From a virus, in the IMG/VR virus record IMGVR_UViG_3300022916_000011, positions 1 to 64,000 of that record: 64,000 nt of DNA. One strand, given 5' to 3'. The translations under genes were made by a program, and so were the position numbers. Of the stretch, positions 1-64,000 are shown piece by piece (position 1 is the stretch's first letter; each line of letters starts with the position of its first letter). The notes below the pieces were generated by a model. It ran no database searches, had not been told where the DNA came from, and saw only the letters and a list, made by a program, of their open reading frames with translations.

Positions 1-517
1 TTTCCCCACTCAAGTTTTGCGTATCAGATGAGAATTCAACCTTGGCTAACCATCCATAATGACATCTTTTGTACCTGATCATTTGCTGGTCCGCATGGTA
101 GATTGAACAGAATTCTTTTTTCGCCTTTTTCATACTAACGAATGCTCCTTTATCAAGAGAGCATTGGTGATGCCTGTAAGGTTCGATTTCATCCAGACGT
201 TCTTGACTTCCGTTAATACGAAAAGCTAAGTCTACCAATTGATCCGCTTGTTCACTGGTACACCTTAAAGTTCTTATTAATGTTTTCTTGTCCATCAATT
301 TAGCGTGGTAGAAAGCATTATCCTCGGCGTGCATAGGTTCCCCTGTCTTAGAATTAGACAGGTGCATTCTTTCTATGGCTAGAAATCTCTTGTCGAGATC
401 AGCTATTTTATCTCCAACTGCGCCAAGTACTCCATTCACATAGCCTGTGAGAGAAAAATAATCCCCCTCATCATTGAACTCCGCAGTGAACGTATTTGCT
501 CGAAATACTTTTTTCAT
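1..517 (-). CDS. Hypothetical phage protein, C-terminus cut by window edge
   Basis: An open frame of 172 codons runs from ATG at 515-517 off the left edge with no stop. The start is supported by a GAAAGGAAA ribosome site about 5 bases upstream. The visible protein begins MKKVFRANTF and is charged and probably helical, with scattered Cys and His but no motif I recognise. It is the last visible gene of the leftward small-gene block. Function unknown; coding status is well supported. Confidence 0.8.
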   Translation of the reverse strand, partial: MKKVFRANTFTAEFNDEGDYFSLTGYVNGVLGAVGDKIADLDKRFLAIERMHLSNSKTGEPMHAEDNAFYHAKLMDKKTLIRTLRCTSEQADQLVDLAFRINGSQERLDEIEPYRHHQCSLDKGAFVSMKKAKKEFCSIYHADQQMIRYKRCHYGWLAKVEFSSDTQNLSGE

Positions 518-558
518 GTCATTTTCCTTTCTTAATTTAAGGTTATTGCCAACCCATA

Positions 559-732
559 CTATTCTCCATTATACCTGATAAAAGACTCTTTGGTTTTTGC
601 TTGAGAAATGTAAACAAATGGTGGCCAGTGCCCCCACCTTCCCAGTATAAGGCTTCTACATTTACTTTTAGTGGTCCAATCATTCATAATTGAGTATGAA
701 TCAAAGGCATTTTTTGTCCAAACTCTAAACAT
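559..732 (-). CDS. Small hypothetical protein (57 aa)
   Basis: A 57-residue frame with a strong TAAGGAGG ribosome site 5 bases before ATG. It starts MFRVWTKNAF and is rich in aromatic residues (five Trp), for example in GRWGHWPPFVY. No known domain. It lies between two other small leftward genes with 11 bases to the upstream one, so it is probably co-transcribed. Function unknown. Confidence 0.7.
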   Translation of the reverse strand: MFRVWTKNAFDSYSIMNDWTTKSKCRSLILGRWGHWPPFVYISQAKTKESFIRYNGE

Positions 733-743
733 TTTTATCCTCC

Positions 744-941
744 TTAGTATGTTTCTTTATCTGGATTATTTTCCCAATCATCTAATTTTTCAAAGTGAAG
801 AAAGATTGCCGTTTCTTTATCTGGTGCAAATTGCCAAACAAAATCTTCAGCTTCCTCTTGTGCTTTTTTCCAGTCTTCATCTTCTGTGAATGCTTTAACT
901 TTGTCTTCCAATAAGAAATAAGCTGTCATGTATCTTGCCAT
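744..941 (-). CDS. Small acidic hypothetical protein (65 aa)
   Basis: ATG preceded by ATAGGAGGATAAA. The protein is acidic and looks mostly helical (KAQEEAEDFVWQF). It follows the 951-1175 gene by 9 bases, so they are likely co-translated. I recognise no family. Confidence 0.75.
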   Translation of the reverse strand: MARYMTAYFLLEDKVKAFTEDEDWKKAQEEAEDFVWQFAPDKETAIFLHFEKLDDWENNPDKETY

Positions 942-950
942 TTTATCCTC

Positions 951-1175
951 CTATAGTTTTATTACATCAGTAATGGGGTTGGATCTGGTGAACAATTCAC
1001 CTTGAGAAATTTGACAGGCCTCATAAACAGGTCTGCGATAGCCATTAAATCTTTTAGCATCATCAATTGAGGTTTCAATGGAATTTCTAGCGTCTAGGAT
1101 AACAGTAGCCCTATCACCTAATTCAGCTTGAAATTCCCCTTTCTTGTCTACATGTCCATACTCTACGAAACGCAT
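951..1175 (-). CDS. Small hypothetical protein (74 aa)
   Basis: Starts MRFVEYGHVDKKGEF after a TAAGGAGG site. It has mixed alpha/beta composition with no Cys cluster, membrane segment or recognised motif. It sits in a tight run of leftward small genes. Function unknown. Confidence 0.75.
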   Translation of the reverse strand: MRFVEYGHVDKKGEFQAELGDRATVILDARNSIETSIDDAKRFNGYRRPVYEACQISQGELFTRSNPITDVIKL

Positions 1176-1185
1176 ATTTTCCTCC

Positions 1186-1461
1186 TTATAGTGTTGCGAA
1201 AAATGCTACCACCCTTTTAATAAGATGGACATTCTTAATACTCTTAAATCTGTGGGATTGTGGTGTTCCTTCAATACGATACCAATTATAAAATAATTTG
1301 TAATAGTATTGGATTTTTTCTCGTTCCTTTTCTGTGAAAGTTTCATTGTATTTTCTACGTTTACTTCCATGGTTTTTCTGCTTCCACATCTCTACAATGA
1401 TGGGGGTCTGTAAATCGTCAAGTTCCTTGTTGCCAAGTTCAATCAGAAATATTGGTTTCAT
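1186..1461 (-). CDS. Small basic hypothetical protein (91 aa)
   Basis: Two ATGs lie near the 5' end. The AGAAAGGAG site directly abuts the one at 1467, so the ATG at 1461 (MKPIFLIELG), with about 6 bases of spacing, is the better start. The middle of the protein is basic and aromatic (EREKIQYYYKLFYNWYRIEG). A GTAAACTCTAA box and a GGTGGGGG/CCCCCACC hairpin lie upstream, so it appears to open a transcription or processing unit. Function unknown. Confidence 0.75.
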   Translation of the reverse strand: MKPIFLIELGNKELDDLQTPIIVEMWKQKNHGSKRRKYNETFTEKEREKIQYYYKLFYNWYRIEGTPQSHRFKSIKNVHLIKRVVAFFATL

Positions 1462-1534
1462 TTTCATCTCCTTTCTTAATTAGAGTTTACCCTTCTTGCC
1501 TCCACTAAACGAAATGCTTAGTGAAAATAAGAAA

Positions 1535-1554
1535 GGTGGGGGAATACCCCCACC
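1535..1554. terminator. GC-rich hairpin after the DUF932 gene
   Basis: Perfect 8-bp stem GGTGGGGG/CCCCCACC with an AATA loop, just 3' (minus strand) of the DUF932 gene. It has no long T tract. It belongs to a family of hairpins between leftward units and could be a weak terminator or an RNA-processing and stabilising structure. Confidence 0.6.
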
Positions 1555-1565
1555 TCTGCTATCTC

Positions 1566-2417
1566 TTAATATTTCCGGAGTAAGTTCATAACCTGATCCG
1601 TTTTGGTCATTCTAACAATTGGAGAATCTAAATCCCGTAAATATTGAGTAGAAGCCATTGCTACATCCCAAAGATTAGGGGGTACATTCCCTTTAGTAGT
1701 TTCATTGAGTGAGTACCCAACACCATCCATGGGCAGAGCCAATACCTCTGGTAATTGTTTTTTACCAAAAGGAAGTTTTTCTTGAATCTCAACCCAATCG
1801 GGTGCGGTAAGCTGGCGTTCAGCCCAATGTTTCCAGATACCAGTTTCATCAGCAAATTCCATCATACCGATCTTCATATTCTCCACCATAGCAGAGATTG
1901 AAAGTCCAAGACCGTGTTTCTTTTTATCAGAAAATGCAGACTTTCCAATGGTCAACCCATTAGTACAGACCAAAACAATAGCACCACCCGTAAAGGATGG
2001 TTCCCACATACCGTCATGTGAACTTTTGATTTTAATATTAGGAGTTACCTGTTGACCTTCACGAATGGTAATGGGAGCACACTCATTGAATTTTAATTCA
2101 AAAATGAATTTATTCCCGTCTTGAAGAAGTTGAATGTTTGCTGTGGGAGTACCGTATTCTTCTAGTTTAGCCATAGCTTTCTCAGCATGCCAGATAATTT
2201 CTTCATACTGAAGAATTTCATATTTGCGGTTGGATACATCTGAAGCTACATATGCCAGATGCTCTTCATCCTTGTAGTCAACGATGATTCCCATTTTGCT
2301 TTCTGCACGATGATGTTGCCTACGCCCATACCAAATAGGTTCTTTTCTTGCATAGGGGAAATCTATTTCGGGGTATTTTTCCCTCACTTCTGCCATAATA
2401 TCGTCTACAAATGCCAT
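1566..2417 (-). CDS. DUF932-family phage/plasmid protein
   Basis: A 283-residue protein. Its central part (about 130-175) has the pattern of DUF932 (phage/plasmid-like TIGR03299 group): a GMWEPSFTGG stretch followed by VLVCTNGL and a conserved hydrophobic and charged region. The family is common on phages and plasmids and its biochemical role is not established. The start is set by GAGAAAGGAG upstream. A textbook promoter (TTGACA-N17-TATAAT, 2453-2481) is immediately upstream, so expression should be strong and early. The family call rests on motif memory, not a search. Confidence 0.75.
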   Translation of the reverse strand: MAFVDDIMAEVREKYPEIDFPYARKEPIWYGRRQHHRAESKMGIIVDYKDEEHLAYVASDVSNRKYEILQYEEIIWHAEKAMAKLEEYGTPTANIQLLQDGNKFIFELKFNECAPITIREGQQVTPNIKIKSSHDGMWEPSFTGGAIVLVCTNGLTIGKSAFSDKKKHGLGLSISAMVENMKIGMMEFADETGIWKHWAERQLTAPDWVEIQEKLPFGKKQLPEVLALPMDGVGYSLNETTKGNVPPNLWDVAMASTQYLRDLDSPIVRMTKTDQVMNLLRKY

Positions 2418-2452
2418 GTTCGTTCTCCTTTCTCAATTTAGGGTTTAACTAC

Positions 2453-2481
2453 ATTATAATTTTTTTTACTGTAAATGTCAA
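2453..2481 (-). promoter_or_regulatory. Consensus sigma70-type promoter
   Basis: On the minus strand TTGACA (2481-2476), a 17-base spacer and TATAAT (2458-2453) match consensus perfectly. The predicted start falls at about 2446, inside the TTAAACCCTAA box found upstream of many genes here. It drives the DUF932 gene and those to its left. Confidence 0.9.
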
Positions 2482-2494
2482 GAGATTAATTCGA

Positions 2495-3268
2495 TTAAAA
2501 GTAGGCACTTTGCCAATCATCTTCTTCATAATCAAATTTACTAAGGTATTTCTCCATTTCGTTCTTCACTTCAATTTTAAAGTCTTTTACTTTGGAGAAG
2601 ATAAATTCTGGTTTATCCTGATTTTTGTAAGATACGTCACACCCCCTTATAATATTTCCTTTACAATTTAAGTAGACTGCTCCTTCACTTATTCTTGTTC
2701 TTTCATAATCGTATTCCTCCAGTTTAAATTTTTCCGGTTTAATTTCTTTCATCCCCCGCCCATCAGCCCTACCTTGATTGATAAGACTGAATCCCTCATC
2801 AATTTTACCAATTGTATTCCTTTTGTGGATGAAATCTTCCATACCACATTCGTACTCAAAATATTCTTCTAGCCTATAAAAGAAGTTCATATTATCATCA
2901 TGGAATTGATCATTGGAAACATCAACGCTGGAGATTTCATTCTCAGAACAGAATTGATACCAGGAGTACAGTATGTCACAAAATGCTCGCCTATATTGCT
3001 TCCCGTTAGTAGCAACGTAAAAGTTACCCACTTCAATATTCTTCCATCTACAGATTCCTAATGTTTCCTCCATAACTTTAATTCCCGATGGTAAGGAAGG
3101 TTCACCCCCTGTAAATGTAATTGAATTGATATAGTCCACTTGAGAAAAAATAGACCCTAAATATTTTCTGTCCATAGTAAGTTTCTGTGGTTCACCACGT
3201 AGGCAATGCGCACATTGCATATTGCAGTGCCTCGTTGTTTCTATTACCAGATTATCCAACTGTAACAT
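2495..3268 (-). CDS. Radical SAM protein
   Basis: A 257-residue protein with a radical SAM cluster motif at C15-x3-C19-x2-C22 (CNMQCAHC), which would bind a 4Fe-4S cluster and S-adenosylmethionine, followed by TFTGGEPSL, the SAM-binding GGE motif. Further cysteines near the C-terminus (NCKGNIIRGCD) might hold a second cluster. The upstream ATG at 3280 is part of the GGAGG ribosome site, so the ATG at 3268 is chosen; it overlaps the preceding gene by 17 bases. Substrate unknown. It does not look like QueE, and a peptide or nucleotide target is equally open. Confidence 0.85.
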   Translation of the reverse strand: MLQLDNLVIETTRHCNMQCAHCLRGEPQKLTMDRKYLGSIFSQVDYINSITFTGGEPSLPSGIKVMEETLGICRWKNIEVGNFYVATNGKQYRRAFCDILYSWYQFCSENEISSVDVSNDQFHDDNMNFFYRLEEYFEYECGMEDFIHKRNTIGKIDEGFSLINQGRADGRGMKEIKPEKFKLEEYDYERTRISEGAVYLNCKGNIIRGCDVSYKNQDKPEFIFSKVKDFKIEVKNEMEKYLSKFDYEEDDWQSAYF

Positions 3269-3554
3269 TTTTACCTCCATTGTCCCAATTTCTATCTAGC
3301 CTATTCAAGAGTTCGTAATACTCATTATAATAAACTTCTTCAGGATCATCACTGTCTGGATAGGTAAATGCTGCAATAGCATTATCTGAATTCATTATTC
3401 CGGGGTTGGGTGCATTCTCCCAACGAAGAATAACGATTTTTTCTCCATCTTTCGTTATCCATTCACCGAGAAGATCACAGAAAAGGTTTCTCCTTGTAAT
3501 CTTCAATCTTTCTTTCCTATCATGTTCTTTCTTCATTTCTAAAAAATCTGGCAT
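3252..3554 (-). CDS. Hypothetical protein (100 aa)
   Basis: Starts MPDFLEMKKEHDRKE after an AAAAGGAG site. The N-terminus is basic and the rest acidic, with a DPEEVYYNEYYELLNRL helix near the end. Its 3' end overlaps the radical SAM gene, implying translational coupling and possibly a shared task. No family recognised. Confidence 0.75.
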   Translation of the reverse strand: MPDFLEMKKEHDRKERLKITRRNLFCDLLGEWITKDGEKIVILRWENAPNPGIMNSDNAIAAFTYPDSDDPEEVYYNEYYELLNRLDRNWDNGGKNVTVG

Positions 3555-3584
3555 AATACACTCCTTTTATTAGGGTTTTAAGTG

Positions 3585-3634
3585 AATTCCAACATATAGT
3601 GGGGGTATAAGTTACCCCCACCTATTTTGGAATT
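3585..3634. terminator. Nested hairpin between leftward units
   Basis: Outer arms AATTCCAA/TTGGAATT (3585-3592/3627-3634) enclose a 9-bp GC-rich stem GTGGGGGTA/TACCCCCAC. This is one of the best examples of the recurrent AT-arm plus GC-core hairpin. It lies just after the DUF2786 gene and before a TTAAAACCCTAA box. It has no T tract, so its role as terminator or processing site is open. Confidence 0.6.
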
Positions 3635-4334
3635 AACCTATTGCTGCCATCTTCTGAGATCCATTAACACCCTTGCTAAGACTGACACGATCGCCAGCAG
3701 CTTGACCTTTAGCCCATACTGACCTGTTTTCAGTAATAACTGGACGATTACCTGTTCTAAGTCTCGGAAAGGTTTTCTTAGTGAATGCTTCCGTAGCTGC
3801 TTTCTTCACAGTTACCAAAGCCAAAGAATCAGAGGTTTTAATCTCCTGTCTTTTCACATACAACATTTCCATTCTGTGAATAATTCTGTTGACCATTGAA
3901 TGAGCAAAGGTATTCCTTATTGATCTACCCATCCCTTGATTTTCAACATCAGTAATTCTACCAACAGTCCTTCTAAGATACTTTGTGAAGTAGATCGTCA
4001 TATCCACATCTGATTTAGTACCCAAAAATGCGAGGTGCCAACCATCTCTTTTGGTATATCGGACGGTTTTAACATCGAAACACTCTCCTATACCATTAGC
4101 TAGAACAGCTTCCCACATAACTCCTCTCATTGTTCTACCTTTAAGATCCATTCTGATCATTGAAGCTGTAACTTCTTCCTCGGTTTGACAATCGCCAAGG
4201 GTTAGAGAGTGTTTTTCCATAAAAAATGCTGCTTTTTCCATTGCCAATGTAGCTTCTGCTTCATTGGGTGAAGTCGCCAGTCTCATCAACTTCTGGATTT
4301 TATCCAAGACTTGATCTCTTGTCATTTCTGCCAT
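3633..4334 (-). CDS. DUF2786 domain protein
   Basis: A 233-residue protein. Residues about 7-45 (KIQKLMRLATSPNEAEA...) match the DUF2786 pattern of a short helical domain found in phage and bacterial proteins of unknown function. The rest is basic and rich in Arg and Lys, which suggests nucleic-acid contact. It precedes the radical SAM pair in transcription order. Family call from recognition only. Confidence 0.75.
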   Translation of the reverse strand: MAEMTRDQVLDKIQKLMRLATSPNEAEATLAMEKAAFFMEKHSLTLGDCQTEEEVTASMIRMDLKGRTMRGVMWEAVLANGIGECFDVKTVRYTKRDGWHLAFLGTKSDVDMTIYFTKYLRRTVGRITDVENQGMGRSIRNTFAHSMVNRIIHRMEMLYVKRQEIKTSDSLALVTVKKAATEAFTKKTFPRLRTGNRPVITENRSVWAKGQAAGDRVSLSKGVNGSQKMAAIG

Positions 4335-4335
4335 T

Positions 4336-4554
4336 TTATTTCTTCCCCCCTACCACTTTAAGATCCGCTCTTTTTTGATCGGGTTCTCTGAGATCCATAT
4401 GAGAGTCCGATATGACACATCTGTAAAGACTTCTCTCCGTCATTACTTGAAATGCTTCAAATGCGGGATCATCGAAATCTAATTCCTCAAATCTAATTTC
4501 ATTAGCGCCTTCTTCTTCACCATTTTTTTCCAATACAACAATGTGATTACCCAT
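4336..4554 (-). CDS. Small acidic hypothetical protein (72 aa)
   Basis: Starts MGNHIVVLEKNGEEEG. The protein is acidic, with an LDFDDPAFEAFQVM segment. It is separated by one base from the DUF2786 start and by three from the gene before, so it is clearly in an operon. No recognised domain. Confidence 0.7.
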   Translation of the reverse strand: MGNHIVVLEKNGEEEGANEIRFEELDFDDPAFEAFQVMTERSLYRCVISDSHMDLREPDQKRADLKVVGGKK

Positions 4555-4557
4555 AAA

Positions 4558-4815
4558 TTATTTCCCTTTCTTAATTTGATTGTATTCACGAATTACATCG
4601 GCCCCACACCAGGGACAATGCTTGATACCGTATATCTCCTTTGAATGGAAGGAAATGTCTGCTAATTTAGCTGTATCATTTTCCACACTAAAATTTTCTC
4701 TTCTGATCCATTCACTCATAATATCGCAACATGGGTGAATTGATTCCAGCATGTCAGCACTTTGACATCTATTGGTTCGCAAAGTGTACGTTAAATGCTC
4801 GTCCAGTTTTCTCAT
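4558..4815 (-). CDS. Small zinc-ribbon-like protein (85 aa)
   Basis: The AGAAAGGAGAGTGAA leader fixes the start at 4815 (MRKLDEHLTYTL) rather than the longer frame. The C-terminal half has HCPWCGADVI, a CPWC knuckle, and an upstream HPCCD that could complete a metal site. Such small zinc proteins are common in phages. Function unknown. Confidence 0.7.
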   Translation of the reverse strand: MRKLDEHLTYTLRTNRCQSADMLESIHPCCDIMSEWIRRENFSVENDTAKLADISFHSKEIYGIKHCPWCGADVIREYNQIKKGK

Positions 4816-4828
4816 TTCACTCTCCTTT

Positions 4829-5143
4829 CTAAGTGTACCGTTCATTAATAAGAGTGTCACAAGCCTTTACCAAAGCATCGTGACCATAACCCTTCAAGGA
4901 TTCAGCGATCAACTTTTTCACCTTGACATCACCTTTACTGGCATCGTAAATTCGATCACCAATGAAGTCCCCCACCGAGGCGGGGTCGTTATAGAATTCA
5001 TCTGCCCGTTTTTCAACTTCCATGTAATCAATCTCATCTTGATAATTATTAGTTTCCATCCTAACGGAACCCTCTGCAAAATCGTAACATGCAGATTGCA
5101 GATCGGAATAAATCTGACTTGCTGCCGCATCTATATCTACCAT
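4829..5143 (-). CDS. Hypothetical protein (104 aa)
   Basis: Start chosen at 5143 (MVDIDAAASQIYSDL) because GGAGGAGAATAAG lies directly before it; a longer in-frame extension lacks a ribosome site. Predicted helical and acidic. It starts two bases after the end of the upstream gene. No family recognised. Confidence 0.7.
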   Translation of the reverse strand: MVDIDAAASQIYSDLQSACYDFAEGSVRMETNNYQDEIDYMEVEKRADEFYNDPASVGDFIGDRIYDASKGDVKVKKLIAESLKGYGHDALVKACDTLINERYT

Positions 5144-5144
5144 C

Positions 5145-5471
5145 TTATTCTCCTCCAAATATTTTTGAGATATTTGCGTATATGTCAGCCTCTTTTCTAA
5201 TATCTGGTGCCGACAGTCTTTCAATGTACGGGTATTGCCATGCGTCACCTAATGGTACATGGATCAATTCTAAAGGTTTCAGTGAAAGGATCATGTAAAC
5301 AGCGTAGCCGTCTGCTGCGGGGAATTGTACCACCTTACCTTTGTATCTCCCCCTACCATTCTCCTTACACCATGCAGTCAGTTTATCCAGATATTCTTTT
5401 TCTTGTTTTTGCCAATCACTTGACCAATCCATATGTGGTGGGTCAAATGGTACTGAGTAAACTTTCCCCAT
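5145..5471 (-). CDS. Hypothetical protein (108 aa)
   Basis: Two in-frame ATGs (5477, 5471). The GAAAGGAG site touches the first, so 5471 (MGKVYSVPFDPPH) is preferred. Rich in Trp, Tyr and Pro with an alpha/beta look. A perfect 17-bp inverted repeat and a TGTAAACCCTAA box lie upstream. Function unknown. Confidence 0.7.
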   Translation of the reverse strand: MGKVYSVPFDPPHMDWSSDWQKQEKEYLDKLTAWCKENGRGRYKGKVVQFPAADGYAVYMILSLKPLELIHVPLGDAWQYPYIERLSAPDIRKEADIYANISKIFGGE

Positions 5472-5496
5472 ACTCATCTCCTTTCGTTAGGGTTTA

Positions 5497-5545
5497 CATT
5501 AATTAATTAAGTGAACGTATATAAGGCCCACTTAATTAATTAATG
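5497..5545. repeat. Perfect 17-bp inverted repeat around a TATATA core
   Basis: Arms 5497-5513 and 5529-5545 (CATTAATTAATTAAGTG and its exact complement) flank a 15-base loop containing TATATA. It abuts the next hairpin (5545-5564). It could be an operator embracing a -10 box, a terminator stem or a processing site. Confidence 0.75.
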
Positions 5546-5564
5546 GGGTATCTCAGGATACCCC
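5545..5564. terminator. Hairpin after the GHKL ATPase gene
   Basis: Stem GGGGTATC/GATACCCC with a TCAG loop, directly 3' of the rIIA-like gene on the minus strand. Same family as the other GC-rich intergenic stems. Confidence 0.6.
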
Positions 5565-5572
5565 ACCCTCCT

Positions 5573-7126
5573 TTACTTTTTGAGCTTAGTAATTTTGTCG
5601 TAAATACGGCCTGACTTCCAAGTGTTTTCTTCTACCGCTTCTCTCTTTGAGGAGTAACTTTCATGATGGTATCCCTCATAGAAATGGGTAACTTCATGAA
5701 TGGCTATCTGTTTGATTTTGAGTCCCAAAATCTTTCTATTTGAAAGACTGTATTTTTCAAAGATTTTATATGGATGTAGCAAGAACACCTTCTTATTTTT
5801 AATGGTTCCAGAAAACTCAAATTCTCCTTGCTCATCTCTGCTCACGATGGTAGAATCTTTCTCCGAAGTGTAACTTGCAAGAGATTCTCCAGTCATGAAA
5901 CCTGTACTGAATCTTCCGTAGATGTGATTGTCCAACAAGACCTGTTTTATAGTCTCAGTCCACATACTAGCAAGAGTCCTTGCTCTCTTGGTGGTCAGAA
6001 ACTTCCTCATTTCAGTAAGATCACCCTTTTCACACTTGGTAAGGAATGACGATTTGTACCCAACGAATTTAAGGAAACTTTCTTTATCACCAAAATCCAT
6101 ATCATCGTCAATTCCCGTTGTTATCCTAGAGGTTGTGAGTTTGGGGTCCAGACCTTGTTGAAGTGCAATCTTAGCCATCATTTTGAGTAATTCAGGTGAG
6201 ACTTTATTCCAATGTACTTCATTAAAAATTTCGTCAACATCTTCCTCTCTAATTTCAGCATCATCTTCACCTGGAACTGTTGCTACAATTTCCACGGTAT
6301 CAGGTTTCAAAGTGGAGACTCTATCTAACATTATTTCTTCCAAGAATTTTTCAGCTTTTCGTTTTGGTTCCCACTTCATACCATCTCTGTTCGATGTAAG
6401 AAATTCCAGAGACTTTTGATTCAGTTCAAGGGTCAGTTTGGCTTCAGCATTCTTCAGCGTCTCTCCGATATACCAGTTATGCATCCAAATACCGTTAATT
6501 CTGACACTGATAGATTCATCCCAACCATTTTCGGTATCCATGTAAAGGTCTCCGACATCAGGTATGGTTTTCAAAAAATTACCTTTAGGGGAGATGGTAT
6601 AAATATTCTTTCCATTAACTTGAATAGAAGTGTCAGTTTCAATTTTCTCCGCTACATCTGTAAATTCCCGCACCAACCAATCAAAGTCTTCCTCTTTCTG
6701 AATTAAGATTGAGACTTTAGTACCTTCCTGAAATTCATCAATCTCTGTAATATCGAAACGATCCCCTGCACCAGTTATCAGGAAGTTGTGCGTGTGAATT
6801 TCATAAGAGATCCAAGAGAAAAATAGAATTTCTTTAGCTTTCCCAAAAGCCCCTGCTGCATCATCACTCTGTTTAAATGAACCCCCCAGGAACAGCAACT
6901 TTTCAGTAATAACGTCCAAATCCATACCGCAACCATCGTCTGTAACAACGATGGTTCTGGATTCTTCATCACTTGTCACTAATATTGTGGTCGCTCCAGC
7001 GTCTATGCTGTTCTGATAGAACTCCCTAGCCAGTGCTTCTCTGAAATTAGAATAGTCATGTTTGGCCATCTTCAGAAAGTATTCGTTTGGAATACCAATT
7101 CGACCATTCTCAACTAACTTTCCCAT
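5573..7126 (-). CDS. GHKL (Hsp90-like) ATPase with C-terminal HEXXH motif, rIIA-like
   Basis: A 517-residue protein. The N-terminus has the Bergerat ATP-binding fold: the N box EFYQNSIDAG (E35, N39, D42), the G1 box DDGCGM (63-68) and a glycine-rich GAFGKAKEI near 95. This resembles T4 rIIA and related phage GHKL proteins. The C-terminus carries HEVTHFYEGYH (H477-H481), the zinc-metallopeptidase HEXXH signature, so the protein may combine an ATPase with a zincin-like domain. The ATG at 7126 is preferred over a TTG because GAAAGGAGTTGAGA precedes it. rIIA-type proteins act at the membrane or nucleoid in exclusion and anti-defence; a role here is inference. Confidence 0.8.
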   Translation of the reverse strand: MGKLVENGRIGIPNEYFLKMAKHDYSNFREALAREFYQNSIDAGATTILVTSDEESRTIVVTDDGCGMDLDVITEKLLFLGGSFKQSDDAAGAFGKAKEILFFSWISYEIHTHNFLITGAGDRFDITEIDEFQEGTKVSILIQKEEDFDWLVREFTDVAEKIETDTSIQVNGKNIYTISPKGNFLKTIPDVGDLYMDTENGWDESISVRINGIWMHNWYIGETLKNAEAKLTLELNQKSLEFLTSNRDGMKWEPKRKAEKFLEEIMLDRVSTLKPDTVEIVATVPGEDDAEIREEDVDEIFNEVHWNKVSPELLKMMAKIALQQGLDPKLTTSRITTGIDDDMDFGDKESFLKFVGYKSSFLTKCEKGDLTEMRKFLTTKRARTLASMWTETIKQVLLDNHIYGRFSTGFMTGESLASYTSEKDSTIVSRDEQGEFEFSGTIKNKKVFLLHPYKIFEKYSLSNRKILGLKIKQIAIHEVTHFYEGYHHESYSSKREAVEENTWKSGRIYDKITKLKK

Positions 7127-7153
7127 TCTCAACTCCTTTCTTAGATTTAAAGG

Positions 7154-7405
7154 TTACTCTGCATCTAACTCCACTTCCAAGTTCATGATTACTCTTTCAA
7201 TCTTTCCTTTCATTTCTACAAGGTAAACGATAAGGTCTTCCGCAGTGTCCCCAAACCCTGCTGTTGTGTTTCTCCTGCAATTCTTGAGTTCGTAGTCCAA
7301 TCTTTGAAATTTATCCAGTAACGAAAAAACACCTGCATCTTCCAGGTGTTCTTGGTTCCAACCCTCACAATCTTGACAGTAAAGTTCTTCTTCATTTCTC
7401 CTCAT
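7154..7405 (-). CDS. Small hypothetical protein (83 aa)
   Basis: Starts MRRNEEELYCQDCEGW after a GAAAGGAG site. An early CQDC pair could bind metal, and the rest looks like a helical hairpin or coiled coil. Directly upstream of the GHKL ATPase gene in the same unit. Function unknown. Confidence 0.7.
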   Translation of the reverse strand: MRRNEEELYCQDCEGWNQEHLEDAGVFSLLDKFQRLDYELKNCRRNTTAGFGDTAEDLIVYLVEMKGKIERVIMNLEVELDAE

Positions 7406-7506
7406 GATACACTCCTTTCAGTATGGGTTCACATTTACTTCCTTAAAAGAGACAGTATCTCCTTTAAGTAAGTGGGGTAGGGGTCTCCCCCCACCCACTC
7501 TAGGTT

Positions 7507-8259
7507 TTAAGCATTGACTGCCATATCCATCTGAGTTTCTTCTTCAACAACTTCCTCAGACGGCTCTTCTACTTTCTCCTCAACTTTAGCTTCACCAGTT
7601 TCCTCAGCTTCAGCTTCGGCCGCTTTTGCAGCGTCACGCTCTGCTTTCCATGCAATGTACGCTTTGGTATCAGAACGTGGCACGATGTTGTCATTGTTGA
7701 CATCCACCACACTGATGATTCCAGTAGCGGTTTCGTCAATCACCCACCCCTGTTTCCTACGACCAGTGAAGTGAGCCACAATGCTCTTTTCGTTCCTGAA
7801 CTGTACGTTAAGTTGCTCAGCCGCACTTGCAGAGGTTTCGAGAAATTCGGCCATGGTAGCACCGACAACCAGAAGTTTATCGAAAGCCAAACACATGGAA
7901 CCAGCTTCAACACCCCCGATATCCTCAATCAGTTCGTTGATGTCTTTGTACTTGCTTTTGACGGCAACCGCTTTACCAGTACGGGGTCCAGTCTCTTTTT
8001 TCGGTTTGGGTGCATTTTTGACCGCTTCCTTCTCTGCTTTCTCAGAAGTAGCCGTTCTGCAAGCTACCAGAGAGGGACAATCTTCACAATCTGGAGAAGC
8101 TACATCGAATGCTCCAAATGCACCGCAATCCTCACTTTCAGGGGTAGCATCAACAACTACTGCCTCATCAAGCATGTCCTGCAATTGGGTTTTCGTCAAT
8201 TTCGTGGTAGTTTCAATTCCCATCTCGGTCAGCGTGTTACGGATTTCTTCTTTAGTCAT
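7507..8259 (-). CDS. Acidic protein with SAP/HeH-like N-terminus and Cys motif
   Basis: A 250-residue protein. Residues 1-32 look like a short SAP or HeH helix-extension-helix nucleic-acid-binding motif (EEIRNTLTEMGI...TKTQLQDML). Residues about 45-68 carry C-x(12)-C-x2-C-x5-C (CGAF...CEDCPSLVAC), a probable zinc or iron site. The C-terminus is a long Glu/Ala/Val-rich acidic tail. A strong promoter (8485-8513) and a leader of about 220 bases precede it. Codon and GC content are higher than neighbours, consistent with high expression. Function unknown. Confidence 0.75.
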   Translation of the reverse strand: MTKEEIRNTLTEMGIETTTKLTKTQLQDMLDEAVVVDATPESEDCGAFGAFDVASPDCEDCPSLVACRTATSEKAEKEAVKNAPKPKKETGPRTGKAVAVKSKYKDINELIEDIGGVEAGSMCLAFDKLLVVGATMAEFLETSASAAEQLNVQFRNEKSIVAHFTGRRKQGWVIDETATGIISVVDVNNDNIVPRSDTKAYIAWKAERDAAKAAEAEAEETGEAKVEEKVEEPSEEVVEEETQMDMAVNA

Positions 8260-8480
8260 GATATAATTCCTTTCTTACTCTGTGGTAAACAATCTTTTAA
8301 GCAGTATCTCAAGCCCCACCCTGTTGAAGCGCCATGCTTAAAATTTGTTTTACCTATATAGTGGGTCGGGTTAATGGTTTTCCATCGACTGTGGTGCTTC
8401 TCACGAAGCGAGAAGCGGGATTATAACACTGGTTTCAGGGTTAATTTTCAAGGTTGCGATTTCAGTTGGCGTTCATTTGT
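8260..8480 (-). promoter_or_regulatory. Long structured 5' leader of the acidic SAP-like gene
   Basis: About 220 bases between the promoter at 8485-8513 and the gene start hold no sizeable frame. They contain a GCTTCTC/GAGAAGC hairpin (about 8393-8413) and several tiny uORFs, one reading MALQQGGA. Such a long leader is exceptional in this compact block and suggests RNA-level control. Confidence 0.5.
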
Positions 8481-8484
8481 ATCT

Positions 8485-8513
8485 AATATACATTTTTTTA
8501 CTGGGAAAGTCAA
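8485..8513 (-). promoter_or_regulatory. Strong sigma70-type promoter
   Basis: Minus strand TTGACT (8513-8508), 17-base spacer, TATATT (8490-8485). The bases after the -35 (TTTCCCAGT) resemble those in the promoters at 13368, 16751 and 19061, so it belongs to the same phage promoter set. Confidence 0.85.
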
Positions 8514-8547
8514 GTAAATAATGCATAGTTCCCAAGAAAAATTCGTT

Positions 8548-8823
8548 TTAATCTTTCGGCCTAGAAACGCTTTCCCTCATAAATCTTTTTACTCGTTCAA
8601 TGTCCTGTAAGTAAGTACCGATTGTATCCGCATCTTCAAATTTTTGAAGTTCTTCCACCTGATCTTCTGCCAGATAGATGCAATTATCTAAAGCTCGGAT
8701 AAGTTTGCGGTCAATAGGTTTGACCTCCCCCTTACTCGAAATTTTTTCGAGTGACCTTGCAATGCTTGGCATTGTGACATTATAGAATGTCAGACCCATC
8801 CTTGTCTCATGTAAGTGTGGCAT
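8548..8823 (-). CDS. Hypothetical helical protein (91 aa)
   Basis: GGAGGGGGAGAAAA precedes the ATG. Predicted all-helical (RSLEKIS, RKLIRALDNCI, DQVEELQKF). It overlaps the end of the upstream gene by 17 bases. It is the last gene before the promoter at 8485-8513. No family recognised. Confidence 0.7.
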   Translation of the reverse strand: MPHLHETRMGLTFYNVTMPSIARSLEKISSKGEVKPIDRKLIRALDNCIYLAEDQVEELQKFEDADTIGTYLQDIERVKRFMRESVSRPKD

Positions 8824-9145
8824 TTTTCTCCCCCTCCAATCTCCATATTTCAGTGTAGTCCCTGATTACCAACCGCTGGCAATCTTCTGGTAGATCCTTG
8901 AACTTGATCTTCCTCCCAAGGTGACTGTACTTTGGATAATCAATTACAGTTTCATTCCAACCGTGAATACAAAATCCTTGTGGGTGGAATGGGTTGCTTG
9001 ACATTCCAACATAGTCGCACCCATTCCTTCCTCTGTAATTCCCAGTATATACCACAGTATAACGATCAAAGGTTTTACCTCCATTGTCGTATGCTCTGAT
9101 ATGTCGTGGTACATCATTTGGCATGAATCTTTCTCGTCTTGTCAT
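8807..9145 (-). CDS. Conserved phage hypothetical protein (112 aa)
   Basis: Contains DYVGMSSNPFHPQGFCIHG and HLGRKIKFKDLPEDCQRLV, a sequence style I associate with a conserved but uncharacterised phage protein family. GGAGGAACTC precedes the ATG. It overlaps the next gene. Role unknown. Confidence 0.75.
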   Translation of the reverse strand: MTRRERFMPNDVPRHIRAYDNGGKTFDRYTVVYTGNYRGRNGCDYVGMSSNPFHPQGFCIHGWNETVIDYPKYSHLGRKIKFKDLPEDCQRLVIRDYTEIWRLEGEKNATLT

Positions 9146-9185
9146 GAGTTCCTCCTTTCCAGTTAGAGTTATAAAATTCTTTAAA

Positions 9186-9205
9186 GGGGTAGTTTCCTAC
9201 CCCCT
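9186..9205. terminator. GC-rich intergenic hairpin
   Basis: GGGGTAG/CTACCCC with a short TTTC-containing loop between the 9215-9394 gene and the 8807-9145 unit. Same hairpin family as at 1535 and 3599. Confidence 0.5.
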
Positions 9206-9214
9206 CTCAGTATC

Positions 9215-9394
9215 CTACAACATTAATTCATCAATGTAATCAGGTTCCAGACTGAACCATTCAGCACAAATGTCGAGTGGCATTTCACCCCCATCTAGTC
9301 TTTCAAGGAGATCTTCTCTCGCCTCCTCAACCATATCATCAGCATCTTCTTTAGTCATTCCATCTCTCCTCATCAAAATTTCTGCAATGCCCAT
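9215..9394 (-). CDS. Small acidic hypothetical protein (59 aa)
   Basis: ATG at 9392-9394 after GGAGGACTAAA. Reads MGIAEILMRRDGMTKEDAD and ends at a TAG at 9215. Strongly acidic and helical, resembling short phage proteins with a DAxxxVEEA helix. One base separates it from the upstream gene. Confidence 0.75.
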   Translation of the reverse strand: MGIAEILMRRDGMTKEDADDMVEEAREDLLERLDGGEMPLDICAEWFSLEPDYIDELML

Positions 9395-9395
9395 T

Positions 9396-9800
9396 TTAGT
9401 CCTCCATCTTTTTTAGATTCTGTACGATATGCAGTGCCAGAGTTATGTAGTCATCCAGTTGACCTTCTGTGGGTTCTTCAACATCCCAATCCCTATCATC
9501 CTGAATACCGTACAGAGTGTCACACCCACTACAGGAACCGTACCAGACTTTGACATACCAGTAGTTATGAGGCTGGTAGGTGCTTTCAGGAATCACGAAA
9601 AGCAGTGTCCCCTGATAATCACCATCGTTGATTATTGTTATATTGTCAGGGTCTGGATTGTATTCGCAATCATCCTCATTCCGTACCAGAGTGATAACTG
9701 CTTTAACGATGTCCTTGTATTGCGTGGGTTCGTTCTCCTTGAACTGATTTCTCAGTTCGCTTTTACCGTCCATGAATCTTGCAACGAATTTGTCAATCAT
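9396..9800 (-). CDS. Hypothetical protein (134 aa)
   Basis: Starts MIDKFVARFMDGKSEL after GGAGGAGTAAA. Central WYVKVWYGSCSGCDTLYGI holds a CSGC pair, and the C-terminus is an acidic helix (YITLALHIVQNLKKMED). I recall similar phage proteins with the SCSGCDTLxGI signature, all uncharacterised. Tight operon position. Confidence 0.75.
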   Translation of the reverse strand: MIDKFVARFMDGKSELRNQFKENEPTQYKDIVKAVITLVRNEDDCEYNPDPDNITIINDGDYQGTLLFVIPESTYQPHNYWYVKVWYGSCSGCDTLYGIQDDRDWDVEEPTEGQLDDYITLALHIVQNLKKMED

Positions 9801-9801
9801 T

Positions 9802-10005
9802 TTACTCCTCCTCTGGTACTCCCTCTAAAGTAACGTAGTCACCATCCTTAAGACATTTGATAGCAAAATCAAACATCGCCTGCATTCTACCATCGAACTT
9901 GCCAGATTTAGTGTGACCTACATTAGCTTCCCAAATGTCAGTGATGTATCCACCGTCCTTGGGGTTGCCATTAAATGACACAACTCGGATTGCTTTTAGT
10001 TTCAT
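9802..10005 (-). CDS. Small hypothetical protein (67 aa)
   Basis: Starts MKLKAIRVVSFNGNP after AGGAGGATGAC. Compact alpha/beta composition with no special motif. One base from the next gene. Function unknown. Confidence 0.7.
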   Translation of the reverse strand: MKLKAIRVVSFNGNPKDGGYITDIWEANVGHTKSGKFDGRMQAMFDFAIKCLKDGDYVTLEGVPEEE

Positions 10006-10014
10006 GTCATCCTC

Positions 10015-10209
10015 CTATATAACAGTTATCCAGTTATCATGCGTAACTTCAACACTCAATTCCAAATCACATTCATCATGGTATCGTTCCAATTTGATGC
10101 TAAGAATCGTATCATCCTCAAACAAGATTTCGATGAGATCCTCATCCATTTGTCTAATACCCTTGACTTTTCTACCATCCAATGCTTTTATGATTTCTTT
10201 CATGTCCAT
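10015..10209 (-). CDS. Small acidic hypothetical protein (64 aa)
   Basis: Starts MDMKEIIKALDGRKV with GGAGAAGAATA before the ATG. The ATG overlaps the stop of the methyltransferase-like gene by one base. The predicted beta-rich second half (ILFEDDTILSIKLERY) suggests a small Sm- or OB-like fold, but that is speculative. Confidence 0.65.
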   Translation of the reverse strand: MDMKEIIKALDGRKVKGIRQMDEDLIEILFEDDTILSIKLERYHDECDLELSVEVTHDNWITVI

Positions 10210-10802
10210 TATTCTTCTCCTTTCTTGTAGTATCCAACCTTCACACGATCATTTATACCGCTCCATGATTTCATATCAAAATCTGGTACACTTTCATCCT
10301 CTTTGAAATTTTCGTGAAATTCATCTGTGGCAGTACAACCTCCCCAACCTTCACCTATATAAATAATGGGTCTGTCTGAACCCCACTCCTCACATATGTA
10401 TTCAATCTCTGGATCTTCATAAGGTGGCCACGATACGATCAGTACTTCCGCATCAGAATATTTCTTGACAGCACTCATACCATCCAGGTTCTCTACTATG
10501 CTGAAGGGTTTACCCTTGGAGTGACGACAACCCACCCATGATTGATCATCAGTGGACTTGATGTTCACACCGTAATCATTCAGTGCTTTGGACAACCAAC
10601 CATGACCTGCCATGATTTCGAGACATTTACGTTTCCCCAACCATAGAGCAAGGTCTTTAGTCCAGATTTCATCAATGACTGCCCACATACCCCTGCTAGT
10701 AGCTTCATTCCTATACTCATAATTATAGAAGGAATGACATTTTAAAGGTTCAGGGGGTATAAATCCAGTGTCAAGAAAATTTATGAAAGCCTTTGGTGTC
10801 AT
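10209..10802 (-). CDS. Methyltransferase-like protein (197 aa)
   Basis: Residues around 58-66 (CLEIMAGHGWLSKAL) look like the SAM-binding motif I (E-x2-A-G-x-G) of class I methyltransferases, a later TDDQSW could be motif II, and VSWPPYEDPE resembles the (D/N/S)PPY catalytic loop of amino-methyltransferases, with Ser replacing the usual Asp or Asn. A nucleic-acid or small-molecule substrate is possible. It overlaps its upstream neighbour by 4 bases. Confidence 0.6.
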   Translation of the reverse strand: MTPKAFINFLDTGFIPPEPLKCHSFYNYEYRNEATSRGMWAVIDEIWTKDLALWLGKRKCLEIMAGHGWLSKALNDYGVNIKSTDDQSWVGCRHSKGKPFSIVENLDGMSAVKKYSDAEVLIVSWPPYEDPEIEYICEEWGSDRPIIYIGEGWGGCTATDEFHENFKEDESVPDFDMKSWSGINDRVKVGYYKKGEE

Positions 10803-11266
10803 TTTATATTCTCCCTTTTATCAATGATGAACTCAACCCATTCCTTTGCATCTTTTAGAAAGTTCATTCCAGTTTCTTTTTTCATATTGGCTATTACATA
10901 TTTGATAGCTTTGATCTTACCTCCATCAAGATAAATTTGATACACTCGATCCGAATATGAACGAACTCTGGTATCCTTACAAGTTAGATCAATATATCCC
11001 GCACTTACAGCACCAATGAATATTTTTGCTGTCCAAAAAGGAGGAGCAGTTCTGCTGCTTTTTGTAAGAATCCCAAAGGTTTCAAATGACATAGATTCAT
11101 AATCCCCACCTTCATCACCAAATCTTCTGATAAAGGAAGATTCAGAACCCCTGGGACAGAAGTATAGATCGTTTTCTTCTGGAGACCCATCTGTTGTGTA
11201 TATGAAGTTTCCCATGAATTTGCAATTTTCACAGTCATGTTCCCACCACGGTTTTTCTTCTTTCAT
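10799..11266 (-). CDS. Hypothetical Cys-containing protein (155 aa)
   Basis: The GGAAGGAG site favours ATG 11266 (MKEEKPWWEHDCENCKF) over the longer frame at 11284. The N-terminus has CENC and a later CPRG that could form a zinc site. The C-terminal half is alpha/beta. Stop overlaps the following start. Unknown function. Confidence 0.65.
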   Translation of the reverse strand: MKEEKPWWEHDCENCKFMGNFIYTTDGSPEENDLYFCPRGSESSFIRRFGDEGGDYESMSFETFGILTKSSRTAPPFWTAKIFIGAVSAGYIDLTCKDTRVRSYSDRVYQIYLDGGKIKAIKYVIANMKKETGMNFLKDAKEWVEFIIDKRENIK

Positions 11267-11610
11267 TTCATTATCTCCTTCCAAAGGATTGATGTTTTGA
11301 TACCCTTAATTTTTCTTAAAGCATCCCCCACCCCTTTCAGGGTTCCTTTGTTCACCCAAAATCTGTAATGCACTGGATGGTCAGGTTCAACGTAGCTGAT
11401 CCAGTAAATGTTCTTGAATTTGGGGTCTTCCATGATTCGTGCTGCTGAGTTAATGTCGGTCCTGATGTAGATAGTCCCGTTAGCACCCTTGAAGTATGAC
11501 TTTGGCGTACTCAGATCATTCAAGATAGCTTCCCGTAGTATTGAATGGTTAGGGTTTTCGTTGGAGCTACAATCTCTTGCTTCTCCGTCTAATAATTTGT
11601 AGTGATTCAT
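11263..11610 (-). CDS. Hypothetical protein (115 aa)
   Basis: Starts MNHYKLLDGEARDCS after GAAAGGAGCTGAA. Alpha/beta content with an aromatic core (YWISYVEPDHPVHYRFWV). A TGTAAACCCTTAA box and a strong hairpin (11658-11684) lie upstream, so it opens a unit. No family recognised. Confidence 0.7.
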   Translation of the reverse strand: MNHYKLLDGEARDCSSNENPNHSILREAILNDLSTPKSYFKGANGTIYIRTDINSAARIMEDPKFKNIYWISYVEPDHPVHYRFWVNKGTLKGVGDALRKIKGIKTSILWKEIMK

Positions 11611-11657
11611 TTCAGCTCCTTTCTTTGTTTAAGGGTTTACACCAATCCATCATGAAG

Positions 11658-11684
11658 GTCTACCACAGTACAGCCGTGGTAGAC
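11658..11684. terminator. Strong intergenic hairpin
   Basis: Perfect 9-bp stem GTCTACCAC/GTGGTAGAC with a 9-base loop, flanked by partly complementary ATCCAT-CATGA / TATCATGGAT arms. It lies between the 11700 and 11263 genes, just before a TGTAAACCC box. No T tract. Confidence 0.6.
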
Positions 11685-11699
11685 TCTATCATGGATCAA

Positions 11700-11879
11700 T
11701 TATACAACACCCCCATAGAATTTTTGATACAGGCTTTCAAGTCCCATTGCAGCATTTCTACCAAAGTCCTGAACTAAATCAGTAAGATCAGCACCATTCT
11801 GCCGCATTGCAATAAAAATTTTCAAGTCTCTATTGCCCACAATCTTTCTCTTATTTATTTTCCTCAGTTTATAACTCAT
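11700..11879 (-). CDS. Small basic protein (59 aa)
   Basis: AAGAAAGGAGTACTA fixes the start at 11879 (MSYKLRKINKRKIVG). The N-terminus is very basic and a helical C-terminus follows (GADLTDLVQDFGRNAA), so a nucleic-acid-binding role is conceivable. Its ribosome site sits just after the stop of the upstream membrane protein gene. Confidence 0.65.
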   Translation of the reverse strand: MSYKLRKINKRKIVGNRDLKIFIAMRQNGADLTDLVQDFGRNAAMGLESLYQKFYGGVV

Positions 11880-11892
11880 TAGTACTCCTTTC

Positions 11893-12027
11893 TTAGTCAA
11901 TGTAGCCGAATGATAGAAAAATGATCAATCCCATAAGCGCAAATGTAAAAGTCGCCCCGAGTACACCCTTCATCATTTCCCAAACACTGAGATTTTGATT
12001 CTTCTTCCATTCACCATGAACTAGCAT
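11893..12027 (-). CDS. Small membrane protein (44 aa)
   Basis: A 44-residue frame MLVHGEWKKNQ... with one hydrophobic segment (FTFALMGLIIFLSFGYI, about residues 27-43). GGAGGTAAGTA precedes the ATG, which overlaps the stop of the upstream gene (TAATG). A single-pass inner-membrane peptide; function unknown. Confidence 0.7.
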   Translation of the reverse strand: MLVHGEWKKNQNLSVWEMMKGVLGATFTFALMGLIIFLSFGYID

Positions 12028-12146
12028 TACTTACCTCCATTAACGTCTTGTTTATTAGCTGCAATTTGGACTAATATGTAGGTGTCGGAATTTATATTCC
12101 CTTCACCCTCTGCCTCCCAAAGATCAATAATCAGTTTGTAAAACAT
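12027..12146 (-). CDS. Small hypothetical protein (39 aa)
   Basis: ATG 12146 with GGGAG 7 bases upstream; reads MFYKLIIDLWEAEGEG and ends in a TAA overlapping the next ATG. Its own start overlaps the upstream gene by 23 bases. The size is at the limit of recognition, but start and stop coupling on both sides supports it. Confidence 0.6.
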   Translation of the reverse strand: MFYKLIIDLWEAEGEGNINSDTYILVQIAANKQDVNGGK

Positions 12147-12270
12147 GGTCTAGCTCCCAATTTTCTTCAAAAGGTACTTGATTAGGAAGTTCGGTTAGAT
12201 TCAATTCGGTCCCGATTGACTCAAATGTTTCTGAATCAATATTACGCCACACACCGTCTTGCATTTCCAT
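12124..12270 (-). CDS. Small acidic protein (48 aa)
   Basis: GAAAGGAGAGCAACAA precedes ATG 12270 (MEMQDGVWRNIDSET). Strongly acidic and probably disordered or helical. Overlaps both neighbours. Unknown function. Confidence 0.65.
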   Translation of the reverse strand: MEMQDGVWRNIDSETFESIGTELNLTELPNQVPFEENWELDHVLQTDY

Positions 12271-12397
12271 TTGTTGCTCTCCTTTCTTCGATCATACGGG
12301 TTTCAAACCATTCAGCTTTGGCTTTGGTGAATACCAAAATCATGTCTTCCAATGAAAAAGTCTTGCGTAGTTCCTTAAACCTTTCAAAAAGGTACAT
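12242..12397 (-). CDS. Small basic helical protein (51 aa)
   Basis: AAAGGAGGTAGTAAA sets the start at 12397 (MYLFERFKELRKTF). Helical with a basic tail ending NGNARRCVA. Overlaps the next gene by 29 bases, in another frame. Upstream are a TGTAAACCCC box and a GGAACCC/GGGTTCC hairpin (about 12439-12463). Confidence 0.65.
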   Translation of the reverse strand: MYLFERFKELRKTFSLEDMILVFTKAKAEWFETRMIEERRATNGNARRCVA

Positions 12398-12438
12398 TTT
12401 ACTACCTCCTTTGTTGGGGTTTACATACATAATTGATT

Positions 12439-12463
12439 GGAACCCCCTCACTAGCAGGGTTCC
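12439..12463. terminator. Intergenic hairpin
   Basis: GGAACCC/GGGTTCC stem with an 11-base loop, downstream of the J-domain gene on the minus strand and upstream of a TGTAAACCCC box. Member of the recurring hairpin family. Confidence 0.5.
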
Positions 12464-12481
12464 AACCTATATGACTGCAAA

Positions 12482-13027
12482 CTATCCTAACGCACTCAAC
12501 CTTTCTTCATCTAATCTCTGTCTCCCGAAAGTGCTGACCCTGCGTTCATGGTCCCATTTGTCTCTCGACTTCCAGTTTTTCTTCTTACTGAATGACCATG
12601 CAGGTGCCCAATAGTATTCATTGGTCCCTTTCTTCTGTTTCAACCCGGCTGCTTTCAGGGTATCACTCAAATCTGAGGAAGCACCCCGTACCCAATACCA
12701 TGCTCCTACCCTGTCTCTCTTGATACCAGGAATGTGCTTCACTTTATTGTGCATGTCCATCATCTGTTGAAAAAGGTGATTGGTTCCCGTTGAATCTGTT
12801 GCTGAAGGTCCCCAAGAAATGTTCCACTTACCCAATTTATCTTTCAGAACTTCAAATGCTTCCAGAATCGCTCTGGTCATTCCCAGAGATTCAGCATTTT
12901 GCCCAATGATGTCGGGGTGCCATTCTTTCAGCGCAGTATTCTTAGCCGTTTTCAAATGTTCAAATGTATCACCTTTCGGACCCAAGATACCCAATGCAAC
13001 TTTGATTCCCATTTTGCTTTTAGCCAT
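12482..13027 (-). CDS. J-domain-like protein (181 aa)
   Basis: GAGAAAGGAGTTAGAGAA fixes the start at 13027 (MAKSKMGIKVALG). Residues about 10-65 look like a DnaJ J-domain, with the diagnostic HPD at 37-39 between two helices (KNTALKEW, then AFEVLKDKL). The C-terminal half has an RVGAWYWVRG segment and a basic tail. J-domains recruit host DnaK; a phage J-protein could redirect the chaperone for replication or morphogenesis. That role is inference; the HPD context is seen directly. Confidence 0.7.
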   Translation of the reverse strand: MAKSKMGIKVALGILGPKGDTFEHLKTAKNTALKEWHPDIIGQNAESLGMTRAILEAFEVLKDKLGKWNISWGPSATDSTGTNHLFQQMMDMHNKVKHIPGIKRDRVGAWYWVRGASSDLSDTLKAAGLKQKKGTNEYYWAPAWSFSKKKNWKSRDKWDHERRVSTFGRQRLDEERLSALG

Positions 13028-13055
13028 TTCTCTAACTCCTTTCTCAATTTGGGGT

Positions 13056-13304
13056 TTATGTATTATAGATCGTGTCCTTATCAGGGTCGTATGCCGTACA
13101 CATATTTCTCTCATAAATGTCCCGAATAATGTTACCATTGAAGAAATCACCTCTTCCAAAGACAGAGGGGGTTTGAGGGTGTCCGTGATTGTGAAATGCT
13201 TCATTCAATTTCCGAACTACTTTGTGAACGGGTACTTCCTCATCACCAATAAAATTGCTGATGAAGTCAATAATTTCCGCATCAATGTTATTGAAATCTA
13301 CCAT
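13056..13304 (-). CDS. Hypothetical protein (82 aa)
   Basis: GAAAGGAGCTAGAATC sets the start at 13304 (MVDFNNIDAEIIDFI). Acidic N-terminal helices followed by a basic stretch. It is the first gene after the perfect promoter at 13340-13368, so probably well expressed. No family recognised. Confidence 0.7.
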   Translation of the reverse strand: MVDFNNIDAEIIDFISNFIGDEEVPVHKVVRKLNEAFHNHGHPQTPSVFGRGDFFNGNIIRDIYERNMCTAYDPDKDTIYNT

Positions 13305-13339
13305 GATTCTAGCTCCTTTCAAGATTTTAAATGAACCAT

Positions 13340-13368
13340 ATTATAACAGTTTTTGTGGGAAATGTCAA
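13340..13368 (-). promoter_or_regulatory. Consensus sigma70-type promoter
   Basis: Minus strand TTGACA (13368-13363), 17-base spacer beginning TTTCCCAC, TATAAT (13345-13340): a perfect consensus match. Drives the 13056-13304 gene and probably the whole run down to about 8.5 kb. Confidence 0.92.
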
Positions 13369-13404
13369 GCAATATCAACACGTTCCCACATCAACTGCTT
13401 TTAG

Positions 13405-13830
13405 TTAATTCCTTTCATTTGGGTCAGACTCAATAAACAACCGTCCGTGAACTACCGTGAACCATTGATCTTGAATGTCCAAGAAACCCATGCTCACTTC
13501 TTCCTCAAACGCTTTGACCGCTTTAACAGGTGTTAAGGTTCCTGCACAAAAGTCGTAGCAGTATTGCCGATACTCTTGCATTGTGGAAATCTTTACCAAA
13601 CCATCTTCTGGAAAGGTTTCGTATCGGGGGTCAGCTTCCTCAAACTTGACCAGTTCAAAATTAGTGGCATTGTTCATGGGGTTAGCAATGAGCAGGAAAT
13701 GGTTCATAACCTCAGGAATGAAATTCTCGAAACCCATCTCCCAAAATTCGGGGGTTTCAGAATAGATAACGTCCGCTTTCACTGTACCCAAATCAGTCAT
13801 TCTTTTTTCCACAATCTTTTTTAAATCCAT
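13405..13830 (-). CDS. Hypothetical protein (141 aa)
   Basis: ATAGGAGTTGTTAAGATT precedes ATG 13830 (MDLKKIVEKRMTDLG); the upstream ATG overlaps the ribosome site. Alpha/beta, acidic, with one Cys pair (YCYDFC). Upstream lie a CGTAAACCCTTGA box and a nested hairpin. It is the last gene before the 13340 promoter. Unknown function. Confidence 0.7.
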   Translation of the reverse strand: MDLKKIVEKRMTDLGTVKADVIYSETPEFWEMGFENFIPEVMNHFLLIANPMNNATNFELVKFEEADPRYETFPEDGLVKISTMQEYRQYCYDFCAGTLTPVKAVKAFEEEVSMGFLDIQDQWFTVVHGRLFIESDPNERN

Positions 13831-13877
13831 AATCTTAACAACTCCTATCAAGGGTTTACGTTAATGTTTCATAAAGG

Positions 13878-13904
13878 TGGGGGTGCAGGAACACACCCCC
13901 CTGG
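13878..13904. terminator. Nested GC-rich hairpin
   Basis: A GGTGGGGGTG/CACACCCCCC core flanked by TGTTT-ATA / TAT-AAACA arms, between the 13915 and 13405 genes and next to a CGTAAACCC box. Same architecture as 3585-3634. Confidence 0.5.
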
Positions 13905-13914
13905 CTATCAAACA

Positions 13915-14277
13915 TCAACCGACAACTGCAAAGGCCACGGTCTGATAAATGACGTACACATTGTCCTCATCGACCCACATCAATTCATCTGTGTCATGGG
14001 AATCTCTTTCAATGAATGCGTTAAAGCAATCCACTACGTGCTTCACACAATGGAATCTAAACCCTATCTCTTCCAATCGTGCTAAGAGATTATCTTTGAA
14101 CATCACACCAAGGAGTCTGGTATCGTTACAGCAGTGGATTCTTTTTTCACCATAGTCAACAAATAAATGGCAAACCATTTGGGTTAGTGCTTTGGACATA
14201 TCAAGGTACTGGTCAGCAACTTTATCTCCATACTGAGATAAAACATGATCATATTCCTCTTTCGCATAATTGTTCAT
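13915..14277 (-). CDS. Hypothetical protein (120 aa)
   Basis: TTGGAGGTTGTT lies directly before ATG 14277 (MNNYAKEEYDHVLSQ). Helical N-terminus, then CHLFVDYGEKRIHCCN and FHCVKHVVDCF, with several Cys and His. This and the next two upstream genes (14369, 14917) share an almost identical GGAGGTTGTTATGAA or GGAGGTAGTTATGAA leader. Confidence 0.7.
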   Translation of the reverse strand: MNNYAKEEYDHVLSQYGDKVADQYLDMSKALTQMVCHLFVDYGEKRIHCCNDTRLLGVMFKDNLLARLEEIGFRFHCVKHVVDCFNAFIERDSHDTDELMWVDEDNVYVIYQTVAFAVVG

Positions 14278-14368
14278 AACAACCTCCAATCTTCTAGGGT
14301 TTACATCAATGCTTCACTTCAAAGGGTGAAGTTATGGAAACCCTCACCCTTATCATCAAGCGTTGAAG

Positions 14369-14818
14369 TTACGGAGCGATATTCTCAGCAAATTTTCGCA
14401 AGTTACTCAATGCGGACATAAACTTGCTGAATTTCGGGTATGAATCGTGCAGGAGCTCACTGTATAACCACATCATATGTGGATCATTATACCCTTCATC
14501 ATTCATGATTTCTATTTCCCGTACCAATGCTGAGAAATCATTGATCAGTTCGGGAGTAACATTGTCGCTGAAGAAGAATAGGTCCCCATTAGCATCGTAC
14601 TCTTGCGTGTATCCCAATTCTTCTAACCATTTTTCAACATCAGAGAGCATGGGATGATGTTTGAACTCTTCCCCGAATGCTCTGCACACATCGTCATAAT
14701 GGAGTATCTTCACTTCATCAATGTTGTACCAAGGAATATCAGATGCTTTTTCCCCAATAACCATGTTCAAACACGCTAACTCTGGTCTGTCCCAACAAGT
14801 CGCTCTTTCTTTTTTCAT
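14369..14818 (-). CDS. Hypothetical protein (149 aa)
   Basis: GAAGGAGGTTGTT precedes ATG 14818 (MKKERATCWDRPELA). Acidic, helical; contains WLEELGYTQEYDANGDLFFF. A perfect 12-bp hairpin (CATGCTCTTGAC/GTCAAGAGCATG, 14859-14890) and a TGTAAACCCTTAG box lie upstream. Function unknown. Confidence 0.7.
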   Translation of the reverse strand: MKKERATCWDRPELACLNMVIGEKASDIPWYNIDEVKILHYDDVCRAFGEEFKHHPMLSDVEKWLEELGYTQEYDANGDLFFFSDNVTPELINDFSALVREIEIMNDEGYNDPHMMWLYSELLHDSYPKFSKFMSALSNLRKFAENIAP

Positions 14819-14858
14819 AACAACCTCCTTCATCTAAGGGTTTACAATCAATTCCTAC

Positions 14859-14890
14859 ATTCATGCTCTTGACAATGTCCAGTCAAGAGC
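14859..14890. terminator. Perfect 12-bp intergenic hairpin
   Basis: CATGCTCTTGAC/GTCAAGAGCATG with an 8-base loop between the 14917 and 14369 genes. No T tract on either side; processing or weak terminator element. Confidence 0.6.
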
Positions 14891-14916
14891 ATGGTACGAG
14901 GGAACTAACTGATCGC

Positions 14917-15276
14917 TTATTTCACAGTTTTACCACAATCGGGACACACACCATCGTAGTGAGTAAATGAATACAGTGTCCCGCAATCATCACACCTGAT
15001 AAGGCGATCATCGTCTGAGTAATCATCAAGGACCCACCATATACCCTGAGTCAGTTCAGCTTCTGCGGAAGTTTTAGCAGAGAGCGCACCATCCCAACCC
15101 CCTACCCATTTTTTGAACCAGAAGTGGAAGTCGTTCTGATCAAGCGCATCCAGTTTTTTGCGTACCGTGTTACACTGTGAAAGGATGTCACTCGCATACA
15201 TTAAACCATCATCAGCGGTCCAATCATTAACCTGTGATTCTACACTTTCTACGACTTCCAAAATTTCTTTTTTCAT
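14917..15276 (-). CDS. Zinc-ribbon-tailed protein (119 aa)
   Basis: GGAGGTAGTT precedes ATG 15276 (MKKEILEVVESVESQ). The N-terminal two thirds are helical. The C-terminus is a clear zinc ribbon, CDDCGTLYSF...CPDCGKTVK. Probably a nucleic-acid- or protein-binding accessory factor; function unknown. Confidence 0.7.
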   Translation of the reverse strand: MKKEILEVVESVESQVNDWTADDGLMYASDILSQCNTVRKKLDALDQNDFHFWFKKWVGGWDGALSAKTSAEAELTQGIWWVLDDYSDDDRLIRCDDCGTLYSFTHYDGVCPDCGKTVK

Positions 15277-15290
15277 AACTACCTCCAATT

Positions 15291-15821
15291 TTACTTAGTT
15301 TTGACCAAACCAGACGATTTCGGTGGACACCATAACTTACCACGATCACCTGGACGTTTCTTCTTCTGGATGGGGTTATTCAACCACCCTTTCAGACTCT
15401 TCTTTTCTTTGGACAGTTTCTTGCTGCGCTGAATACCTGTTAGAATCTGGAACTTCTCGTTTCTCACTGACTCAGCATGTTTAATAGAGACACCTTTGGA
15501 ATGACAGTATTCACACAAACCGTCTGGAGCATAACACGTTTCATACCCGATAAAACCGGAACGTTTTTCGTCTGGTGGTGGTTCAAAATGGTAGGAAAGC
15601 ATACCCAACCGTTTTCTCATTCTCTTGGAAGGTCTAATGCTACGAACTGAAGCATTCCCACAATGGACACACCTAGCAGAACCGATGTGATCATTGGACC
15701 CACTACCAGTAGCAGTTGTAACCCACGCAACCCTTGGAACCCACTGTTCTACATCTTTCGGGTCTGGACTAGGGGGGTTCAACCAATCTCTTCTTGGACG
15801 TATCATCTGAGTCGTACCCAT
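15291..15821 (-). CDS. Zinc-binding basic protein (176 aa)
   Basis: TTGAGGTTCCAGTT precedes ATG 15821 (MGTTQMIRPRRDWLN). Two CxxC knuckles (CVHCGNA about residue 51 and CEYCHSK about 103) suggest one zinc finger split by a 50-residue insert. The C-terminus is very basic (LSKEKKSLKGW...KKKRPGDRGK), pointing to RNA or DNA binding. It ends 14 bases before the next start. No family recognised. Confidence 0.7.
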   Translation of the reverse strand: MGTTQMIRPRRDWLNPPSPDPKDVEQWVPRVAWVTTATGSGSNDHIGSARCVHCGNASVRSIRPSKRMRKRLGMLSYHFEPPPDEKRSGFIGYETCYAPDGLCEYCHSKGVSIKHAESVRNEKFQILTGIQRSKKLSKEKKSLKGWLNNPIQKKKRPGDRGKLWCPPKSSGLVKTK

Positions 15822-16187
15822 AACTGGAACCTCAATTAAGATTTTTAAGAAATTAACTGCTTGGAACCATCAAACACCCCCACCATACAGAAGGTTTTAA
15901 TGGCACCAAGCAATGACCTTGCTATTAACTACCTTTTAATGGATACAAGCGTAGTTCTTATAGAGGAATAGCAAAGTCATTCAAAAAAATTCTTTTTAAA
16001 TGGATGCTCTGTCGGGTGAAATTCTTTTATCATGTACGTGTGGAACCCTAATCAAAACCTAACCTGTTTCACTACCCTGGAACCAAATGGTTGACCAGTA
16101 TAAATAGTGGAGTCAAAACCGAGCGCAGCACAGAGACTCTAACTGGAGTAGGTTTGCTGAGTAACCACGTAATTGGAATATCAGCTA
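15822..16187. other. Non-coding stretch with repeated TGGAACC motifs
   Basis: About 365 bases with no convincing gene on either strand. The heptamer TGGAACC occurs at about 15824, 15862, 16042 and 16077, and again at 16348. This could be the 5' leader of the 15291 gene or a protein-binding region. No clear promoter or tRNA seen. Confidence 0.4.
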
Positions 16188-16658
16188 TCACCCTTTATTT
16201 CTACACATCATCTTGGCTACATCACCACTGTCAACCGCACTTTCTCTGTCGGAACGGGTTGTCGCATAACCCCAATGGAATACCGTGTCTCTCAACTTAC
16301 TTACCTCATGCAACGGAAGCGTTTTCAGTCTTGCGGTAAAACAGTACATGGAACCTAAAGAATAGGTCAGTCTCTCTTTGGAAGCAGAATAGCTAAGGTC
16401 TTGAATGATAGCAAAAATGGAGGGTAATTTGAAGATACTATCAAAGCGGAAAGACTGTGTATCTTTGGAGTCAAACAACCTGACTAGATTGGTCTGGATT
16501 ACGTTTTCAAGATGTGCTGATGAGATTAGAACGAAAGGAACCACCCTTGACATTGCAACCTGACGATTACAACCACCCCTATGGATATTCTTCTCAAACC
16601 GCAAAGAAAAGGAACTAGACTTGCACCCCGTTGAATCAGTGACTTTCAAACTACCCAT
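16188..16658 (-). CDS. Hypothetical protein with an extended Shine-Dalgarno (156 aa)
   Basis: A 156-codon frame, MGSLKVTDSTGC..., rich in Ser, Arg and Thr, without a recognised motif. Composition is unlike its neighbours, so coding is uncertain. In favour: a promoter at 16723-16751 and a ribosome site AGAAAGGGGGTGATCCA that matches the complement of a typical 16S rRNA 3' tail at 16 of 17 bases, correctly spaced from the ATG. It could also be an untranslated RNA carrying a strong ribosome-binding patch. Confidence 0.4.
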   Translation of the reverse strand: MGSLKVTDSTGCKSSSFSLRFEKNIHRGGCNRQVAMSRVVPFVLISSAHLENVIQTNLVRLFDSKDTQSFRFDSIFKLPSIFAIIQDLSYSASKERLTYSLGSMYCFTARLKTLPLHEVSKLRDTVFHWGYATTRSDRESAVDSGDVAKMMCRNKG

Positions 16659-16722
16659 TCTGGATCACCCCCTTTCTGAATGCTTTATTTTGTCGCTGGA
16701 AACTTCATTTGGTACTAACTTA

Positions 16723-16751
16723 ATACTACCAGAGTTCATTGGAAATGTCAA
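16723..16751 (-). promoter_or_regulatory. Sigma70-type promoter heading the leftward block
   Basis: Minus strand TTGACA (16751-16746), 17-base spacer starting TTTCC, TAGTAT (16728-16723). Most upstream promoter of the 1-16.7 kb leftward block. Confidence 0.8.
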
Positions 16752-18547
16752 GTAAAAAAATGTATAAAAATTATCTTTCTTGGGATAAAATTAAGTTAAT
16801 TTCTAGGATAAAAAGTAACAGAAGGAATACCAATAATACTATGGACCTCGGAAGTAATCACTTGATCTTCTTTTCCTAACATCTTCTTATATTAGATAAG
16901 GTGTCTCTTTGGCTATTACCATTGATGTAGGATGTACGTGCGTAGGTGATTCTTAGGGTTAGAGCTAGGATGTATGTTGATTAGTGCAGTTGTGTTAGGA
17001 CATAGGTTAGCAGAGAGATTCAAAGGAATAATGTTGGGAGGTTAGGCTTAGTGCATAGAGTAGAGGGTTAGGAGTTGAGGAGTAGGTTATAAAGGTTTTT
17101 CTAGGAGAGGTATAAGAGTACAGGAATGAATATGCTGAGTATGCTCTGGATGGTAGCCCGTTCCTAAACATTGTTATGTTTCCGATGGTGTAGGCTGTAA
17201 TCGATCCAAACTGCCTCTACAGAGGAATCTCAATATGATAAATCCTAATTTCAAAATGGACTGGAAATGTGAATGGGTATGCGAAAATACCCAATATATA
17301 CCCAATAGTCCTTGATTCCATACCCAATCTTATACCCAATGGGTAGCCAAATATACCCATTTTTACCCTCCATATTACCCAAAATAGCTCATTATATATA
17401 GTAATAGACACCTTGGAGCTGGAAAGATACCCCCTGAAGGGTAAGGGTCGCATAAATCGACCATGCGCTCGATCTTCAATGATTTCAACCACTTACAAAA
17501 GTATTTCCAACGTCAAACGCATCACCTCGTGCGTATTTGAGATTTTCCAAATTAAACCTTGATTTTCTCCTAGAAGTAGAGTAATGTAAATCATTGATTA
17601 ATGGACTATTTAAGTGGCTTACATGCCGATGCAGGACTTAAATACACAATAACAGATAGCCAAATCACCTGTCAATCGGAAACTTTACCATTTCATTGCG
17701 GTAGGGAAGGGTAACTTAGGATGATAGTATAAAATAAAGGAATATTGGATGGCTTATAGTTAGGAGAATAGTGAGAGTTTGGAGGTTCGGACAAAGGAAA
17801 CATTCCAACATCCCAAAAATTTTTTAGTCGCATAGGGTTTTGAATTTTTGGAAATGCGGAACTATCGGATATCACTACATATATTATTTTTGGGGAAGAA
17901 GGGAAATTAGGCTCATATTTATTGGAAATACTAGCCTAAACCCCCCTTTATTCTCTCACTATTCTTGATTTACCCCTTCCTAACCCAAAATATAGATAAT
18001 AGTGAGGTAAAAGAAGGGAAGTTAGGACCAAGTATATTAGACTATACTCCTTCACTTTTACATGTGTCTAGGGTTAAGGAGGGTTAATCAAAGTTTGGAT
18101 ATAGATTAAGTTTAAATATGCCATACTTTATGCCTAAGCCCAATGTTAAATTAACTAAATAAGTTAGGATGATGTTATGTTTTTCTTTATTCCTAAGTCT
18201 TAGCTAAACTTTGCTAGATTTCTAGGAATAACCCCCCTGAGTTAATTTTTAATACTTCCAAACTTTTTATCATAATAATCTTAGAGTTTGGAAGTTAGGA
18301 AATAGAATGGAAATAGGCCCCCACCCATACCCATGCATTACTTTTATCGTGGACGTTGATTGTGGTGGGGCTCAGACCCCTAGAGTTTGGACTCTGCAAT
18401 TCATTTATACCCCTGATCCAAACTATCTAAGGTGATCCGGTGATTTTAGTACATTGTATAGAGTTAGGATATAGTTTGAAAGGGGCAGAATGTACCCCCA
18501 CCCTCTTCCAAATGTTCGGAAGTTCGGCTGTTACTTTTTCTTAAGCC
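16752..18547. other. 1.8-kb gene-poor AT-rich region, candidate origin or control DNA
   Basis: No frame here has a ribosome site and believable protein. The DNA is rich in short near-repeats: GGTTAG runs (16,950-17,100), ATACCCAAT iterons (17,287-17,340), TAGAGTTTGGA (about 18,287 and 18,377) and GAAGTTAGG (about 18,017 and 18,290). A GGTCG/CGACC hairpin lies near 17,446. Composition and repeats fit a replication origin or a silenced regulatory region; there is no direct proof. Confidence 0.5.
17287..17340 (+). repeat. Phased ATACCCAAT iterons
   Basis: Four exact copies of ATACCCAAT begin at 17287, 17298, 17320 and 17332, that is 11, 22 and 12 bases apart, about one, two and one helical turns. 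Degenerate copies follow (ATACCCATT about 17353, TTACCCAAA about 17376) and an inverted one precedes (ATGGGTAT about 17273). The last copy forms ACCCAATGGGT. Typical of initiator- or repressor-binding iterons. Confidence 0.7.
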
Positions 18548-18579
18548 AAAAAAATACCCCCTCTATGGTAGCAGGGGGT
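18548..18579 (-). terminator. Rho-independent terminator
   Basis: On the minus strand ACCCCCT, a 10-base loop, AGGGGGT, then A followed by a run of seven T. Placed 11 bases after the 18590-18976 gene, which it should terminate. Confidence 0.8.
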
Positions 18580-18589
18580 TTGTGGAATG

Positions 18590-18976
18590 TTAAATTTCTC
18601 GGGACACCCATTTGTCTTTATCGGTACGGAGGGTGATTACCGACTGGAACGAAACCAGTTTGAAATCTTGACCGGAACCAAAAAAGACCACCCCATCAAC
18701 CAGGATTACCGACCCCTGATCACGCATTCCCGCAAGGTGCGACCAGAGCGTGGACTTAACCTTCAGGTTGAAGTGATCGAGGACCCTCTTGTTCAGGACG
18801 GTCAACGCTTCACGGGTGTACTCATGACGATGGAGCGCACTGTTCAGGACCTGTGTACGGGTGTCGTACTTATGGATATTCACCATACCCCGCACCCCAA
18901 AATCAGGACGTTTAGCTTGGAATGCTCTCGTTACCGCAGTATGGACCGCATCGTTACCTCTGTCGTGATGTTTCAT
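18590..18976 (-). CDS. Hypothetical protein, paralogue of the 21094 gene (128 aa)
   Basis: AGCGAGGTCATTCC precedes ATG 18976 (MKHHDRGNDAVHTAV). Over about 90 residues it matches the product of 21094-21498 (for example NIHKYDTRTQVLNS against NIHRYSTRTQVMNS, then STLWSHLAGM against STFYSHLAGM, and LVDGV against IIDGV), so the two are paralogues. A strong promoter (19033-19061) and terminator bracket it as a single-gene unit. The higher GC content hints at a different history. Function unknown. Confidence 0.75.
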   Translation of the reverse strand: MKHHDRGNDAVHTAVTRAFQAKRPDFGVRGMVNIHKYDTRTQVLNSALHRHEYTREALTVLNKRVLDHFNLKVKSTLWSHLAGMRDQGSVILVDGVVFFGSGQDFKLVSFQSVITLRTDKDKWVSREI

Positions 18977-19032
18977 GGAATGACCTCGCTTTCTTGGGTG
19001 TTGAGTGAGGAACCCCCTCACTTCTTACTTAT

Positions 19033-19061
19033 AGTATATCAGGGTATGCAGGAAATGTCAA
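19033..19061 (-). promoter_or_regulatory. Sigma70-type promoter
   Basis: Minus strand TTGACA (19061-19056), 17-base spacer starting TTTCC, TATACT (19038-19033). The leader then forms a GTGAGG/CCTCAC hairpin before the ATG at 18976. Confidence 0.88.
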
Positions 19062-19099
19062 CAGAAAAATGCATTTTTCTTAGGAACCATGCACTTTTC

Positions 19100-19480
19100 T
19101 TTGGCTATTTTTTATACCCCCCCTTGTTTGGAAGTTCGGCTACTTTTCACTTAATTTCTTTTTTAAGGAAGTTAGGAACTCTTTTTTAAAGGAATTTTTT
19201 AGGATTATTAAACACTTACTTTTCGGACTACTTTTACTATTTTTTTCTTTTAAGGAAGTTAGGATTCTTTTTAAAGGAAATTTTTTAGGCTTTCTTTTTC
19301 TTTTAAAATTTTTTAGGCTTTCTTTTTAAGGATTTCTTTCTTTTAGGAAGTTAGGCTGTTACTTTTTTTAAATTTTAGGATTCTTTTTAAAAGAAAACTT
19401 TTTAAGGATTTTAGGAAAGGCCCCCTCCGAATCTCAAAAATGAGTTAAACTTTTTTAGGAAGTTAGGAAACACCCCCACC
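19100..19480. repeat. T-rich region with repeated GGAAGTTAGG motif
   Basis: A gene-free stretch built of imperfect units such as TTTTAAGGAAGTTAGGATTC and TTTTTTAGGCTTTC. GGAAGTTAGG appears near 19168, 19255, 19347 and 19457, and a GGAAGTTCGGCT variant near 19131 and 18519. Low complexity, AT-rich; possibly a DNA-unwinding or protein-binding region. Confidence 0.55.
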
Positions 19481-19526
19481 CTAAAAAACAGCTTCCGGTA
19501 TTTCAAGAAACTGTTTTTGTGGTGGG

Positions 19527-19670
19527 TTACTTTCTACGGGGGTTGCGGTATCTTTTATCTGAGAATTTTCTGGTTGATCCATCGGGGAGATCGGTAAATT
19601 TTTTGCACCTACCATTTTCAGCACTTTGACATTTGTTATATCGTATACAATCGAAACATGACCTTCTCAT
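19527..19670 (-). CDS. Small Cys-rich protein (47 aa)
   Basis: AGAGGTGCAGCT precedes ATG 19670. Reads MRRSCFDCIRYNKCQ and has CxxC plus two more Cys (a C-x2-C-x5-C-x7-C pattern), likely a small zinc knuckle, then a basic tail. It shares the GAGGTG ribosome-site class of its cluster. A second frame (19481-19615, 44 aa, MVGAKNLPISPMDQ) overlaps its 3' half. Confidence 0.6.
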   Translation of the reverse strand: MRRSCFDCIRYNKCQSAENGRCKKFTDLPDGSTRKFSDKRYRNPRRK

Positions 19671-19695
19671 AGCTGCACCTCTGGTATGGGGTTGT

Positions 19696-19715
19696 GGGGT
19701 TGCAGGTGCAACCCC
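19696..19715. terminator. GGGGTTGCA palindrome, copy 1
   Basis: GGGGTTGCA-GG-TGCAACCCC directly after the 19725 gene on the minus strand. First of five or six such palindromes between small genes in 19.7-21.1 kb. No T tract here. Confidence 0.65.
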
Positions 19716-19724
19716 CTGCTGCTG

Positions 19725-19907
19725 TTAAGGGGTATAGTAACTGAATGTACCCTGAATTGAACCGTCTTTGACAATCTCTACGCACCCACATGGGTACCAT
19801 CTGATTACGTTGTTGGGGTCGGGGGTTTTTTTATCAGGGTACATACACATAACGTCTTTGTCTACATAGTCGCATTTACTACATTTGTGGGTTTCAATGG
19901 TCTGCAT
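19725..19907 (-). CDS. Small zinc-ribbon protein (60 aa)
   Basis: CGAGGTGTTATC precedes the ATG. MQTIETHKCSKCDYVDKDV carries one CxxC, and WYPCGCVEIV a second pair, forming a probable zinc ribbon. Function unknown. Confidence 0.7.
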   Translation of the reverse strand: MQTIETHKCSKCDYVDKDVMCMYPDKKTPDPNNVIRWYPCGCVEIVKDGSIQGTFSYYTP

Positions 19908-19932
19908 GATAACACCTCGAAAAAAGAATTTA

Positions 19933-19952
19933 GGGGTTGCAGGTGCAACCCC
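19933..19952 (-). terminator. GGGGTTGCA palindrome, copy 2, terminator-like
   Basis: On the minus strand GGGGTTGCACCTGCAACCCC is followed by TAAATTCTTTTTT, so it qualifies as a rho-independent terminator for the 19962 gene. Confidence 0.75.
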
Positions 19953-19961
19953 TGCTGCACG

Positions 19962-20186
19962 TTATACCCAATCGTATAGATATACCCTGTCAAAAGAAGT
20001 TAATTCAGCACCGTTGTTTTTTGCAATAGAGCGTAAATCGGTCAAGGTAAATCGTAACTGGTGTTTTTTATCAAGGTAACTTTGAACGTCAAGCATTTCT
20101 GCAATGTGAATAGATTGGTTATCTCTTGTCTCTTTTGCACCGCAATGATGCACCGCATGAAGCACTAGCTCGACAATATTGACCAT
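19962..20186 (-). CDS. Hypothetical protein (74 aa)
   Basis: CGAGGTGTCACA precedes the ATG; MVNIVELVLHAVHHCG. Mostly helical, with a basic central helix pair (KKHQLRFTLTDLRSIAKNN) reminiscent of a small DNA-binding fold, but not assignable. Flanked by hairpins on both sides. Confidence 0.65.
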   Translation of the reverse strand: MVNIVELVLHAVHHCGAKETRDNQSIHIAEMLDVQSYLDKKHQLRFTLTDLRSIAKNNGAELTSFDRVYLYDWV

Positions 20187-20215
20187 TGTGACACCTCGAA
20201 AATATGGGTTGACAG

Positions 20216-20332
20216 TTAGCTCACTATGAGGTCTAAAATCGCTTTGATCAATGGTGAGAAATGATAACCGAAAGCGATACTACCGAAAAGACACGTTACA
20301 CCTATGATGCTTTCAAATGCTAGTTGTGACAT
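20216..20332 (-). CDS. Tiny membrane protein (38 aa)
   Basis: AGAGGTGTTCCC before ATG 20332 selects a 38-residue product, MSQLAFESIIGVTCLFG..., with one hydrophobic segment, instead of the longer frame starting at 20566, which lacks a ribosome site. Function unknown. Confidence 0.6.
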   Translation of the reverse strand: MSQLAFESIIGVTCLFGSIAFGYHFSPLIKAILDLIVS

Positions 20333-20382
20333 GGGAACACCTCTTATTTGGGGTTGACAGTTAAACTTCAATCTGAGTTGCA

Positions 20383-20394
20383 GGGTTGCAACCC
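20383..20394. terminator. GGGTTGCA palindrome, copy 3
   Basis: GGGTTGCAACCC, a perfect 12-base palindrome with no spacer, between the 20409 and 20216 genes. As RNA it needs a loop within the stem, so it might act as a DNA site rather than a hairpin. Confidence 0.5.
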
Positions 20395-20408
20395 AGAATG
20401 AAACCGAA

Positions 20409-20651
20409 CTATGCAAGGTGAATATGGTTGTTCTCGTCAAGTACCATACACATGCACCTATCAGCAGCACTCTCGAAAACTTCAGGTGAAAGCATAACTT
20501 TTGAACGGTAGTTGTCGGGTACTTCAGAGAAGTTGTTAAAGTTGTATTCTCTCGAAAACTTCTCACTGAGAAAGCGTGAAGATACTACACCGTGAATTGA
20601 GATTGTGTCGCTGATAAATCTGGTAACAATAGAGTCAAGTTCTGTAAACAT
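20409..20651 (-). CDS. Hypothetical protein (80 aa)
   Basis: CGAGGTGTTACC before the ATG; MFTELDSIVTRFISDTIS. Helical N-terminus, short beta C-terminus with CMCMVLDENN. Member of the GAGGTG ribosome-site cluster. No family recognised. Confidence 0.65.
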   Translation of the reverse strand: MFTELDSIVTRFISDTISIHGVVSSRFLSEKFSREYNFNNFSEVPDNYRSKVMLSPEVFESAADRCMCMVLDENNHIHLA

Positions 20652-20676
20652 GGTAACACCTCGAAAAAAGGGTTTA

Positions 20677-20696
20677 GGGGTTGCAAGCGCAACCCC
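20677..20696 (-). terminator. GGGGTTGC palindrome, copy 4, terminator-like
   Basis: GGGGTTGC/GCAACCCC with a 4-base loop after the 20704 gene. The minus strand continues TAAACCCTTTTTTCG, so it should terminate. Confidence 0.7.
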
Positions 20697-20703
20697 TGAA
20701 ATT

Positions 20704-20991
20704 TTATCTGATAGAGTCTTTACAGTATTGGTTCATTTCGCAGAAACTCTTGATAGCAGACTCATGAAAATTTGTGGTATGACCAATTTCACCGAAAAAA
20801 TAATTGACAAGTCTGGTAAGATTGTCAAGGTCAATTTCAGTTCTGATATAAACCATACCAACATCAATCAATTGACCATACTGAGAAATAATTTCTCTGA
20901 TCATATAAACCATATCAATACTTTCATAGTTTTCAATAAATTTCTCAGCACTCACGTAAATTTGGTCGGTATCAATTTCTCGAATTTTCAT
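20704..20991 (-). CDS. Hypothetical acidic protein (95 aa)
   Basis: AAGGTGAAGTT sets the start at 20991 (MKIREIDTDQIYVSA); the longer frame from 21027 has no ribosome site. Acidic, helical, aromatic. Function unknown. Confidence 0.65.
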   Translation of the reverse strand: MKIREIDTDQIYVSAEKFIENYESIDMVYMIREIISQYGQLIDVGMVYIRTEIDLDNLTRLVNYFFGEIGHTTNFHESAIKSFCEMNQYCKDSIR

Positions 20992-21043
20992 AACTTCACC
21001 TTGAAATATGGGTTTGGTTGTTCTCACTTCTCAAGAGATTGCA

Positions 21044-21087
21044 GGGTTGCAACCCCTTGAGAAATGGGGTTGCATTTCTGCAACCCC
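21044..21087. terminator. Paired GGGGTTGCA palindromes, copies 5 and 6
   Basis: GGGTTGCAACCC (21044-21055) and GGGGTTGCA-TTTC-TGCAACCCC (21066-21087), with TCTCAAG/CTTGAGA arms around the first. Just downstream of the 21094-21498 gene. A compound terminator or double protein site. Confidence 0.6.
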
Positions 21088-21093
21088 TGATTT

Positions 21094-21498
21094 TTAGCTG
21101 ATTCTTGCAACCCATTTTTCATCATCTATGCGCATGGTGATAATGCTCTTGAAACTTGCGCTTTTGTAAATTGCGCTTGTGAAGAAACCTTTACCGTAAG
21201 AAACCCCATCTATGATGATGGTTGCACCCTGTTTTGACATACCCGCTAAATGCGAGTAAAAGGTACTTTTGATTATCAAGTTGAAATGCTTCAAAGTTCT
21301 TTTATTCATTACCTCATGTTCTTCTTTGGTAAAATTGTGGTTTAGCAGCATAGAGTTCATCACCTGAGTTCTGGTGCTGTATCGGTGAATGTTAAAGACC
21401 GTCTTCACCCCAAAATGCTCTTGTTTTGATTGAAATGCTCTTGTAATGCTCTTGACTTTCACGGGTTTCTGAATCTCATTTCTGATAAATCTTCTCAT
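21094..21498 (-). CDS. Hypothetical protein, paralogue of the 18590 gene (134 aa)
   Basis: TGAGGTGAACAAA precedes ATG 21498 (MRRFIRNEIQKPVKV). Shares a core of about 90 residues with the 18590-18976 product, including TRAFQ, a TRTQV segment, KHFNL and SHLAGM. The family is basic at the N-terminus with an alpha/beta core; unknown role. The two copies bracket the GAGGTG gene cluster. Confidence 0.75.
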   Translation of the reverse strand: MRRFIRNEIQKPVKVKSITRAFQSKQEHFGVKTVFNIHRYSTRTQVMNSMLLNHNFTKEEHEVMNKRTLKHFNLIIKSTFYSHLAGMSKQGATIIIDGVSYGKGFFTSAIYKSASFKSIITMRIDDEKWVARIS

Positions 21499-21950
21499 TT
21501 TGTTCACCTCATATTTGGGTTGACGTTTTGTTGAACTGCAAAACTTATAATGCAATCACCATACCAAAAAACTTTTTATTGCAGTAAGAAAAATTAAAAT
21601 ACTTGTAAGTCACTGTTTTTAAAGTAAAAGAAAATTAAAAAAAATTATTTTGCTGCATTGTATCATGTGTTCAAAAAGTGTCTTATTTGAGACACCCCGA
21701 AAAATAAATATGAGACACATGCTTAACTAGCTGTTTTTGTTCACTTTTTTGTGTCTCACTGTTTTTTTACAATTATGGTACATATTGAGACACTTTTTTA
21801 TTCAATCAATTCAATATGTTAGCTGTTTTTGCTTCTGAAATTTCGCTCACACTGAACCAAATGGTCAAAGTCACATACTGGTATGGGTTGATGGGTTGCT
21901 TTACAGTGAAGGGTTGTTTTTGTGCTTCTCAGCGCATATTCTGGGTACAG
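21499..21950. other. Gene-free AT-rich DNA
   Basis: Contains the GAGACAC cluster and the possible leftward promoter but no frame with a ribosome site on either strand. Confidence 0.5.
21678..21793. repeat. Cluster of GAGACAC / GTGTCTC heptamers
   Basis: GAGACAC occurs at 21689-21695, 21712-21718 and 21787-21793, its complement GTGTCTC at 21751-21757, and a GTGTCT half at 21678-21683. TTAGCTGTTTTTG-like sequence occurs near 21728 and 21820. Candidate operator or replication-protein sites in the gene-free stretch 21499-22235. Confidence 0.55.
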
Positions 21951-21960
21951 GTAATGTCAA
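21933..21960 (-). promoter_or_regulatory. Possible leftward promoter
   Basis: TTGACATTACC (-35 and conserved extension) with a weak TATGCG -10 at 16 bases. The -35 block matches the other leftward promoters. It faces away from the rightward promoter at 22174, making this a divergent control region. The nearest leftward gene starts about 430 bases downstream. Confidence 0.45.
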
Positions 21961-21994
21961 GAAAGACCACCACGACCACTTGGTGTTGCCTCCC

Positions 21995-22160
21995 CAAAAA
22001 TAGGCAGGAAATCCTCAACTTCATTCCTCAGCCTACTTCCAATCAAAAATAGGCAGGAAATCCTCAACTTCACTCCAATAAAAAATAGGCAGGAAATCCG
22101 GAGAAAAATAGGGGTCATTTCCAATTAACCCCCACCTAAAAAAATAGGCAGAAAAATCAC
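21995..22160 (+). repeat. Direct repeats AAATAGGCAGGAAATCC
   Basis: Three copies of AAAATAGGCAGGAAATCC (about 21997, 22046, 22082) and a diverged fourth (AAAATAGGCAGAAAAATC, about 22141). The first two share a further CTCAACTTCA tail. The repeats lie between the leftward and rightward promoters, as expected of operator or origin iterons. Uneven spacing and few copies argue against CRISPR. Confidence 0.75.
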
Positions 22161-22173
22161 CAGAAAATAAACC

Positions 22174-22203
22174 TTGACATTCTAGTAGTTGTAGTAGTAG
22201 AGT
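22174..22203 (+). promoter_or_regulatory. Rightward promoter of the plus-strand block
   Basis: TTGACA (22174-22179), 18-base spacer, TAGAGT as a weak -10. It lies right after the repeat array and 33 bases before the first rightward gene. A perfect -35 with a poor -10 suggests an activated promoter. Confidence 0.55.
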
Positions 22204-22235
22204 AGTTCAAACATCAAAATAGAGAAGGGGGAAGG

Positions 22236-22394
22236 ATGATTAACATAGCATTCGGGTTAGGGGTTATGGCCAGTCTTTATTTCACAGTAGGTTTTATCAG
22301 TTGCATCAAAGCAGCGGATTCAAGATATTCCACCTTTGGTTTCTGTTTAAGTATCAGTTGGGGGATAACCGCTTATTTAGGGAGTTTGATATAA
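22236..22394 (+). CDS. Small membrane protein (52 aa)
   Basis: GAAGGGGGAAGG precedes the ATG; MINIAFGLGVMASLYF... has two hydrophobic stretches (about 4-22 and 33-51), so a small two-pass membrane protein is likely. Its stop overlaps the next ATG (TAATG). First gene of the rightward block. Confidence 0.7.
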   Translation: MINIAFGLGVMASLYFTVGFISCIKAADSRYSTFGFCLSISWGITAYLGSLI

Positions 22395-22591
22395 TGGAAG
22401 AAGAGACTAAGATTGTAGTTGGTAAAGGGGATCATCGACCTAGTAGTAGGAATTGTATTCCTACAGATCTTGAGCTTTGTGCTGATAGTAGAAGAGAAGA
22501 ATGCCCTTACTACATCAAGGTTATTGTTGATACTAAAGAGGTTAGTTTTTATCAAGGATTTTGTGGTTGGGGATTTAGAAAGGAGGAATAA
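22394..22591 (+). CDS. Small Cys-containing protein (65 aa)
   Basis: Starts at the ATG coupled to the previous stop: MEEETKIVVGKGDHR. It has RNCIPTDLELCADSRREEC, three Cys in about 17 residues, and a later QGFCGWG; a small zinc protein is possible. It overlaps the next gene by one base. Confidence 0.7.
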   Translation: MEEETKIVVGKGDHRPSSRNCIPTDLELCADSRREECPYYIKVIVDTKEVSFYQGFCGWGFRKEE

Positions 22592-22713
22592 TGTTTAGCT
22601 TTACGATTCATATTTGGCACTGGCGATGGAAACCTCATTTCTTTAGTTCACGGGAACTTCATGAGATTATATTTAGTTGGTTATGTTTTTCTTTTGAGAT
22701 AGATTGGAGTTAA
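22591..22713 (+). CDS. Tiny aromatic protein (40 aa)
   Basis: AAAGGAGGAATA before the ATG, which overlaps the previous stop; MFSFTIHIWHWRWKP... ends at 22713, one base before the next gene. Very rich in Trp, Phe and His. Short but well placed and well equipped for translation. Confidence 0.55.
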   Translation: MFSFTIHIWHWRWKPHFFSSRELHEIIFSWLCFSFEIDWS

Positions 22714-22714
22714 A

Positions 22715-23071
22715 ATGAAAAGAATATGTGGATTTTGTCATTTACCATTTTCAGAAGATGCTATGATTGGAATTGAGAGGGTAACTTTTGATGCGTTGGA
22801 ACATCCTGATACTGAATTTTTTGCTTATCATGGCGACGAAAAAGATATAATACCTGTATGTGAACCTTGCTATTCTGAAAAATCAGGAATTAAGAAAGAG
22901 TTTGCGAATTTGCCACCTTCTTTGCTGAAACATCAATATCCTTCAATAAAAGTAATAGAAAAAGAAAAGTATAGAAGTATGCCTTTAGTAAATCAGAGTG
23001 AAAGTATGATACGGGTTATTTTTACCTGTTCCATAAATGATTGGAGACAAATGCGTAAGGAGTTTTGCTGA
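22715..23071 (+). CDS. Zinc-finger-like protein (118 aa)
   Basis: Starts MKRICGFCHLPFSED; C5-x2-C8 at the N-terminus and CEPCYSE near residue 49 form a plausible split zinc site. The stop overlaps the next ATG (TGATG). Unknown function. Confidence 0.7.
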   Translation: MKRICGFCHLPFSEDAMIGIERVTFDALEHPDTEFFAYHGDEKDIIPVCEPCYSEKSGIKKEFANLPPSLLKHQYPSIKVIEKEKYRSMPLVNQSESMIRVIFTCSINDWRQMRKEFC

Positions 23072-23418
23072 TGGATACTTATACAAAAGCAAAACTAGAA
23101 GAGGGTAAAAGAATTGGTAAAACTCCTTGGTGTGCTTCTGGTAATGTAGAAGCTTATTTATATAATTATTTAAATCCACCTGGAGATAGAGAGCAGTACC
23201 CCCAAGAAACATATCATGAAGCACAATTAAGGTATGTAGAAGAAGGAGAAATTACACAGGAAGAATATGAGGAAAGAATGAGGAAAGATTTAGAATTTCA
23301 GCATTGGCAATTAAGGAACATTGCTGATAATGCTTTAAAGAAAATGAAAGAAGTTGGAATTCTAGATGAATATCTGTCGAAATATTATTTAAAGGATACA
23401 AATGATGGTCCAAGTTAA
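23071..23418 (+). CDS. Hypothetical acidic protein (115 aa)
   Basis: ATG 23071 (MDTYTKAKLEEGKRI) with AAGGAG 8 bases upstream is preferred to the TTG at 23065. Helical and acidic, with EGEITQEEYEERMRKDLEF. Overlaps the following gene by 17 bases. No family. Confidence 0.7.
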   Translation: MDTYTKAKLEEGKRIGKTPWCASGNVEAYLYNYLNPPGDREQYPQETYHEAQLRYVEEGEITQEEYEERMRKDLEFQHWQLRNIADNALKKMKEVGILDEYLSKYYLKDTNDGPS

Positions 23419-23626
23419 TCATACCATGTACACAGTGCAGAAGTGTTCTCTTACAGAGGATGAGCTTTATGGTAATAGTCATGCTAGTAAAGATGGATAT
23501 GATACTGTATGTGGATTAGAGATAAACCATCATTGGTATATTATCAATAATACCTATGATGGGGAATATAATTGTAAAAAGTGTGCTAAGATTTTAGAGG
23601 AGAATAGGATAAATGGAGTATTCTGA
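23402..23626 (+). CDS. Small zinc-knuckle protein (74 aa)
   Basis: AAAGGATACAA before the ATG. The C-terminal NCKKCAKIL (CxxC) and an earlier VCGLEINHHW suggest a Cys/His metal site. Overlaps the start of the ribonucleotide reductase gene by 14 bases, implying coupling. Confidence 0.65.
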   Translation: MMVQVNHTMYTVQKCSLTEDELYGNSHASKDGYDTVCGLEINHHWYIINNTYDGEYNCKKCAKILEENRINGVF

Positions 23627-25910
23627 GAACGCTTTGAATGTATTCAAGAAATTGTACTTTAAGAAAGATGAAGGAGGAAATCTTTTAGAGGATAATCCTG
23701 ATGAAGTATTTAAAAGGGTATCGGTATTTATATCTGATGATATAAATGATAGCATGAAATGGGAAAAAAGATTTTATGATATGATGAAAGATGGATATTT
23801 TAGACCGAATACTCCTTGTTTGATGAATGCAGGGGTACAAGAGAAACCACAGACAGCAGCATGTTTTGTTGGGGATATGGAGGATGACCTTTGCTCTATC
23901 CTGGATTTTGATCGTGAAGCAGCATTGGTTTTTGCTAGTGGAAGTGGGATAGGTATCAATTTTGGTACTTTGCGGGAAAGAGGAGCAGCTTTGAGTAGTG
24001 GAGGAGAAAGTAGTGGTCCTTTTGCCTTTATGAAAAAGTTAGCATCTACGGGTGAAGCGGTTAAAAGTGGGGGAAGAAGTAGACGTGCCGCTATTATGAG
24101 TATGTTCTTTGATGATCATCCGGACTTATTGGAGTTTATTACTATTAAAAATGGTGTAGATCAAGATTTACGATCTATGAACCTTTCTGTGGCAGCAAGT
24201 GATGCTTTTATGAAAGCAGTTAAGGATGGTAGTAGTTGGGAATTGTGTGGTGTTATAGATGGTAGGATTAAAAGCACACATAATGCCAGAGATATTTTTG
24301 ATCTGATTGCTACGAATGCACATAAAAGTGGAGATCCTGGTATCTGGTTCATTGATAGAGCTAATGCAGATAATGGATTAAACAAACAGTATGGTAGTAT
24401 CACCAGTACAAATCCTTGTGGTGAACAGTCCTTGTTACCTCACGGTGCTTGTGCTTTAGCATCTATCAATCTAGCTAAGTTTGTAGTGGAAGATGGCAAA
24501 TTTGATTATGAAAAGTTTAGAGAAATTGTTACATATGGAACTTATTTCCTCGATTTCATGATTGAAAAGAGTGGATACCCTACAAAAGATTATGAGGATA
24601 TGGCTAAGAATACTAGACCACTTGGTTTAGGTATTATGGGTTTAGCGGATATGTTGTGTTTACTGGAAATTCCTTATGATAGTCAAGAAGCTTATATACT
24701 TTGTGGAAATATAGCGGAAGTGTTAACACAAGAGTCAATTGAAGCTTCAATGAAATTGGCAGAAGATTATGGAGCGTTCCCAGCTTTTAACAATAATATT
24801 AATGGTATGACTGAATTATGTGAAAAGTTTGGTTTTCATGACGATGTACTCAATATTAAACCTCTTAGAAATTCTAGTTGGACTACAATAGCACCTACAG
24901 GTACAATTTCTATTTCTGCTGATTGCTCTCCAGGGATGGAACCTCTTTTCGGTATCACCTACACAAAGAATATAGCGGATTCAGATGAAAAATGGATATT
25001 TGTTAATCCAATTTTTGAAAGTTTACACCATGATAAATCTTGGTATAAGGAAGCAGTCGAGAGAATTGAATTGAATCATGGTTCATGTCAAGGAATAGAG
25101 TGTGTACCTTTAGAAGTCAGGAGGGTATGGAAGACAGCACATGATATTGATTGGAAAGATCGTATTGAAATGCAAGCACACCTTCAAACGTATATCTCTA
25201 ATGCTATTTCATCTACTATAAACCTACCTAGATCGGCTACAGTAGACGAAATCAAAGAGATGTATCTCCTTGCGTGGCAAAAAGGACTAAAAGGAATTAC
25301 GGTGTATCGTGACGGTTCTCTTGACTGTCAACCAGTGGAATTTGAAAAAGAAAAAGAGAAACCACAAAAGAAAGTAGAGAAATTGTGTAAAGGAAGACCT
25401 AAAATTCGTGACGGTAAAACTTATGAAGTAGCTACTGGACATGGAAATGTCTTTATTACAGTAAATCATGATTGTAATGGCAAGATATTTGAAATATTTA
25501 ATGCTGGTGGAAAAGGTGGAGGTAAAAATGCTGCAAAACTTGAGGCTATAGGTCGTTTAGTATCATTGGCATTACAGTATAATGTTCCAATTGACGAAAT
25601 TGCTTCTCAATTGATCAATATAGGGGATGGAAGTATTGCTTGGGATAAATTAGATCCAAATGATACAAAATCAACACCTATATTGAGTATACCTGATGCT
25701 ATTGGAAAAGTTTTGAAAAAGTTTTATTCTAATAAAAATGGTATGGAAGTGAATATGATCGTTGAGCAGGAAAGTATCATTTTAGAAGATACACCAGTTG
25801 AATGTGCAGAACCAGAGAATAAACAACTACTTTGTCCTGAGTGTGGGGGTAATGCAGAAATGAAAGAAGGATGTCTTTTCTGTCCTAGTTGTGGCTCAAT
25901 GTGTTCATAA
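23613..25910 (+). CDS. nrdJ: Class II (adenosylcobalamin-dependent) ribonucleotide reductase
   Basis: A 765-residue enzyme reducing ribonucleotides to deoxyribonucleotides with a B12-generated thiyl radical. Catalytic features are visible: TAACF (C84) and GAC (C280) as the redox pair, and NPCGE (267-271) with thiyl C269 and general-base E271. The 11-residue spacing of C269 and C280 matches known NrdJ. The C-terminus ends in a zinc-ribbon tail (CPECGG...CPSCGS) typical of NrdJ, used for re-reduction. Complete, without intron or intein. It supplies dNTPs for phage replication and implies B12 availability in the host. Confidence 0.95.
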   Translation: MEYSENALNVFKKLYFKKDEGGNLLEDNPDEVFKRVSVFISDDINDSMKWEKRFYDMMKDGYFRPNTPCLMNAGVQEKPQTAACFVGDMEDDLCSILDFDREAALVFASGSGIGINFGTLRERGAALSSGGESSGPFAFMKKLASTGEAVKSGGRSRRAAIMSMFFDDHPDLLEFITIKNGVDQDLRSMNLSVAASDAFMKAVKDGSSWELCGVIDGRIKSTHNARDIFDLIATNAHKSGDPGIWFIDRANADNGLNKQYGSITSTNPCGEQSLLPHGACALASINLAKFVVEDGKFDYEKFREIVTYGTYFLDFMIEKSGYPTKDYEDMAKNTRPLGLGIMGLADMLCLLEIPYDSQEAYILCGNIAEVLTQESIEASMKLAEDYGAFPAFNNNINGMTELCEKFGFHDDVLNIKPLRNSSWTTIAPTGTISISADCSPGMEPLFGITYTKNIADSDEKWIFVNPIFESLHHDKSWYKEAVERIELNHGSCQGIECVPLEVRRVWKTAHDIDWKDRIEMQAHLQTYISNAISSTINLPRSATVDEIKEMYLLAWQKGLKGITVYRDGSLDCQPVEFEKEKEKPQKKVEKLCKGRPKIRDGKTYEVATGHGNVFITVNHDCNGKIFEIFNAGGKGGGKNAAKLEAIGRLVSLALQYNVPIDEIASQLINIGDGSIAWDKLDPNDTKSTPILSIPDAIGKVLKKFYSNKNGMEVNMIVEQESIILEDTPVECAEPENKQLLCPECGGNAEMKEGCLFCPSCGSMCS

Positions 25911-25917
25911 ATAGTAT

Positions 25918-25947
25918 TTGACTTTTTTGAAAAGATAATTTTATACT
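25918..25947 (+). promoter_or_regulatory. Promoter of the candidate ncRNA or HNH unit
   Basis: TTGACT (25918-25923), 18-base spacer, TATACT (25942-25947), just after the nrdJ stop. Predicted transcription start near 25954. It shares the TTGACT-N18 design with the promoter at 34194. Confidence 0.8.
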
Positions 25948-25953
25948 GCGGTA

Positions 25954-26060
25954 ACTGAAGTGATGATACCAAAGAGAAATAAAACAAACCCTGAGAATTC
26001 TTGCATCGTGAGGTGCAGGAGAGCTATCATCAGCTCCAGTTATTCTCAGGGTTTTCTTTT
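25954..26060 (+). ncRNA. Candidate structured small RNA (about 107 nt)
   Basis: Bracketed by a promoter and a T-rich stop signal. P1 is a perfect 12-bp stem AACCCTGAGAAT/ATTCTCAGGGTT (25987-25998/26042-26053) followed by TTCTTTTT. Inside are P2 (26000-26007/26012-26019, GTGA tetraloop of GNRA type) and P3 GAGCT/AGCTC (26021-26025/26032-26036) with loop ATCATC. The upstream GATGAT (25962-25967) is exactly complementary to the P3 loop, so a pseudoknot on a three-way junction is predicted. It could be an sRNA, a regulatory leader of the HNH gene or an elaborate nrdJ terminator. I recognise no family. Confidence 0.6.
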
Positions 26061-26072
26061 TGGAGGGTAGTA

Positions 26073-26810
26073 ATGAAAAATTTATGCGAATGTGGTTGCG
26101 GTGAAATAGTTAAGAGGAGATTTGTGTCTGGTCATAATAATAGAGGTAAAACTATTTCTGAATGGCAGAAAGGCAGGATAAGTGCAGCTAATAAGGGGAG
26201 GAAACATTCCGAAGAAACAAAGAAAAAATTAAGTAAACTTAGTACTGGTAGGAAACATTCCGAAGAAACAAAGAAAAAATTAAGTAAACTTAGTAAAGGA
26301 AAAAAACTTTCAGAAGAAACAAAGAAAAAATTAAGTAAACTTAGTAAAGGAAAAAAACTTTCAGAAGAACATAAGAAAAAATTGAGGGAAGCTAATAAGA
26401 ATATTTCTGCTGAAAGACGGCAGAAATTGAGAGATGCGAATTTGGGGAGGAAACATTCCGAAGAAACAAAGAAAAAAATAGGATTCAAGAGTAAAGGAAG
26501 AAAACGTACAAAAAAAGCAAAATTAAAACATTTTATTACTTTAATAGAAAATAGACAGAAAATAGGAATTACAACTGTAAATGGTGGGTACTGCCATGTT
26601 TGGAGTGATAGAGAGTACATTAATGATTTAAGAGGACCAGCGTGTGAACATTGTGGGATAACTAATATGATGAATATTCATTTATGTGGATTTAGATTAA
26701 GTACACATCATAAGAATGGGAAAGAAAATTGTGCTCCCACAGATATTCAAACTTTATGTAATAGTTGTCACACTAAAGAACATCGGAGATTACATTGTAA
26801 AGAGGTATAA
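26073..26810 (+). CDS. HNH homing-type endonuclease with NUMOD3 repeats
   Basis: A 245-residue protein. Residues 1-20 hold [11 protein letters not shown]. Residues about 25-140 are five or six imperfect NUMOD3-type repeats ([16 protein letters not shown]), the DNA-contacting modules of phage homing enzymes. The C-terminal HNH nuclease has CEHCGI...LSTHHKNG...CNSCHTKEH. At DNA level the repeats are nearly identical, so copy number may vary. GGAGGGTAGTA precedes the ATG, right after the ncRNA hairpin. A free-standing mobile endonuclease beside nrdJ, a common target gene. Confidence 0.88.
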
Positions 26811-26826
26811 AAATGTGGGTGATATT

Positions 26827-27192
26827 ATGAAATTTTATCGTTATCAAGATATATTCTATAGATCAGGACCAAAGATTGATTTGCTAGAATTTAAGTCAAT
26901 CAAAGAAACCCCAAAAGGTTGGTGGATTGTGTCTAACTACGCTTATCCTAATTGGTTAGACGGCAATCTTGTTGAAGAGATAGATGATAAAAGATGGGTA
27001 TCGGCAACAGCAATGAAACGATTTGCATATCCAACAAAGAAGGAAGCACTTTATAGTTACAAGATGAGGAAAAAAAGTCAAATTAGGATATTAAAAGCAA
27101 GACTATTGAATGCTGAAACTCTATTGGAAGAGATTGATAGAGTAGATTTTGAAGGGAAACCAAAAACTTTTGAATTAAAAGGGGGTACATAA
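26827..27192 (+). CDS. Conserved phage hypothetical protein (121 aa)
   Basis: Reads MKFYRYQDIFYRSG and has the ETPKGWWIVS...KRFAYPTKKEALYSYKMRK pattern of a common small phage protein of unknown role, ending in a helical region. The ribosome site is weak (GTGGGTGATATT). The next gene starts immediately after its stop. Confidence 0.7.
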   Translation: MKFYRYQDIFYRSGPKIDLLEFKSIKETPKGWWIVSNYAYPNWLDGNLVEEIDDKRWVSATAMKRFAYPTKKEALYSYKMRKKSQIRILKARLLNAETLLEEIDRVDFEGKPKTFELKGGT

Positions 27193-27804
27193 ATGAATAA
27201 ATTAAGCGAAATAGTTTGGGCAGTCGAGGTTTCTACATTTGAGGGTAAATTGTTTGAGGGATATCAAGTACCGCCAGATCCAACGGTCCTCAATAAAATT
27301 TATAATAATTCTGTTGCTATGAGCAGGAGAGATTGTGAGGAAAATCCTGAGTTCAAACACATTATTCCTTATGTTGTTCTCACATCTGAAACCAATGATA
27401 TATTCGTTACTAGAAGGACCAGTAATCAAACGGAGGGTAGATTACATGGAAAGGCTTCTATTGGTGTAGGTGGTCATGTGGGACCTATGCGGTATGTTAC
27501 AGTAAAAGATTCCATTCATGTAGGAATGTTGAGGGAATTGCAGGAAGAACTTACTGGAATGGATGCAATAGGTACATCCTTTGATTTTCTTCCTAAATTG
27601 GTAGGTATATTGAGTGACAATTCTAATAGCGTGGGTGCTGTTCATTTGGGATTAGTTTATGAATTGTTGGTAGATCCTGATCGTATGGAAAGTATTAATA
27701 TAAAAGAGACAGAAAATATGACAGGGGTGTGGATGCCTTATGATGATGCTCTCAAAGTAGAAAATTACGAAAGTTGGTCGGCATTGGTTTTGGGGTTAAT
27801 ATAA
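27193..27804 (+). CDS. Nudix hydrolase-like protein
   Basis: A 203-residue protein. The Nudix box is visible from G93-G94 to the REL-x-EEL core (R114, E115, E118, E119), which binds metal and hydrolyses nucleoside diphosphate derivatives. The first Glu of the consensus is replaced by R100, so the box is degenerate. Starts at the base after the previous stop and overlaps the kinase start. Likely substrates are nucleotides or NDP-sugars, but that is inference. Confidence 0.75.
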   Translation: MNKLSEIVWAVEVSTFEGKLFEGYQVPPDPTVLNKIYNNSVAMSRRDCEENPEFKHIIPYVVLTSETNDIFVTRRTSNQTEGRLHGKASIGVGGHVGPMRYVTVKDSIHVGMLRELQEELTGMDAIGTSFDFLPKLVGILSDNSNSVGAVHLGLVYELLVDPDRMESINIKETENMTGVWMPYDDALKVENYESWSALVLGLI

Positions 27805-28334
27805 TGGAAAAAGTTAAAGTAATAGTAGTGAACGGATTGTCACGTTCTGGTAAAGATTCATTTATTGATGCTATACGCAAGAAAGTTCCTGCTTTAATCG
27901 AACATTCAACAATTTATACAGTTTGGGATTCATTACTTTATCTTGATATGATAAATCCTATCAAGAAAGGTCCAGAAGAGAGAGAATTTCTTGCTGCTGT
28001 GAAACAAGCATGGATCAATTACAATGAGGGTCCTTTTAAAGAAGTAGTACATATGGCAGATGAATTAGAAAAGGAATACGCTTTCACATCTAATATAGAC
28101 AGGGTTTTGTTAGCAGTTCATGTTAGAGAACCGGAAGAAATGAAGAAATTGAAGAGACACTTTGAAGATAGAATGTTTACTGTGAAAGTTACTAGACCTG
28201 AAATAACAGCGCAACCAGGAGATGAAAATGTGAACAATTGGAATTACGATTTTGAGGTGTATAATGAGGGGGATTTGGAATACTTAGACACATTAGTTGA
28301 TGCATTTATTAACTTCTTGAATGAAAGGAAGTGA
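27804..28334 (+). CDS. P-loop kinase, probably nucleotide or deoxynucleotide kinase-like
   Basis: Start at ATG 27804, which overlaps the Nudix stop (TAATG). MEKVKVIVVNGLSRSGKDS carries a Walker A of the G-x4-GKD(S/T) form at residues 11-19, typical of phage dNMP or guanylate kinase-like proteins. The following VREPEEMKKL region resembles the lid or LID-Arg segment. 176 aa. A nucleotide-metabolism role fits the neighbouring nrdJ and Nudix genes; a substrate cannot be assigned. Confidence 0.75.
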   Translation: MEKVKVIVVNGLSRSGKDSFIDAIRKKVPALIEHSTIYTVWDSLLYLDMINPIKKGPEEREFLAAVKQAWINYNEGPFKEVVHMADELEKEYAFTSNIDRVLLAVHVREPEEMKKLKRHFEDRMFTVKVTRPEITAQPGDENVNNWNYDFEVYNEGDLEYLDTLVDAFINFLNERK

Positions 28335-28561
28335 AAGTGGAAACTGATGGTTTAATGAGAACAGAACTTTCTGGTTCCGTAATGTGTGAAATGTCTTCAA
28401 GATTATGTGATATTTTGCATGAAGCATACGTGGAAGGAACCCATATAGATATCAGACATCCTATATTTGATTTTCCTTGTAAATTTGTAATTATTTCTGA
28501 AATAGTGGAAGCTTCACCAAATGGTGCTGTAGTTTTTTTTGAATTGCGGTCTTTTTCATAA
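28331..28561 (+). CDS. Small hypothetical protein (about 74-76 aa)
   Basis: The frame opens with GTG at 28331 overlapping the previous stop. GAAAGGAA is too close to that codon, so the GTG at 28337 or ATG at 28355 may be the true start. Alpha/beta, with IRHPIFDFPCKFVIISEIVE. Unknown function. Confidence 0.6.
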   Translation: MKVETDGLMRTELSGSVMCEMSSRLCDILHEAYVEGTHIDIRHPIFDFPCKFVIISEIVEASPNGAVVFFELRSFS

Positions 28562-28573
28562 AGGAGGGGAAAA

Positions 28574-28966
28574 ATGTTAAGTTTTCAGCCAATAAAGAAT
28601 TGGTTATTTCAAAAGAAATGTGAGGATGACTATAAAGAAATGGTAACATCCTCTTCTACTGTTTCTACTGATGTCTGCTTTATTTGTGGAGAGGAAGAAA
28701 ATGAAACACAAAAATTGGAGTACCTTTACGTTGAGACAGATCCTATTTATGGTATCATGAATAGGGCTATTTATCATAGGGATTGTGTCGAGCATATTGT
28801 GTGCAATTCTGAAAATTTACCAGAAGAAGGTAGAGAGCATTTAAAACAGGCTGTACAAATTGTACAGCAATGGAAGAAAGATGAATTAAGAGCCAAAGAA
28901 GCTCAAGAGGAATTGGAAACACAACTATTAGATAGCAAGTTATTCCTTTGCAAGGAGAATAAATGA
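28574..28966 (+). CDS. Zinc-binding hypothetical protein (130 aa)
   Basis: AAAGGAGGGGAAAA before the ATG. VCFICGEEEN followed by AIYHRDCVEHI gives a C-x2-C...H-x2-C metal site like small treble-clef fingers. The C-terminal half is a charged coiled coil. The stop overlaps the next start (ATGA). Confidence 0.7.
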   Translation: MLSFQPIKNWLFQKKCEDDYKEMVTSSSTVSTDVCFICGEEENETQKLEYLYVETDPIYGIMNRAIYHRDCVEHIVCNSENLPEEGREHLKQAVQIVQQWKKDELRAKEAQEELETQLLDSKLFLCKENK

Positions 28967-29196
28967 TATATACAATGATATTTGCATTGTTCATTTTGGT
29001 ATTCATTTTGATAGATAGTTTCAGTAAATTAAAAATACGGGAGGGTTACGATGAAGATTCAAACAACACTAGGGATTATAGTTACACTAGGTACAATTGC
29101 TGGTGGACTAGTAGCAATAGACAGTCATTATGCGAAATCTTCAGAAGTGGAAGAGGTATCTGTCTATATATGCAGGATAGAAAAACGACTAGATGA
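28963..29196 (+). CDS. Small membrane protein overlapping the next gene (77 aa)
   Basis: GCAAGGAGAATAA before the ATG; MIYTMIFALFILVFILID is a strong membrane segment. The C-terminal two thirds overlap the 29051 gene in another frame. The arrangement recalls phage lysis genes with embedded partners, but there is no lipobox, so spanin identity is not shown. Confidence 0.5.
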   Translation: MIYTMIFALFILVFILIDSFSKLKIREGYDEDSNNTRDYSYTRYNCWWTSSNRQSLCEIFRSGRGICLYMQDRKTTR

Positions 29197-29344
29197 GAAG
29201 ATACAAACAGATAGAGCTAATTCATTACAAGAACGAATGTGGCGTCTTGAGGATCGTTATACACCAGATAAAGCTAGACAAAAAGATGAGTACCGTAGAT
29301 TGCAACAGGAAAGAGAAGATATTATTAGAAAAAAGGGAAAATAA
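29051..29344 (+). CDS. Membrane-anchored coiled-coil protein, spanin-like (97 aa)
   Basis: GGGAGGGTTACG before the ATG. An N-terminal signal-anchor (TLGIIVTLGTIAGGLVAI) is followed by DSHYAKSSEVEEVSV and a long charged coiled coil (to KKGK). This layout is typical of small phage envelope proteins, including i-spanins. A lysis role is plausible but no endolysin is in the window to confirm it. Confidence 0.65.
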   Translation: MKIQTTLGIIVTLGTIAGGLVAIDSHYAKSSEVEEVSVYICRIEKRLDEKIQTDRANSLQERMWRLEDRYTPDKARQKDEYRRLQQEREDIIRKKGK

Positions 29345-29346
29345 CT

Positions 29347-29553
29347 ATGGAAGAGGTATTTTATGATAAATTAGATAAGAAAGAGCATTGGGCTAAGAAA
29401 ACCTTTAGAGAAAAAGGTGTTTCTATGGGGGATGTAGCCAGAGCATTGGGATTAAGCTATACCTATGTCTGCGGTATGCTATCTGGAAATATCAAGATAA
29501 CTGATGAGCAAGAGGAAAGAATTAAGGAATTGGCGGATTATTTGAACCAATAG
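29347..29553 (+). CDS. XRE/Cro-like helix-turn-helix protein (68 aa)
   Basis: Residues about 25-50 (VSMGDVARALGLSYTYVCGMLSGN) read as a helix-turn-helix of the lambda-repressor class, followed by TDEQEERIKELADYL. A small DNA-binding regulator, target unknown. A lone Cro-like protein does not prove lysogeny; no integrase is visible. Confidence 0.7.
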   Translation: MEEVFYDKLDKKEHWAKKTFREKGVSMGDVARALGLSYTYVCGMLSGNIKITDEQEERIKELADYLNQ

Positions 29554-29562
29554 GGGGTTGCT

Positions 29563-29793
29563 ATGGTGGAAGAAATAAAGTTAGAAAAAGAATCTTTGTG
29601 TCTGGATTGTGAACATTTGTTTGTTGCTACTGCTCAAGGGGAAAAACCAGAGTTATTCACTAGATCGGTTTGTTTAAAAGATAAGGATCTTTTTGATCAC
29701 TTATGGAATATGGCGCAGGATGTCTTTTTAGAAAAGAAAAATGACGCTTCTATTCCTCATATAATTGAATGTTCGCAGTATTCAGGAGAATAA
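29563..29793 (+). CDS. Small Cys-containing protein (76 aa)
   Basis: GGGGGTTGCT before the ATG. SLCLDCEHLF (CxxC), SVCLKD and IIECSQYSG give four Cys with zinc-ribbon-like spacing. Immediately before the sugar dehydrogenase gene. Function unknown. Confidence 0.7.
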   Translation: MVEEIKLEKESLCLDCEHLFVATAQGEKPELFTRSVCLKDKDLFDHLWNMAQDVFLEKKNDASIPHIIECSQYSGE

Positions 29794-29794
29794 T

Positions 29795-30667
29795 ATGAAG
29801 AAATTCGTGTTACTCGGTGCGGCAGGATTTGTTGCACCTCGCCATATGCAGGCGATAAAAGACGTTGGTGGTGAGTTAGTTGCTATAATGGACCCCTCTG
29901 ATAGTGTGGGTATTGTGGATTCATATTTTTCTAATGCTGCGTACTTTAAAACATTTGAAAGGTTTGATCGTCATTGCTCCATGAGAGGGGATATAGATTA
30001 CGTTTCTATTGCAAGTCCGAACCATTTACATGACGCACATTGTCGTTTTGCTTTACGAATTGGAGCGGACGCCATTTGTGAAAAACCTTTGGTATTAAGA
30101 GAGAAAAACCTTGATCAGTTGCTTAAATTAGAGAAACAAACAGGTAAAAGGGTTTGGAATATCTTGCAATTACGGTTAAGTGATGTTTATAAGAGGATTA
30201 TTTCTCATATTAATGAAATAGACGATGGACATTTACTTGATATTTCATTGGATTACTTTGCTCCAAGGGGTCGTTGGTACGACTTTAGTTGGAAGATGTC
30301 TGAGGAACAGTCAGGTGGCCTTGAATGTAATATAGGGATTCATTTACTGGATCTTCTTTGTGAATTTTTTGGTCATTGGGATATGGTTTCAGCTTATGAC
30401 AAAGATATAATGGGAAGGAACATATACTTTTCTGTAGAATTTGCACATGCTACTGTTTATGTGGAACTATCTCTTGACAGATCAGAGAAAAGGGAACTCA
30501 CTATAGATGGAGTTTCTTTTGACCTTACCCCTAATATGAAAAATTTGCACACAAAGAGTTATGAACAGATTTTAGCAGGGAAAGGTTTTGGTATTGAAGA
30601 AGCAAGGCAGGCTGTATCTTTATGCGATGAATTGCGTGATATATCTTTTGAAAGGAGGTATAAATGA
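29795..30667 (+). CDS. Gfo/Idh/MocA-family sugar dehydrogenase, WbpB/WlbA-like
   Basis: A 290-residue oxidoreductase. A Rossmann start LLGAAGFVAPRHMQAI binds NAD, SPNHLHDAH and CEKPLVL are the family's conserved loops, and a YFAPRGRWYDFSWK segment is the substrate lid. It resembles WbpB/WlbA, which oxidises C3 of UDP-GlcNAc-uronate. The start at 29795 is chosen from AGGAGAATAAT. The next gene, a WbpD-like acyltransferase, overlaps it by 4 bases, supporting a 2,3-diacetamido-uronate type pathway; the UDP-GlcNAc dehydrogenase and aminotransferase would come from the host. Confidence 0.8.
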   Translation: MKKFVLLGAAGFVAPRHMQAIKDVGGELVAIMDPSDSVGIVDSYFSNAAYFKTFERFDRHCSMRGDIDYVSIASPNHLHDAHCRFALRIGADAICEKPLVLREKNLDQLLKLEKQTGKRVWNILQLRLSDVYKRIISHINEIDDGHLLDISLDYFAPRGRWYDFSWKMSEEQSGGLECNIGIHLLDLLCEFFGHWDMVSAYDKDIMGRNIYFSVEFAHATVYVELSLDRSEKRELTIDGVSFDLTPNMKNLHTKSYEQILAGKGFGIEEARQAVSLCDELRDISFERRYK

Positions 30668-31161
30668 GAGATGATATGAGAGAAACAGGTGACAATGTTC
30701 AAATTCATCCAACTGCAAGAGTGGATTACTGTTATATGGGGAAGAATATTAAAATTTGGCATAATTCTCATATTTGTGACAGGGCAGAAATTGGGGATAA
30801 TTGTATGATCGGTCAGAATGTCTACATTGGACCAGATGTTAAAATTGGAAAAGATTGTAGAATCCAGAATAACGCTTATATACCAGAAGGTGTCATTATT
30901 GGGGATTTTGTTTTTATTGGACCTGGAGTAACATTCACTAATGTTAAGTATCCTGATGCATTGACAGATCAAAGTGGTAATTTTTTGACTACTAAGGTTA
31001 TGGCTGGTGTGGTAATTGGTGCTAATGCGACAATCTTGCCAGGACTAGAGATTGGTAGTGAGAGTTTTGTGGGGGCAGGTTCTGTTGTTACAAAAGATGT
31101 TGAAAATGGAGAAACTGTGGTTGGTAATCCAGCAAGAAATTTTGATAATGGGAGAAAGTAA
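30664..31161 (+). CDS. Left-handed beta-helix acyltransferase, WbpD/WlbB-like
   Basis: A 165-residue protein built of hexapeptide repeats (IHPTARV, IGDNCMIG, IGPDVKIG, IGANATILPG), the left-handed beta-helix of sugar N-acyltransferases. The H/N-rich IWHNSHICD loop and the C-terminal VVGNPARNF match WbpD/WlbB enzymes that acetylate 3-amino sugars. AAAGGAGGTATAA precedes the ATG, which overlaps the dehydrogenase stop. Confidence 0.85.
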   Translation: MRDDMRETGDNVQIHPTARVDYCYMGKNIKIWHNSHICDRAEIGDNCMIGQNVYIGPDVKIGKDCRIQNNAYIPEGVIIGDFVFIGPGVTFTNVKYPDALTDQSGNFLTTKVMAGVVIGANATILPGLEIGSESFVGAGSVVTKDVENGETVVGNPARNFDNGRK

Positions 31162-31614
31162 ATGAAAGACAATGTTATACAAATTGAAAATGATATAAAG
31201 TTAGCTGTTGTGTGTATGCCTGGTTTAGAGTCATTTCTTCCAGATATTGTGCATAGTTTAGAAGAAAACTATTCTGTACAGACATGCTATAGTAAGGATA
31301 TGAATGAAATTAAAGATGTTGTGGAATGGTGCGATATTGTATGGATCGAATGGGCCAATGAACTTGCTATCCATATTACCAATGAATTACCAATTGAAGA
31401 CAAACAGGTGATTATAAGGTTGCATTCGTATGAAGCTTTATCCGGGTATTGTACGCAAATAAAATGGGAAAAGGTAGATGGTCTTATACTAGTTGCACAA
31501 CATATAAAGGATATATTAAAAAACCAAAATATTATTTTACCGGCAGATTTGAGAACGTACATTATTCCTAATGGTGTAGATTGTGATAAATTCAGGAGGG
31601 TAGTTAATGGCTAG
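31162..31614 (+). CDS. N-terminal half of a split GT-B glycosyltransferase
   Basis: A 150-residue single Rossmann-like domain ending YIIPNGVDCDKF, the exact hinge motif that joins the two domains of GT1/GT4 enzymes. The expected continuation (KPIEGKRIAFLG...) is found 411 bases later at the start of the 32002 gene. The last seven codons (RRVVNG and stop) belong to the inserted cassette. It may work in trans with the 32002 product or be inactive. Confidence 0.8.
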   Translation: MKDNVIQIENDIKLAVVCMPGLESFLPDIVHSLEENYSVQTCYSKDMNEIKDVVEWCDIVWIEWANELAIHITNELPIEDKQVIIRLHSYEALSGYCTQIKWEKVDGLILVAQHIKDILKNQNIILPADLRTYIIPNGVDCDKFRRVVNG

Positions 31615-32004
31615 AGGAAACTTTGTGAACTGGGATTCTTTAAAAGAAACTTATAACAGGATGCATAATACGCAGTATAAAACAAGTAAAGAATGGGTCA
31701 TAGAGCTATACAATAAGCATAAAAAATATGTCAGTCCTGTATCAGAAGAATTAGGGGTTAGTTTTAATACGGTTAGTAAATATTTGGATGGTCTGGGTGT
31801 TCTGGAAAGAAAACCTAAAGGTGGAAATAACTATATAAATAGACCTATGGGTAAAAAAGAGCAGTTATTTTTAGGAATAACGGAAAAAACTATGTTGGAG
31901 TTAACTAGAAAGCAAGTAATGGAAAGATGCGGAATATCGCATACTACGTTTAATAAATTGGCAAAAAAGTACGGAAGAACTTATTTGAAAGGAAGAAGCG
32001 CATG
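31594..32004 (+). mobile_element. 411-bp gene cassette inserted in a glycosyltransferase gene
   Basis: Removing 31594-32004 restores one continuous frame ...GVDCDKF-KPIEGKRIAFLG.... The insert is 137 codons long, begins with AGGAGGG, which serves as ribosome site for its own ORF, and ends with AAAGGAAGAAGCGC-ATG, which restarts the downstream half. The ORF fills almost all of it, leaving no room for a group I intron. Confidence 0.65.
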
Positions 32005-32005
32005 A
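31607..32005 (+). CDS. Double helix-turn-helix protein within the split glycosyltransferase locus
   Basis: A 132-residue basic protein with two likely helix-turn-helices: about 43-65 (VSPVSEELGVSFNTVSKYL) and about 98-122 (LTRKQVMERCGISHTTFNKL). AGGAGGGTAGTTA precedes the ATG. It overlaps the N-terminal GT half by 8 bases and the next gene by 4. DNA-binding, possibly the recognition component of a mobile cassette; no nuclease motif seen. Confidence 0.7.
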   Translation: MARGNFVNWDSLKETYNRMHNTQYKTSKEWVIELYNKHKKYVSPVSEELGVSFNTVSKYLDGLGVLERKPKGGNNYINRPMGKKEQLFLGITEKTMLELTRKQVMERCGISHTTFNKLAKKYGRTYLKGRSA

Positions 32006-34185
32006 AACCAATAGAGGGAAAGAGAATTGCATTCTTAGGGGCATTGTCTCACAAAAAAGGTATTCAGCTTATGGTTGAGGGGTTCAATGCCATTCATGAA
32101 GCTGATGAGGAGTATACTATTCACATTGGGGGTATAATTCAAGATGTACGCTATGGGGCTTATTTAGATCATGCTATTCTTGATTTAAAATTGCAAGATC
32201 ATATTTATTATGATGGAAAGGTTGAAGATGTAGTCTCTTGGTTGCAGGATAAAGACTATATTTACTGTTCTTCACCCTTAGAAGGTTGTCCAGTCGGGGT
32301 ATTAGAAGCACTTTCTGTAGGATTAAAGCCTCTAATTCACTCATTTATAGGTGCTTCTGGTCTTTACCCACAAAAATATATCTGGAGAACCATAAAAGAA
32401 TTGGTTGCAATGGCTTTAGAGGGTAGGGGTGATCCAAAAGAATATAGGGATTTTGTTAAGAATAATTATTCGTTGGATAGACAATTGAAGTCAATAAGCA
32501 GGGTGGTAGGTTCTGTAGCTAAGGATGTAAAGAAAACTGCTGTGCGATCTAAGAATAGTACTGTTTCTTGTGTAATTGCTGTTAAGAACGGGGAGAAAAC
32601 CATTGAAAGAGCATTGGAATCTCTAATTTGTCAGACTAAGAAATTAGATCAGATCATTGTTGTAAATGATGCTTCCACTGATAATACAGTGGAAATTGTG
32701 TCTAAATTTGCAACATTTCATAAAGATTCAACTATTAACGCTCAGATTATCACTTTGCCAGAAAGTAAATGGGTATTTTCAGCTAGAAATGAGGGATTTA
32801 AGCGTGTAGATACGGATTATTTCTTTTTTCTTGATGCAGATGATTATGTACCTGAAAATTATGTGTATGAAATGAGCAAAATGTTAGACAATAATCCTAC
32901 AGTAGCAGTTACTTATTGTGATATGGTTCATTTTAATGAACTAGGGGAGGAGAAAGTTCCTGTACCAGAATTTGATCCATCTATTCTTATGGAAAGAAAT
33001 TTTATTGCTTACTCTGCAATGCAAAGGACGAAGAACTTTGAAGGATATTCTGAATATTTGAATGATACCAGAAATCATTTGACGGAATGGGATCTTTGGT
33101 TAAATTACGTCAAGAGGGGTTTCCAGATAAGAAAGTGTACCCATACTAGCTTTCATTATTACCTTGCACCCACGATGGGCTCAGACACTCAAATGAGTAA
33201 AAATTATGAACAACCTAGACTTTCAATGCACATTCAGATGGCGATGGGGTTGGTTGCTAATCTTTCTGATATTCAGATTAAAGGGGATGAGAAAAGAATT
33301 CTTCTTGTATGTCAGGGAAAAGATTATTTGGATCGTTCAAAAATGGGTTTTGAACTTATGACTTGGTGCAAACCTCTAGAGGATTTTGGGGATGTATTTG
33401 TATTCCAGTATGATGTAGCAATAAAACATTTTGGTAAAGAAGGAATGGTTAACAAGCTGGAAGAGACTTTAAATGTTGTAGACCCAACTGTAATTTTCCA
33501 CCCAACATACGTGGATGATATTCCAGCTAAAACATGGGCTGAGATAACTAAAGCATTTAAAACAGTTTGCTGGAATAGTGATGATGATAGACGGTTCGAC
33601 AGTTTTTCAAAAGAGTATGGGAAAAATTTTACTAATTCGGTGACTACTTACCCTGAAATATTTAAGAAAATGGATCATCCTGGTAGGATTTTAAGTGCTT
33701 GGGCAGTGAACACTTCTTATTTTTATCCTAGAGAAAAAACAATAGATGTTAGTTTTTGTGGTCAGAAGTATGGTGGCCGTGAAGAAATGTTAAGCGGTTT
33801 GGATGTGGAATGTTATGGGGGTGGTTGGGAAAATGGTTTTGTTGATTTTACAGAAATGGCAAAGATATTAGGGGAGAGCAAAATTTCTATTAATTTCAGT
33901 TTGGGTGCTGATGGTAATTCTCAAATGAAACTCCGACCCTTTGAGATATGTGGTTCTAATACTTTGTGTTTAACTGAGAATGCACCTGGATTAGATAATT
34001 TATATGCGATAGAGGAAGAGGTTATCCTTTTTGAAACCAAAAAAGAACTAAAGGAATTGATCGAGTATTATCTAGAACATGAAGATGAAAGAAAAGCTAT
34101 AGCCAAAGCTGCATATGAGCGCACTATATCTAAGCATACGTGGAAAAATAGGTTTGAAGAGATTTTCAACGTGCTTTACACTTAA
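32002..34185 (+). CDS. Three-part glycosyltransferase (GT-B C-half, GT2, CgeB-like GT)
   Basis: A 727-residue protein. Residues 1-175 are the C-terminal half of a GT1/GT4 enzyme (FLGALSHKKG, then SSPLEGCPVGVLEAL with the E94/E102 E-x7-E pair). Residues about 187-420 are a GT2 domain (SCVIAVKNGE; FFLDADD with the metal-binding D278-A-D280). Residues about 425-727 resemble CgeB-type GT1 proteins (CYGGGWENGF, LRPFEICGSNT). It probably builds two or three linkages of one glycan. AAAGGAAGAAGCGC precedes the ATG. Confidence 0.8.
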   Translation: MKPIEGKRIAFLGALSHKKGIQLMVEGFNAIHEADEEYTIHIGGIIQDVRYGAYLDHAILDLKLQDHIYYDGKVEDVVSWLQDKDYIYCSSPLEGCPVGVLEALSVGLKPLIHSFIGASGLYPQKYIWRTIKELVAMALEGRGDPKEYRDFVKNNYSLDRQLKSISRVVGSVAKDVKKTAVRSKNSTVSCVIAVKNGEKTIERALESLICQTKKLDQIIVVNDASTDNTVEIVSKFATFHKDSTINAQIITLPESKWVFSARNEGFKRVDTDYFFFLDADDYVPENYVYEMSKMLDNNPTVAVTYCDMVHFNELGEEKVPVPEFDPSILMERNFIAYSAMQRTKNFEGYSEYLNDTRNHLTEWDLWLNYVKRGFQIRKCTHTSFHYYLAPTMGSDTQMSKNYEQPRLSMHIQMAMGLVANLSDIQIKGDEKRILLVCQGKDYLDRSKMGFELMTWCKPLEDFGDVFVFQYDVAIKHFGKEGMVNKLEETLNVVDPTVIFHPTYVDDIPAKTWAEITKAFKTVCWNSDDDRRFDSFSKEYGKNFTNSVTTYPEIFKKMDHPGRILSAWAVNTSYFYPREKTIDVSFCGQKYGGREEMLSGLDVECYGGGWENGFVDFTEMAKILGESKISINFSLGADGNSQMKLRPFEICGSNTLCLTENAPGLDNLYAIEEEVILFETKKELKELIEYYLEHEDERKAIAKAAYERTISKHTWKNRFEEIFNVLYT

Positions 34186-34193
34186 TTTTTCTC

Positions 34194-34223
34194 TTGACTT
34201 TTACATGTATAATGTGGTATAAA
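34194..34223 (+). promoter_or_regulatory. Rightward promoter inside the glycan island
   Basis: TTGACT (34194-34199), 18-base spacer, TATAAA (34218-34223), in the 128-base gap after the large glycosyltransferase. Same design as the promoter at 25918. Confidence 0.75.
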
Positions 34224-34244
34224 GTATGTAAATTAAATTAAAAT

Positions 34245-34285
34245 AAAGATTAGTAAGGGGAGGTTATCTTCTCTTACTAATCTTT
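34245..34285 (+). promoter_or_regulatory. 5' leader hairpin
   Basis: AAAGATTAGTAAG/CTTACTAATCTTT (34245-34257/34273-34285), a perfect 13-bp stem extended by G-U pairs to a GTTAT loop. It starts about 15 bases after the predicted transcript start and 29 bases before the next ATG. No T run follows, so it is more likely an mRNA-stabilising or RNase III element than a terminator. Confidence 0.6.
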
Positions 34286-34313
34286 ATAAAGAAAGGAGAC
34301 AATAAATTAAATT

Positions 34314-34598
34314 ATGCGGAGAAAAAAGAAAATACCAAGAAAGAAGAAATATGATGTAGTATTGAACAATCATGCTAAGAAAAGGGTTTGGGAAAGATAT
34401 TCTATTGAATTTACTAATGCTGATTTGAACAAAATAATTGCCAAGATTCATAATGGGGATGCGGTGTTTGTAGAAGGAAAGACTAATACTAGAACTGTTC
34501 ATAAGATTGAGTACGAAGGAACTGATTTTTTAGTTTTGTACAGCAGAAGTATGAAAAGAATTGTTACATTTCTACCAATGGAGAATTATCATGCGTGA
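34314..34598 (+). CDS. Small basic protein, possible DUF4258/RelE-like fold (94 aa)
   Basis: Very basic N-terminus (MRRKKKIPRKKKYDV), then NNHAKKRVWERY and a beta-rich part ending LVLYSRSMKRIVTFL. The HAxxRxxER opening and ending recall DUF4258 and RelE/BrnT-type RNase folds, but catalytic residues cannot be confirmed. GAAAGGAG precedes the ATG. Confidence 0.6.
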   Translation: MRRKKKIPRKKKYDVVLNNHAKKRVWERYSIEFTNADLNKIIAKIHNGDAVFVEGKTNTRTVHKIEYEGTDFLVLYSRSMKRIVTFLPMENYHA

Positions 34599-34794
34599 TA
34601 AGATTAAAGCTAGAATATTAGATGAATTAGAAATGAGAGGTTGGACTATAGTTGAGGGTACAGAAAACTTGATTCCACCGGATTCATTATGGGAAAAGAA
34701 ACCAAAAGAGTTTTTCGTGTATGATGCTGTTGATGTGGAAGAATTACTGAATAAAGAATTTTTTGAAAAAGTTTTAATGGAGGAGGGGTTATAA
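34591..34794 (+). CDS. Small hypothetical protein (67 aa)
   Basis: ATG 34591 (MRDKIKARILDELEM) lies within the end of the previous gene with GGAGAATTATC before it. Helical, acidic. Its stop overlaps the methyltransferase ATG. If the 34314 product is a toxin-like RNase this could be its partner, but that is speculation. Confidence 0.6.
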   Translation: MRDKIKARILDELEMRGWTIVEGTENLIPPDSLWEKKPKEFFVYDAVDVEELLNKEFFEKVLMEEGL

Positions 34795-35441
34795 TGGGGT
34801 GGGAAGATGATTTGATTGCTACATTAGAAGATGAAATAAAAAAAGATTCTACTTCTGGTCTTTACGATGAGGATTTTTATAATGCACACGTTAAGTATAA
34901 ACCCATTTATAGTTTCCTGGGGGATTTGATAGTCGCCACTCTTGAACCGAAATCTGTTATTGACTTGGGTTGTGGGTGCGGTTTCCTTCTAGAAAGATTG
35001 AAAGAGCATGGTGTTTCAACTCTTAAAGGGATTGACGGTAGTGATCAAGCTGAATCTGCTTGGAGTGAAGATATTAAAACCTTTGCAGAAGTACATGATC
35101 TTGTGAAATTCAAACCAGAAGGAAGGTATGATCTTGCTGTTTGTATGGAAGTAGCAGAGCATATTCCTCAAGATAAATCTTCTAGAGTCGTTAAAGTTGT
35201 GACAAGTGCAGCTAGTAAGTTTGTATGGTGGACTGCTGCTGTACCAGGACAGGGTGGTACAGGACATGTAAATTGTCAGAGCATTTGTTATTGGGTAAGG
35301 GAATTTGAAAATCAAGGGTTTGTACCCGCATGGGAATTAACCTATGATCTAAAAACAGAAATGTTGAAAATTCCAGAAATATGTATGTCATTCCCATGGT
35401 TTAGGGATAATTTAATTCTTTTTAAGAGGGTGGGAAAATGA
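34794..35441 (+). CDS. Class I SAM-dependent methyltransferase
   Basis: A 215-residue protein with motif I VIDLGCGCGFLLERL (about 55-69), an acidic loop GIDGSDQ and a post-motif VCMEVAEHI, as in small-molecule and sugar methyltransferases. In the glycan island it probably methylates a sugar. GGAGGAGGGGTTATA precedes the ATG. Confidence 0.85.
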   Translation: MGWEDDLIATLEDEIKKDSTSGLYDEDFYNAHVKYKPIYSFLGDLIVATLEPKSVIDLGCGCGFLLERLKEHGVSTLKGIDGSDQAESAWSEDIKTFAEVHDLVKFKPEGRYDLAVCMEVAEHIPQDKSSRVVKVVTSAASKFVWWTAAVPGQGGTGHVNCQSICYWVREFENQGFVPAWELTYDLKTEMLKIPEICMSFPWFRDNLILFKRVGK

Positions 35442-35566
35442 ATAATGATGAAGAAGAACAAATTCCTAATCTCAATAAGCATGAAAGTGAGTTGAGAAAA
35501 CATAGGAAAAAGAGAAAGATAAAAAGTAAAATGTCCAAACGGTCAAGAAAGAAAAATAGGAGGTAA
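35438..35566 (+). CDS. Tiny highly basic protein (42 aa)
   Basis: ATG overlaps the methyltransferase stop (ATGA). MNNDEEEQIPNLNKHE is acidic, while the second half is nearly all Lys and Arg (KHRKKRKIKSKMSKRSRKK). Probably a nucleic-acid-binding peptide or an internal linker; no family. Confidence 0.55.
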   Translation: MNNDEEEQIPNLNKHESELRKHRKKRKIKSKMSKRSRKKNRR

Positions 35567-35568
35567 AC

Positions 35569-36267
35569 GTGGGACAAGTCTTTGCTTTTGGCAATTCTCA
35601 TGTATCTATTTTTTCTGGAACTGATTCGATGGTTCCAATTTGGCCTAATCTTTCACAAGATAAACTTCCTTGGTTTCGTACTTTTAGGATAGGTGCTGTT
35701 ACTGCTTATCAGGCAGTGAAGCACATGAAATTGATTTATGAAATATGTGATTCTGTTTCTTTTAAAAAAGATGAGGATATTCTTTTATTTGTATTTGGTG
35801 AAGTGGATATTAGAGCGCATATAGTAGAACAAAGTAAAAAACAGAATAGACCACAAGTACAAATAACAAAGGAAGTAGTACAAAGGTATTTTGAAGCTAT
35901 AAAAGAGGCTAAAGATGAAGGTTATGAAGTAGCAGTTTTTGGCTGTATTGCTGGTTTTAAGTTAAAAGAAGGTGGGGATAAGCCACCTTGGCCTTACTCT
36001 GGTACATGTAAAGAGCGTAATAGCATAACACAAATTTTTAATCAGGAATTATGTAAAAAGTGTCATACTAATTACATTCCTTTTATTTCTGTGTTTGAAG
36101 AAATGCTATTAATGAATGGAGAAACTGATGTTAGATATTTAGATATTAATGGTGCTGGATGTCACCTCACTACGAAAATACTTCCATTGATTCTATGGCG
36201 ATTTAGAGATTCAGGGTTAATTCCTTTTGATTGTAAATTGTGTGAGTGGGAGAGTAAAGGGGCATAA
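35569..36267 (+). CDS. SGNH/GDSL-like hydrolase or acyltransferase
   Basis: A 232-residue protein. The start is GTG after AATAGGAGGTAAAC. The N-terminal FAFGNSHVSIF resembles block I of SGNH enzymes (Ser nucleophile at S10), FVFGEVDIRAH an internal block, and DINGAGCHLT a possible catalytic Asp-x-x-His region. It could add or remove acyl groups on a sugar. Assignment is tentative because the block I motif is GNSH rather than GDSL. Confidence 0.55.
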   Translation: MGQVFAFGNSHVSIFSGTDSMVPIWPNLSQDKLPWFRTFRIGAVTAYQAVKHMKLIYEICDSVSFKKDEDILLFVFGEVDIRAHIVEQSKKQNRPQVQITKEVVQRYFEAIKEAKDEGYEVAVFGCIAGFKLKEGGDKPPWPYSGTCKERNSITQIFNQELCKKCHTNYIPFISVFEEMLLMNGETDVRYLDINGAGCHLTTKILPLILWRFRDSGLIPFDCKLCEWESKGA

Positions 36268-36269
36268 AA

Positions 36270-37004
36270 TTGACAGATTTAGTTTACTTGCATGTACCAA
36301 AAACAGGTGGAACCTATACAGCAAGGAACGGTGTATTAGATCCTATTAATGATTTGAATCATAGTGTTTTCATAGATGGTAATTTTGATGATAAGGATTA
36401 CCCACCTAGCCCAGGCTATTTAGCTAAAATGAAGAAAGATGTATCGGTAGTAAATAAACCAGATAGAATTTGTTTTGCTACCGTTAGGAATCCTTATTCA
36501 TGGTTAGTGAGCTATTGGTTTCATGCAGGATGTAATATACCAGAAAATGAAAATCCTTCTCATTATGATTACAGATTAGCAAGGAAGGGCTTCAGTACCT
36601 TTGTGGAAGGAATCGCTAAAAGAGATGTAGGGTGGCCATCTAAGAAATTTATTCATTTCGCTTTTTTTTCATATAAGGGTGATTTTATGATTGATAGACT
36701 AATTCATCAAGAGGATCTAGATAGTGAATTGAAAGAATTAGCTGCTGATTATAAACTTTCTTATACACCACAAGACAGGGTTATGGTTGGCAAAGCCACA
36801 AAGAATTATGTAGATTATTACGATGATAATTTACGTTCTCTAGTTCGTGATGTTTGGGGTAGGGAATTAGCTTTGTTTGGCTATGATTTTTGGGGAAGAA
36901 ATTTCACTGGTATTTTGGATAAGGGCATTACAGAAAAACATAAGGAAGAAATAAAGTATGTTTGGAAAACAAATATTTTAAAAATAGGGGAGGAGGCATT
37001 ATGA
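36270..37004 (+). CDS. Sulfotransferase-family protein
   Basis: A 244-residue protein with the two PAPS-binding signatures: the 5'-phosphosulfate loop HVPKTGGTYT (P10-T15) and the 3'-phosphate motif ATVRNPYSWLVSYW (R73, S81). Transfers sulfate from PAPS to a hydroxyl, here presumably on a glycan. Start codon is TTG after AAAGGGGCATAAAA; the next gene overlaps by 4 bases. Rare in phages and informative for the island's product. Confidence 0.85.
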   Translation: MTDLVYLHVPKTGGTYTARNGVLDPINDLNHSVFIDGNFDDKDYPPSPGYLAKMKKDVSVVNKPDRICFATVRNPYSWLVSYWFHAGCNIPENENPSHYDYRLARKGFSTFVEGIAKRDVGWPSKKFIHFAFFSYKGDFMIDRLIHQEDLDSELKELAADYKLSYTPQDRVMVGKATKNYVDYYDDNLRSLVRDVWGRELALFGYDFWGRNFTGILDKGITEKHKEEIKYVWKTNILKIGEEAL

Positions 37005-38071
37005 ACATTCTTTACATACCTTTGGAATTTCCAAATTGGTACTCTGCAAAGAAAATGACTTATCCGGTTGGGGTAGGTCTAAGTGAAGGTTTTGGTAAGA
37101 ATATTGAGGTTACGGTTGTACCAGCATTTTACAATTCCGGTCTGTGGATGCAATATTTGCATCAAATTACTATGGGACAAAAGTATGATCAGGTTTGGTT
37201 TGAAGTTGTGCATTCTAAAATTCCAATGCAGGTATTGGAATATATAAAATCTTTAGCTGAAATTAGGGTAGGATTTGTTATTGAAAGTCTCACTATTCAT
37301 CCTGATGAGTATAAAAATAATCCAGACGGTACTAATTTAAGAACAGAAAATCTCAATGCGAAATTGCCATATATGACGCACGTTGTAGTTGTGGATGAGA
37401 GAGATTTAAAAACCTTCAAAATTCCAGTAATGTTTGATATTGCTAGTGTGCCTGAGAGTATGGTTAATCTTGAAGTGAATGAAAAAGCACTAGAAACTGA
37501 TAATGTAATTTTTTATGGAACACCTTATGGAGAAAGAGAGCAATGGGTCAAAGCATTGGGTGATTCTCTTTTGTTAAATCCACAAGGTAATTCAGAAGAA
37601 AAGGGTGGAATGCCAGCACAATATGAAACCATCACCTCTGGTGCATTTAATAATATGTTCGGAAAAGAGGTTATTCCAGTTGGGTATTACAAAACATTTT
37701 GTGATTCTTGGATGGGTATTCGAAAGAAAATGTATCAGAATTGGATGCGTATACTCTGGAGTATTCAAGGGTATGGGGTCTTAAATCTTCCACATAGAAC
37801 TAATGTTTTATCAAGCAGGGTGATCGAATCTATGGCTGCGGGTAAAGTTGTGTTTTCGCCCAGAATGTACAATGGAGCAGATTTCTTGTTTAATAATGGT
37901 GAAAATATTATGTATTATGAGTCATTAGAAGAATTAGAGGAGTTGATCTATGAGATTGATTATGCGGATAAGTACATGATTGCTAAAAATGCCATCAATA
38001 CTGTTCTGGAAAATTTCACCACAGAGAAAATGGTTCAACGAATTTTAAAATTCGTTAAGGAGAATATTTGA
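37001..38071 (+). CDS. Glycosyltransferase, GT1/CgeB-like
   Basis: A 356-residue protein. GGGGAGGAGGCATT precedes ATG 37001 (MNILYIPLEFPNWYS). The C-terminal region NLPHRTNVLSSRVIESMAAG and MYNGADFLFNNGENI matches the nucleotide-sugar-binding half of GT1 enzymes. The N-terminal half is a divergent Rossmann domain. Probably part of the same glycan pathway. Confidence 0.7.
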   Translation: MNILYIPLEFPNWYSAKKMTYPVGVGLSEGFGKNIEVTVVPAFYNSGLWMQYLHQITMGQKYDQVWFEVVHSKIPMQVLEYIKSLAEIRVGFVIESLTIHPDEYKNNPDGTNLRTENLNAKLPYMTHVVVVDERDLKTFKIPVMFDIASVPESMVNLEVNEKALETDNVIFYGTPYGEREQWVKALGDSLLLNPQGNSEEKGGMPAQYETITSGAFNNMFGKEVIPVGYYKTFCDSWMGIRKKMYQNWMRILWSIQGYGVLNLPHRTNVLSSRVIESMAAGKVVFSPRMYNGADFLFNNGENIMYYESLEELEELIYEIDYADKYMIAKNAINTVLENFTTEKMVQRILKFVKENI

Positions 38072-38262
38072 TGGAACATGCAGATTTTCCAATAGACAGT
38101 TTTGGTTTTATGAATGATCCTGCAACAAATGAGCAGAAAGAAATGATTGTTGAACTTTGTGAGGCTAGAGATACACCAATTGATCCTAATGGTAAATGGC
38201 CTGAACCTTTTACTAAGTGGGATGCTAAAAGGATGATTGATAATTTGGAAGGAGAGTCATGA
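38071..38262 (+). CDS. Small DUF3072-like protein, copy A (63 aa)
   Basis: ATG overlaps the previous stop (TGATG). MEHADFPIDSFGFMND, then EQKEMIVELCEARD and KWDAKRMIDNLE. It is a clear paralogue of the 42830 gene product. The Q-x4-L...S/T-x-x-x-A-x-x-x-I-x-x-L layout recalls DUF3072. Function unknown. Confidence 0.7.
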   Translation: MEHADFPIDSFGFMNDPATNEQKEMIVELCEARDTPIDPNGKWPEPFTKWDAKRMIDNLEGES

Positions 38263-38957
38263 ACACCTTGGATAAATTGGTAGAATCGGGGTTACATAAT
38301 GTTGAGGAACCTTTGAAGCTCCATTTGGGTTGTGGTCAGACTAAATTAGATGGTTTCATTAATATTGATTTCCCTCAAGATAAACATAATGTTATGATTT
38401 CTGCTGCTGATGCAGAAGCAGATATAACAAAAGATTTGCTTTTTCCAAGATTTTCTGTGGATGAAATACGGTTACATCATTTGTTCGAACATTTTCCACG
38501 TGTAGTAGCATTAGCACAACTTGTGAAATGGCACTTTTGGTTAAAGATTGATGGAATACTCATAATTGAAACTCCTGATTTTATGGGGAGTATTCAGCAG
38601 ATAGTTGATAATGATATTGAGTATGCTCAGAAAATGGCTATAGTACGTCATTTAGTTGGTGATCAAGCGGCAGAATGGGGATTTCATATAGATCAGTGGT
38701 GGAAGGATAGATTTGAAACCACTTTGTCTAGCTTCGGTTTTCATGTTACAGATATTAAATATTTCACTTGGGAAATGTGGCCTCATTTAAAAAGTATTAC
38801 AGTTACTGCCACTAAGGTTGCAGAGATTTCTATAGCGGAACAAATTAAAAAGTGTTTCCTATTACTGAAAGATAGCATGGTTTCTGAAAGAGAAGTAGCA
38901 ACTTTTGAAGTATGGCAACACCAGTTATTAGAAGAACTGAAGGAGTATACGGGATGA
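38259..38957 (+). CDS. SAM-dependent methyltransferase-like protein
   Basis: A 232-residue protein: LKLHLGCGQTKLDGFINID has motif I LGCG and an acidic end to strand 2, then VDEIRLHHLFEHF and GILIIETPDF, as in the sugar-associated methyltransferases of surface polysaccharide clusters. Overlaps neighbours by 4 bases on both sides. Confidence 0.8.
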   Translation: MNTLDKLVESGLHNVEEPLKLHLGCGQTKLDGFINIDFPQDKHNVMISAADAEADITKDLLFPRFSVDEIRLHHLFEHFPRVVALAQLVKWHFWLKIDGILIIETPDFMGSIQQIVDNDIEYAQKMAIVRHLVGDQAAEWGFHIDQWWKDRFETTLSSFGFHVTDIKYFTWEMWPHLKSITVTATKVAEISIAEQIKKCFLLLKDSMVSEREVATFEVWQHQLLEELKEYTG

Positions 38958-39709
38958 CATTATTAAATCCATATCCAAATAAAATAAAAAGAGAAATACT
39001 GACTACTGCTTACAATGCTGGAGAGGGTCATATAGCATCTTCTCTTTCTATTGTGGAATTACTATATGTGCTTTACGATAATGTGTTAAAGGAAGAAGAT
39101 TATTTTATCTTATCTAAGGGACACGCTTCCCTTGGATGGTATGCTGTTTTGAACCATTTTGGTTATATTACGGATGAAGATTCAGATTCATTTTGCAAAC
39201 CAAATGGATTACCAGGACATCCTGATAGACTCAAAACCCCTTGTATTCATGCGTCTACTGGTTCTTTAGGACATGGTTTACCCATTGGGGTTGGCATCGC
39301 TTTAGGTCTTAAAGCAGCAAATAGAAGTGGGAAAGTTTACGTTCTGATAGGTGATGGAGAAGCTAATGAAGGAGCTATATGGGAAGCTGCAAATTTAGCT
39401 GTATATCATGATCTGGATAATTTATGTTGTATAGTGGATTGTAATGGTTCTGCTGACAGGGCTTTGACAACTTATATACCAAAAGTGTTTAGTGCCTTTG
39501 GTTGGGTTACTAATGAAATAGTGGGACATAACATGTATGATATTAATCATGCTATTAATGATACAGCTATTCCACCTAGATTACCTTACTGTGTTGTTGC
39601 TATAACGACAAAGGGATATGGGGTTAGTTTCATGGAGAATAACCCTGAGTGGCACCACAAGACGATGAATGAAGAACAGTATCAGCAGGCTATGAAGGAG
39701 TTAGAATAA
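38954..39709 (+). CDS. Transketolase N-terminal subunit (TPP-binding)
   Basis: A 251-residue protein with thiamine-diphosphate features: ILSKGHAS, GSLGHGLPIGVG and GDGEANEGAIWEAA, the Mg-TPP motif beginning GDG. ATG 38954 overlaps the previous stop. The C-terminal (Pyr/PYR) half is encoded separately at 40806, so this is a two-subunit transketolase. In nucleotide-sugar clusters such pairs add two-carbon branches to keto-sugars, which is the suggested role here. Confidence 0.88.
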   Translation: MTLLNPYPNKIKREILTTAYNAGEGHIASSLSIVELLYVLYDNVLKEEDYFILSKGHASLGWYAVLNHFGYITDEDSDSFCKPNGLPGHPDRLKTPCIHASTGSLGHGLPIGVGIALGLKAANRSGKVYVLIGDGEANEGAIWEAANLAVYHDLDNLCCIVDCNGSADRALTTYIPKVFSAFGWVTNEIVGHNMYDINHAINDTAIPPRLPYCVVAITTKGYGVSFMENNPEWHHKTMNEEQYQQAMKELE

Positions 39710-39927
39710 TGGATAATTCTTTTTGGGTAGATGCGGGGGAGGGTGTACATTTACGGATAAGAAAGTTTGAAAGATTACCCCCTTTTCCAGAACCAACAGA
39801 ACTTATTTTAGATTGGGAAGGAATAAAAAGAGGTGGAGAAGAAATTCTTTTTTCTAAAGAAGAAGTAGAAAAAGTGGTAAAGGAATGTCCTTCTTTATTT
39901 GATTTCGTTATAGCTAATTTAATATAA
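39709..39927 (+). CDS. Small hypothetical protein (72 aa)
   Basis: ATG overlaps the transketolase stop. MDNSFWVDAGEGVHL; mixed beta then acidic helical end. One of five small genes lying between the two transketolase halves. No family recognised. Confidence 0.65.
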   Translation: MDNSFWVDAGEGVHLRIRKFERLPPFPEPTELILDWEGIKRGGEEILFSKEEVEKVVKECPSLFDFVIANLI

Positions 39928-39940
39928 AGGAACTAGAATA

Positions 39941-40123
39941 ATGGCAAAATCAAATATCACTGTAGATGTCACTGCTAATTTGTTTTCCCTATGTTCTGTA
40001 AAATGTGACAATTTTAGTTGTGTACACAGAAATCAGGACACCCATAATTGTAATTTGAAGCATATAGAAATAGATGTAGCTGGAAAATGTGAAAATTATA
40101 GAACTGCGAATATGATGGCATGA
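39941..40123 (+). CDS. Small Cys-rich protein (60 aa)
   Basis: Six Cys: LCSVKCDNFSCVHR, then HNCNLK and GKCENYR. The spacing C-x3-C-x4-C...C...C looks like a DUF1540-type or small Fe-S/zinc domain. AAAGGAACTAGAATA precedes the ATG. Function unknown. Confidence 0.65.
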   Translation: MAKSNITVDVTANLFSLCSVKCDNFSCVHRNQDTHNCNLKHIEIDVAGKCENYRTANMMA

Positions 40124-40132
40124 GGGGTTAAA

Positions 40133-40417
40133 ATGAAAGCACCGATACGAGAAAGACGTTTAGGTAAATTCTCTATTACAAGGAATGTGATATACGACAA
40201 TCCTGAGCTTGTTAAAAGAATAATGGGTGAATGTATTATTGTTAATGCAACTATGAAGTGGCATACAGATGCTATTCATTATGTAGCTATATCAGATCAT
40301 TTTGCTGTAGTAGAAGAAGGAGATAGAGAAATACCTATTTATTCAATCCAATGTGAAACAGAATATGATGATACTGGTATGATAGTTAATATTGATTGGA
40401 AGTTTACGGGGGTGTAA
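40133..40417 (+). CDS. Hypothetical protein (94 aa)
   Basis: Reads MKAPIRERRLGKFSI; beta-rich (IHYVAISDHFAVVEEG). The ribosome site is weak (GAGGGGTTAAA). Sits between the transketolase genes. No family recognised. Confidence 0.65.
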   Translation: MKAPIRERRLGKFSITRNVIYDNPELVKRIMGECIIVNATMKWHTDAIHYVAISDHFAVVEEGDREIPIYSIQCETEYDDTGMIVNIDWKFTGV

Positions 40418-40418
40418 A

Positions 40419-40583
40419 ATGGGAGAAGGGATGATGAAATTAGAAACTGCACGACACATTGCGGCACGGATATGGTGTGATCAAGAGTATCAACACATTG
40501 AGATGGATGTGAACCTTGCAGAGAAAATTGCTGTTATGCTGATGAACAATGCGAACAGTGAAGCACCACCGGAGGAGGGATGA
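40419..40583 (+). CDS. Small hypothetical protein (54 aa)
   Basis: One base after the previous stop; ATG 40419 or the twin ATGs at 40431-40434, which have GGGAGAAGGG upstream. Helical, ending SEAPPEEG. Function unknown. Confidence 0.6.
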   Translation: MGEGMMKLETARHIAARIWCDQEYQHIEMDVNLAEKIAVMLMNNANSEAPPEEG

Positions 40584-40584
40584 A

Positions 40585-40809
40585 ATGGGAATGTTTGATT
40601 GGGTATTTATTGTATGTCCTGAGTGTGGTGGCAATATAGGATTTCAGTCTAAAGCAGGGGAATGTGATTTGCGAGAATATGATGAATATGACATGCCACC
40701 TGAAATTGCTGTTGATTTAAAAGATGAGGAGATGCGGTGTGATCAGTGTAAAGCCCGTGTAAAATTGAGAGTTCAAGTAATTACTAAAGTAGATGTGGAG
40801 TTGCTATGA
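40585..40809 (+). CDS. Zinc-ribbon protein (74 aa)
   Basis: CGGAGGAGGGATGAA precedes ATG 40585 (MGMFDWVFIVCPECGGN). CPEC and MRCDQCKAR form a four-Cys zinc ribbon about 40 residues apart. Common small phage protein type. The stop overlaps the next gene. Confidence 0.7.
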   Translation: MGMFDWVFIVCPECGGNIGFQSKAGECDLREYDEYDMPPEIAVDLKDEEMRCDQCKARVKLRVQVITKVDVELL

Positions 40810-41663
40810 GAAATCAATTCGTAAGGACAATGACAGATATAATGAATGAGGATCAAAACCCTTATCTTCTCTTAGGTGATATTGGAGTGTGGGGTTTCAG
40901 ACATCTATTAGAGAAATACCCTCTGAGAGCAAAGAATATAGGTATCTGTGAGCAGGCAATGATCAGTCTAGCATCAGGGTTATCTATGGTTGGTTTTACC
41001 CCTGTGGTGCATTCTATAGCACCGTTTCTAGTGGAGAGAGCATACGAGCAAATTAAGATTGATTTTGGATATCAAGAGTTAGGTGGTAATTTTGTTTCTG
41101 TTGGAGCTAGTTATAATTACAATAAACTTGGAAGTACACATCACTGTCCAGCAGACGTTTCTATCCTCAGTCAAATACCAAATATGCAAATAGTTGTGCC
41201 AGGTTCGGCGAAAGAGTTTGACATTTTGTTTAAGGAAAGTTATAATAATGGTCTACCTACCTACTTTCGCCTGTGTGAGCATACTAATGGGGATAACTTG
41301 AATGTCAAATTTGGTGAGGTGCTCCCACTTCATGGAACTGGCACAAGGTTCACAATGCTTATCACAGGTCCTGCCTTTGACTACGTTAAGATAACTGGTT
41401 ATATGGGTTCTGGAATAAAAGTGTTATATTGCACTACACCAGTACCATTAGATTTGTATACTATAGGTAGGAATATAGAAAGTAATAGACTCATGATTGT
41501 TGAGCCATACTATTCAGCTATGTTACCAGAGATAGTAAATGCTTTTCCTGGTTTAGAGGTAATTTCTGTAACACCCGATAAAGCATTTGTAGATGTTGGT
41601 TTTGATCAGGAAAAAGATATGGTTAATCGCATTATTTGGAATGTGAGGAGATTGAAATGGTAG
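40806..41663 (+). CDS. Transketolase C-terminal subunit
   Basis: A 285-residue protein. RAKNIGICEQAMISLASGL holds the conserved Glu (in GICEQ) that activates TPP at the dimer interface. GSTHHCPADVSIL and VVPGSAKEFD are typical of the pyrimidine-binding domain, and a C-terminal transketolase_C-like region follows. Partner of the 38954 product. Ends overlapping the epimerase start by 7 bases. Confidence 0.85.
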   Translation: MRNQFVRTMTDIMNEDQNPYLLLGDIGVWGFRHLLEKYPLRAKNIGICEQAMISLASGLSMVGFTPVVHSIAPFLVERAYEQIKIDFGYQELGGNFVSVGASYNYNKLGSTHHCPADVSILSQIPNMQIVVPGSAKEFDILFKESYNNGLPTYFRLCEHTNGDNLNVKFGEVLPLHGTGTRFTMLITGPAFDYVKITGYMGSGIKVLYCTTPVPLDLYTIGRNIESNRLMIVEPYYSAMLPEIVNAFPGLEVISVTPDKAFVDVGFDQEKDMVNRIIWNVRRLKW

Positions 41664-42637
41664 ATATAAAAGATTTTTTCCCCAGTGTTGCTAGTAGGGT
41701 TCGTAACATTGAAAAACTAAAAGGTAGGAAGGTACTAGTGACAGGGGCAAGCGGTCTAATTGGTAATCATATTCTTTCAACATTAGATGACGTTGAAGCA
41801 GATACACATATTTTACACCATGAGACTGTTCCTTACTGTATACGTAAGAGAATGACTGGTCATTCTTGGTATTCCTTAACTTTACCTACTAGAAGTTTTG
41901 ATTATATTTTTCATTTAGCGGGATATGGACAACCAGACAAATTTAGTATAAATCCTTATACGACAATCGATTTGAATACGGGGGTTTTACTACATTTAAT
42001 TACTAAAAATTTAGAGTTTGGTGGTTCTATCTTATTTGCCAGTACTTCAGAGATTTATAGCGGTTTGACTGTAGAAGCTACTGAAGATATGGTTGGAACT
42101 ACTACGCCAGCACATCCCAGAGCTTGCTACATTGAAAGTAAACGTTGTGGTGAGGCTCTTATTCATGCTTTGAATGAAAAGGGTTACAATGGTAAAATTG
42201 CTAGGATAGCTTTAGCATATGGTCCTGGTTGCAGATATGATGACACCCGTGTTATGTCGGATTTCATTAGAATGGGTTTGGAAAATAAGCACATAGCACC
42301 AAGGGGTGGATTGAGAAATGTACGTACATATAATTATGTTACTGATACCGTCCAAATGCTCTTTAACATCCTATTGAATGGGAAGCAGACCGTTTACAAT
42401 GTAGGTGGTGAAAGTTCTCTTACAATAGGGAGATTAGCTTTGCTAATAGGAAAGGAAGTAGGTGCAAAAGTGGAGTTAGTTGATTTAATACACACCGATG
42501 CATCCCCTACATTTGTTGGTATTAGCACTGATAGATACAATGAGGAATTCCCAGATATGAAAATTACAAATATAAATGATGGTTTGGATAGGACAATAGA
42601 GTGGTTTAGGTATTTGGAGGAGTCAAAAAATGGCTGA
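41657..42637 (+). CDS. NAD-dependent epimerase/dehydratase (extended SDR)
   Basis: GAGGAGATTGAA precedes ATG 41657 (MVDIKDFFPSVASRV). VLVTGASGLIGNHIL is the NAD motif (G-x2-G-x2-G), FHLAGYG, the YIESKR active-site Y-x3-K and a VTDTVQM region complete an extended SDR, closest in style to UDP-glucuronate decarboxylase or dTDP-glucose dehydratase enzymes. Acts on an NDP-sugar. 326 aa. Confidence 0.85.
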   Translation: MVDIKDFFPSVASRVRNIEKLKGRKVLVTGASGLIGNHILSTLDDVEADTHILHHETVPYCIRKRMTGHSWYSLTLPTRSFDYIFHLAGYGQPDKFSINPYTTIDLNTGVLLHLITKNLEFGGSILFASTSEIYSGLTVEATEDMVGTTTPAHPRACYIESKRCGEALIHALNEKGYNGKIARIALAYGPGCRYDDTRVMSDFIRMGLENKHIAPRGGLRNVRTYNYVTDTVQMLFNILLNGKQTVYNVGGESSLTIGRLALLIGKEVGAKVELVDLIHTDASPTFVGISTDRYNEEFPDMKITNINDGLDRTIEWFRYLEESKNG

Positions 42638-42833
42638 TATACCATTTGCAGTTGGTTTGAATAAAGGAAATAGGGCGGTTATTAAACTACAATTTATTAA
42701 TGGAGTGGTTCCTCTTGTATACTCTCATATGTGTATAACAAAAGATGGAAATAGGTATGCGTTTAGAACAGAGGAAGATGCTAAATTAGCTGCTAATTAT
42801 AATGATTGGAAATATATAGAGGATAGCAAATGA
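42630..42833 (+). CDS. Small hypothetical protein (67 aa)
   Basis: Overlaps the epimerase stop by 8 bases with GGAGGAGTCAAAAA before the ATG. MADIPFAVGLNKGNR, beta-rich. Pairs with the following DUF3072-like gene. No family recognised. Confidence 0.65.
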   Translation: MADIPFAVGLNKGNRAVIKLQFINGVVPLVYSHMCITKDGNRYAFRTEEDAKLAANYNDWKYIEDSK

Positions 42834-43021
42834 AACATGAAAATTTTCCAGTTGAAGGTTTTAACTTTATGGATGAAGCTGCTACTGAAGTACAAAAGGA
42901 TATGATTGCAGAACTTTGCAAAGCTAAAGATATACCGATTGATCGACATGGTGTATGGCCAGACCCTTTTTCAAAATGGGATGCTGCAAATATGATTGAT
43001 AGCTTAAAGGAAGGAGATTAA
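42830..43021 (+). CDS. Small DUF3072-like protein, copy B (63 aa)
   Basis: MKHENFPVEGFNFMDEA; over the full length it parallels the 38071 product (EVQKDMIAELCKAKD, KWDAANMIDSLK), same size. A gene duplication within the island. ATG overlaps the preceding stop (ATGA). Confidence 0.7.
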   Translation: MKHENFPVEGFNFMDEAATEVQKDMIAELCKAKDIPIDRHGVWPDPFSKWDAANMIDSLKEGD

Positions 43022-43023
43022 AA

Positions 43024-43971
43024 GTGAAAAAATTATTAGTTACTGGAGCTGGTGGTCTATTAGGAAAAGCAATTTGCACTGTTGCGCAGAATGATTTTGA
43101 TGTAATTTCCTTAAAAAGGGAAGATTGTGATTTGATTAATTTCCAAGATACAAAAGCTATTTTTAATTATGTAAAACCGGATTATGTAATTCATACGGCA
43201 GCCGTAGTTGGAGGTATAGGTTCTAATATGAACCATCCAGGTAAATTTTTCTGTAGTAACATTGCAATTAATACTAATATTTTGGAATGTGCCAGATTAG
43301 TGAATGTGAAAAAACTTATATCATTTTTATCAACGTGTGTCTTCCCCGATAATGCACCTTACCCATTGAGCGTAGAGAACATCCATGATGGTCCACCGCA
43401 CCCTTCTAATGCGGCTTATGCTCATGCTAAACGAATGCTTGATGTACAGAGTAGAGCTTATAGAACAGAATACGGGTGTGATTTTATTACACTAGTACCT
43501 ACTAATTTATACGGTTTTCATGATAATTGGGATATTGAGAATGGTCATGTTATTCCATCCTTAATTCATAAAGCATTTATTGCAAAGAAAGAGGAGAAAC
43601 CTCTTATTGTATGGGGCAGTGGAAAACCTTTACGAGAATTTATTTTTGTTGACGATATGGCAAATATTTCTCTTAGGTGTTTTAGTGAATACATTTCTGC
43701 TGATCCTTTGATAATATCTACAAGTGAAGAAGTATCTGTAGGAAAAGTAGCAGAAAAGATAGCTAAAAGAGTTGGTGTGAAATGCATTTTTGATACCGAT
43801 AAACCTGATGGTCAGATGAGGAAACCTTCTGATAATTCTGTTTTCAAAGAAATATTTCCTGACTTTGTTTTTACTTCTCTAAAGCAGGGTTTAGGACATA
43901 CAATAAATGAGTTCGAATATCATTGGATTAACAAATTACCAATGAGAGGAGTGTCCTATGATAACAAATGA
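43024..43971 (+). CDS. GDP-L-fucose synthase-like SDR
   Basis: A 315-residue protein starting with GTG after AAAGGAAGGAGATTAAAA. LLVTGAGGLLGKAIC (NAD(P) motif), HTAAVVGGIGSNM and the STCVFPD...AYAHAKR active site (Ser, Y-x3-K) follow the Fcl/WcaG family, which makes GDP-fucose from a GDP-4-keto-6-deoxymannose. VWGSGKPLREFIFVDD is also diagnostic. Substrate here may be another keto-sugar. Confidence 0.85.
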   Translation: MKKLLVTGAGGLLGKAICTVAQNDFDVISLKREDCDLINFQDTKAIFNYVKPDYVIHTAAVVGGIGSNMNHPGKFFCSNIAINTNILECARLVNVKKLISFLSTCVFPDNAPYPLSVENIHDGPPHPSNAAYAHAKRMLDVQSRAYRTEYGCDFITLVPTNLYGFHDNWDIENGHVIPSLIHKAFIAKKEEKPLIVWGSGKPLREFIFVDDMANISLRCFSEYISADPLIISTSEEVSVGKVAEKIAKRVGVKCIFDTDKPDGQMRKPSDNSVFKEIFPDFVFTSLKQGLGHTINEFEYHWINKLPMRGVSYDNK

Positions 43972-44839
43972 GATATGCCGATTTGTGGATAATTATGTGA
44001 AGAATATTTATTGGAAAGATGGAATAGGAGATTATAGAACTAATCCATATTACCCTTTAGATAAAGAGAAAAGAGATAAATGGATTTTGTTTATATTGAA
44101 AGAACTAGCGAACCCTTTGGAACAGACAGGTAAACATAGAAAGCAGCAGTGGGAAGATGGTTGGCAGGAGTCTTTAGACTTGAAAGAGTACATTCCAGGT
44201 TATTTTGGTAAATACCCTATTATGAGATTCAACGGTGAATTTGTACGTTCCAATCATTTAGATAATGATTTAGAGTATCATTTCTTTGCTGGTTTGCAGG
44301 AGTATTTGTTTGGTGCGCTTTTGCAACATGTAGAAAATGTATATGAGTTTGGTTGTGGTACAGGACATAATTTAGTACGAATGCGAGCCGTTAATAAAAA
44401 AGCTAAATTATATGGGTTAGATTGGACTCAGTCCGGTGTTCAGAGTGTGAACAATTTGGAACCTATGCTGCACAATGTTGAGGGTGTGTTATTTGATATG
44501 TTTCTTCCTGACCTTAATTTCTCTTTGAAACCGAATAGTGCTGTTGTAACTGTAGCGTCTTTAGAACAGTTGGGAACAGGGTTTGAAAAATTTGTACATT
44601 ATGTAGTAGAGCAGAAGCCTGATATTGTAGTTCACATAGAACCTTTTCAGGATCTGTTAAATCCAGATAATTTGTTAGATTATCTGTCTTTGCAATATAT
44701 GAAGAAAAGGAACTACATAGATGGGTATGTGCAATATTTGCAATCGTCTGGTAAGGCGGAGATTATAATGTATGAAAGATCCTATATTGGCTCTTTATTT
44801 GTTGATGGATATACAATTTTGGTGTGGCAACCTTCATAA
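43958..44839 (+). CDS. SAM-dependent methyltransferase (293 aa)
   Basis: Starts MITNEICRFVDNYVK after GAGAGGAGTGTCCT. Long N-terminal helical part, then VYEFGCGTGHNLVRM (motif I) and LYGLDWTQSG. An acidic VHIEPFQD follows. Probably a sugar C- or O-methyltransferase. Last gene of the rightward island, followed by a strong bidirectional terminator. Confidence 0.8.
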   Translation: MITNEICRFVDNYVKNIYWKDGIGDYRTNPYYPLDKEKRDKWILFILKELANPLEQTGKHRKQQWEDGWQESLDLKEYIPGYFGKYPIMRFNGEFVRSNHLDNDLEYHFFAGLQEYLFGALLQHVENVYEFGCGTGHNLVRMRAVNKKAKLYGLDWTQSGVQSVNNLEPMLHNVEGVLFDMFLPDLNFSLKPNSAVVTVASLEQLGTGFEKFVHYVVEQKPDIVVHIEPFQDLLNPDNLLDYLSLQYMKKRNYIDGYVQYLQSSGKAEIIMYERSYIGSLFVDGYTILVWQPS

Positions 44840-44841
44840 GA

Positions 44842-44873
44842 AATAAGGGGGTAGGATTTTCTACCCCCTTATT
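44842..44873. terminator. Bidirectional terminator
   Basis: Perfect 13-bp stem AATAAGGGGGTAG/CTACCCCCTTATT with a GATTTT loop in the 37-base gap between convergent genes. Confidence 0.85.
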
Positions 44874-44876
44874 ATC

Positions 44877-46562
44877 CTATCTGTCTGTATCTTCACCTCT
44901 ACCATCCTTACCGTCAAGTTGTCGGGAAGAACCTTTTACATTATCAGTAATACCTTTAGCAGAAGGATCAGCATCAGATTTGCCAGGATCTCTATCTCTG
45001 TCTCTAGCATTATTTTGTCTAATATCTTTTGTGGATCTATTTTCAGTTTGATCGTTTGCTTTTAAAATATCTTCTTCTGTTAATTTATCAATGGCATTGC
45101 GAATATCTACCATTAAGGCGTCAGGTAAATCCGGTAATGCTCTTTTAGCTACTGTTTTCATTAATTCTTTTTTGAAGGTAAGTTCAGGGATTATACGATC
45201 AGCCATAATAGCATTTTCAAGACTTTGACTGAGATCATCAATGCTGAAGTCAGTGGACCTTGTAATTTCCACCTTATTAAAATCTTTCTCTTTATTTTGC
45301 CATTTCAACCAATATTTAATAATACCTAGTTCTGTCTCTGTGAGATTAGAGCTTTTCTTACCTAGTACAAGACCTAGTTGTTGAAATTCATAGCGCATTG
45401 CTACCCCTGATCTAGCAGCACTACCACTAGTTCTTTGGGCATTAAGACCAGACAGATGAGCCAATTGAAATGTTTCTTCTACCTTTTTGTCTACCCAATT
45501 TAGAATAGCATCTATAGGTTCATTTACTTCTGCATTTAGCCAATCTGGTTTTCCTGCTTCACCTAGAGATGGATCAAATTCAAGAATAGCCGTAACTCCA
45601 GCTTCATTATTAATCTCTTCACCTTCTCTAGCCATAGGACGTCTTGCTTGAGGGAAACCAGCAAATTTGATAACTTCTTCTCCATAAGAAACATTTCGAA
45701 TAATACTAGCCGTAATTCTTGATATTTCTTTAATATCAGATTCACCAATGTAAGGATCTTCAATATTCTTGATATTTTGAAACCACAGGAAAGGTATTTC
45801 ATTTAATGGATTAGGTCCTTCTGAAACCATAATTGGATCTTCTGTGGAGGTTAATGCACTTACAATTTTACCTGGATGTTGTGCATATTTATTATCTCCA
45901 GGTTTAGGTTCATAATCTGAAGTATCTGTATGTTTATGAATCCTCATAGTGGTTCCACCAGAAGTTTCAGGAATAGTCCATATTTCCCATTTATCTGGCC
46001 ACCAAAGTAAATACCTATTATCGTAATCAAACAATTTGAGATAGGTCAGTTGAGGTCTATTAGTGCGTTCATCCCTTTCATGTTCCCAATCTAATATATT
46101 AGGTAATGTAAAAGTAGAGCAATAAGGATAAATGCCATCAGCTACATCTTCTTTGAGGATTTGATTTGTACTTGTAGGTTTGTCAACTAAGATTCCTACT
46201 GCACCGTATATACCTGCTAATTTTTGAGATTCATTCAAATACACATCAAAATTGGTTCCATATAGATCAGCATCTTTGGTAAATAACTTCCACAATTTAT
46301 CATCTACTAAAGGACCTAATTCTCTCAAAGCAGGCTTTTCTGTAAGGTAGAAATTAAATAGATCAATAACGATACTGGAGTAATTGAAACAGGTTCCTTC
46401 ATCTTGTCTAGATTTCCAATTTTTTTGGGATTCTCTCATATGTTTTTGTAATGCAAAATTTATAAAACGAGTACCTCCAGAATAAGCTAGGCCCCAAAAT
46501 GTCCAATCGCTTATCATATCTGCATAAGTGTCGTGGGTTTCTAATAGTTGTTCTACATCCAT
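44877..46562 (-). CDS. Portal protein
   Basis: A 561-residue protein, MDVEQLLETHDTYAD..., directly downstream of the terminase gene as expected for a portal. The long alpha/beta body with NPLNEIPFLWFQN and TASIIRNVSYGEEV and the GVAMRYEFQQ region fit a portal of the DUF4055-like type. The C-terminal 70 residues are a charged, Asp/Arg-rich disordered tail. GGAGAAATAAA precedes the ATG. The portal is the DNA channel of the capsid. Family subtype is tentative. Confidence 0.8.
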   Translation of the reverse strand: MDVEQLLETHDTYADMISDWTFWGLAYSGGTRFINFALQKHMRESQKNWKSRQDEGTCFNYSSIVIDLFNFYLTEKPALRELGPLVDDKLWKLFTKDADLYGTNFDVYLNESQKLAGIYGAVGILVDKPTSTNQILKEDVADGIYPYCSTFTLPNILDWEHERDERTNRPQLTYLKLFDYDNRYLLWWPDKWEIWTIPETSGGTTMRIHKHTDTSDYEPKPGDNKYAQHPGKIVSALTSTEDPIMVSEGPNPLNEIPFLWFQNIKNIEDPYIGESDIKEISRITASIIRNVSYGEEVIKFAGFPQARRPMAREGEEINNEAGVTAILEFDPSLGEAGKPDWLNAEVNEPIDAILNWVDKKVEETFQLAHLSGLNAQRTSGSAARSGVAMRYEFQQLGLVLGKKSSNLTETELGIIKYWLKWQNKEKDFNKVEITRSTDFSIDDLSQSLENAIMADRIIPELTFKKELMKTVAKRALPDLPDALMVDIRNAIDKLTEEDILKANDQTENRSTKDIRQNNARDRDRDPGKSDADPSAKGITDNVKGSSRQLDGKDGRGEDTDR

Positions 46563-46574
46563 TTTATTTCTCCT

Positions 46575-49118
46575 TTATTTCCAATAAAGTTTTGATGGTG
46601 GCCTTCTTACGTATCTCGGTTTATTCACCCATTGTAAAAATTGACTTGTTGAGTCTACCATATCGTCATGTTCAGTAGAAGGGAAATTTGTTATTTGATA
46701 TTCATAATCAGATAACCAATGGGCTTCTTCTGGAAGAAATACCTTTCCAGCTTCAAATAAAGTTGTTACTGCGTCAAAGCGTAATATTTTGTTCACATTG
46801 TTGGTACTGATGGGGATAATGGGAATTCTAGTTTCCATTTTTATATCTTGAATTAAAGATTGCCCACTAGCTCTATCTTCAACCAATACCCCTGTGGCTT
46901 TGTGAACTTCGTATAGTTGTAAAAATCTTTTTTTAAGTTCTGGAAATTCCATTCTTTTGTTTATTACATCTAATAGGTAATATCCATTTTCACCTATACC
47001 CCACACTGTGGCAGCAGATGGGTCACTTATTTCTGAATCTTTAAATGCCGTATCCCAACTTATAATGATTCTATTTAGTTTTGGTAAAATTGAATATCTT
47101 TTTAACCAGGCATGTTTTACCATACCCCCTTCTCTACTTACTGGATGCTGTTGGTACTGAGCATTCCATTCGTAAGAACCAATAATTTTTTCTATAGCAT
47201 TTAAAGATGACTGAGGATAAGCTTCTGGCCATAGAGCATCCCCAACTTCTCTACCGAGAATATCATTCTCTTCTGCAATAGCTTTGAGATCAAGAATTGT
47301 CCAATCTTCTTGTGGATGTTCCTTTAGTACATAACCGCTAAGATCATTTTCATGCCATCTAGTATTAATCATAATAATTCTATTATCAGGCATCAATCTA
47401 GTATAAGCAACTGCTCTGTACCATTCGTGGAGGTCTTTTCGAATTGTTTGGGATTCTATTTCTTTTCTGGATTTGATAGGATCATCTATAATAAAGCAGT
47501 TGTGGGTTAAAATGAGATAGTTATCGTTAGTTATCGTTCTTTTATTGTGTACTGCATGTGCAAAGAAGTTACTTGTTCCCTCAACTTGGATGTCATAGAC
47601 TGGGATCGGATCTGTGCTAATTCTTTCAATTTGGGAAATGGTGTCCTCTTTGATTTGTGATGAATTATATGACAACTGAGACATAGTGTTATTAGATTTT
47701 CTGGTGCATTGTTGGTCTTGTCCCCATCTATGTGATGTAGTAAGAGAGTTTCCCTCTTTGTTTTGTTCCCTGTATTGCCATCTACCGTCGATACTTTCCC
47801 CATTTGAATATTGCATACAGCGCATTGATTGTTGTCCCTCTCTAGTATTAAAGGGCGCATTTTGCGTGATATGATGTTGTATTCTTTCCCATGCCGATAA
47901 TTGGAATTCTGTGTTCCAAGCATTTTCTGAGAATGTGTTTGATTGGCACATTCTCGGGAGCAATGCTGCGTTAAGTAGCTTAATGGGGAAAATGTTTTCC
48001 CACATTGAGGACATATTATTTTTGGCATTTTCCTTCGCTCTCTGGACTCTTTTCTGCATTTGTTGGAACAGAATTTTCGTATAGGCGTTTCTGTTGTTTT
48101 TCCGCAGATTACACATTTTCTTTTGTTTTTTACAGCGTGATGTTTTTGGGAACATTCTATTGAACAATACATATCTTTGTGCTTTCTTTTTATTGCTGCA
48201 CGTACTTCGTAATTCTTTTTTACTACTTCTTTTCCGCACCATGCACATGTTATTTTTGTATCGGCTTTTCGAAGCATATGATAGCAGGATCTGCAATGAA
48301 GAGAGCCTATAGTTTTTCTTTTTCCACACTCCGGACATACTTGGGATTTTCTTGTCTGTAATAATTGTGATGGTGTCTCCCTTTTGTATATCTTTCGTTT
48401 TAATGTAACCTTGTCCCTGTATGAAGAATTTGTGCTCTCCAGTTGCTCTAATGTAATTCCCTGAATTTGTGGTGATTTTGTAGAGTTCATTTGTAATTTC
48501 CTTTCTAGCAGCTATTATTTTTTTGTATACTAAAGTGTTACTAGTATGGTCTAAAGATAATATTTTTATTTCTTTGCTAGATAATAACTCTACGAGGGTA
48601 GCAATGTCAACAGTTTTTATTGAAGAATCAATCTTCACATTTAGCATTGTTTCTGCTGGAAGACAATTTGCTCCACGTCCAGTGGCACCACCACCAACAC
48701 TGATGTTAAAGTACTCTCCACCCTGAATAGTAGAGAAATGAGACACAGATTTTGAATCTGAAGAAATAGCACAACCAGGAAATATTTCTCTATGTAAATC
48801 TGAGTCAACTAAATTTCTGACTTTTCGTCCAACATCGTCACCACGTTTCTGATTGTAAGTTGACCATATAATTTGCCAATCTGGATTTCTACCTATGAAC
48901 CAGGCAGGAAACATTTCAGATGCTAATAAAGTTTTACCATGCCTAGGGGGAGAAAAAATTAGTAACCTTCTAATATCTCCTCTCTCTACAGCTTCCAGAT
49001 ACATGGCAATCATTTCATGCATTAACCCAATTTTATATTTTGGGTACATTAAACGTGTGAAGCTTAAAAGTTTAGAGTGCGCAAATTGTTCGTTGGAAGG
49101 ACCTTTTTTAATTGCCAT
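46575..49118 (-). CDS. terL: Terminase large subunit interrupted by an intein
   Basis: An 848-residue precursor. Host-protein parts: Walker A SPPRHGKT (57-64), Walker B FIIDDP (543-548), then nuclease motifs ISWDTAFKD (D690), VEDRASGQ (about 748) and HDDMVDS (D819-D820). Between GRGAN152 and C542 lies an intein (residues 153-541); excision gives GRGAN-CFIIDDP, the normal sequence before Walker B. ATGs at 49121 and 49118 both follow AAAGGGAG; 49118 is slightly better spaced. The ATPase pumps DNA and the nuclease cuts concatemers. Confidence 0.92.
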   Translation of the reverse strand: MAIKKGPSNEQFAHSKLLSFTRLMYPKYKIGLMHEMIAMYLEAVERGDIRRLLIFSPPRHGKTLLASEMFPAWFIGRNPDWQIIWSTYNQKRGDDVGRKVRNLVDSDLHREIFPGCAISSDSKSVSHFSTIQGGEYFNISVGGGATGRGANCLPAETMLNVKIDSSIKTVDIATLVELLSSKEIKILSLDHTSNTLVYKKIIAARKEITNELYKITTNSGNYIRATGEHKFFIQGQGYIKTKDIQKGDTITIITDKKIPSMSGVWKKKNYRLSSLQILLSYASKSRYKNNMCMVRKRSSKKELRSTCSNKKKAQRYVLFNRMFPKTSRCKKQKKMCNLRKNNRNAYTKILFQQMQKRVQRAKENAKNNMSSMWENIFPIKLLNAALLPRMCQSNTFSENAWNTEFQLSAWERIQHHITQNAPFNTREGQQSMRCMQYSNGESIDGRWQYREQNKEGNSLTTSHRWGQDQQCTRKSNNTMSQLSYNSSQIKEDTISQIERISTDPIPVYDIQVEGTSNFFAHAVHNKRTITNDNYLILTHNCFIIDDPIKSRKEIESQTIRKDLHEWYRAVAYTRLMPDNRIIMINTRWHENDLSGYVLKEHPQEDWTILDLKAIAEENDILGREVGDALWPEAYPQSSLNAIEKIIGSYEWNAQYQQHPVSREGGMVKHAWLKRYSILPKLNRIIISWDTAFKDSEISDPSAATVWGIGENGYYLLDVINKRMEFPELKKRFLQLYEVHKATGVLVEDRASGQSLIQDIKMETRIPIIPISTNNVNKILRFDAVTTLFEAGKVFLPEEAHWLSDYEYQITNFPSTEHDDMVDSTSQFLQWVNKPRYVRRPPSKLYWK
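47499..48665 (-). other. Intein in the terminase large subunit (389 aa)
   Basis: Begins at Cys153 (CLPAETMLNVKID, block A), has block B GNYIRATGEHKFF (T-x-x-H) and block F VYDIQVEGTSNFF, and ends NYLILTHN-C, the block G His-Asn followed by Cys+1. A second His-Asn (AVHN526-K) occurs 15 residues earlier but would not restore terminase. Residues about 259-499 resemble no endonuclease in this frame: they are a basic low-information stretch, the shadow of the HNH gene encoded in another frame. Confidence 0.88.
47531..48490 (-). CDS. HNH endonuclease nested out of frame inside the intein
   Basis: A 319-residue protein in a different frame from terminase. It has its own ATG with AGAAAGGAAATTACAA upstream, matching the phage's ribosome sites. 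Residues 52-181 hold four C-x2-C...C-x2/3-C zinc fingers (C52/C55/C66/C69, C82/C85/C109/C113, C126/C129/C141/C145, C160/C163/C177/C181). The HNH nuclease lies at about 215-280 (CAVC, LHHIDGDKTNN, PENLITLCLSCH). The first 45 and last 25 residues are shadows of intein splicing blocks. It is the likely homing enzyme of the intein, made as a separate protein. Confidence 0.85.
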   Translation of the reverse strand: MNSTKSPQIQGITLEQLESTNSSYRDKVTLKRKIYKRETPSQLLQTRKSQVCPECGKRKTIGSLHCRSCYHMLRKADTKITCAWCGKEVVKKNYEVRAAIKRKHKDMYCSIECSQKHHAVKNKRKCVICGKTTETPIRKFCSNKCRKESRERRKMPKIICPQCGKTFSPLSYLTQHCSRECANQTHSQKMLGTQNSNYRHGKEYNIISRKMRPLILERDNNQCAVCNIQMGKVSTVDGNTGNKTKRETLLLHHIDGDKTNNAPENLITLCLSCHIIHHKSKRTPFPKLKELAQIRSQSMTSKLREQVTSLHMQYTIKER

Positions 49119-49926
49119 CATCTCCCTTTCGTCCTACCAATTCACCTTCAAGAATGTCATCTCCACCACCTAATTTTTCAGCTAATAATTTGCCACCTGG
49201 AGTATTCATTAATTTTGAAGGTGTGATTTGTGCAGCTTCTATGATGGCGTCTGTCTCCTCTTTTGAATGGACAACATCTATTCTTCCTCTGATCATATTT
49301 TTATTTTCATTGTAAGTATCTGGAAGTAAACATCTGGCAGCAAAAATGATTGCTGCTGTGTCCCCCGATGCCACTTTTGCTAATAGACTGGATTCTACTA
49401 AGTCCTTTTTCTCCTCATCAACAGATAACATTTCATCTTTGAACGACTCATCTATCTCCATCCATTTTACAACTTTACCCCTAGATATACCGACTTCATT
49501 ACATGCTTCTGTCAAGTTGAAACTGGAATATCTGTAAGCTTCTTTTAGAGCATCTTTCAGAACCCTTTCATCTTCGTTGTTAGTTATGATAACCTTTTTG
49601 TCTATTTCCTTTTCCTCAGTTACCATTGTTGGTTTGTAGAATGCGGCAGGATCTTTCTGTTTTCTTATATTGTAATATTGCTCTTTGAACATGGGATCAT
49701 CTTCAGCCCATGTGTAAATAGTATTTTGAGATTTGACTCCGGCTTTCTTCAAGGCTTTAGAAATGGTCATTCCCTTACTTTTGTAGTGATATAGGAAATT
49801 TCTTTTCTTAGTCCTTATCTCTATTATATCTTCTTCAGATAATTCTTTTTTAGGTTTAATGCGTTTTTTAAGCCGTTTTCTATTGGAAAATGCTTTATCA
49901 TTTGTATCAATTCTTTTAGTTCCCAT
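49108..49926 (-). CDS. Terminase small subunit-like DNA-binding protein
   Basis: A 272-residue protein immediately upstream of and overlapping the large subunit by about 11 bases. Basic N-terminus (KRLKKRIKPKK), then two helix-turn-helix units: about 55-75 (MTISKALKKAGVKSQNTIYTW) and about 135-155 (FNLTEACNEVGISRGKVVKW), followed by a helical oligomerisation region (SSLLAKVASGDTAAII). Fits pac-site recognition. No clear ribosome site in the first bases (GGGGGATTTTTTT). Confidence 0.75.
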   Translation of the reverse strand: MGTKRIDTNDKAFSNRKRLKKRIKPKKELSEEDIIEIRTKKRNFLYHYKSKGMTISKALKKAGVKSQNTIYTWAEDDPMFKEQYYNIRKQKDPAAFYKPTMVTEEKEIDKKVIITNNEDERVLKDALKEAYRYSSFNLTEACNEVGISRGKVVKWMEIDESFKDEMLSVDEEKKDLVESSLLAKVASGDTAAIIFAARCLLPDTYNENKNMIRGRIDVVHSKEETDAIIEAAQITPSKLMNTPGGKLLAEKLGGGDDILEGELVGRKGDDGN

Positions 49927-49956
49927 AAAAAAATCCCCCGTTAATACATTTTTTTC

Positions 49957-50057
49957 TTGACAACCGCTTTTAAGTTCCCTTAGTATGGTACAGGCTATAA
50001 TAATTTGGAATCATTTGTCAAGAAAAACTTGACAAGCAGGGAAATTAAGTGTTACCC
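49957..50057. promoter_or_regulatory. Divergent promoter region between packaging and head genes
   Basis: Plus strand: TTGACA (49957-49962)-N18-TAGTAT (49981-49986), and a second TTGACA at 50029-50034 without a good -10. Minus strand: TTGACA (50021-50016)-N16-TATAGC. These face in opposite directions and should control the terminase/portal operon leftward and the capsid operon rightward. Confidence 0.6.
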
Positions 50058-50223
50058 TTTAAATAAGGAAATTAGAAGGTCCTCGAGCCTCTGTTTGATA
50101 ATCGAAATTTGCTATTATTAACTTTTTACTTTCAACTAAAGAAAATGGAATTTTTCTTTAGTACGGTTATTGGAACCTGGAAAGGTAATTTGAACTGTCT
50201 GGAAAGACAAAGGAGATCGTATC
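50058..50223 (+). promoter_or_regulatory. Structured leader of the capsid operon
   Basis: ACTAAAGAAA/TTTCTTTAGT (about 50136-50163) forms a 10-bp hairpin. Just before the ribosome site are two small hairpins with the same GGAA loop, ACCT-GGAA-AGGT (about 50176-50187) and TGTCT-GGAA-AGACA (about 50198-50211), followed by AAAGGAG. They could be binding sites for a translational regulator. Confidence 0.55.
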
Positions 50224-51072
50224 ATGGCATTACAGTATAAGTTGGCCCAAGAGGGTAAGTTTATTGAGTTGAGTGAAGAGGGACATCCTCTGGTATTTGA
50301 TGATCAAGATGAGGATGAGAAAACATTTCCACTGGATGGTATTCACCTTTATTCTAAAGTGCCTACACTTCAAGCGGAAGCTAAGAAGTATAGGGAAGAT
50401 AAGGACAAACTTCAACAGAAAATGGGTCTTTTGGGAGATCACGAACCAGAAGAACTTTCTATTAAGTTAAAGACTTTAGAAGATTTCGGGGATATCACAC
50501 CAAAAGAGGCAAAAGAAGCTAGGGACCTACTTAAAAATCTTGAAGATGTGGATGAAAAAAATGCGGTTCAGATTGAAAAGGTGAAAGCTGGAGTAGCAGA
50601 ATCGTATGAAGGAAAGATCAAAGATATTGACACTCAACATCAACACCAAATTTCATCTCTTGAAACCAATATACAGAGAAAGGACGGAGCCATTAGGAAC
50701 CTGATCATCAAAGGTGCTTTCGACCGAAACGAGTTTATTAAGGATAGAACTGTGCTGACGCCTGATATTGCTTATGACAGTTTCGGGAAGTATTTCGTTG
50801 TTGAGGATGGGGAGAATGGTATATCTGTCTATGCTGTGGATCGGTCTGGTGAGAAAATTTTTAGTAAGGCTAAGCCTGGTGAGTATGCATCACCTGATGA
50901 AGCCATCGAATTGATCATCAATGATTACCCGCAAAAAGACAATATTATGAGGACTACTTCAGGTGGCTCAAACTCTGGTGGTAACGCCAGTGGAGGATCA
51001 GCTAAACGTCAGAGAATGGCAGAGTTGACTTCGATGCCGGCTGGGGAACGCCTTAAAGCTCTTAGACGATAA
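50224..51072 (+). CDS. Capsid scaffold protein
   Basis: A 282-residue protein, strongly acidic and coiled-coil over residues about 50-150 (KYREDKDKLQQKMG; EAKEARDLLKNLED), with a Gly/Ser/Asn-rich linker and a basic C-terminus AKRQRMAELT...RLKALRR. Position directly before the major capsid gene and helical composition are typical of scaffolds. AAAGGAGATCGTATC precedes the ATG. Confidence 0.8.
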   Translation: MALQYKLAQEGKFIELSEEGHPLVFDDQDEDEKTFPLDGIHLYSKVPTLQAEAKKYREDKDKLQQKMGLLGDHEPEELSIKLKTLEDFGDITPKEAKEARDLLKNLEDVDEKNAVQIEKVKAGVAESYEGKIKDIDTQHQHQISSLETNIQRKDGAIRNLIIKGAFDRNEFIKDRTVLTPDIAYDSFGKYFVVEDGENGISVYAVDRSGEKIFSKAKPGEYASPDEAIELIINDYPQKDNIMRTTSGGSNSGGNASGGSAKRQRMAELTSMPAGERLKALRR

Positions 51073-51095
51073 AATTTTAGCAGGAGGATTTAAAA

Positions 51096-52028
51096 ATGGC
51101 ATTAACACTCGTTGAAGCGGCAAAGATCGCTATGGGTCGGGATGAAGCTCTGAAAGCTACTGTTATGGAACTGTATGCTAGAGGTTCCGATATTTTGCAG
51201 TTTCTGCCCTTTGAAAATATTACTGGTAATGCTCTCACCTTTAACCGTGAGAAAAATTTACCCACTGCCGGGTTTAGAGGAGTGAATGAAGCTTACTCTG
51301 AGGGAACCGGAGAATTCGATAAGATTACTGAATCTCTGGCAATCGCCGGTGGTGATTTGGACGTTGATGTTATGCTGGTGAAAACTGGTAATTCCGATCA
51401 GCGTGGAGCGCAGGAAGCTTTGAAAATTAAAGCCCTGTCGCTTGCTATGACTAAATCTATTCTTAAAGGTGATTCTGAAACTACACCTAAAGAATTTGAT
51501 GGTCTCCAGGTTCGTCTTACTGGTGATCAGGTTGTTGATGATGGTGCAACTGGTGGTGGTGATGTCCTTAGTTTGGTTAAGCTTGATGAGCTTATTGATG
51601 CTGTGGATGAACCGACTCACCTTTTGATGAACAAAACTATGCGTAGGCGGCTTACTGCTGCTGCAAGACTTACCACCGTTGGTGGCTATATTACTTATGA
51701 TGTAGATGCTTTTGGTCGTAGAATTACCAAGTACAATGATCTGCCGATTCTGATTGCTGATAAGGATAATGATTACAACGATATTATGCCTTTCACCGAA
51801 GCGGCTGATAGTGGTACTTCTCAGTGTACTTCCATTTACTGTGTCTCATTTGCAGAAAATGGTGTTATGGGCTTGCAGAATGGTGTTATGGATGTTAGGG
51901 ATCTTGGTGAGATTGATACCAAACCTGTGTTCCGTACTAGGATTGAATGGTATATTTCTCTTGCCGTTCTGCGTCCCAAAGCTGCTGCCCGTTTACGCTA
52001 CATTAAGGATGGTGCCGTTGCTGCGTAA
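51096..52028 (+). CDS. Major capsid protein (HK97-like)
   Basis: A 310-residue protein, MALTLVEAAKIAMGRDE, of the small gp7-type HK97-fold capsid group, with THLLMNKTMRRRL (A-domain/E-loop transition) and the TKPVFRTRIEWYISLAVLRP ending typical of these proteins. GCAGGAGGATTTAAAA precedes the ATG. GC and codon choice (GGT, CGT, CTG) differ from the neighbouring AT-rich genes, as expected of very high expression. Followed by an attenuating terminator. Confidence 0.9.
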   Translation: MALTLVEAAKIAMGRDEALKATVMELYARGSDILQFLPFENITGNALTFNREKNLPTAGFRGVNEAYSEGTGEFDKITESLAIAGGDLDVDVMLVKTGNSDQRGAQEALKIKALSLAMTKSILKGDSETTPKEFDGLQVRLTGDQVVDDGATGGGDVLSLVKLDELIDAVDEPTHLLMNKTMRRRLTAAARLTTVGGYITYDVDAFGRRITKYNDLPILIADKDNDYNDIMPFTEAADSGTSQCTSIYCVSFAENGVMGLQNGVMDVRDLGEIDTKPVFRTRIEWYISLAVLRPKAAARLRYIKDGAVAA

Positions 52029-52053
52029 TCAAAGGGTTTTTCTTTGATTTTTT
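52027..52053 (+). terminator. Rho-independent terminator after the capsid gene
   Basis: AATCAAAG/CTTTGATT with a GGTTTTT loop followed by T5. It probably reduces transcription into the cement and tail genes relative to capsid. Confidence 0.85.
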
Positions 52054-52082
52054 GTAAATCTTGAAATAGAGAGGTATTAAAA

Positions 52083-52529
52083 ATGGCAAACAATACTTTT
52101 ACGGTTGATGGAAGAACTAGGTTGGTGGATGACCTTCTGGTTCTTAAAGCCAAAGGTACAGTAGCAACTTCTATGGTAGGTGAAAGTCCCGTTGGTACGG
52201 ACAAAACCTTTGATACTGGTGGTGGACGTACTGCTGGTAATATTGTACTGCTTGTTTATGCAGTGCCTAATATTCTCGCTTCTACCAAAATGACCTTTAG
52301 GCTGCAGGGTGGAAAGAATACTTCTTTCTCCACTCTTACTGATCTTCATATTATTGAGTTGGGTGATTCTACTCAGATTACCAGTGCTGTTGATTTGGGC
52401 GTTGGTAAGTACATTATTCCTTTCAACAATGAGTTTGATGGAACGGTTTATCGCTATCTGCGACATTACCTGACCATTGGTGGTACTTGTGGAACTGGCG
52501 TAAAGTATGAGTATTACCTCACAAAATAA
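52083..52529 (+). CDS. Capsid decoration (cement) protein, Bbp16-like
   Basis: A 148-residue beta-rich protein, MANNTFTVDGRTRLV, placed right after the capsid gene. The opening, the KMTFRLQGG and KYIIPFNNEF segments and size match Bbp16-type cement proteins. AGAGAGGTATTAAAA precedes the ATG. Likely stabilises the shell as surface trimers. Confidence 0.7.
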   Translation: MANNTFTVDGRTRLVDDLLVLKAKGTVATSMVGESPVGTDKTFDTGGGRTAGNIVLLVYAVPNILASTKMTFRLQGGKNTSFSTLTDLHIIELGDSTQITSAVDLGVGKYIIPFNNEFDGTVYRYLRHYLTIGGTCGTGVKYEYYLTK

Positions 52530-52539
52530 GGAGTAGATA

Positions 52540-53775
52540 ATGAATGATACGGGGCAAGTATCTATTTCTATCTGCATGATGGTAAGGGACGAAGAAGAGA
52601 ACCTTCAACGTTCCTTACCATCTTTAAAAAATTTAGCAGATGAACTAATTGTTATTGACACAGGATCAAAAGATAAGTCTATTGAGATTGCTAAGTCCTT
52701 TGGTGCTAAAGTTTATGAACATCCTTGGGAAGATGATTTTTCGAAACACAGGAATCAATCTGTTTCATATGCTACCTCAGACTGGATTTTCATTTTTGAT
52801 GCTGATGAAGAACTAATTGTACCCAATGAATCTTCCATTAGGGAATTGAAGCAGTGGTTACTTAAATTAGAAGAACCTTGTTGTTCTGCTGCTATTGTTT
52901 TACATGATATTCAACAAGATAGACAGGTAATGCGTTTTAATTCTGTTCGTCTTTTTAGAAGGGGTCATGTTGAATATTTAGGAACAGTTCATAATGCCCC
53001 TAAAGTTATAAATGGGGATTCAAAAGCGCCAATTTGTAATCTAATTGAATTGAATCATTACGGGTACGATTTAACACCAGAGAAAGCATTGATTAAAAGA
53101 AAACGTACTGAAAGCCTTCTCTTGAAAAGAATTGAACAAGATCCAGATGATGTGGCTGCTTATTTTTATTTGGTTCAAGCATACACAGCATATAGCGAGT
53201 ATAACACAGCTATTAAGTATATTTTTAAGTATGAGGAAGTTGTTAAGAAAAATGGAGTTGAATTTAATGGTTCAATTTTTTGTACTGCCGTTTCAGTTTT
53301 CAGAAAAGTGAGTGATAAAGAAAATTGTCAAAGGTGGTTGTTAAAAGGGTTAAAGAAATTTCCACGTGATTTAGATTTACTGATGAATTTGACCGAATTT
53401 GGTGTTTGGCAAAAGAAGTTGAATTTGGTCATTCAGGGTGGAAAAGGATTTATGGAAGTGTATGAAGAATATTCTAATAATCCTTTAGCTAGTGGAAATA
53501 GATTTACTTACGCAAATGTACCAGAAGCAGCAGCTTATTGTTTATTCCACTTATCATTAGGTTTGCTTCAAGAGAGTAGTGAGTATCTAAATAGATTAGG
53601 TGTAGTTTTAAATGATGCCGATCCTAAGTATGCTGCTGGAATGAAGGGTGATGTCGCAACTGTTCTAGATAAATTTGGTTGGCACAGAGATGGTTGGAGT
53701 AGTTCTGCAAAGCCCAATATGATTGGTAGAGAATCTAAAAGGAAAATAGTGAATTTGAGTAAAAGCTTAAATTAA
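52540..53775 (+). CDS. GT2 glycosyltransferase with TPR-like tail in the head operon
   Basis: A 411-residue protein: SISICMMVRDEEENLQRSL and ELIVIDTGSKDKSIEIA are the GT-A start, and IFIFDADEEL carries the metal-binding D-A-D. The C-terminal part (about 200-380) is helical with TPR-like repeats (DVAAYFYLVQAYTAY; DLLMNLTEFG). Close in design to SunS-type peptide glycosyltransferases. Sited between the cement and connector genes and AT-rich, so probably a later insertion; it may glycosylate a virion protein. Confidence 0.8.
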   Translation: MNDTGQVSISICMMVRDEEENLQRSLPSLKNLADELIVIDTGSKDKSIEIAKSFGAKVYEHPWEDDFSKHRNQSVSYATSDWIFIFDADEELIVPNESSIRELKQWLLKLEEPCCSAAIVLHDIQQDRQVMRFNSVRLFRRGHVEYLGTVHNAPKVINGDSKAPICNLIELNHYGYDLTPEKALIKRKRTESLLLKRIEQDPDDVAAYFYLVQAYTAYSEYNTAIKYIFKYEEVVKKNGVEFNGSIFCTAVSVFRKVSDKENCQRWLLKGLKKFPRDLDLLMNLTEFGVWQKKLNLVIQGGKGFMEVYEEYSNNPLASGNRFTYANVPEAAAYCLFHLSLGLLQESSEYLNRLGVVLNDADPKYAAGMKGDVATVLDKFGWHRDGWSSSAKPNMIGRESKRKIVNLSKSLN

Positions 53776-53787
53776 AAGGAGTTTGTC

Positions 53788-54021
53788 ATGATAACTATTT
53801 ATGAGCAAAAAACTGGGAAACCGTTCACTGTTGAACACATGATTGATGCTAAGGAATCTGTTGCAAATGGATCTTACACTTTTACAGCCCCTGTAAAAGA
53901 AGAACCTAAGCCTATAGTTGAACCTGTTGTTAAAAAAGTAAAACCAGCTCCTATTAAAAAAGTTGAAAAACCAATTGTTAAAGGGAGTATTAAATCAAAA
54001 AGTATTTTGAAAAAGAAATAA
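53788..54021 (+). CDS. Small Lys/Pro-rich protein (77 aa)
   Basis: MITIYEQKTGKPFTVE followed by a repeated KPIVEPVVKKVKPAPIKK-like tail, basic and disordered. AAGGAGTTTGTC before the ATG. Resembles small head proteins found between cement and connector genes; role unknown. Confidence 0.7.
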   Translation: MITIYEQKTGKPFTVEHMIDAKESVANGSYTFTAPVKEEPKPIVEPVVKKVKPAPIKKVEKPIVKGSIKSKSILKKK

Positions 54022-54035
54022 GTTGAGGTTCTATC

Positions 54036-54542
54036 ATGGCCCTAACATTAGTAGCAACTGCTAAATCAGCCTCGGCAAATGCCTATTGTACTTTGGCATC
54101 CGCTTCAGATTATCTTCAAAGAAATATTCACACGTATTCTGCTTGGAGTAGCTTAACAACTGCTAATGCAGAGGCAACTCTTATTTGGGCCACGTCTCTG
54201 TTAGATAAACAAATTGATTGGAACGGGAATAAAACTACGACAGCGCAAGCTCTACGTTGGCCTAGGGAAAGTATCTCTGATTCAGATGGGGAAGCTGTAG
54301 ATGAGGATACAATACCGAAATTTCTACAAGAAGCTACAGCAGAATATGCCAGGTTACTTTCTGTAAAAGACAGGACAGCAGAAGATCCTACTAAAGGTTT
54401 TTCAAGACTAGAAGCTGGAGGTCTAGCAGCATATATAAATGCTAGAGATAGAGTAGGGATTATTCCCGATTTGGTTTTTGATATGATAAAACCATACGGT
54501 GTTTTGGGTGTGTCGAATAGCCGAGTACTAGAGAGGCGTTAA
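54036..54542 (+). CDS. Head-tail adaptor, DnaT-like family
   Basis: A 168-residue protein, MALTLVATAKSASAN, with SASDYLQRN, ATLIWATSLLDKQIDWNG and ALRWPR, the pattern of the so-called DnaT-like ssDNA-binding family, which in phage operons is the connector protein beneath the portal. Position after capsid genes agrees. Confidence 0.8.
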   Translation: MALTLVATAKSASANAYCTLASASDYLQRNIHTYSAWSSLTTANAEATLIWATSLLDKQIDWNGNKTTTAQALRWPRESISDSDGEAVDEDTIPKFLQEATAEYARLLSVKDRTAEDPTKGFSRLEAGGLAAYINARDRVGIIPDLVFDMIKPYGVLGVSNSRVLERR

Positions 54543-54544
54543 CT

Positions 54545-55153
54545 ATGGGTTTGCAATCAGTTTTTCAGAGTATAGCGGAGACTATCATTGACGCTTTTGA
54601 TGATGTTCCGCAATATTTTTATTTTCACTCTTTGGGCACTTCCACTTATAATGCTACCACTGGTGCTAATGTAGAAAGTGGTGCTATTGAAATAAGTGCG
54701 GTGACTGATTTATCCATGGTAGCTTCTACTTCTTTAAAATCTGTGAGTACAGACCTTTCTGCTTATAATATTCCAACGGATGATGTACAGTGGTTTAAGA
54801 TTTCTGGTTTCACAAGTGCAACCAATAACGGTTATGCTAGAGCTACGGCTGCTACAGATACGGGAATTACTTTAACTCAAAAGACTGTAGAGACTGAAGC
54901 AGCAGGAGATGAAATAACCATAACTGGACCATTTTATAAGGTTAAAGGTGTATTTCGTCATTATGGTTTAGAAGAAATAAGAGATACTCCAATACAAATC
55001 GAGGATTTACAAGTAGTTATTGCAGCTAATGATTTAGCAGTCACCCCCAAGAGTGATGATTGGTTGTTGTGGAGTGATGTGAAGTATCGCATTATGTTAG
55101 CAGACAGTGATCCTGCTTTTGCCACTTGGAAAATGTGGTTGAGGAGATTGTAA
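54545..55153 (+). CDS. Head-closure / neck protein (202 aa)
   Basis: Beta-rich protein in the head-closure position. It contains a module (FTSATNNGYARATAAT...GDEITITGP, about residues 95-133) also seen in the tail tube gene at 56519. Starts 2 bases after the adaptor stop and overlaps the next gene. Function from position; the exact class is uncertain. Confidence 0.65.
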   Translation: MGLQSVFQSIAETIIDAFDDVPQYFYFHSLGTSTYNATTGANVESGAIEISAVTDLSMVASTSLKSVSTDLSAYNIPTDDVQWFKISGFTSATNNGYARATAATDTGITLTQKTVETEAAGDEITITGPFYKVKGVFRHYGLEEIRDTPIQIEDLQVVIAANDLAVTPKSDDWLLWSDVKYRIMLADSDPAFATWKMWLRRL

Positions 55154-55662
55154 TGGCTGGTGATTATAATACTTCTTTCACAGTAGATAAAAGAAGAGGT
55201 GGAAAAGAACTAAATTTAGATTGGTACATCAGTCGTGTACCACATCTGGCTGCTGCAATTAAGAAGAAAGTTGGAGAAGAGTTATTTAAAGCGGTTGTTA
55301 GTGCAGAAAATGTTCCTTTTGTAACTGGTAGATATGTATCCAGTCATAGAATAGGTATTGGAGCTGAAGATAATTCTTTTTCGAAAAATGGTGCTGGTTC
55401 TTTAGATGAGGCCAGAAGCAAAGTATTGGCATCGCAATTACCTAAATTGGAGTCTATTAAATCTGAGGATAATGTTTTTCTTACAAATTCAGTTCAAACT
55501 GAAAAAGGGTATTCTTATGCTAAACAGGTAGAATATGCTGGTTGGTTAGGTACTGAGAGTTCAACAATGCCTTATTTGGTTTATGAAAAAGCTTTACTAC
55601 AAGTGAAACCAAGAATACGTCAATTCATAAAAGACCTTAAAGGAAGTTATTTTGGTATTTAA
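55153..55662 (+). CDS. Tail-completion protein, HK97 gp10-like
   Basis: ATG 55153 overlaps the previous stop (TAATG). A 169-residue protein with IKKKVGEELFKAVVS, VPFVTGRYVSSHRI and AKQVEYAGWLG, the LxxS and Y-A-x-x-V-E-Y/F-G-type pattern of HK97 gp10 neck/tail proteins. Confidence 0.75.
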   Translation: MAGDYNTSFTVDKRRGGKELNLDWYISRVPHLAAAIKKKVGEELFKAVVSAENVPFVTGRYVSSHRIGIGAEDNSFSKNGAGSLDEARSKVLASQLPKLESIKSEDNVFLTNSVQTEKGYSYAKQVEYAGWLGTESSTMPYLVYEKALLQVKPRIRQFIKDLKGSYFGI

Positions 55663-55664
55663 CT

Positions 55665-56084
55665 ATGGGATCTTTTCAAGATTTACGCCAATATATTGAA
55701 AGTCGATTAACAGATAATTGGAGTGCTACGGATGTGGCCATTGATAATATAGATTATACTCCATCTGCTGATACAGCTTTTATTCATATAATAATTGATG
55801 AAGGTATTGGAAGACAAATAACTTACAATTCTGGAGAGAATGCTACTCATAGATATGAAGGTTTCATAATGGTATATGTGAATGTACCATTAAAAAGTGG
55901 AACTAATACTGCTAGAGGTTATGCAGATTCTATAGCCACTATTTTTAGAAACGCTCAATTTTCTACTATGGATATACTTTGTAAAACTCCAAAGATCATT
56001 CGAATTGGTGAAGTAGAGGGGATGTTTCAGTACAATGTTTTGACTCCTTTTCAAGTTGATATAACATTGGATAATGCATCGTGA
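55665..56084 (+). CDS. Tail terminator protein
   Basis: A 139-residue alpha/beta protein, MGSFQDLRQYIESRL, in the tail-terminator slot. YEGFIMVYVNVPLKSG and ARGYADSIATIFR match DUF4128/lambda gpU-like terminators. Starts 2 bases after the gp10-like stop and overlaps the next gene. Confidence 0.75.
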   Translation: MGSFQDLRQYIESRLTDNWSATDVAIDNIDYTPSADTAFIHIIIDEGIGRQITYNSGENATHRYEGFIMVYVNVPLKSGTNTARGYADSIATIFRNAQFSTMDILCKTPKIIRIGEVEGMFQYNVLTPFQVDITLDNAS

Positions 56085-56266
56085 TTAAATTTAAGTTAAT
56101 TTCCCCATCTAAAGAAAACGAATGTAGATGTTGTAATTGCAATAAATTGTTAGCGAAAATAAAACAGGTTGACAATTTAGCCATTATAGAAATAAAATGT
56201 ACCAAGACTACATGTAGGACTTTAAATGTTTTTAGAATTGAAAAGAATGCGGGTTATGTAAAATGA
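56081..56266 (+). CDS. Com-like zinc-finger protein (61 aa)
   Basis: GTG start overlapping the previous stop. CRCCNCNKLLAKIKQ and IEIKCTKTTCRTLN follow the Mu Com family: C-x2-C-N-K-L-L-A plus a second Cys pair. Com of phage Mu binds mom mRNA and switches on its translation. There is no mom or methylase gene adjacent, so the target here is unknown. Confidence 0.7.
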   Translation: MIKFKLISPSKENECRCCNCNKLLAKIKQVDNLAIIEIKCTKTTCRTLNVFRIEKNAGYVK

Positions 56267-56451
56267 ATATACCCTTGGAAGTAAAGATTAAAGCAGTAAA
56301 GGAATTACCGTTGGACTGTAAAGGGCAACCTAAATGTAGTAAGATGTCATTTTTTCAGATAGAATGCTCATGTGAATGTTATAAAGAGAATCTGGAAAGA
56401 TTAGTAAATTTGGTCATAAGCGAACGTCAGCCGCTTGATATATGTAGTTAG
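56263..56451 (+). CDS. Small Cys-containing protein (62 aa)
   Basis: MNIPLEVKIKAVKEL with DCKGQPKCSKMS and ECSCECYKEN, six Cys in all; a possible metal-binding partner of the Com-like protein whose stop it overlaps. Unknown function. Confidence 0.65.
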   Translation: MNIPLEVKIKAVKELPLDCKGQPKCSKMSFFQIECSCECYKENLERLVNLVISERQPLDICS

Positions 56452-56518
56452 TTAGGGTCGGAAGCCCCTGGATAACAGAGATGATGTTAATTTAAACTAT
56501 CTTTGAGGAGGATAGACC

Positions 56519-57700
56519 ATGGATAGTAACAGAACAGCACTTCATTTTAAGGAGGAGACCACTTGGGGGACCGCTGCAAGTGGGACTTACCAGACGCTAA
56601 GATTCACAAGTGAATCTTTTGCCTATAACATTACTAATGTGACAAGTACAGAAATTCGAAATGATCGCCAGATCACGGATTTGATTCAGACTGATGCCGA
56701 TGTTACTGGCGGGTTTAATTTTGAATTTAGCTACAATACCTTTGGGGACCTGCTTGAAGGTGCCCTATGGAGTGATTGGTCAACACAGTTGGCTATTTCT
56801 GCTTTGGGTATTGGTATTGATGTGGCAGGTACACTTACTGCTGGAACTGGTGCTACTGATGATACAGCTAACTTTTCTTTGGTTACTGTTGGTCAGTGGA
56901 TTGAATTGCGTGGTAGTTCTAATGCCACCAATAATGGTTATTACCAAGTCTCAGCGAAGGCTAGTTATACTAGCATAAGTGTCCTTCCTGTGCCTGATGC
57001 TACTGTGGCATCCGCATCGGATACCGTCACCATTGTTGGCGCTTATTTGCGTAATGGAACTACTGAACATAGTTATACGTTCATTAGGGAACATGCTGGT
57101 CTTACTTCACCGGCTACGCAGTATTTTTCCTTTCTTGGCGCAGTGTGTAATTCTTTCTCACTGTCTGTCCAGTCTGGTGCAATTTTAACAGGAAGTTTTG
57201 ACTATATTGGGAAGAATGCAAATTTGTCCTCTGTTTCTTCTACAGCCGATGCTGCTACTGGAGTTACTACCACTTCTGTTCTTAATGCGGTTGTTAACGT
57301 GGCAGAAGTTAGAGAAGCTGGAGATACAGTGTCAGATTGTTTGGTACAGGGTCTTGATATTTCTGTAGCAAATAATGTACGTGGCTTGAAATCTATTGCT
57401 AATCTCGGTAATTGTGATATTGGCGTGGGTAAGTGTGATGTCACTGGTACACTGAATGCGTTCTTTAAGGATAATTCTTTGTATGATAAGTATTTAGCTG
57501 GTACTGCCACTTCTATTTCTTTTAAAGTAGAAGATACGGCTGGAAATGCGTACATTTTTGATATGCCTCAGATTGAATTTGAATCTGATTCTGTCAATTC
57601 TGGTGGTCAAGATCAGGATGTTATGGAAGCGGTTGGGTTCCGTGCTTATAGAGATCCGACTTACACCTACACCATTCAGGTCAGTAAATTTGACGCTTAA
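56519..57700 (+). CDS. Major tail tube protein
   Basis: A 393-residue protein, MDSNRTALHFKEETTWGT, of the phage tail tube type: an EETTWGTAASGTYQTLRFTSE opening, a central inserted domain (RGSSNATNNGYYQVS...DTVTIVGA) shared with the 54545 product, and the NNVRGLKSIANLG and FEVED-like ending of tube proteins. GGAGGATAGACC precedes the ATG. GC-richer codons like the capsid gene suggest high expression. Confidence 0.8.
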   Translation: MDSNRTALHFKEETTWGTAASGTYQTLRFTSESFAYNITNVTSTEIRNDRQITDLIQTDADVTGGFNFEFSYNTFGDLLEGALWSDWSTQLAISALGIGIDVAGTLTAGTGATDDTANFSLVTVGQWIELRGSSNATNNGYYQVSAKASYTSISVLPVPDATVASASDTVTIVGAYLRNGTTEHSYTFIREHAGLTSPATQYFSFLGAVCNSFSLSVQSGAILTGSFDYIGKNANLSSVSSTADAATGVTTTSVLNAVVNVAEVREAGDTVSDCLVQGLDISVANNVRGLKSIANLGNCDIGVGKCDVTGTLNAFFKDNSLYDKYLAGTATSISFKVEDTAGNAYIFDMPQIEFESDSVNSGGQDQDVMEAVGFRAYRDPTYTYTIQVSKFDA

Positions 57701-57708
57701 TCTTGGAT

Positions 57709-57786
57709 AAGATCAAGTATCTATCTTTCTCTGTTGGTGTGTGCCCCGTGTCAACACTGATAGATGCTTGGTCTGCTAGGGGTTAA
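57709..57786 (+). promoter_or_regulatory. Structured intergenic leader
   Basis: CAAG-ATCTATC / GATAGAT-CTTG arms (about 57714-57773) enclose a TTGGTGTG/CGTGTCAA stem with G-U pairs. Lies between the tail tube and next gene; a terminator (no T run) or regulatory fold. Confidence 0.4.
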
Positions 57787-57788
57787 AA

Positions 57789-58061
57789 ATGACTATAGTA
57801 TATTTGGATGATTTTGATCCTAAAAATAAGATTTGGAATACAGTTCTTTCCACTAAGTTGGAGAATTTCGATACATCTGTAGAATATCCTAGTAAATATG
57901 GTGGGGTAACTAGAATTAGATATGTGAAAGAACCTGGAGATATTGTCGTAATGAAAGAGGTTGAAAAGAAGGAAGGTAAAAAAGACTTGACAGTAGAAAA
58001 TGTTGTTGTTAACATGGAAGAGGATGAAGTAGAAAAAGTTGGAGAAGAATCTTTTTATTAA
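57789..58061 (+). CDS. Small acidic protein (90 aa)
   Basis: MTIVYLDDFDPKNKI; beta-rich N-terminal half, then an acidic Lys/Glu tail ending EEDEVEKVGEESFY. The ribosome site is AGGGGTTAAAA. Between the tail tube and chaperone genes. Unknown role. Confidence 0.7.
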   Translation: MTIVYLDDFDPKNKIWNTVLSTKLENFDTSVEYPSKYGGVTRIRYVKEPGDIVVMKEVEKKEGKKDLTVENVVVNMEEDEVEKVGEESFY

Positions 58062-58085
58062 TTTCAATTAACGGGGGAATGCAAA

Positions 58086-58496
58086 ATGGCGGATATTAGG
58101 AAGCTTTATGCAACTAATGAAGATAAAGAAACCGATGGTGTCTGGCAGGATCTGGGTGACGGCATTGAAATGCTGATTGCTCGTATTGGTAATCCTAAAT
58201 ACCAAAAACTTTTTCAAAGACTTAGTAAGCCTCACCGTAAAGCGATCAGGCGTGGTTCTTTGAAAGAAGATGTTGCAGAAAAGTTGATGATTGAATGTAT
58301 GGCAGAAACTGTTCTTTTGGGTTGGAAGAATGTTGAGATGGATGGAAAACCTCTTCCTTATTCTAAAGAGAACGCCATTAAAATTCTCACAGAGTTCAAA
58401 GATTTGAAAGATTACATTAATGATTTTGCTAATGAGATGGAAGCTTACATGCAGGAAGATGCTGAGGAGGCAGAAGAGAACTTAAAAAACTCCTAA
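58086..58496 (+). CDS. Tail assembly chaperone, short (G) form
   Basis: A 136-residue protein, MADIRKLYATNEDKET, with VWQDLGDGIEMLIARIGNPKYQK, typical of siphophage G-type chaperones. Helical and acidic C-terminus. Sits directly before the tape measure as usual. Its last codons contain the slippery site A AAA AAC, so a fraction of ribosomes make the longer product (58086-58876). Confidence 0.85.
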   Translation: MADIRKLYATNEDKETDGVWQDLGDGIEMLIARIGNPKYQKLFQRLSKPHRKAIRRGSLKEDVAEKLMIECMAETVLLGWKNVEMDGKPLPYSKENAIKILTEFKDLKDYINDFANEMEAYMQEDAEEAEENLKNS

Positions 58497-58876
58497 GTTG
58501 GACCCTCAAGAACAAAGGTCAGTTAGAATGGTTTGAGAAGTTAGAGGAAGAGGGTCACGATATAGGAAGTGTGTTAGACGATAAACCAGAACTAACACAC
58601 GATTTAGTTCCTTTTTGGAATGCGTTTCAAGTTTTAAGTAGTTCAAGAAGTACCGGCATGGGTGTCGGTGCAATTCCGCTTTCTGCATTTGAGTCTTATT
58701 TTCGTATTTGGAGAATAACTGATTTAGAAGATCAGTTAGAATATATCAGATTTGTAGGAGCATTAGATTCTGAATATTTAGCTTTTCAAAATAAGGAAAG
58801 TAAGAAGTCGCAAGAGAAAAGCGGAGCTAAAAATGCAAAGAGCGCCTCTAGAGTGCCAAAAGCAAAAGGTCGGTAG
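58086..58876 (+). CDS. Tail assembly chaperone, frameshifted (GT) form
   Basis: A -1 slip at A AAA AAC (58484-58490; in-frame codons TTA AAA AAC) fuses the G protein to the downstream frame CTC CTA AGT TGG..., giving ...LLSWTLKNKGQ...VLDDKPELTHDL and ending KAKGR at 58876, about 263 residues. An internal Shine-Dalgarno (GAGGAGG, 58464-58470) lies about 13 bases upstream and a GGACC/GGTC stem downstream; both stimulate slipping. The T part has no convincing start of its own near its beginning. Confidence 0.88.
58484..58490 (+). promoter_or_regulatory. Programmed -1 frameshift slippery site
   Basis: AAAAAAC in the phase X-XXY-YYZ relative to the G frame, 4 bases before the G stop codon. Confidence 0.88.
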
Positions 58877-58913
58877 TCACCAGGATTGGTTTGTGACTTC
58901 ACGACCTTTTTTT
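58865..58913 (+). terminator. Nested rho-independent terminator before the tape measure
   Basis: AAAGGTCG/CGACCTTT outer stem with an AGTCAC/GTGACT inner stem, followed by T7. Overlaps the end of the chaperone gene. Confidence 0.75.
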
Positions 58914-58930
58914 ATGGCAGGTGGTAAATT

Positions 58931-61900
58931 ATGTCTAATGTAGATGGAATAAATATACCAGTAACTTCTTCTGGAGTTGGGAAAACCATATCTGATTTGG
59001 AAAGAATAAAACTCCAAATGAAGAATATGACGACCTCCCTTGAGCAAGTTAAAAAAATGTTGATGGTAGCTTTTCCAGTTGATAGTGCTAAACAATTTTC
59101 CACTGCTGCTAAGAGTGTGCAAAGAGAAGTACAGCAAATTAGTCATTTTTTAGAAAATATGGGAACAAAGGCTAATACAACACTTTTGAAAGCTTCCACA
59201 GCCGTTGGGATTTATGAAAAGAAGTTAACTACTGTTAATAAGACTTTAGAAAAAAATGTAACTGTACAAAAAAATACTGCGGCGGCGGTTAAACTTCTTT
59301 TTGCTAGAATACATGCGGGAGTAGTTGTTAATAAAAAATTAGAAACTTCTACTAATAAAGTAACTTCTGCATTTCTTAAACAGATAGGGGTATCTGCAAG
59401 ATTAACAAATAAATGGGATGCTTTTCGTAAATCTATTAGTGCAAATAGATTAGTGCAACAAGCATTGAATAAAACGAGTACTGCTGCGGTTTTAAACAAT
59501 ATGAAGTTAACTTCTTCCTATCAAAATTTATCAAAAAGTATTGCCAAGAATACCTCAGTTACTAAAGCAAATAAAACAGAACAAGCCAAATTAAATACTA
59601 CTATCGCTAAAACGAGTAAAGGTTTTGCTGGTTTAATTCCCCATGTTGCTGCGGTTACTCTTTCCTATATGGCTATGCGTAGAGTTACTAGAGCCATTAC
59701 AGGTACTATAGGTCTAGGTGTAGAATTTGAACATGAAATGTCTATGGTTAGGGCTATTACTGAGGCGACCACTGCACAATTTGAGGTTTTAATGGATGTG
59801 GTGAAAAAGGCTGGAGAGACTACAGTTTTTACAGCTAAAGAAGCCGCTGAAGCTATGAGATTTTTAGCTATGGCTGGTTTTGCAGTAGATGAATCTATTG
59901 CGGCTCTTCCTGATGTTTTAAATCTTGCCTTTATTGGGCAATTAGAATTGAAACGTGCCACTGATATTTCTACTGATGTTCTCAGAGCATTTGGATTAGA
60001 AGCAGAACAGCTAGGAATGGTTGTAGATGTGTTTACTGCTACAATTACTAATAGTAATACCAATATTGAAATGCTTGGACAGTCAATGAAATTTGTTGCT
60101 CCTGTCGCTTCTAAATTAGGTTACAGTGTACAACAAGTTTCAGCTATGCTTGGGGTCATGTCTCAATCTGGTATCAAAGCTGGTATGGCTGGTAGGTCTT
60201 TACGAATGGCTATGATGCGCATGAGTGATGCTGCTAAGTCTATGGGTATGGAAGGAGCTAACTTATTAGATGTTTTAAGAAAACTTGCTAGTAAGAGTTA
60301 TTCTCCAGATAGATTAGTTGGAGAACTCAAAACAATGTTTGGGCTTCGTTCTACTCCTGCTATTCTAGCTCTTATGCAAAATCTTAAACTTTATGATGAA
60401 TTTTATGAAAAATTAGAAAATTCTGAAGGAGCTGCTAAAAAGTTTACAGATTCTTTAAAAACTGTGTGGCGTGCTTTTAAAGAATTGTCCTCAGTAGTAC
60501 AGAGTTTAGCCATTGAAGTATTTGAAGAATATCAAGAAACACTGGAAAGTGTACTTAATAATGCTACTGAATGGTTTAGGGAAAATAAAGATGAAGTAAA
60601 AGAATGGACAAAATATATTGTTGAAAGTATACCACAGGTAATTGGGTTAACTGTGGCTATGTGGGGTCTTGGCAAAGCTTTAGCTATAGTTACAATTTTT
60701 AGAGAAATGCATGTAGCAGTTACGGCTATGAATGCTGCTAATGCTCTTCCTATGTTTGCAGATCAAGTGACACGTGGCGGTAAAGCATTAGCTATGGCAA
60801 AAGGATTTGCAGCAAAATATGCTTCTCAATTGTATCTGTTAGGTGGAGCTATTGCTGCTGTAATAGCTTATAAACTATCTGAATGGTTGGCTGAACAATG
60901 GGAATGGTGGGATAAGAATATATGGGGGTCAAAAAAGTATACGGAAAGTTTAAAGGAAGGTATAAAGCAACAACGAGCATTTTTAGCACTAAAAACATTA
61001 GATAAATCTCCTGAACAGGCATTTGAAGTTTTCAATTTAAAAACAGCTAAAGTGGCATTAAATTATCTTAAAACTGAATTATCTGATCTTAGAGAAAAAA
61101 GAGATACTATTTTAGATAATATTCAACAACAGGAATATCAACTTGATTTAATTGATACTGATAAAGAAAAAGTGGCTTTAAAAAATGTAGAAGCTCAGAT
61201 TTTAGTAATGGCAGAAAAAGCTGCGAAAGTACAATATTTAGTGGATAATATGAGAAGTTCGGGAGGAACGTATGAAAATAGCGACTATTATAAAGGTAGT
61301 GCTTTGGCTGCTACGAGAGAAAGAGAAAAATTAGAGGAGCAAACTAAGTATAATGAGGCTTTACGAATAGCAAAAGAACAGTATGAAAGTGGGGAAATTA
61401 AATTACCTTCTTATGATAGGAAGAAATTTTTAGATAAATTAGAAGAGGATCTTAAAACAGAAGGTGCGTATTTATTGCTTGCCGCCAGAGATAAAGAAGG
61501 AGCTAAAGAATATATTAGAGGAATGCGTACTAATGCTGGAAGAGTATATGATGCTAGAATGAAACAAGATGAGGAAATAGCTTCTAAATTAAAACAAATT
61601 AAAGATCCTATGGAAAGAAGTAAAATAGAAGCTAATGTATTTACTCTAGGTACAGAATTTACTGACCGTATGAGTAAGGTTAAAAAGTATTCTGAAGAAT
61701 ACATGCTTTTGTTTAATAATATGCGTAAAGGGCAATCTAAAATATTAAACAAAAGTATTAGTGATCAAATTAAAGCTGAGAATGCATTAGTCACCGCAGT
61801 CAAAAAAGCGCAAGGTTCCATTATTGATAATAAAGCTGCTATGCAAAAACAGGAGACTGATCTTAATACCAAACAATTGAATGATTCTTTGGCTGTTATT

Positions 61901-64000
61901 AAAACTGATACAGCTAATCAAATAGCGGAAGCTATAAAAAGAGGCGATTCCATAGTTGATTTAAAGGAACAGCAGCAAATATTAATTACAAATAATCAAC
62001 GAGATTTTGAGTTATCTTTAGCGCAATCACGGGAAGCAGAAATAACTAAGGAAGCAGAAAAACATGATATAATAATAAAAAATTCAAAGGCTTCTGGGGA
62101 TCAACTTAAAATATTAGAGGAAGATAAAAAATCTAGTATAGACCTTATTGATAAAAAATTTGATAGGATAAGACAAGAAAGAGCATCTTCTATTGTTAAA
62201 TTTTATGAACAACAAACAATTAAAGAGGAGAATATTGCACAGAATCGGGCTGATAAAATTTCAGCTATAAATGAAAAAATTACTATTAAAACAGTAGAGA
62301 CTGTTAGAGATACGGAATTAAAAAGACTTTCCATTTTGGCTGACGCAGAGGAACAAGAAATAGCAATATACGAAAAGTCTGCTTTAACTAAAATAAAATA
62401 TGCTTTGAAAAATAATGAGGATATAAGTCAATTAAGAAAAGAATCTATTGCGGAAGTAGAAGAACAAAATGTTGCATTGCAAAAAATATGGGAAACGTCT
62501 AGAGAGACAGAAATACAAGCAGAAGAACGAATTTGGGCTTTAAAGAGAAAATCTGGAACTAGTGATCTAGAATATAATGCAGGATTACGATCTGCTAAAT
62601 TGGAAATAGACGAAAATTATAATGAAAAAGTTAGAGCTTTAGAATTGAAAAAACTTAAATTTATTCAATCTATTAATGCTGCTGAGTTAGCCGATCATCA
62701 AAGGAAATATCAAAAAGCATTAACTTATTATGATAAATGGGTAAAACAAATAGCTAAAAAAGCTTTGCAGGGCCTTTCTAAAGACCAAGCTATGGCTACC
62801 ACTATGAAAAAAGCTAAAGAGACATGGGCAGAACATGTTAGAAATCTTTTTAATGTTGGAAGGAATGATGAAGCTAGAGATTTAATGAGTAAATGGCCCG
62901 AAATTCAAAGAATCCAATTAGAGGAATTAAGTAAACAACAAGATCAATATGATAATGATAGACTTGTAGCAATGAAGTCCCTTTATAAAGATTTGAATGA
63001 AGTCTCTGGCAATTACTTTGACGCACAGATACAGATTATTGAACTTGAAAAAGAGAAGTATATTGAATCTCTTAAAATAAAAGCGGATGAAAATGGAAAA
63101 TATACACAAAAACAAATGCAATTACTTGAGGCACTGAATAGATGGCAAATCCTTAAAAATCGTGAATTAGTACAAGAATACCTCATAGCTAACAAGGGTT
63201 TAGCTGGTGGTATGGTTGCATACCTTGTTGAAATGAAAACAGCATGGGAAAATTACTACCAAGAGATAGGCCAATTTGGTTATGATTTTCTGGAAAGTTT
63301 CGGTAGTGCATTTGAGGATAGCTTTGTTAAAGTATTTACTGAAGGAGTAGATGCAGCAAAAGATGTTTGGAAGGATTGGCTTGACGATTTGTTAGATAGT
63401 TTCCTTAAAATGATAGCGAGACTTATAAAAGAATTGGTCATGTCAGGCATATTAGAATTGCTAGTATCCGCTCTTGGAAGTGGAAGCGGAAGTAGAAGTA
63501 TCAGTATCAGTGGTGGAGGAAGTGGAAGTGGCGTTGGAATGGGAGGCGTGAGTGTAGGTGGTTCTTCAATGAGTTGGACAACCATTGGTAGTATGCTTGC
63601 CAAGGGATATGAGTTGTACACCGGGAAGAGCTTATCTCTTAATGGTTTGATAGATAGTCTTTCTGGTAGTTCTTCCTCAACTGCTGTTACTACCACTCAA
63701 CAAGGTCAAAATTGGGCGGGTGATATTGGTAGTTGGGGAAAAGATTATGCAAAAGGTTTAGGCCAGACAGGAACAATGACTGCTGCTCAAGTTGCAGGCG
63801 CTGAAGCTGCCTATGCAATGAATACTGGTTACATGAGTGGTATGGCAGTTGATTCAGCCGGTATGGTTGGCAACATGGCGAACATGGGTGCAAACGCTTC
63901 CACTACTGGAATGGGTGCTGGTGCTGCTTCTGGTATTGCTGCTGCTGTTGTTGCTATTATCATTGGTGGTTACATGGTTTTCGATAATAATACGAAACCA
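58931..64000 (+). CDS. Tape measure protein, cut by window end
   Basis: Open for 1690 codons from ATG 58931 (MSNVDGINIPVTSSG) to the edge without a stop. Residues about 230-500 match the TP901/phage tape-measure core (GVEFEHEMSMVRAIT, TVFTAKEAAEAMRFLAMAGF, KLGYSVQQVSAMLGVM). Hydrophobic segments occur near 570-660 (LTVAMWGLGKALAIV, YLLGGAIAAVIAY) and at the end (GIAAAVVAIIIGG). Residues about 690-1430 are long coiled coils, then a Ser/Gly-rich linker. It sets tail length and occupies the tube lumen; length suggests a tail well over 200 nm. No lytic domain in the visible part. Confidence 0.9.
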   Translation, partial: MSNVDGINIPVTSSGVGKTISDLERIKLQMKNMTTSLEQVKKMLMVAFPVDSAKQFSTAAKSVQREVQQISHFLENMGTKANTTLLKASTAVGIYEKKLTTVNKTLEKNVTVQKNTAAAVKLLFARIHAGVVVNKKLETSTNKVTSAFLKQIGVSARLTNKWDAFRKSISANRLVQQALNKTSTAAVLNNMKLTSSYQNLSKSIAKNTSVTKANKTEQAKLNTTIAKTSKGFAGLIPHVAAVTLSYMAMRRVTRAITGTIGLGVEFEHEMSMVRAITEATTAQFEVLMDVVKKAGETTVFTAKEAAEAMRFLAMAGFAVDESIAALPDVLNLAFIGQLELKRATDISTDVLRAFGLEAEQLGMVVDVFTATITNSNTNIEMLGQSMKFVAPVASKLGYSVQQVSAMLGVMSQSGIKAGMAGRSLRMAMMRMSDAAKSMGMEGANLLDVLRKLASKSYSPDRLVGELKTMFGLRSTPAILALMQNLKLYDEFYEKLENSEGAAKKFTDSLKTVWRAFKELSSVVQSLAIEVFEEYQETLESVLNNATEWFRENKDEVKEWTKYIVESIPQVIGLTVAMWGLGKALAIVTIFREMHVAVTAMNAANALPMFADQVTRGGKALAMAKGFAAKYASQLYLLGGAIAAVIAYKLSEWLAEQWEWWDKNIWGSKKYTESLKEGIKQQRAFLALKTLDKSPEQAFEVFNLKTAKVALNYLKTELSDLREKRDTILDNIQQQEYQLDLIDTDKEKVALKNVEAQILVMAEKAAKVQYLVDNMRSSGGTYENSDYYKGSALAATREREKLEEQTKYNEALRIAKEQYESGEIKLPSYDRKKFLDKLEEDLKTEGAYLLLAARDKEGAKEYIRGMRTNAGRVYDARMKQDEEIASKLKQIKDPMERSKIEANVFTLGTEFTDRMSKVKKYSEEYMLLFNNMRKGQSKILNKSISDQIKAENALVTAVKKAQGSIIDNKAAMQKQETDLNTKQLNDSLAVIKTDTANQIAEAIKRGDSIVDLKEQQQILITNNQRDFELSLAQSREAEITKEAEKHDIIIKNSKASGDQLKILEEDKKSSIDLIDKKFDRIRQERASSIVKFYEQQTIKEENIAQNRADKISAINEKITIKTVETVRDTELKRLSILADAEEQEIAIYEKSALTKIKYALKNNEDISQLRKESIAEVEEQNVALQKIWETSRETEIQAEERIWALKRKSGTSDLEYNAGLRSAKLEIDENYNEKVRALELKKLKFIQSINAAELADHQRKYQKALTYYDKWVKQIAKKALQGLSKDQAMATTMKKAKETWAEHVRNLFNVGRNDEARDLMSKWPEIQRIQLEELSKQQDQYDNDRLVAMKSLYKDLNEVSGNYFDAQIQIIELEKEKYIESLKIKADENGKYTQKQMQLLEALNRWQILKNRELVQEYLIANKGLAGGMVAYLVEMKTAWENYYQEIGQFGYDFLESFGSAFEDSFVKVFTEGVDAAKDVWKDWLDDLLDSFLKMIARLIKELVMSGILELLVSALGSGSGSRSISISGGGSGSGVGMGGVSVGGSSMSWTTIGSMLAKGYELYTGKSLSLNGLIDSLSGSSSSTAVTTTQQGQNWAGDIGSWGKDYAKGLGQTGTMTAAQVAGAEAAYAMNTGYMSGMAVDSAGMVGNMANMGANASTTGMGAGAASGIAAAVVAIIIGGYMVFDNNTKP

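What the first reader, a model, noticed from the sequence alone, without database searches (positions are those of the whole stretch)
1440..14870. Recurrent hairpin plus TGTAAACCC box between leftward transcription units
At a dozen places (near 1490, 2446, 3575, 5495, 7430, 11635, 12420, 13065, 13855, 14300, 14840) the minus strand shows the same order: end of gene, hairpin often with AT-rich outer arms and a GC-rich core, (T)GTAAACCCTAA, then AGAAAGGAG and the next ATG. At 2446 the box sits at the predicted +1 of a perfect promoter. It may mark mRNA 5' ends made by cleavage at the hairpins, a modular punctuation system I cannot match to a known one.
Basis: seen in the sequence. Interest (0 to 1): 0.65.

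Follow-up and report, generated by a model that had tools for sequence, protein, structure and literature searches.

The report
Repeated phage hairpin-box ribosome leader
An uncultured phage places a strong RNA hairpin and a short repeated sequence (TGTAAACCC) just before the ribosome-binding site of most early genes that have an untranslated gap before them, a real arrangement that looks like a new version of leader elements known from phages such as T7 and the cluster K mycobacteriophages.

Summary
In the leftward early arm of a 77,965-base IMG/VR virus record, 11 starts carry a box (TGTAAACCCTAA, at least 9 of 12 bases) 15-21 nt before the start codon. All have an upstream gap of at least 28 nt; none of 18 starts with gaps under 25 nt has the box (Fisher p=3e-5; shuffled upstreams average 0.3). 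Nine of the 11 have a hairpin 0-8 nt before the box; the other two have a perfect sigma-70 promoter (2481) or neither (13027). The eight most stable 80-nt windows of the strand are exactly such hairpins. All ten hairpins are stabler on the transcribed strand, so they act as RNA. Only one has a terminator U-tract. A second block (18.6-21.6 kb) uses a sequence-different version. Best reading: a leader cassette (hairpin, unpaired start-associated box, strong Shine-Dalgarno) for early units that cannot rely on translational coupling; hairpins probably also serve as processing or stability elements, as in T7. The box as a marker of cleaved 5' ends is not shown, and one boxed start has no hairpin or promoter. 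No database relative carries this arm, so conservation could not be tested. Closest kinds: cluster K SAS/ESAS, T7 RNase III sites and gene 10 leader, T4 PeSLs.

The parts
1480..1556 (-). Module before gene 1461-1186: hairpins 1556-1533 (with U-rich tail, terminator-like) and 1532-1494, box GGTAAACTCTAA 1491-1480, SD AAGGAG
2438..2481 (-). Perfect sigma-70 promoter TTGACA-17-TATAAT (2481-2453) followed by box GTTAAACCCTAA 2449-2438; no hairpin
3570..3632 (-). Module before gene 3554-3252: hairpin 3632-3587 (19 bp), box TTAAAACCCTAA 3581-3570
5487..5569 (-). Module before gene 5471-5145: GC-rich hairpin about 5564-5545, AT-rich 19-bp hairpin about 5544-5499, box TGTAAACCCTAA 5498-5487
7422..7500 (-). 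Module before gene 7405-7154: hairpins 7500-7470 and 7468-7442, box TGTGAACCCATA 7433-7422
9163..9210 (-). Variant module before gene 9145-8807: hairpin 9210-9179, weak box TTATAACTCTAA 9174-9163
11630..11697 (-). Module before gene 11610-11263: hairpin 11697-11644, box TGTAAACCCTTA 11641-11630
12414..12467 (-). Module before the start at 12397: hairpin core 12467-12435, box TGTAAACCCCAA 12425-12414
13049..13060 (-). Box CATAAACCCCAA before gene 13027-12482; no hairpin, no convincing promoter, contains the TAA stop of the gene before
13320..13398 (-). Perfect sigma-70 promoter (13368-13340) overlapping a strong inverted repeat; only a weak box (TTTAAAATCTTG) before gene 13304-13056
13849..13914 (-). 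Module before gene 13830-13405: hairpin 13914-13865, box CGTAAACCCTTG 13860-13849
14294..14366 (-). Module before gene 14277-13915: hairpin 14366-14306, box TGTAAACCCTAG 14305-14294
14835..14911 (-). Module before gene 14818-14369: 26-bp hairpin 14911-14845, box TGTAAACCCTTA 14846-14835
19668..21093 (-). Second version of the module at gene junctions 21093-20989, 20703-20649, 20408-20330, 19961-19905, 19724-19668: hairpin GGGGTTGC-N-GCAACCCC, then CAACCC or AAACCC, then (TTTTC)GAGGTG as SD and ATG; copies at 20649-20698 and 19905-19954 are 90% identical over 50 nt
18974..19061 (-). Promoter TTGACA-18-TATACT, then a small hairpin close to the predicted 5' end, CAACACCC, SD GCGAGGTC and ATG (gene 18976-18590)
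34243..34305 (+). Rightward example without box: 20-bp hairpin directly followed by AAAGAAAGGAG (an upstream TTGACT-18-TATAAA promoter is read by eye)

Best explanation
These are RNA leader cassettes in the early arm of an uncultured tailed phage. Each cassette is a strong hairpin starting within about 10 nt of the stop codon in most cases, then an unpaired, sequence-conserved start-associated box (core AACCC, 15-21 nt before the start codon), then a strong Shine-Dalgarno. Genes that follow the previous gene closely (gap under 25 nt) are translated by coupling or re-initiation and need no cassette. Genes after a longer gap get one, so that ribosomes can start afresh. Inferred: the box helps initiation, either by contact with the ribosome or protein S1 (as proposed for the T7 gene 10 enhancer) or through a phage-encoded factor. 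Inferred: the hairpin isolates the start from upstream ribosomes and, as an RNase III-like substrate or end-protecting stem, cuts or stabilises the long transcripts made from promoters about 3-6 kb apart. Shown: position, orientation, link to uncoupled starts, RNA-level folding, lack of U-tracts in 9 of 10. Not shown: any binding factor, cleavage, or effect on expression.
For: Box in 11 of 17 starts with gaps of 25 nt or more and 0 of 18 with shorter gaps, p=3e-5; 1 of 54 rightward control starts. Fixed distance to the start codon. Hairpins z -3.3 to -6.0, the most stable windows of the strand, 10/10 stabler on the transcribed strand, mean difference -5.6 against control -1.8 sd 3.6 kcal/mol, G-U 27 against 9. 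Several cassettes lie between successive predicted promoters (16751, 13368, 8513, 2481), so those genes appear to be read from upstream and the hairpins cannot be full stops. T7 gene 10, 9, 17 and 1.3 leaders show the same order: hairpin, AU-rich element, SD. A second block of genes uses a version with a different hairpin and SD but the same AACCC core.
Against: No relative with this arm was found, so conservation is untested. The host is unknown, so complementarity of the box to host rRNA could not be checked. One long-gap gene (8259) has a long structured leader but no box, and one (13304) only a weak box after a perfect promoter. At least one rightward hairpin (34243) directly precedes an SD without a box. 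Box function is inferred from position alone.
Confidence: 0.55

Rival explanations
1. One reading: an endonuclease (RNase III or another) cuts at the hairpins and the box is the resulting (or transcription-initiated) mRNA 5' end, so the box is an RNA-end signal.
For: Hairpins of about 17-26 bp with AT-rich outer arms and GC-rich core resemble T7 RNase III sites (site identities in T7 from my own knowledge). At 2481 the box lies at the predicted +1. The box starts 0-8 nt after the hairpin.
Against: Box at 13027 without hairpin or promoter; promoter 13368 has only a weak box and 8513 none near its start; at 19061 the hairpin and related box lie inside the transcript. RNase III cuts inside stems, not at their base, so it would not leave the box as the exact end.
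Confidence: 0.2
2. PeSL-like cassettes: the hairpin terminates the upstream transcript and the box is part of a promoter (perhaps for a phage-modified or phage-encoded polymerase) for the next unit.
For: Same order as T4-type PeSLs (terminator stem-loop, promoter, SD); one hairpin (1556-1533) has a good U-tail; copies of the second version look like a duplicated cassette.
Against: 9 of 10 hairpins lack a U-tract. Box to SD is only 3-11 nt, leaving almost no room for a transcription start. No polymerase or sigma factor seen among about 87 proteins scanned with Pfam (not every protein was scanned). The strand already has spaced sigma-70-like promoters.
Confidence: 0.12
3. DNA-level operator or stoperator: the box is the asymmetric binding site of a phage repressor or elongation-blocking protein, oriented with transcription and placed in short intergenic regions, as in cluster A mycobacteriophages.
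For: Asymmetric, one orientation, intergenic, repeated.
Against: Fixed spacing to the start codon and close link to SD and RNA hairpins are not expected of operators; no integrase or repressor was recognised among the proteins scanned.
Confidence: 0.07
4. SD sequestration: the CCC of the box pairs with GG(A)GG of the SD to form a switchable small hairpin.
For: RNAfold pairs box and SD in several leaders, -1 to -5 kcal/mol.
Against: Own pairs are no better than swapped pairs (-4.54 against -4.44 kcal/mol, permutation p=0.38); loops and bulges differ.
Confidence: 0.04

Closest known systems
[quoted passage not shown]
   Same: Short asymmetric repeat tied to translation starts of a subset of non-structural genes, nearly all in one orientation; about half have an inverted repeat just upstream.
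   Different: SAS is GGGATAGGAGCCC and contains the SD; here the box is upstream of the SD with another sequence. ESAS arms are sequence-conserved, carry SigA promoters and were judged not to pair as RNA; here arms differ in sequence, pair well as RNA and mostly carry no promoter.
T7 intercistronic RNase III sites and gene 10 leader with its enhancer (NC_001604; PMC8748333)
   Same: Hairpin of about 20 bp, then a short A/U-rich leader element, then a strong SD; hairpins partition long early transcripts.
   Different: Box sequence differs (TTAACTTTA in T7); RNase III cleavage is untested here; the box is far more regular.
PeSLs of T4-type phages (Arbiol 2010, Comeau 2014; known to me and via PMC4503421; papers not held)
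   Same: Small intergenic regulatory cassettes with a stem-loop between early genes, possibly shuffled by recombination.
   Different: PeSLs combine a terminator with an early promoter; here 9 of 10 hairpins lack a U-tract and most have no promoter.
Stoperators of cluster A mycobacteriophages
   Same: Repeated asymmetric intergenic site oriented with transcription.
   Different: Not tied to start codons or RNA hairpins; repressor-bound DNA sites.

Membership tests
SAS/ESAS (cluster K) | 13-bp GGGATAGGAGCCC overlapping the SD | tested here: not met
   Box is TGTAAACCCTAA, 3-11 nt upstream of the SD
SAS/ESAS (cluster K) | Repeat located just upstream of translation starts of a gene subset, one orientation | tested here: met
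   11 starts, all minus strand, 15-21 nt before the start codon
SAS/ESAS (cluster K) | Sequence-conserved 17-bp inverted repeat carrying a SigA promoter | tested here: not met
   Arms differ between modules; promoter only at 2481 (and overlapping the repeat at 13368)
T7-type RNase III processing sites | Intercistronic RNA hairpin of about two turns upstream of the next SD | tested here: met
   Mostly 17-26 bp stems or paired stems, z -3.3 to -6.0, RNA-level bias
T7-type RNase III processing sites | Cleavage by host RNase III | not testable with these tools
   Needs RNA end mapping in a wild-type and an rnc host
T7 gene 10 type translation enhancer | A/U-rich element TTAACTTTA upstream of the SD | tested here: not met
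   Box differs, though weak boxes (517, 7126, 9145) are somewhat similar by eye
PeSL (T4-type) | Terminator stem-loop with U-tract | tested here: not met
   1 of 10 hairpins
PeSL (T4-type) | Early promoter between stem-loop and SD | tested here: not met
   No sigma-70 promoter between hairpin and SD in the modules; only 2481 has a promoter before its box
Intrinsic terminators | GC hairpin followed by U-tract | tested here: not met
   Only 1556-1533 fits
Rfam RNA families | Match to a curated covariance model | tested here: not met
   No match in the window
Stoperators | Binding of a phage repressor to the DNA site | not testable with these tools
   No binding data

The most novel reading that the evidence does not exclude
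The phage runs a private translation-initiation code: a phage factor (RNA or protein) recognises the AACCC box and channels ribosomes to early units, and each block of the early arm has its own version of box, hairpin and SD (AAGGAG in one block, GAGGTG in a block that avoids GGA/TCC), so whole gene blocks can be switched at the level of translation.
Probability: 0.12. Interest if true: 0.75.

Novelty: new variant of a known kind. Interest (0 to 1): 0.42.

Why it matters
Elements tied to phage translation starts (SAS) have lacked a known function since 2011. A second, independent set with clear RNA hairpins and a clean contrast between coupled and uncoupled genes in one genome makes the translation-start hypothesis directly testable with reporters, and would give a modular leader part for expression work. 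If no effect is found it is still a useful natural catalogue of intercistronic RNA stems.

Tried and rejected
SD sequestration by the box: no covariation. Known RNA family: none. Box elsewhere: exact-pattern scans of viral and genome contigs gave scattered hits in unrelated contigs, and none of the viral loci checked carries an array like this one. Relatives of left-arm genes: none close in phages or viral contigs. RNR search gave only a same-lineage contig that does not reach the arm. Capsid gene found 33 viral loci, three of them essentially the same phage, but none carries this arm. One distant relative with a single shared left-arm gene (48% identity) shows scattered hairpins and no box, and that gene is unboxed in both, so it is uninformative. 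T7 stable windows as a control are not comparable because T7 has a higher GC content. PeSL papers are not held.

Full report
What the record is. The window is the first 64,000 bases of a 77,965-base IMG/VR virus record, 37% GC. It encodes a large terminase with an intein, a class II-like ribonucleotide reductase, glycosyltransferases, a GP7-type capsid protein and tail proteins. Transcription runs leftward from about 22 kb to 1 and mostly rightward after it. Host unknown. Two other contigs are the same phage (99.9%) but do not reach the left arm.

Observation. I listed 36 leftward starts in 1-15.8 kb by SD and reading frame (refined). Eleven have at least 9 of 12 matches to TGTAAACCCTAA 15-21 nt before the start codon, and all of these have an upstream gap of 28 nt or more. 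None of the 18 starts with smaller gaps has it (Fisher p=3e-5). Shuffling the same upstream sequences gives 0.33 on average and at most 4 in 2000 trials. Of 54 rightward starts one reaches the threshold. The information peak is on AACCC. In the gaps, folding gives z of -3.3 to -6.0 in the ten hairpin modules, 9 of them before a good box, and the eight most stable windows of the whole strand are these modules. The strict order hairpin-box-SD therefore holds for 9 of the 11 places. The exceptions are 2449 (promoter instead) and 13060 (neither).

RNA or DNA. If the inverted repeats were DNA sites, imperfect pairs would be as often A-C as G-T on the transcribed strand. All ten hairpins are more stable on the transcribed strand, G-U pairs are 27 against 9, and the mean energy difference is -5.6 kcal/mol against -1.8 (sd 3.6) in random windows of the same strand (module averages computed from its rows). 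This points to selection on RNA. Only one of ten has a U-tract.

Place in transcription. Consensus promoters on this strand lie at 19061, 16751, 13368, 8513 and 2481, spaced about 2.3 to 6 kb apart. Up to three boxed hairpin modules lie between two of them, so the hairpins cannot be strong terminators unless each box restarts transcription. The 3-11 nt from box to SD leave no room for a sigma-70 promoter. These are consensus matches, not mapped starts.

Second version. Between 18.6 and 21.6 kb short genes are separated by GGGGTTGC-N-GCAACCCC hairpins, then CAACCC or AAACCC, then (TTTTC)GAGGTG and ATG; two junctions are 90% identical over 50 nt. In the same region a promoter at 19061 is followed by a small hairpin, CAACACCC and SD, so the set can also stand at the front of a primary transcript. 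On the rightward strand a 20-bp hairpin at 34243-34305 directly precedes AAAGAAAGGAG without a box.

Mechanism. Shown: position, strand, association with uncoupled starts, RNA-level folding. Inferred: the hairpin isolates the start and is a likely substrate for double-strand-specific processing or a stabiliser of ends; the box assists initiation. T7 gives a working precedent: gene 10, 9 and 17 leaders are hairpin, A/U-rich element, SD, and the gene 10 element raises translation though its contact is disputed between 16S rRNA and protein S1 (PMC8748333). That several of the T7 hairpins I folded are RNase III sites is from my own knowledge; the record does not annotate them.

Comparison. Cluster K phages carry SAS at translation starts and, in about half, ESAS inverted repeats (PMC3203893). 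Those authors found little support for RNA pairing of the arms, and later work places SigA promoters in ESAS (PMC11373665). Here the reverse holds: unrelated arms, good RNA pairing, mostly no promoter. It works like SAS plus T7 leaders but is not a member of either by sequence. I rate it a new variant of a known kind.

Limits. No relative with the arm was available, so conservation, the strongest test, is open. The consensus was taken from the sites tested. Gene starts are predictions. One 134-residue protein model made in passing was of low confidence and was not used.

Noticed in passing
19586-21991: A stretch virtually free of GGA/TCC (3 seen, 77 expected from the neighbouring arm) and of GGC/GCC (0 against 22) on both strands; runs of 1,657 and 748 bp without GGA/TCC against 284 bp for the next longest in the 78-kb record. 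Genes there use GAGGTG instead of AAGGAG as SD.
   Followed up: partly
15201-19500, minus strand: Neighbouring stretch with the opposite bias: TCC 125 against 47 expected, TTCC 62 against 14, GGGG 38 against 7, GGA depleted; long parts without clear genes and with repeats such as GAACTTCC and CCTAACTTCC.
   Followed up: partly
21094-21498 and 18590-18976, minus strand: Two paralogous genes (53% identical proteins, no family found): one has 0 TCC, the other 14 (synonymous-codon simulation expects about 3.5 in each, P<0.0005 for the excess); a natural pair showing that the bias acts on nucleic acid, not protein.
   Followed up: partly
21995-22150: Repeats of GGATTTCCTGCCTATTTTT (minus strand) at the point where transcription diverges, possibly origin iterons.
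   Followed up: no
13398-13345 and 8533-8500, minus strand: Two promoters share an inverted repeat GGGAA-about 20 nt-TTCCC flanking the -35 box (TTGACATTTCCCAC, TTGACTTTCCCAG), perhaps an operator.
   Followed up: no
8257-8490, minus strand: A leader of about 230 nt with a strong hairpin (GCTTCTCGCTTCGTGAGAAGC) between a promoter and gene 8259-7507; no Rfam match.
   Followed up: no
46575-49121, minus strand: Large terminase gene carries an intein (PF14890).
   Followed up: no
L150-L182: 33 viral loci encode relatives of this capsid protein (54-100% identity), pointing to an unnamed group of uncultured phages.
   Followed up: partly
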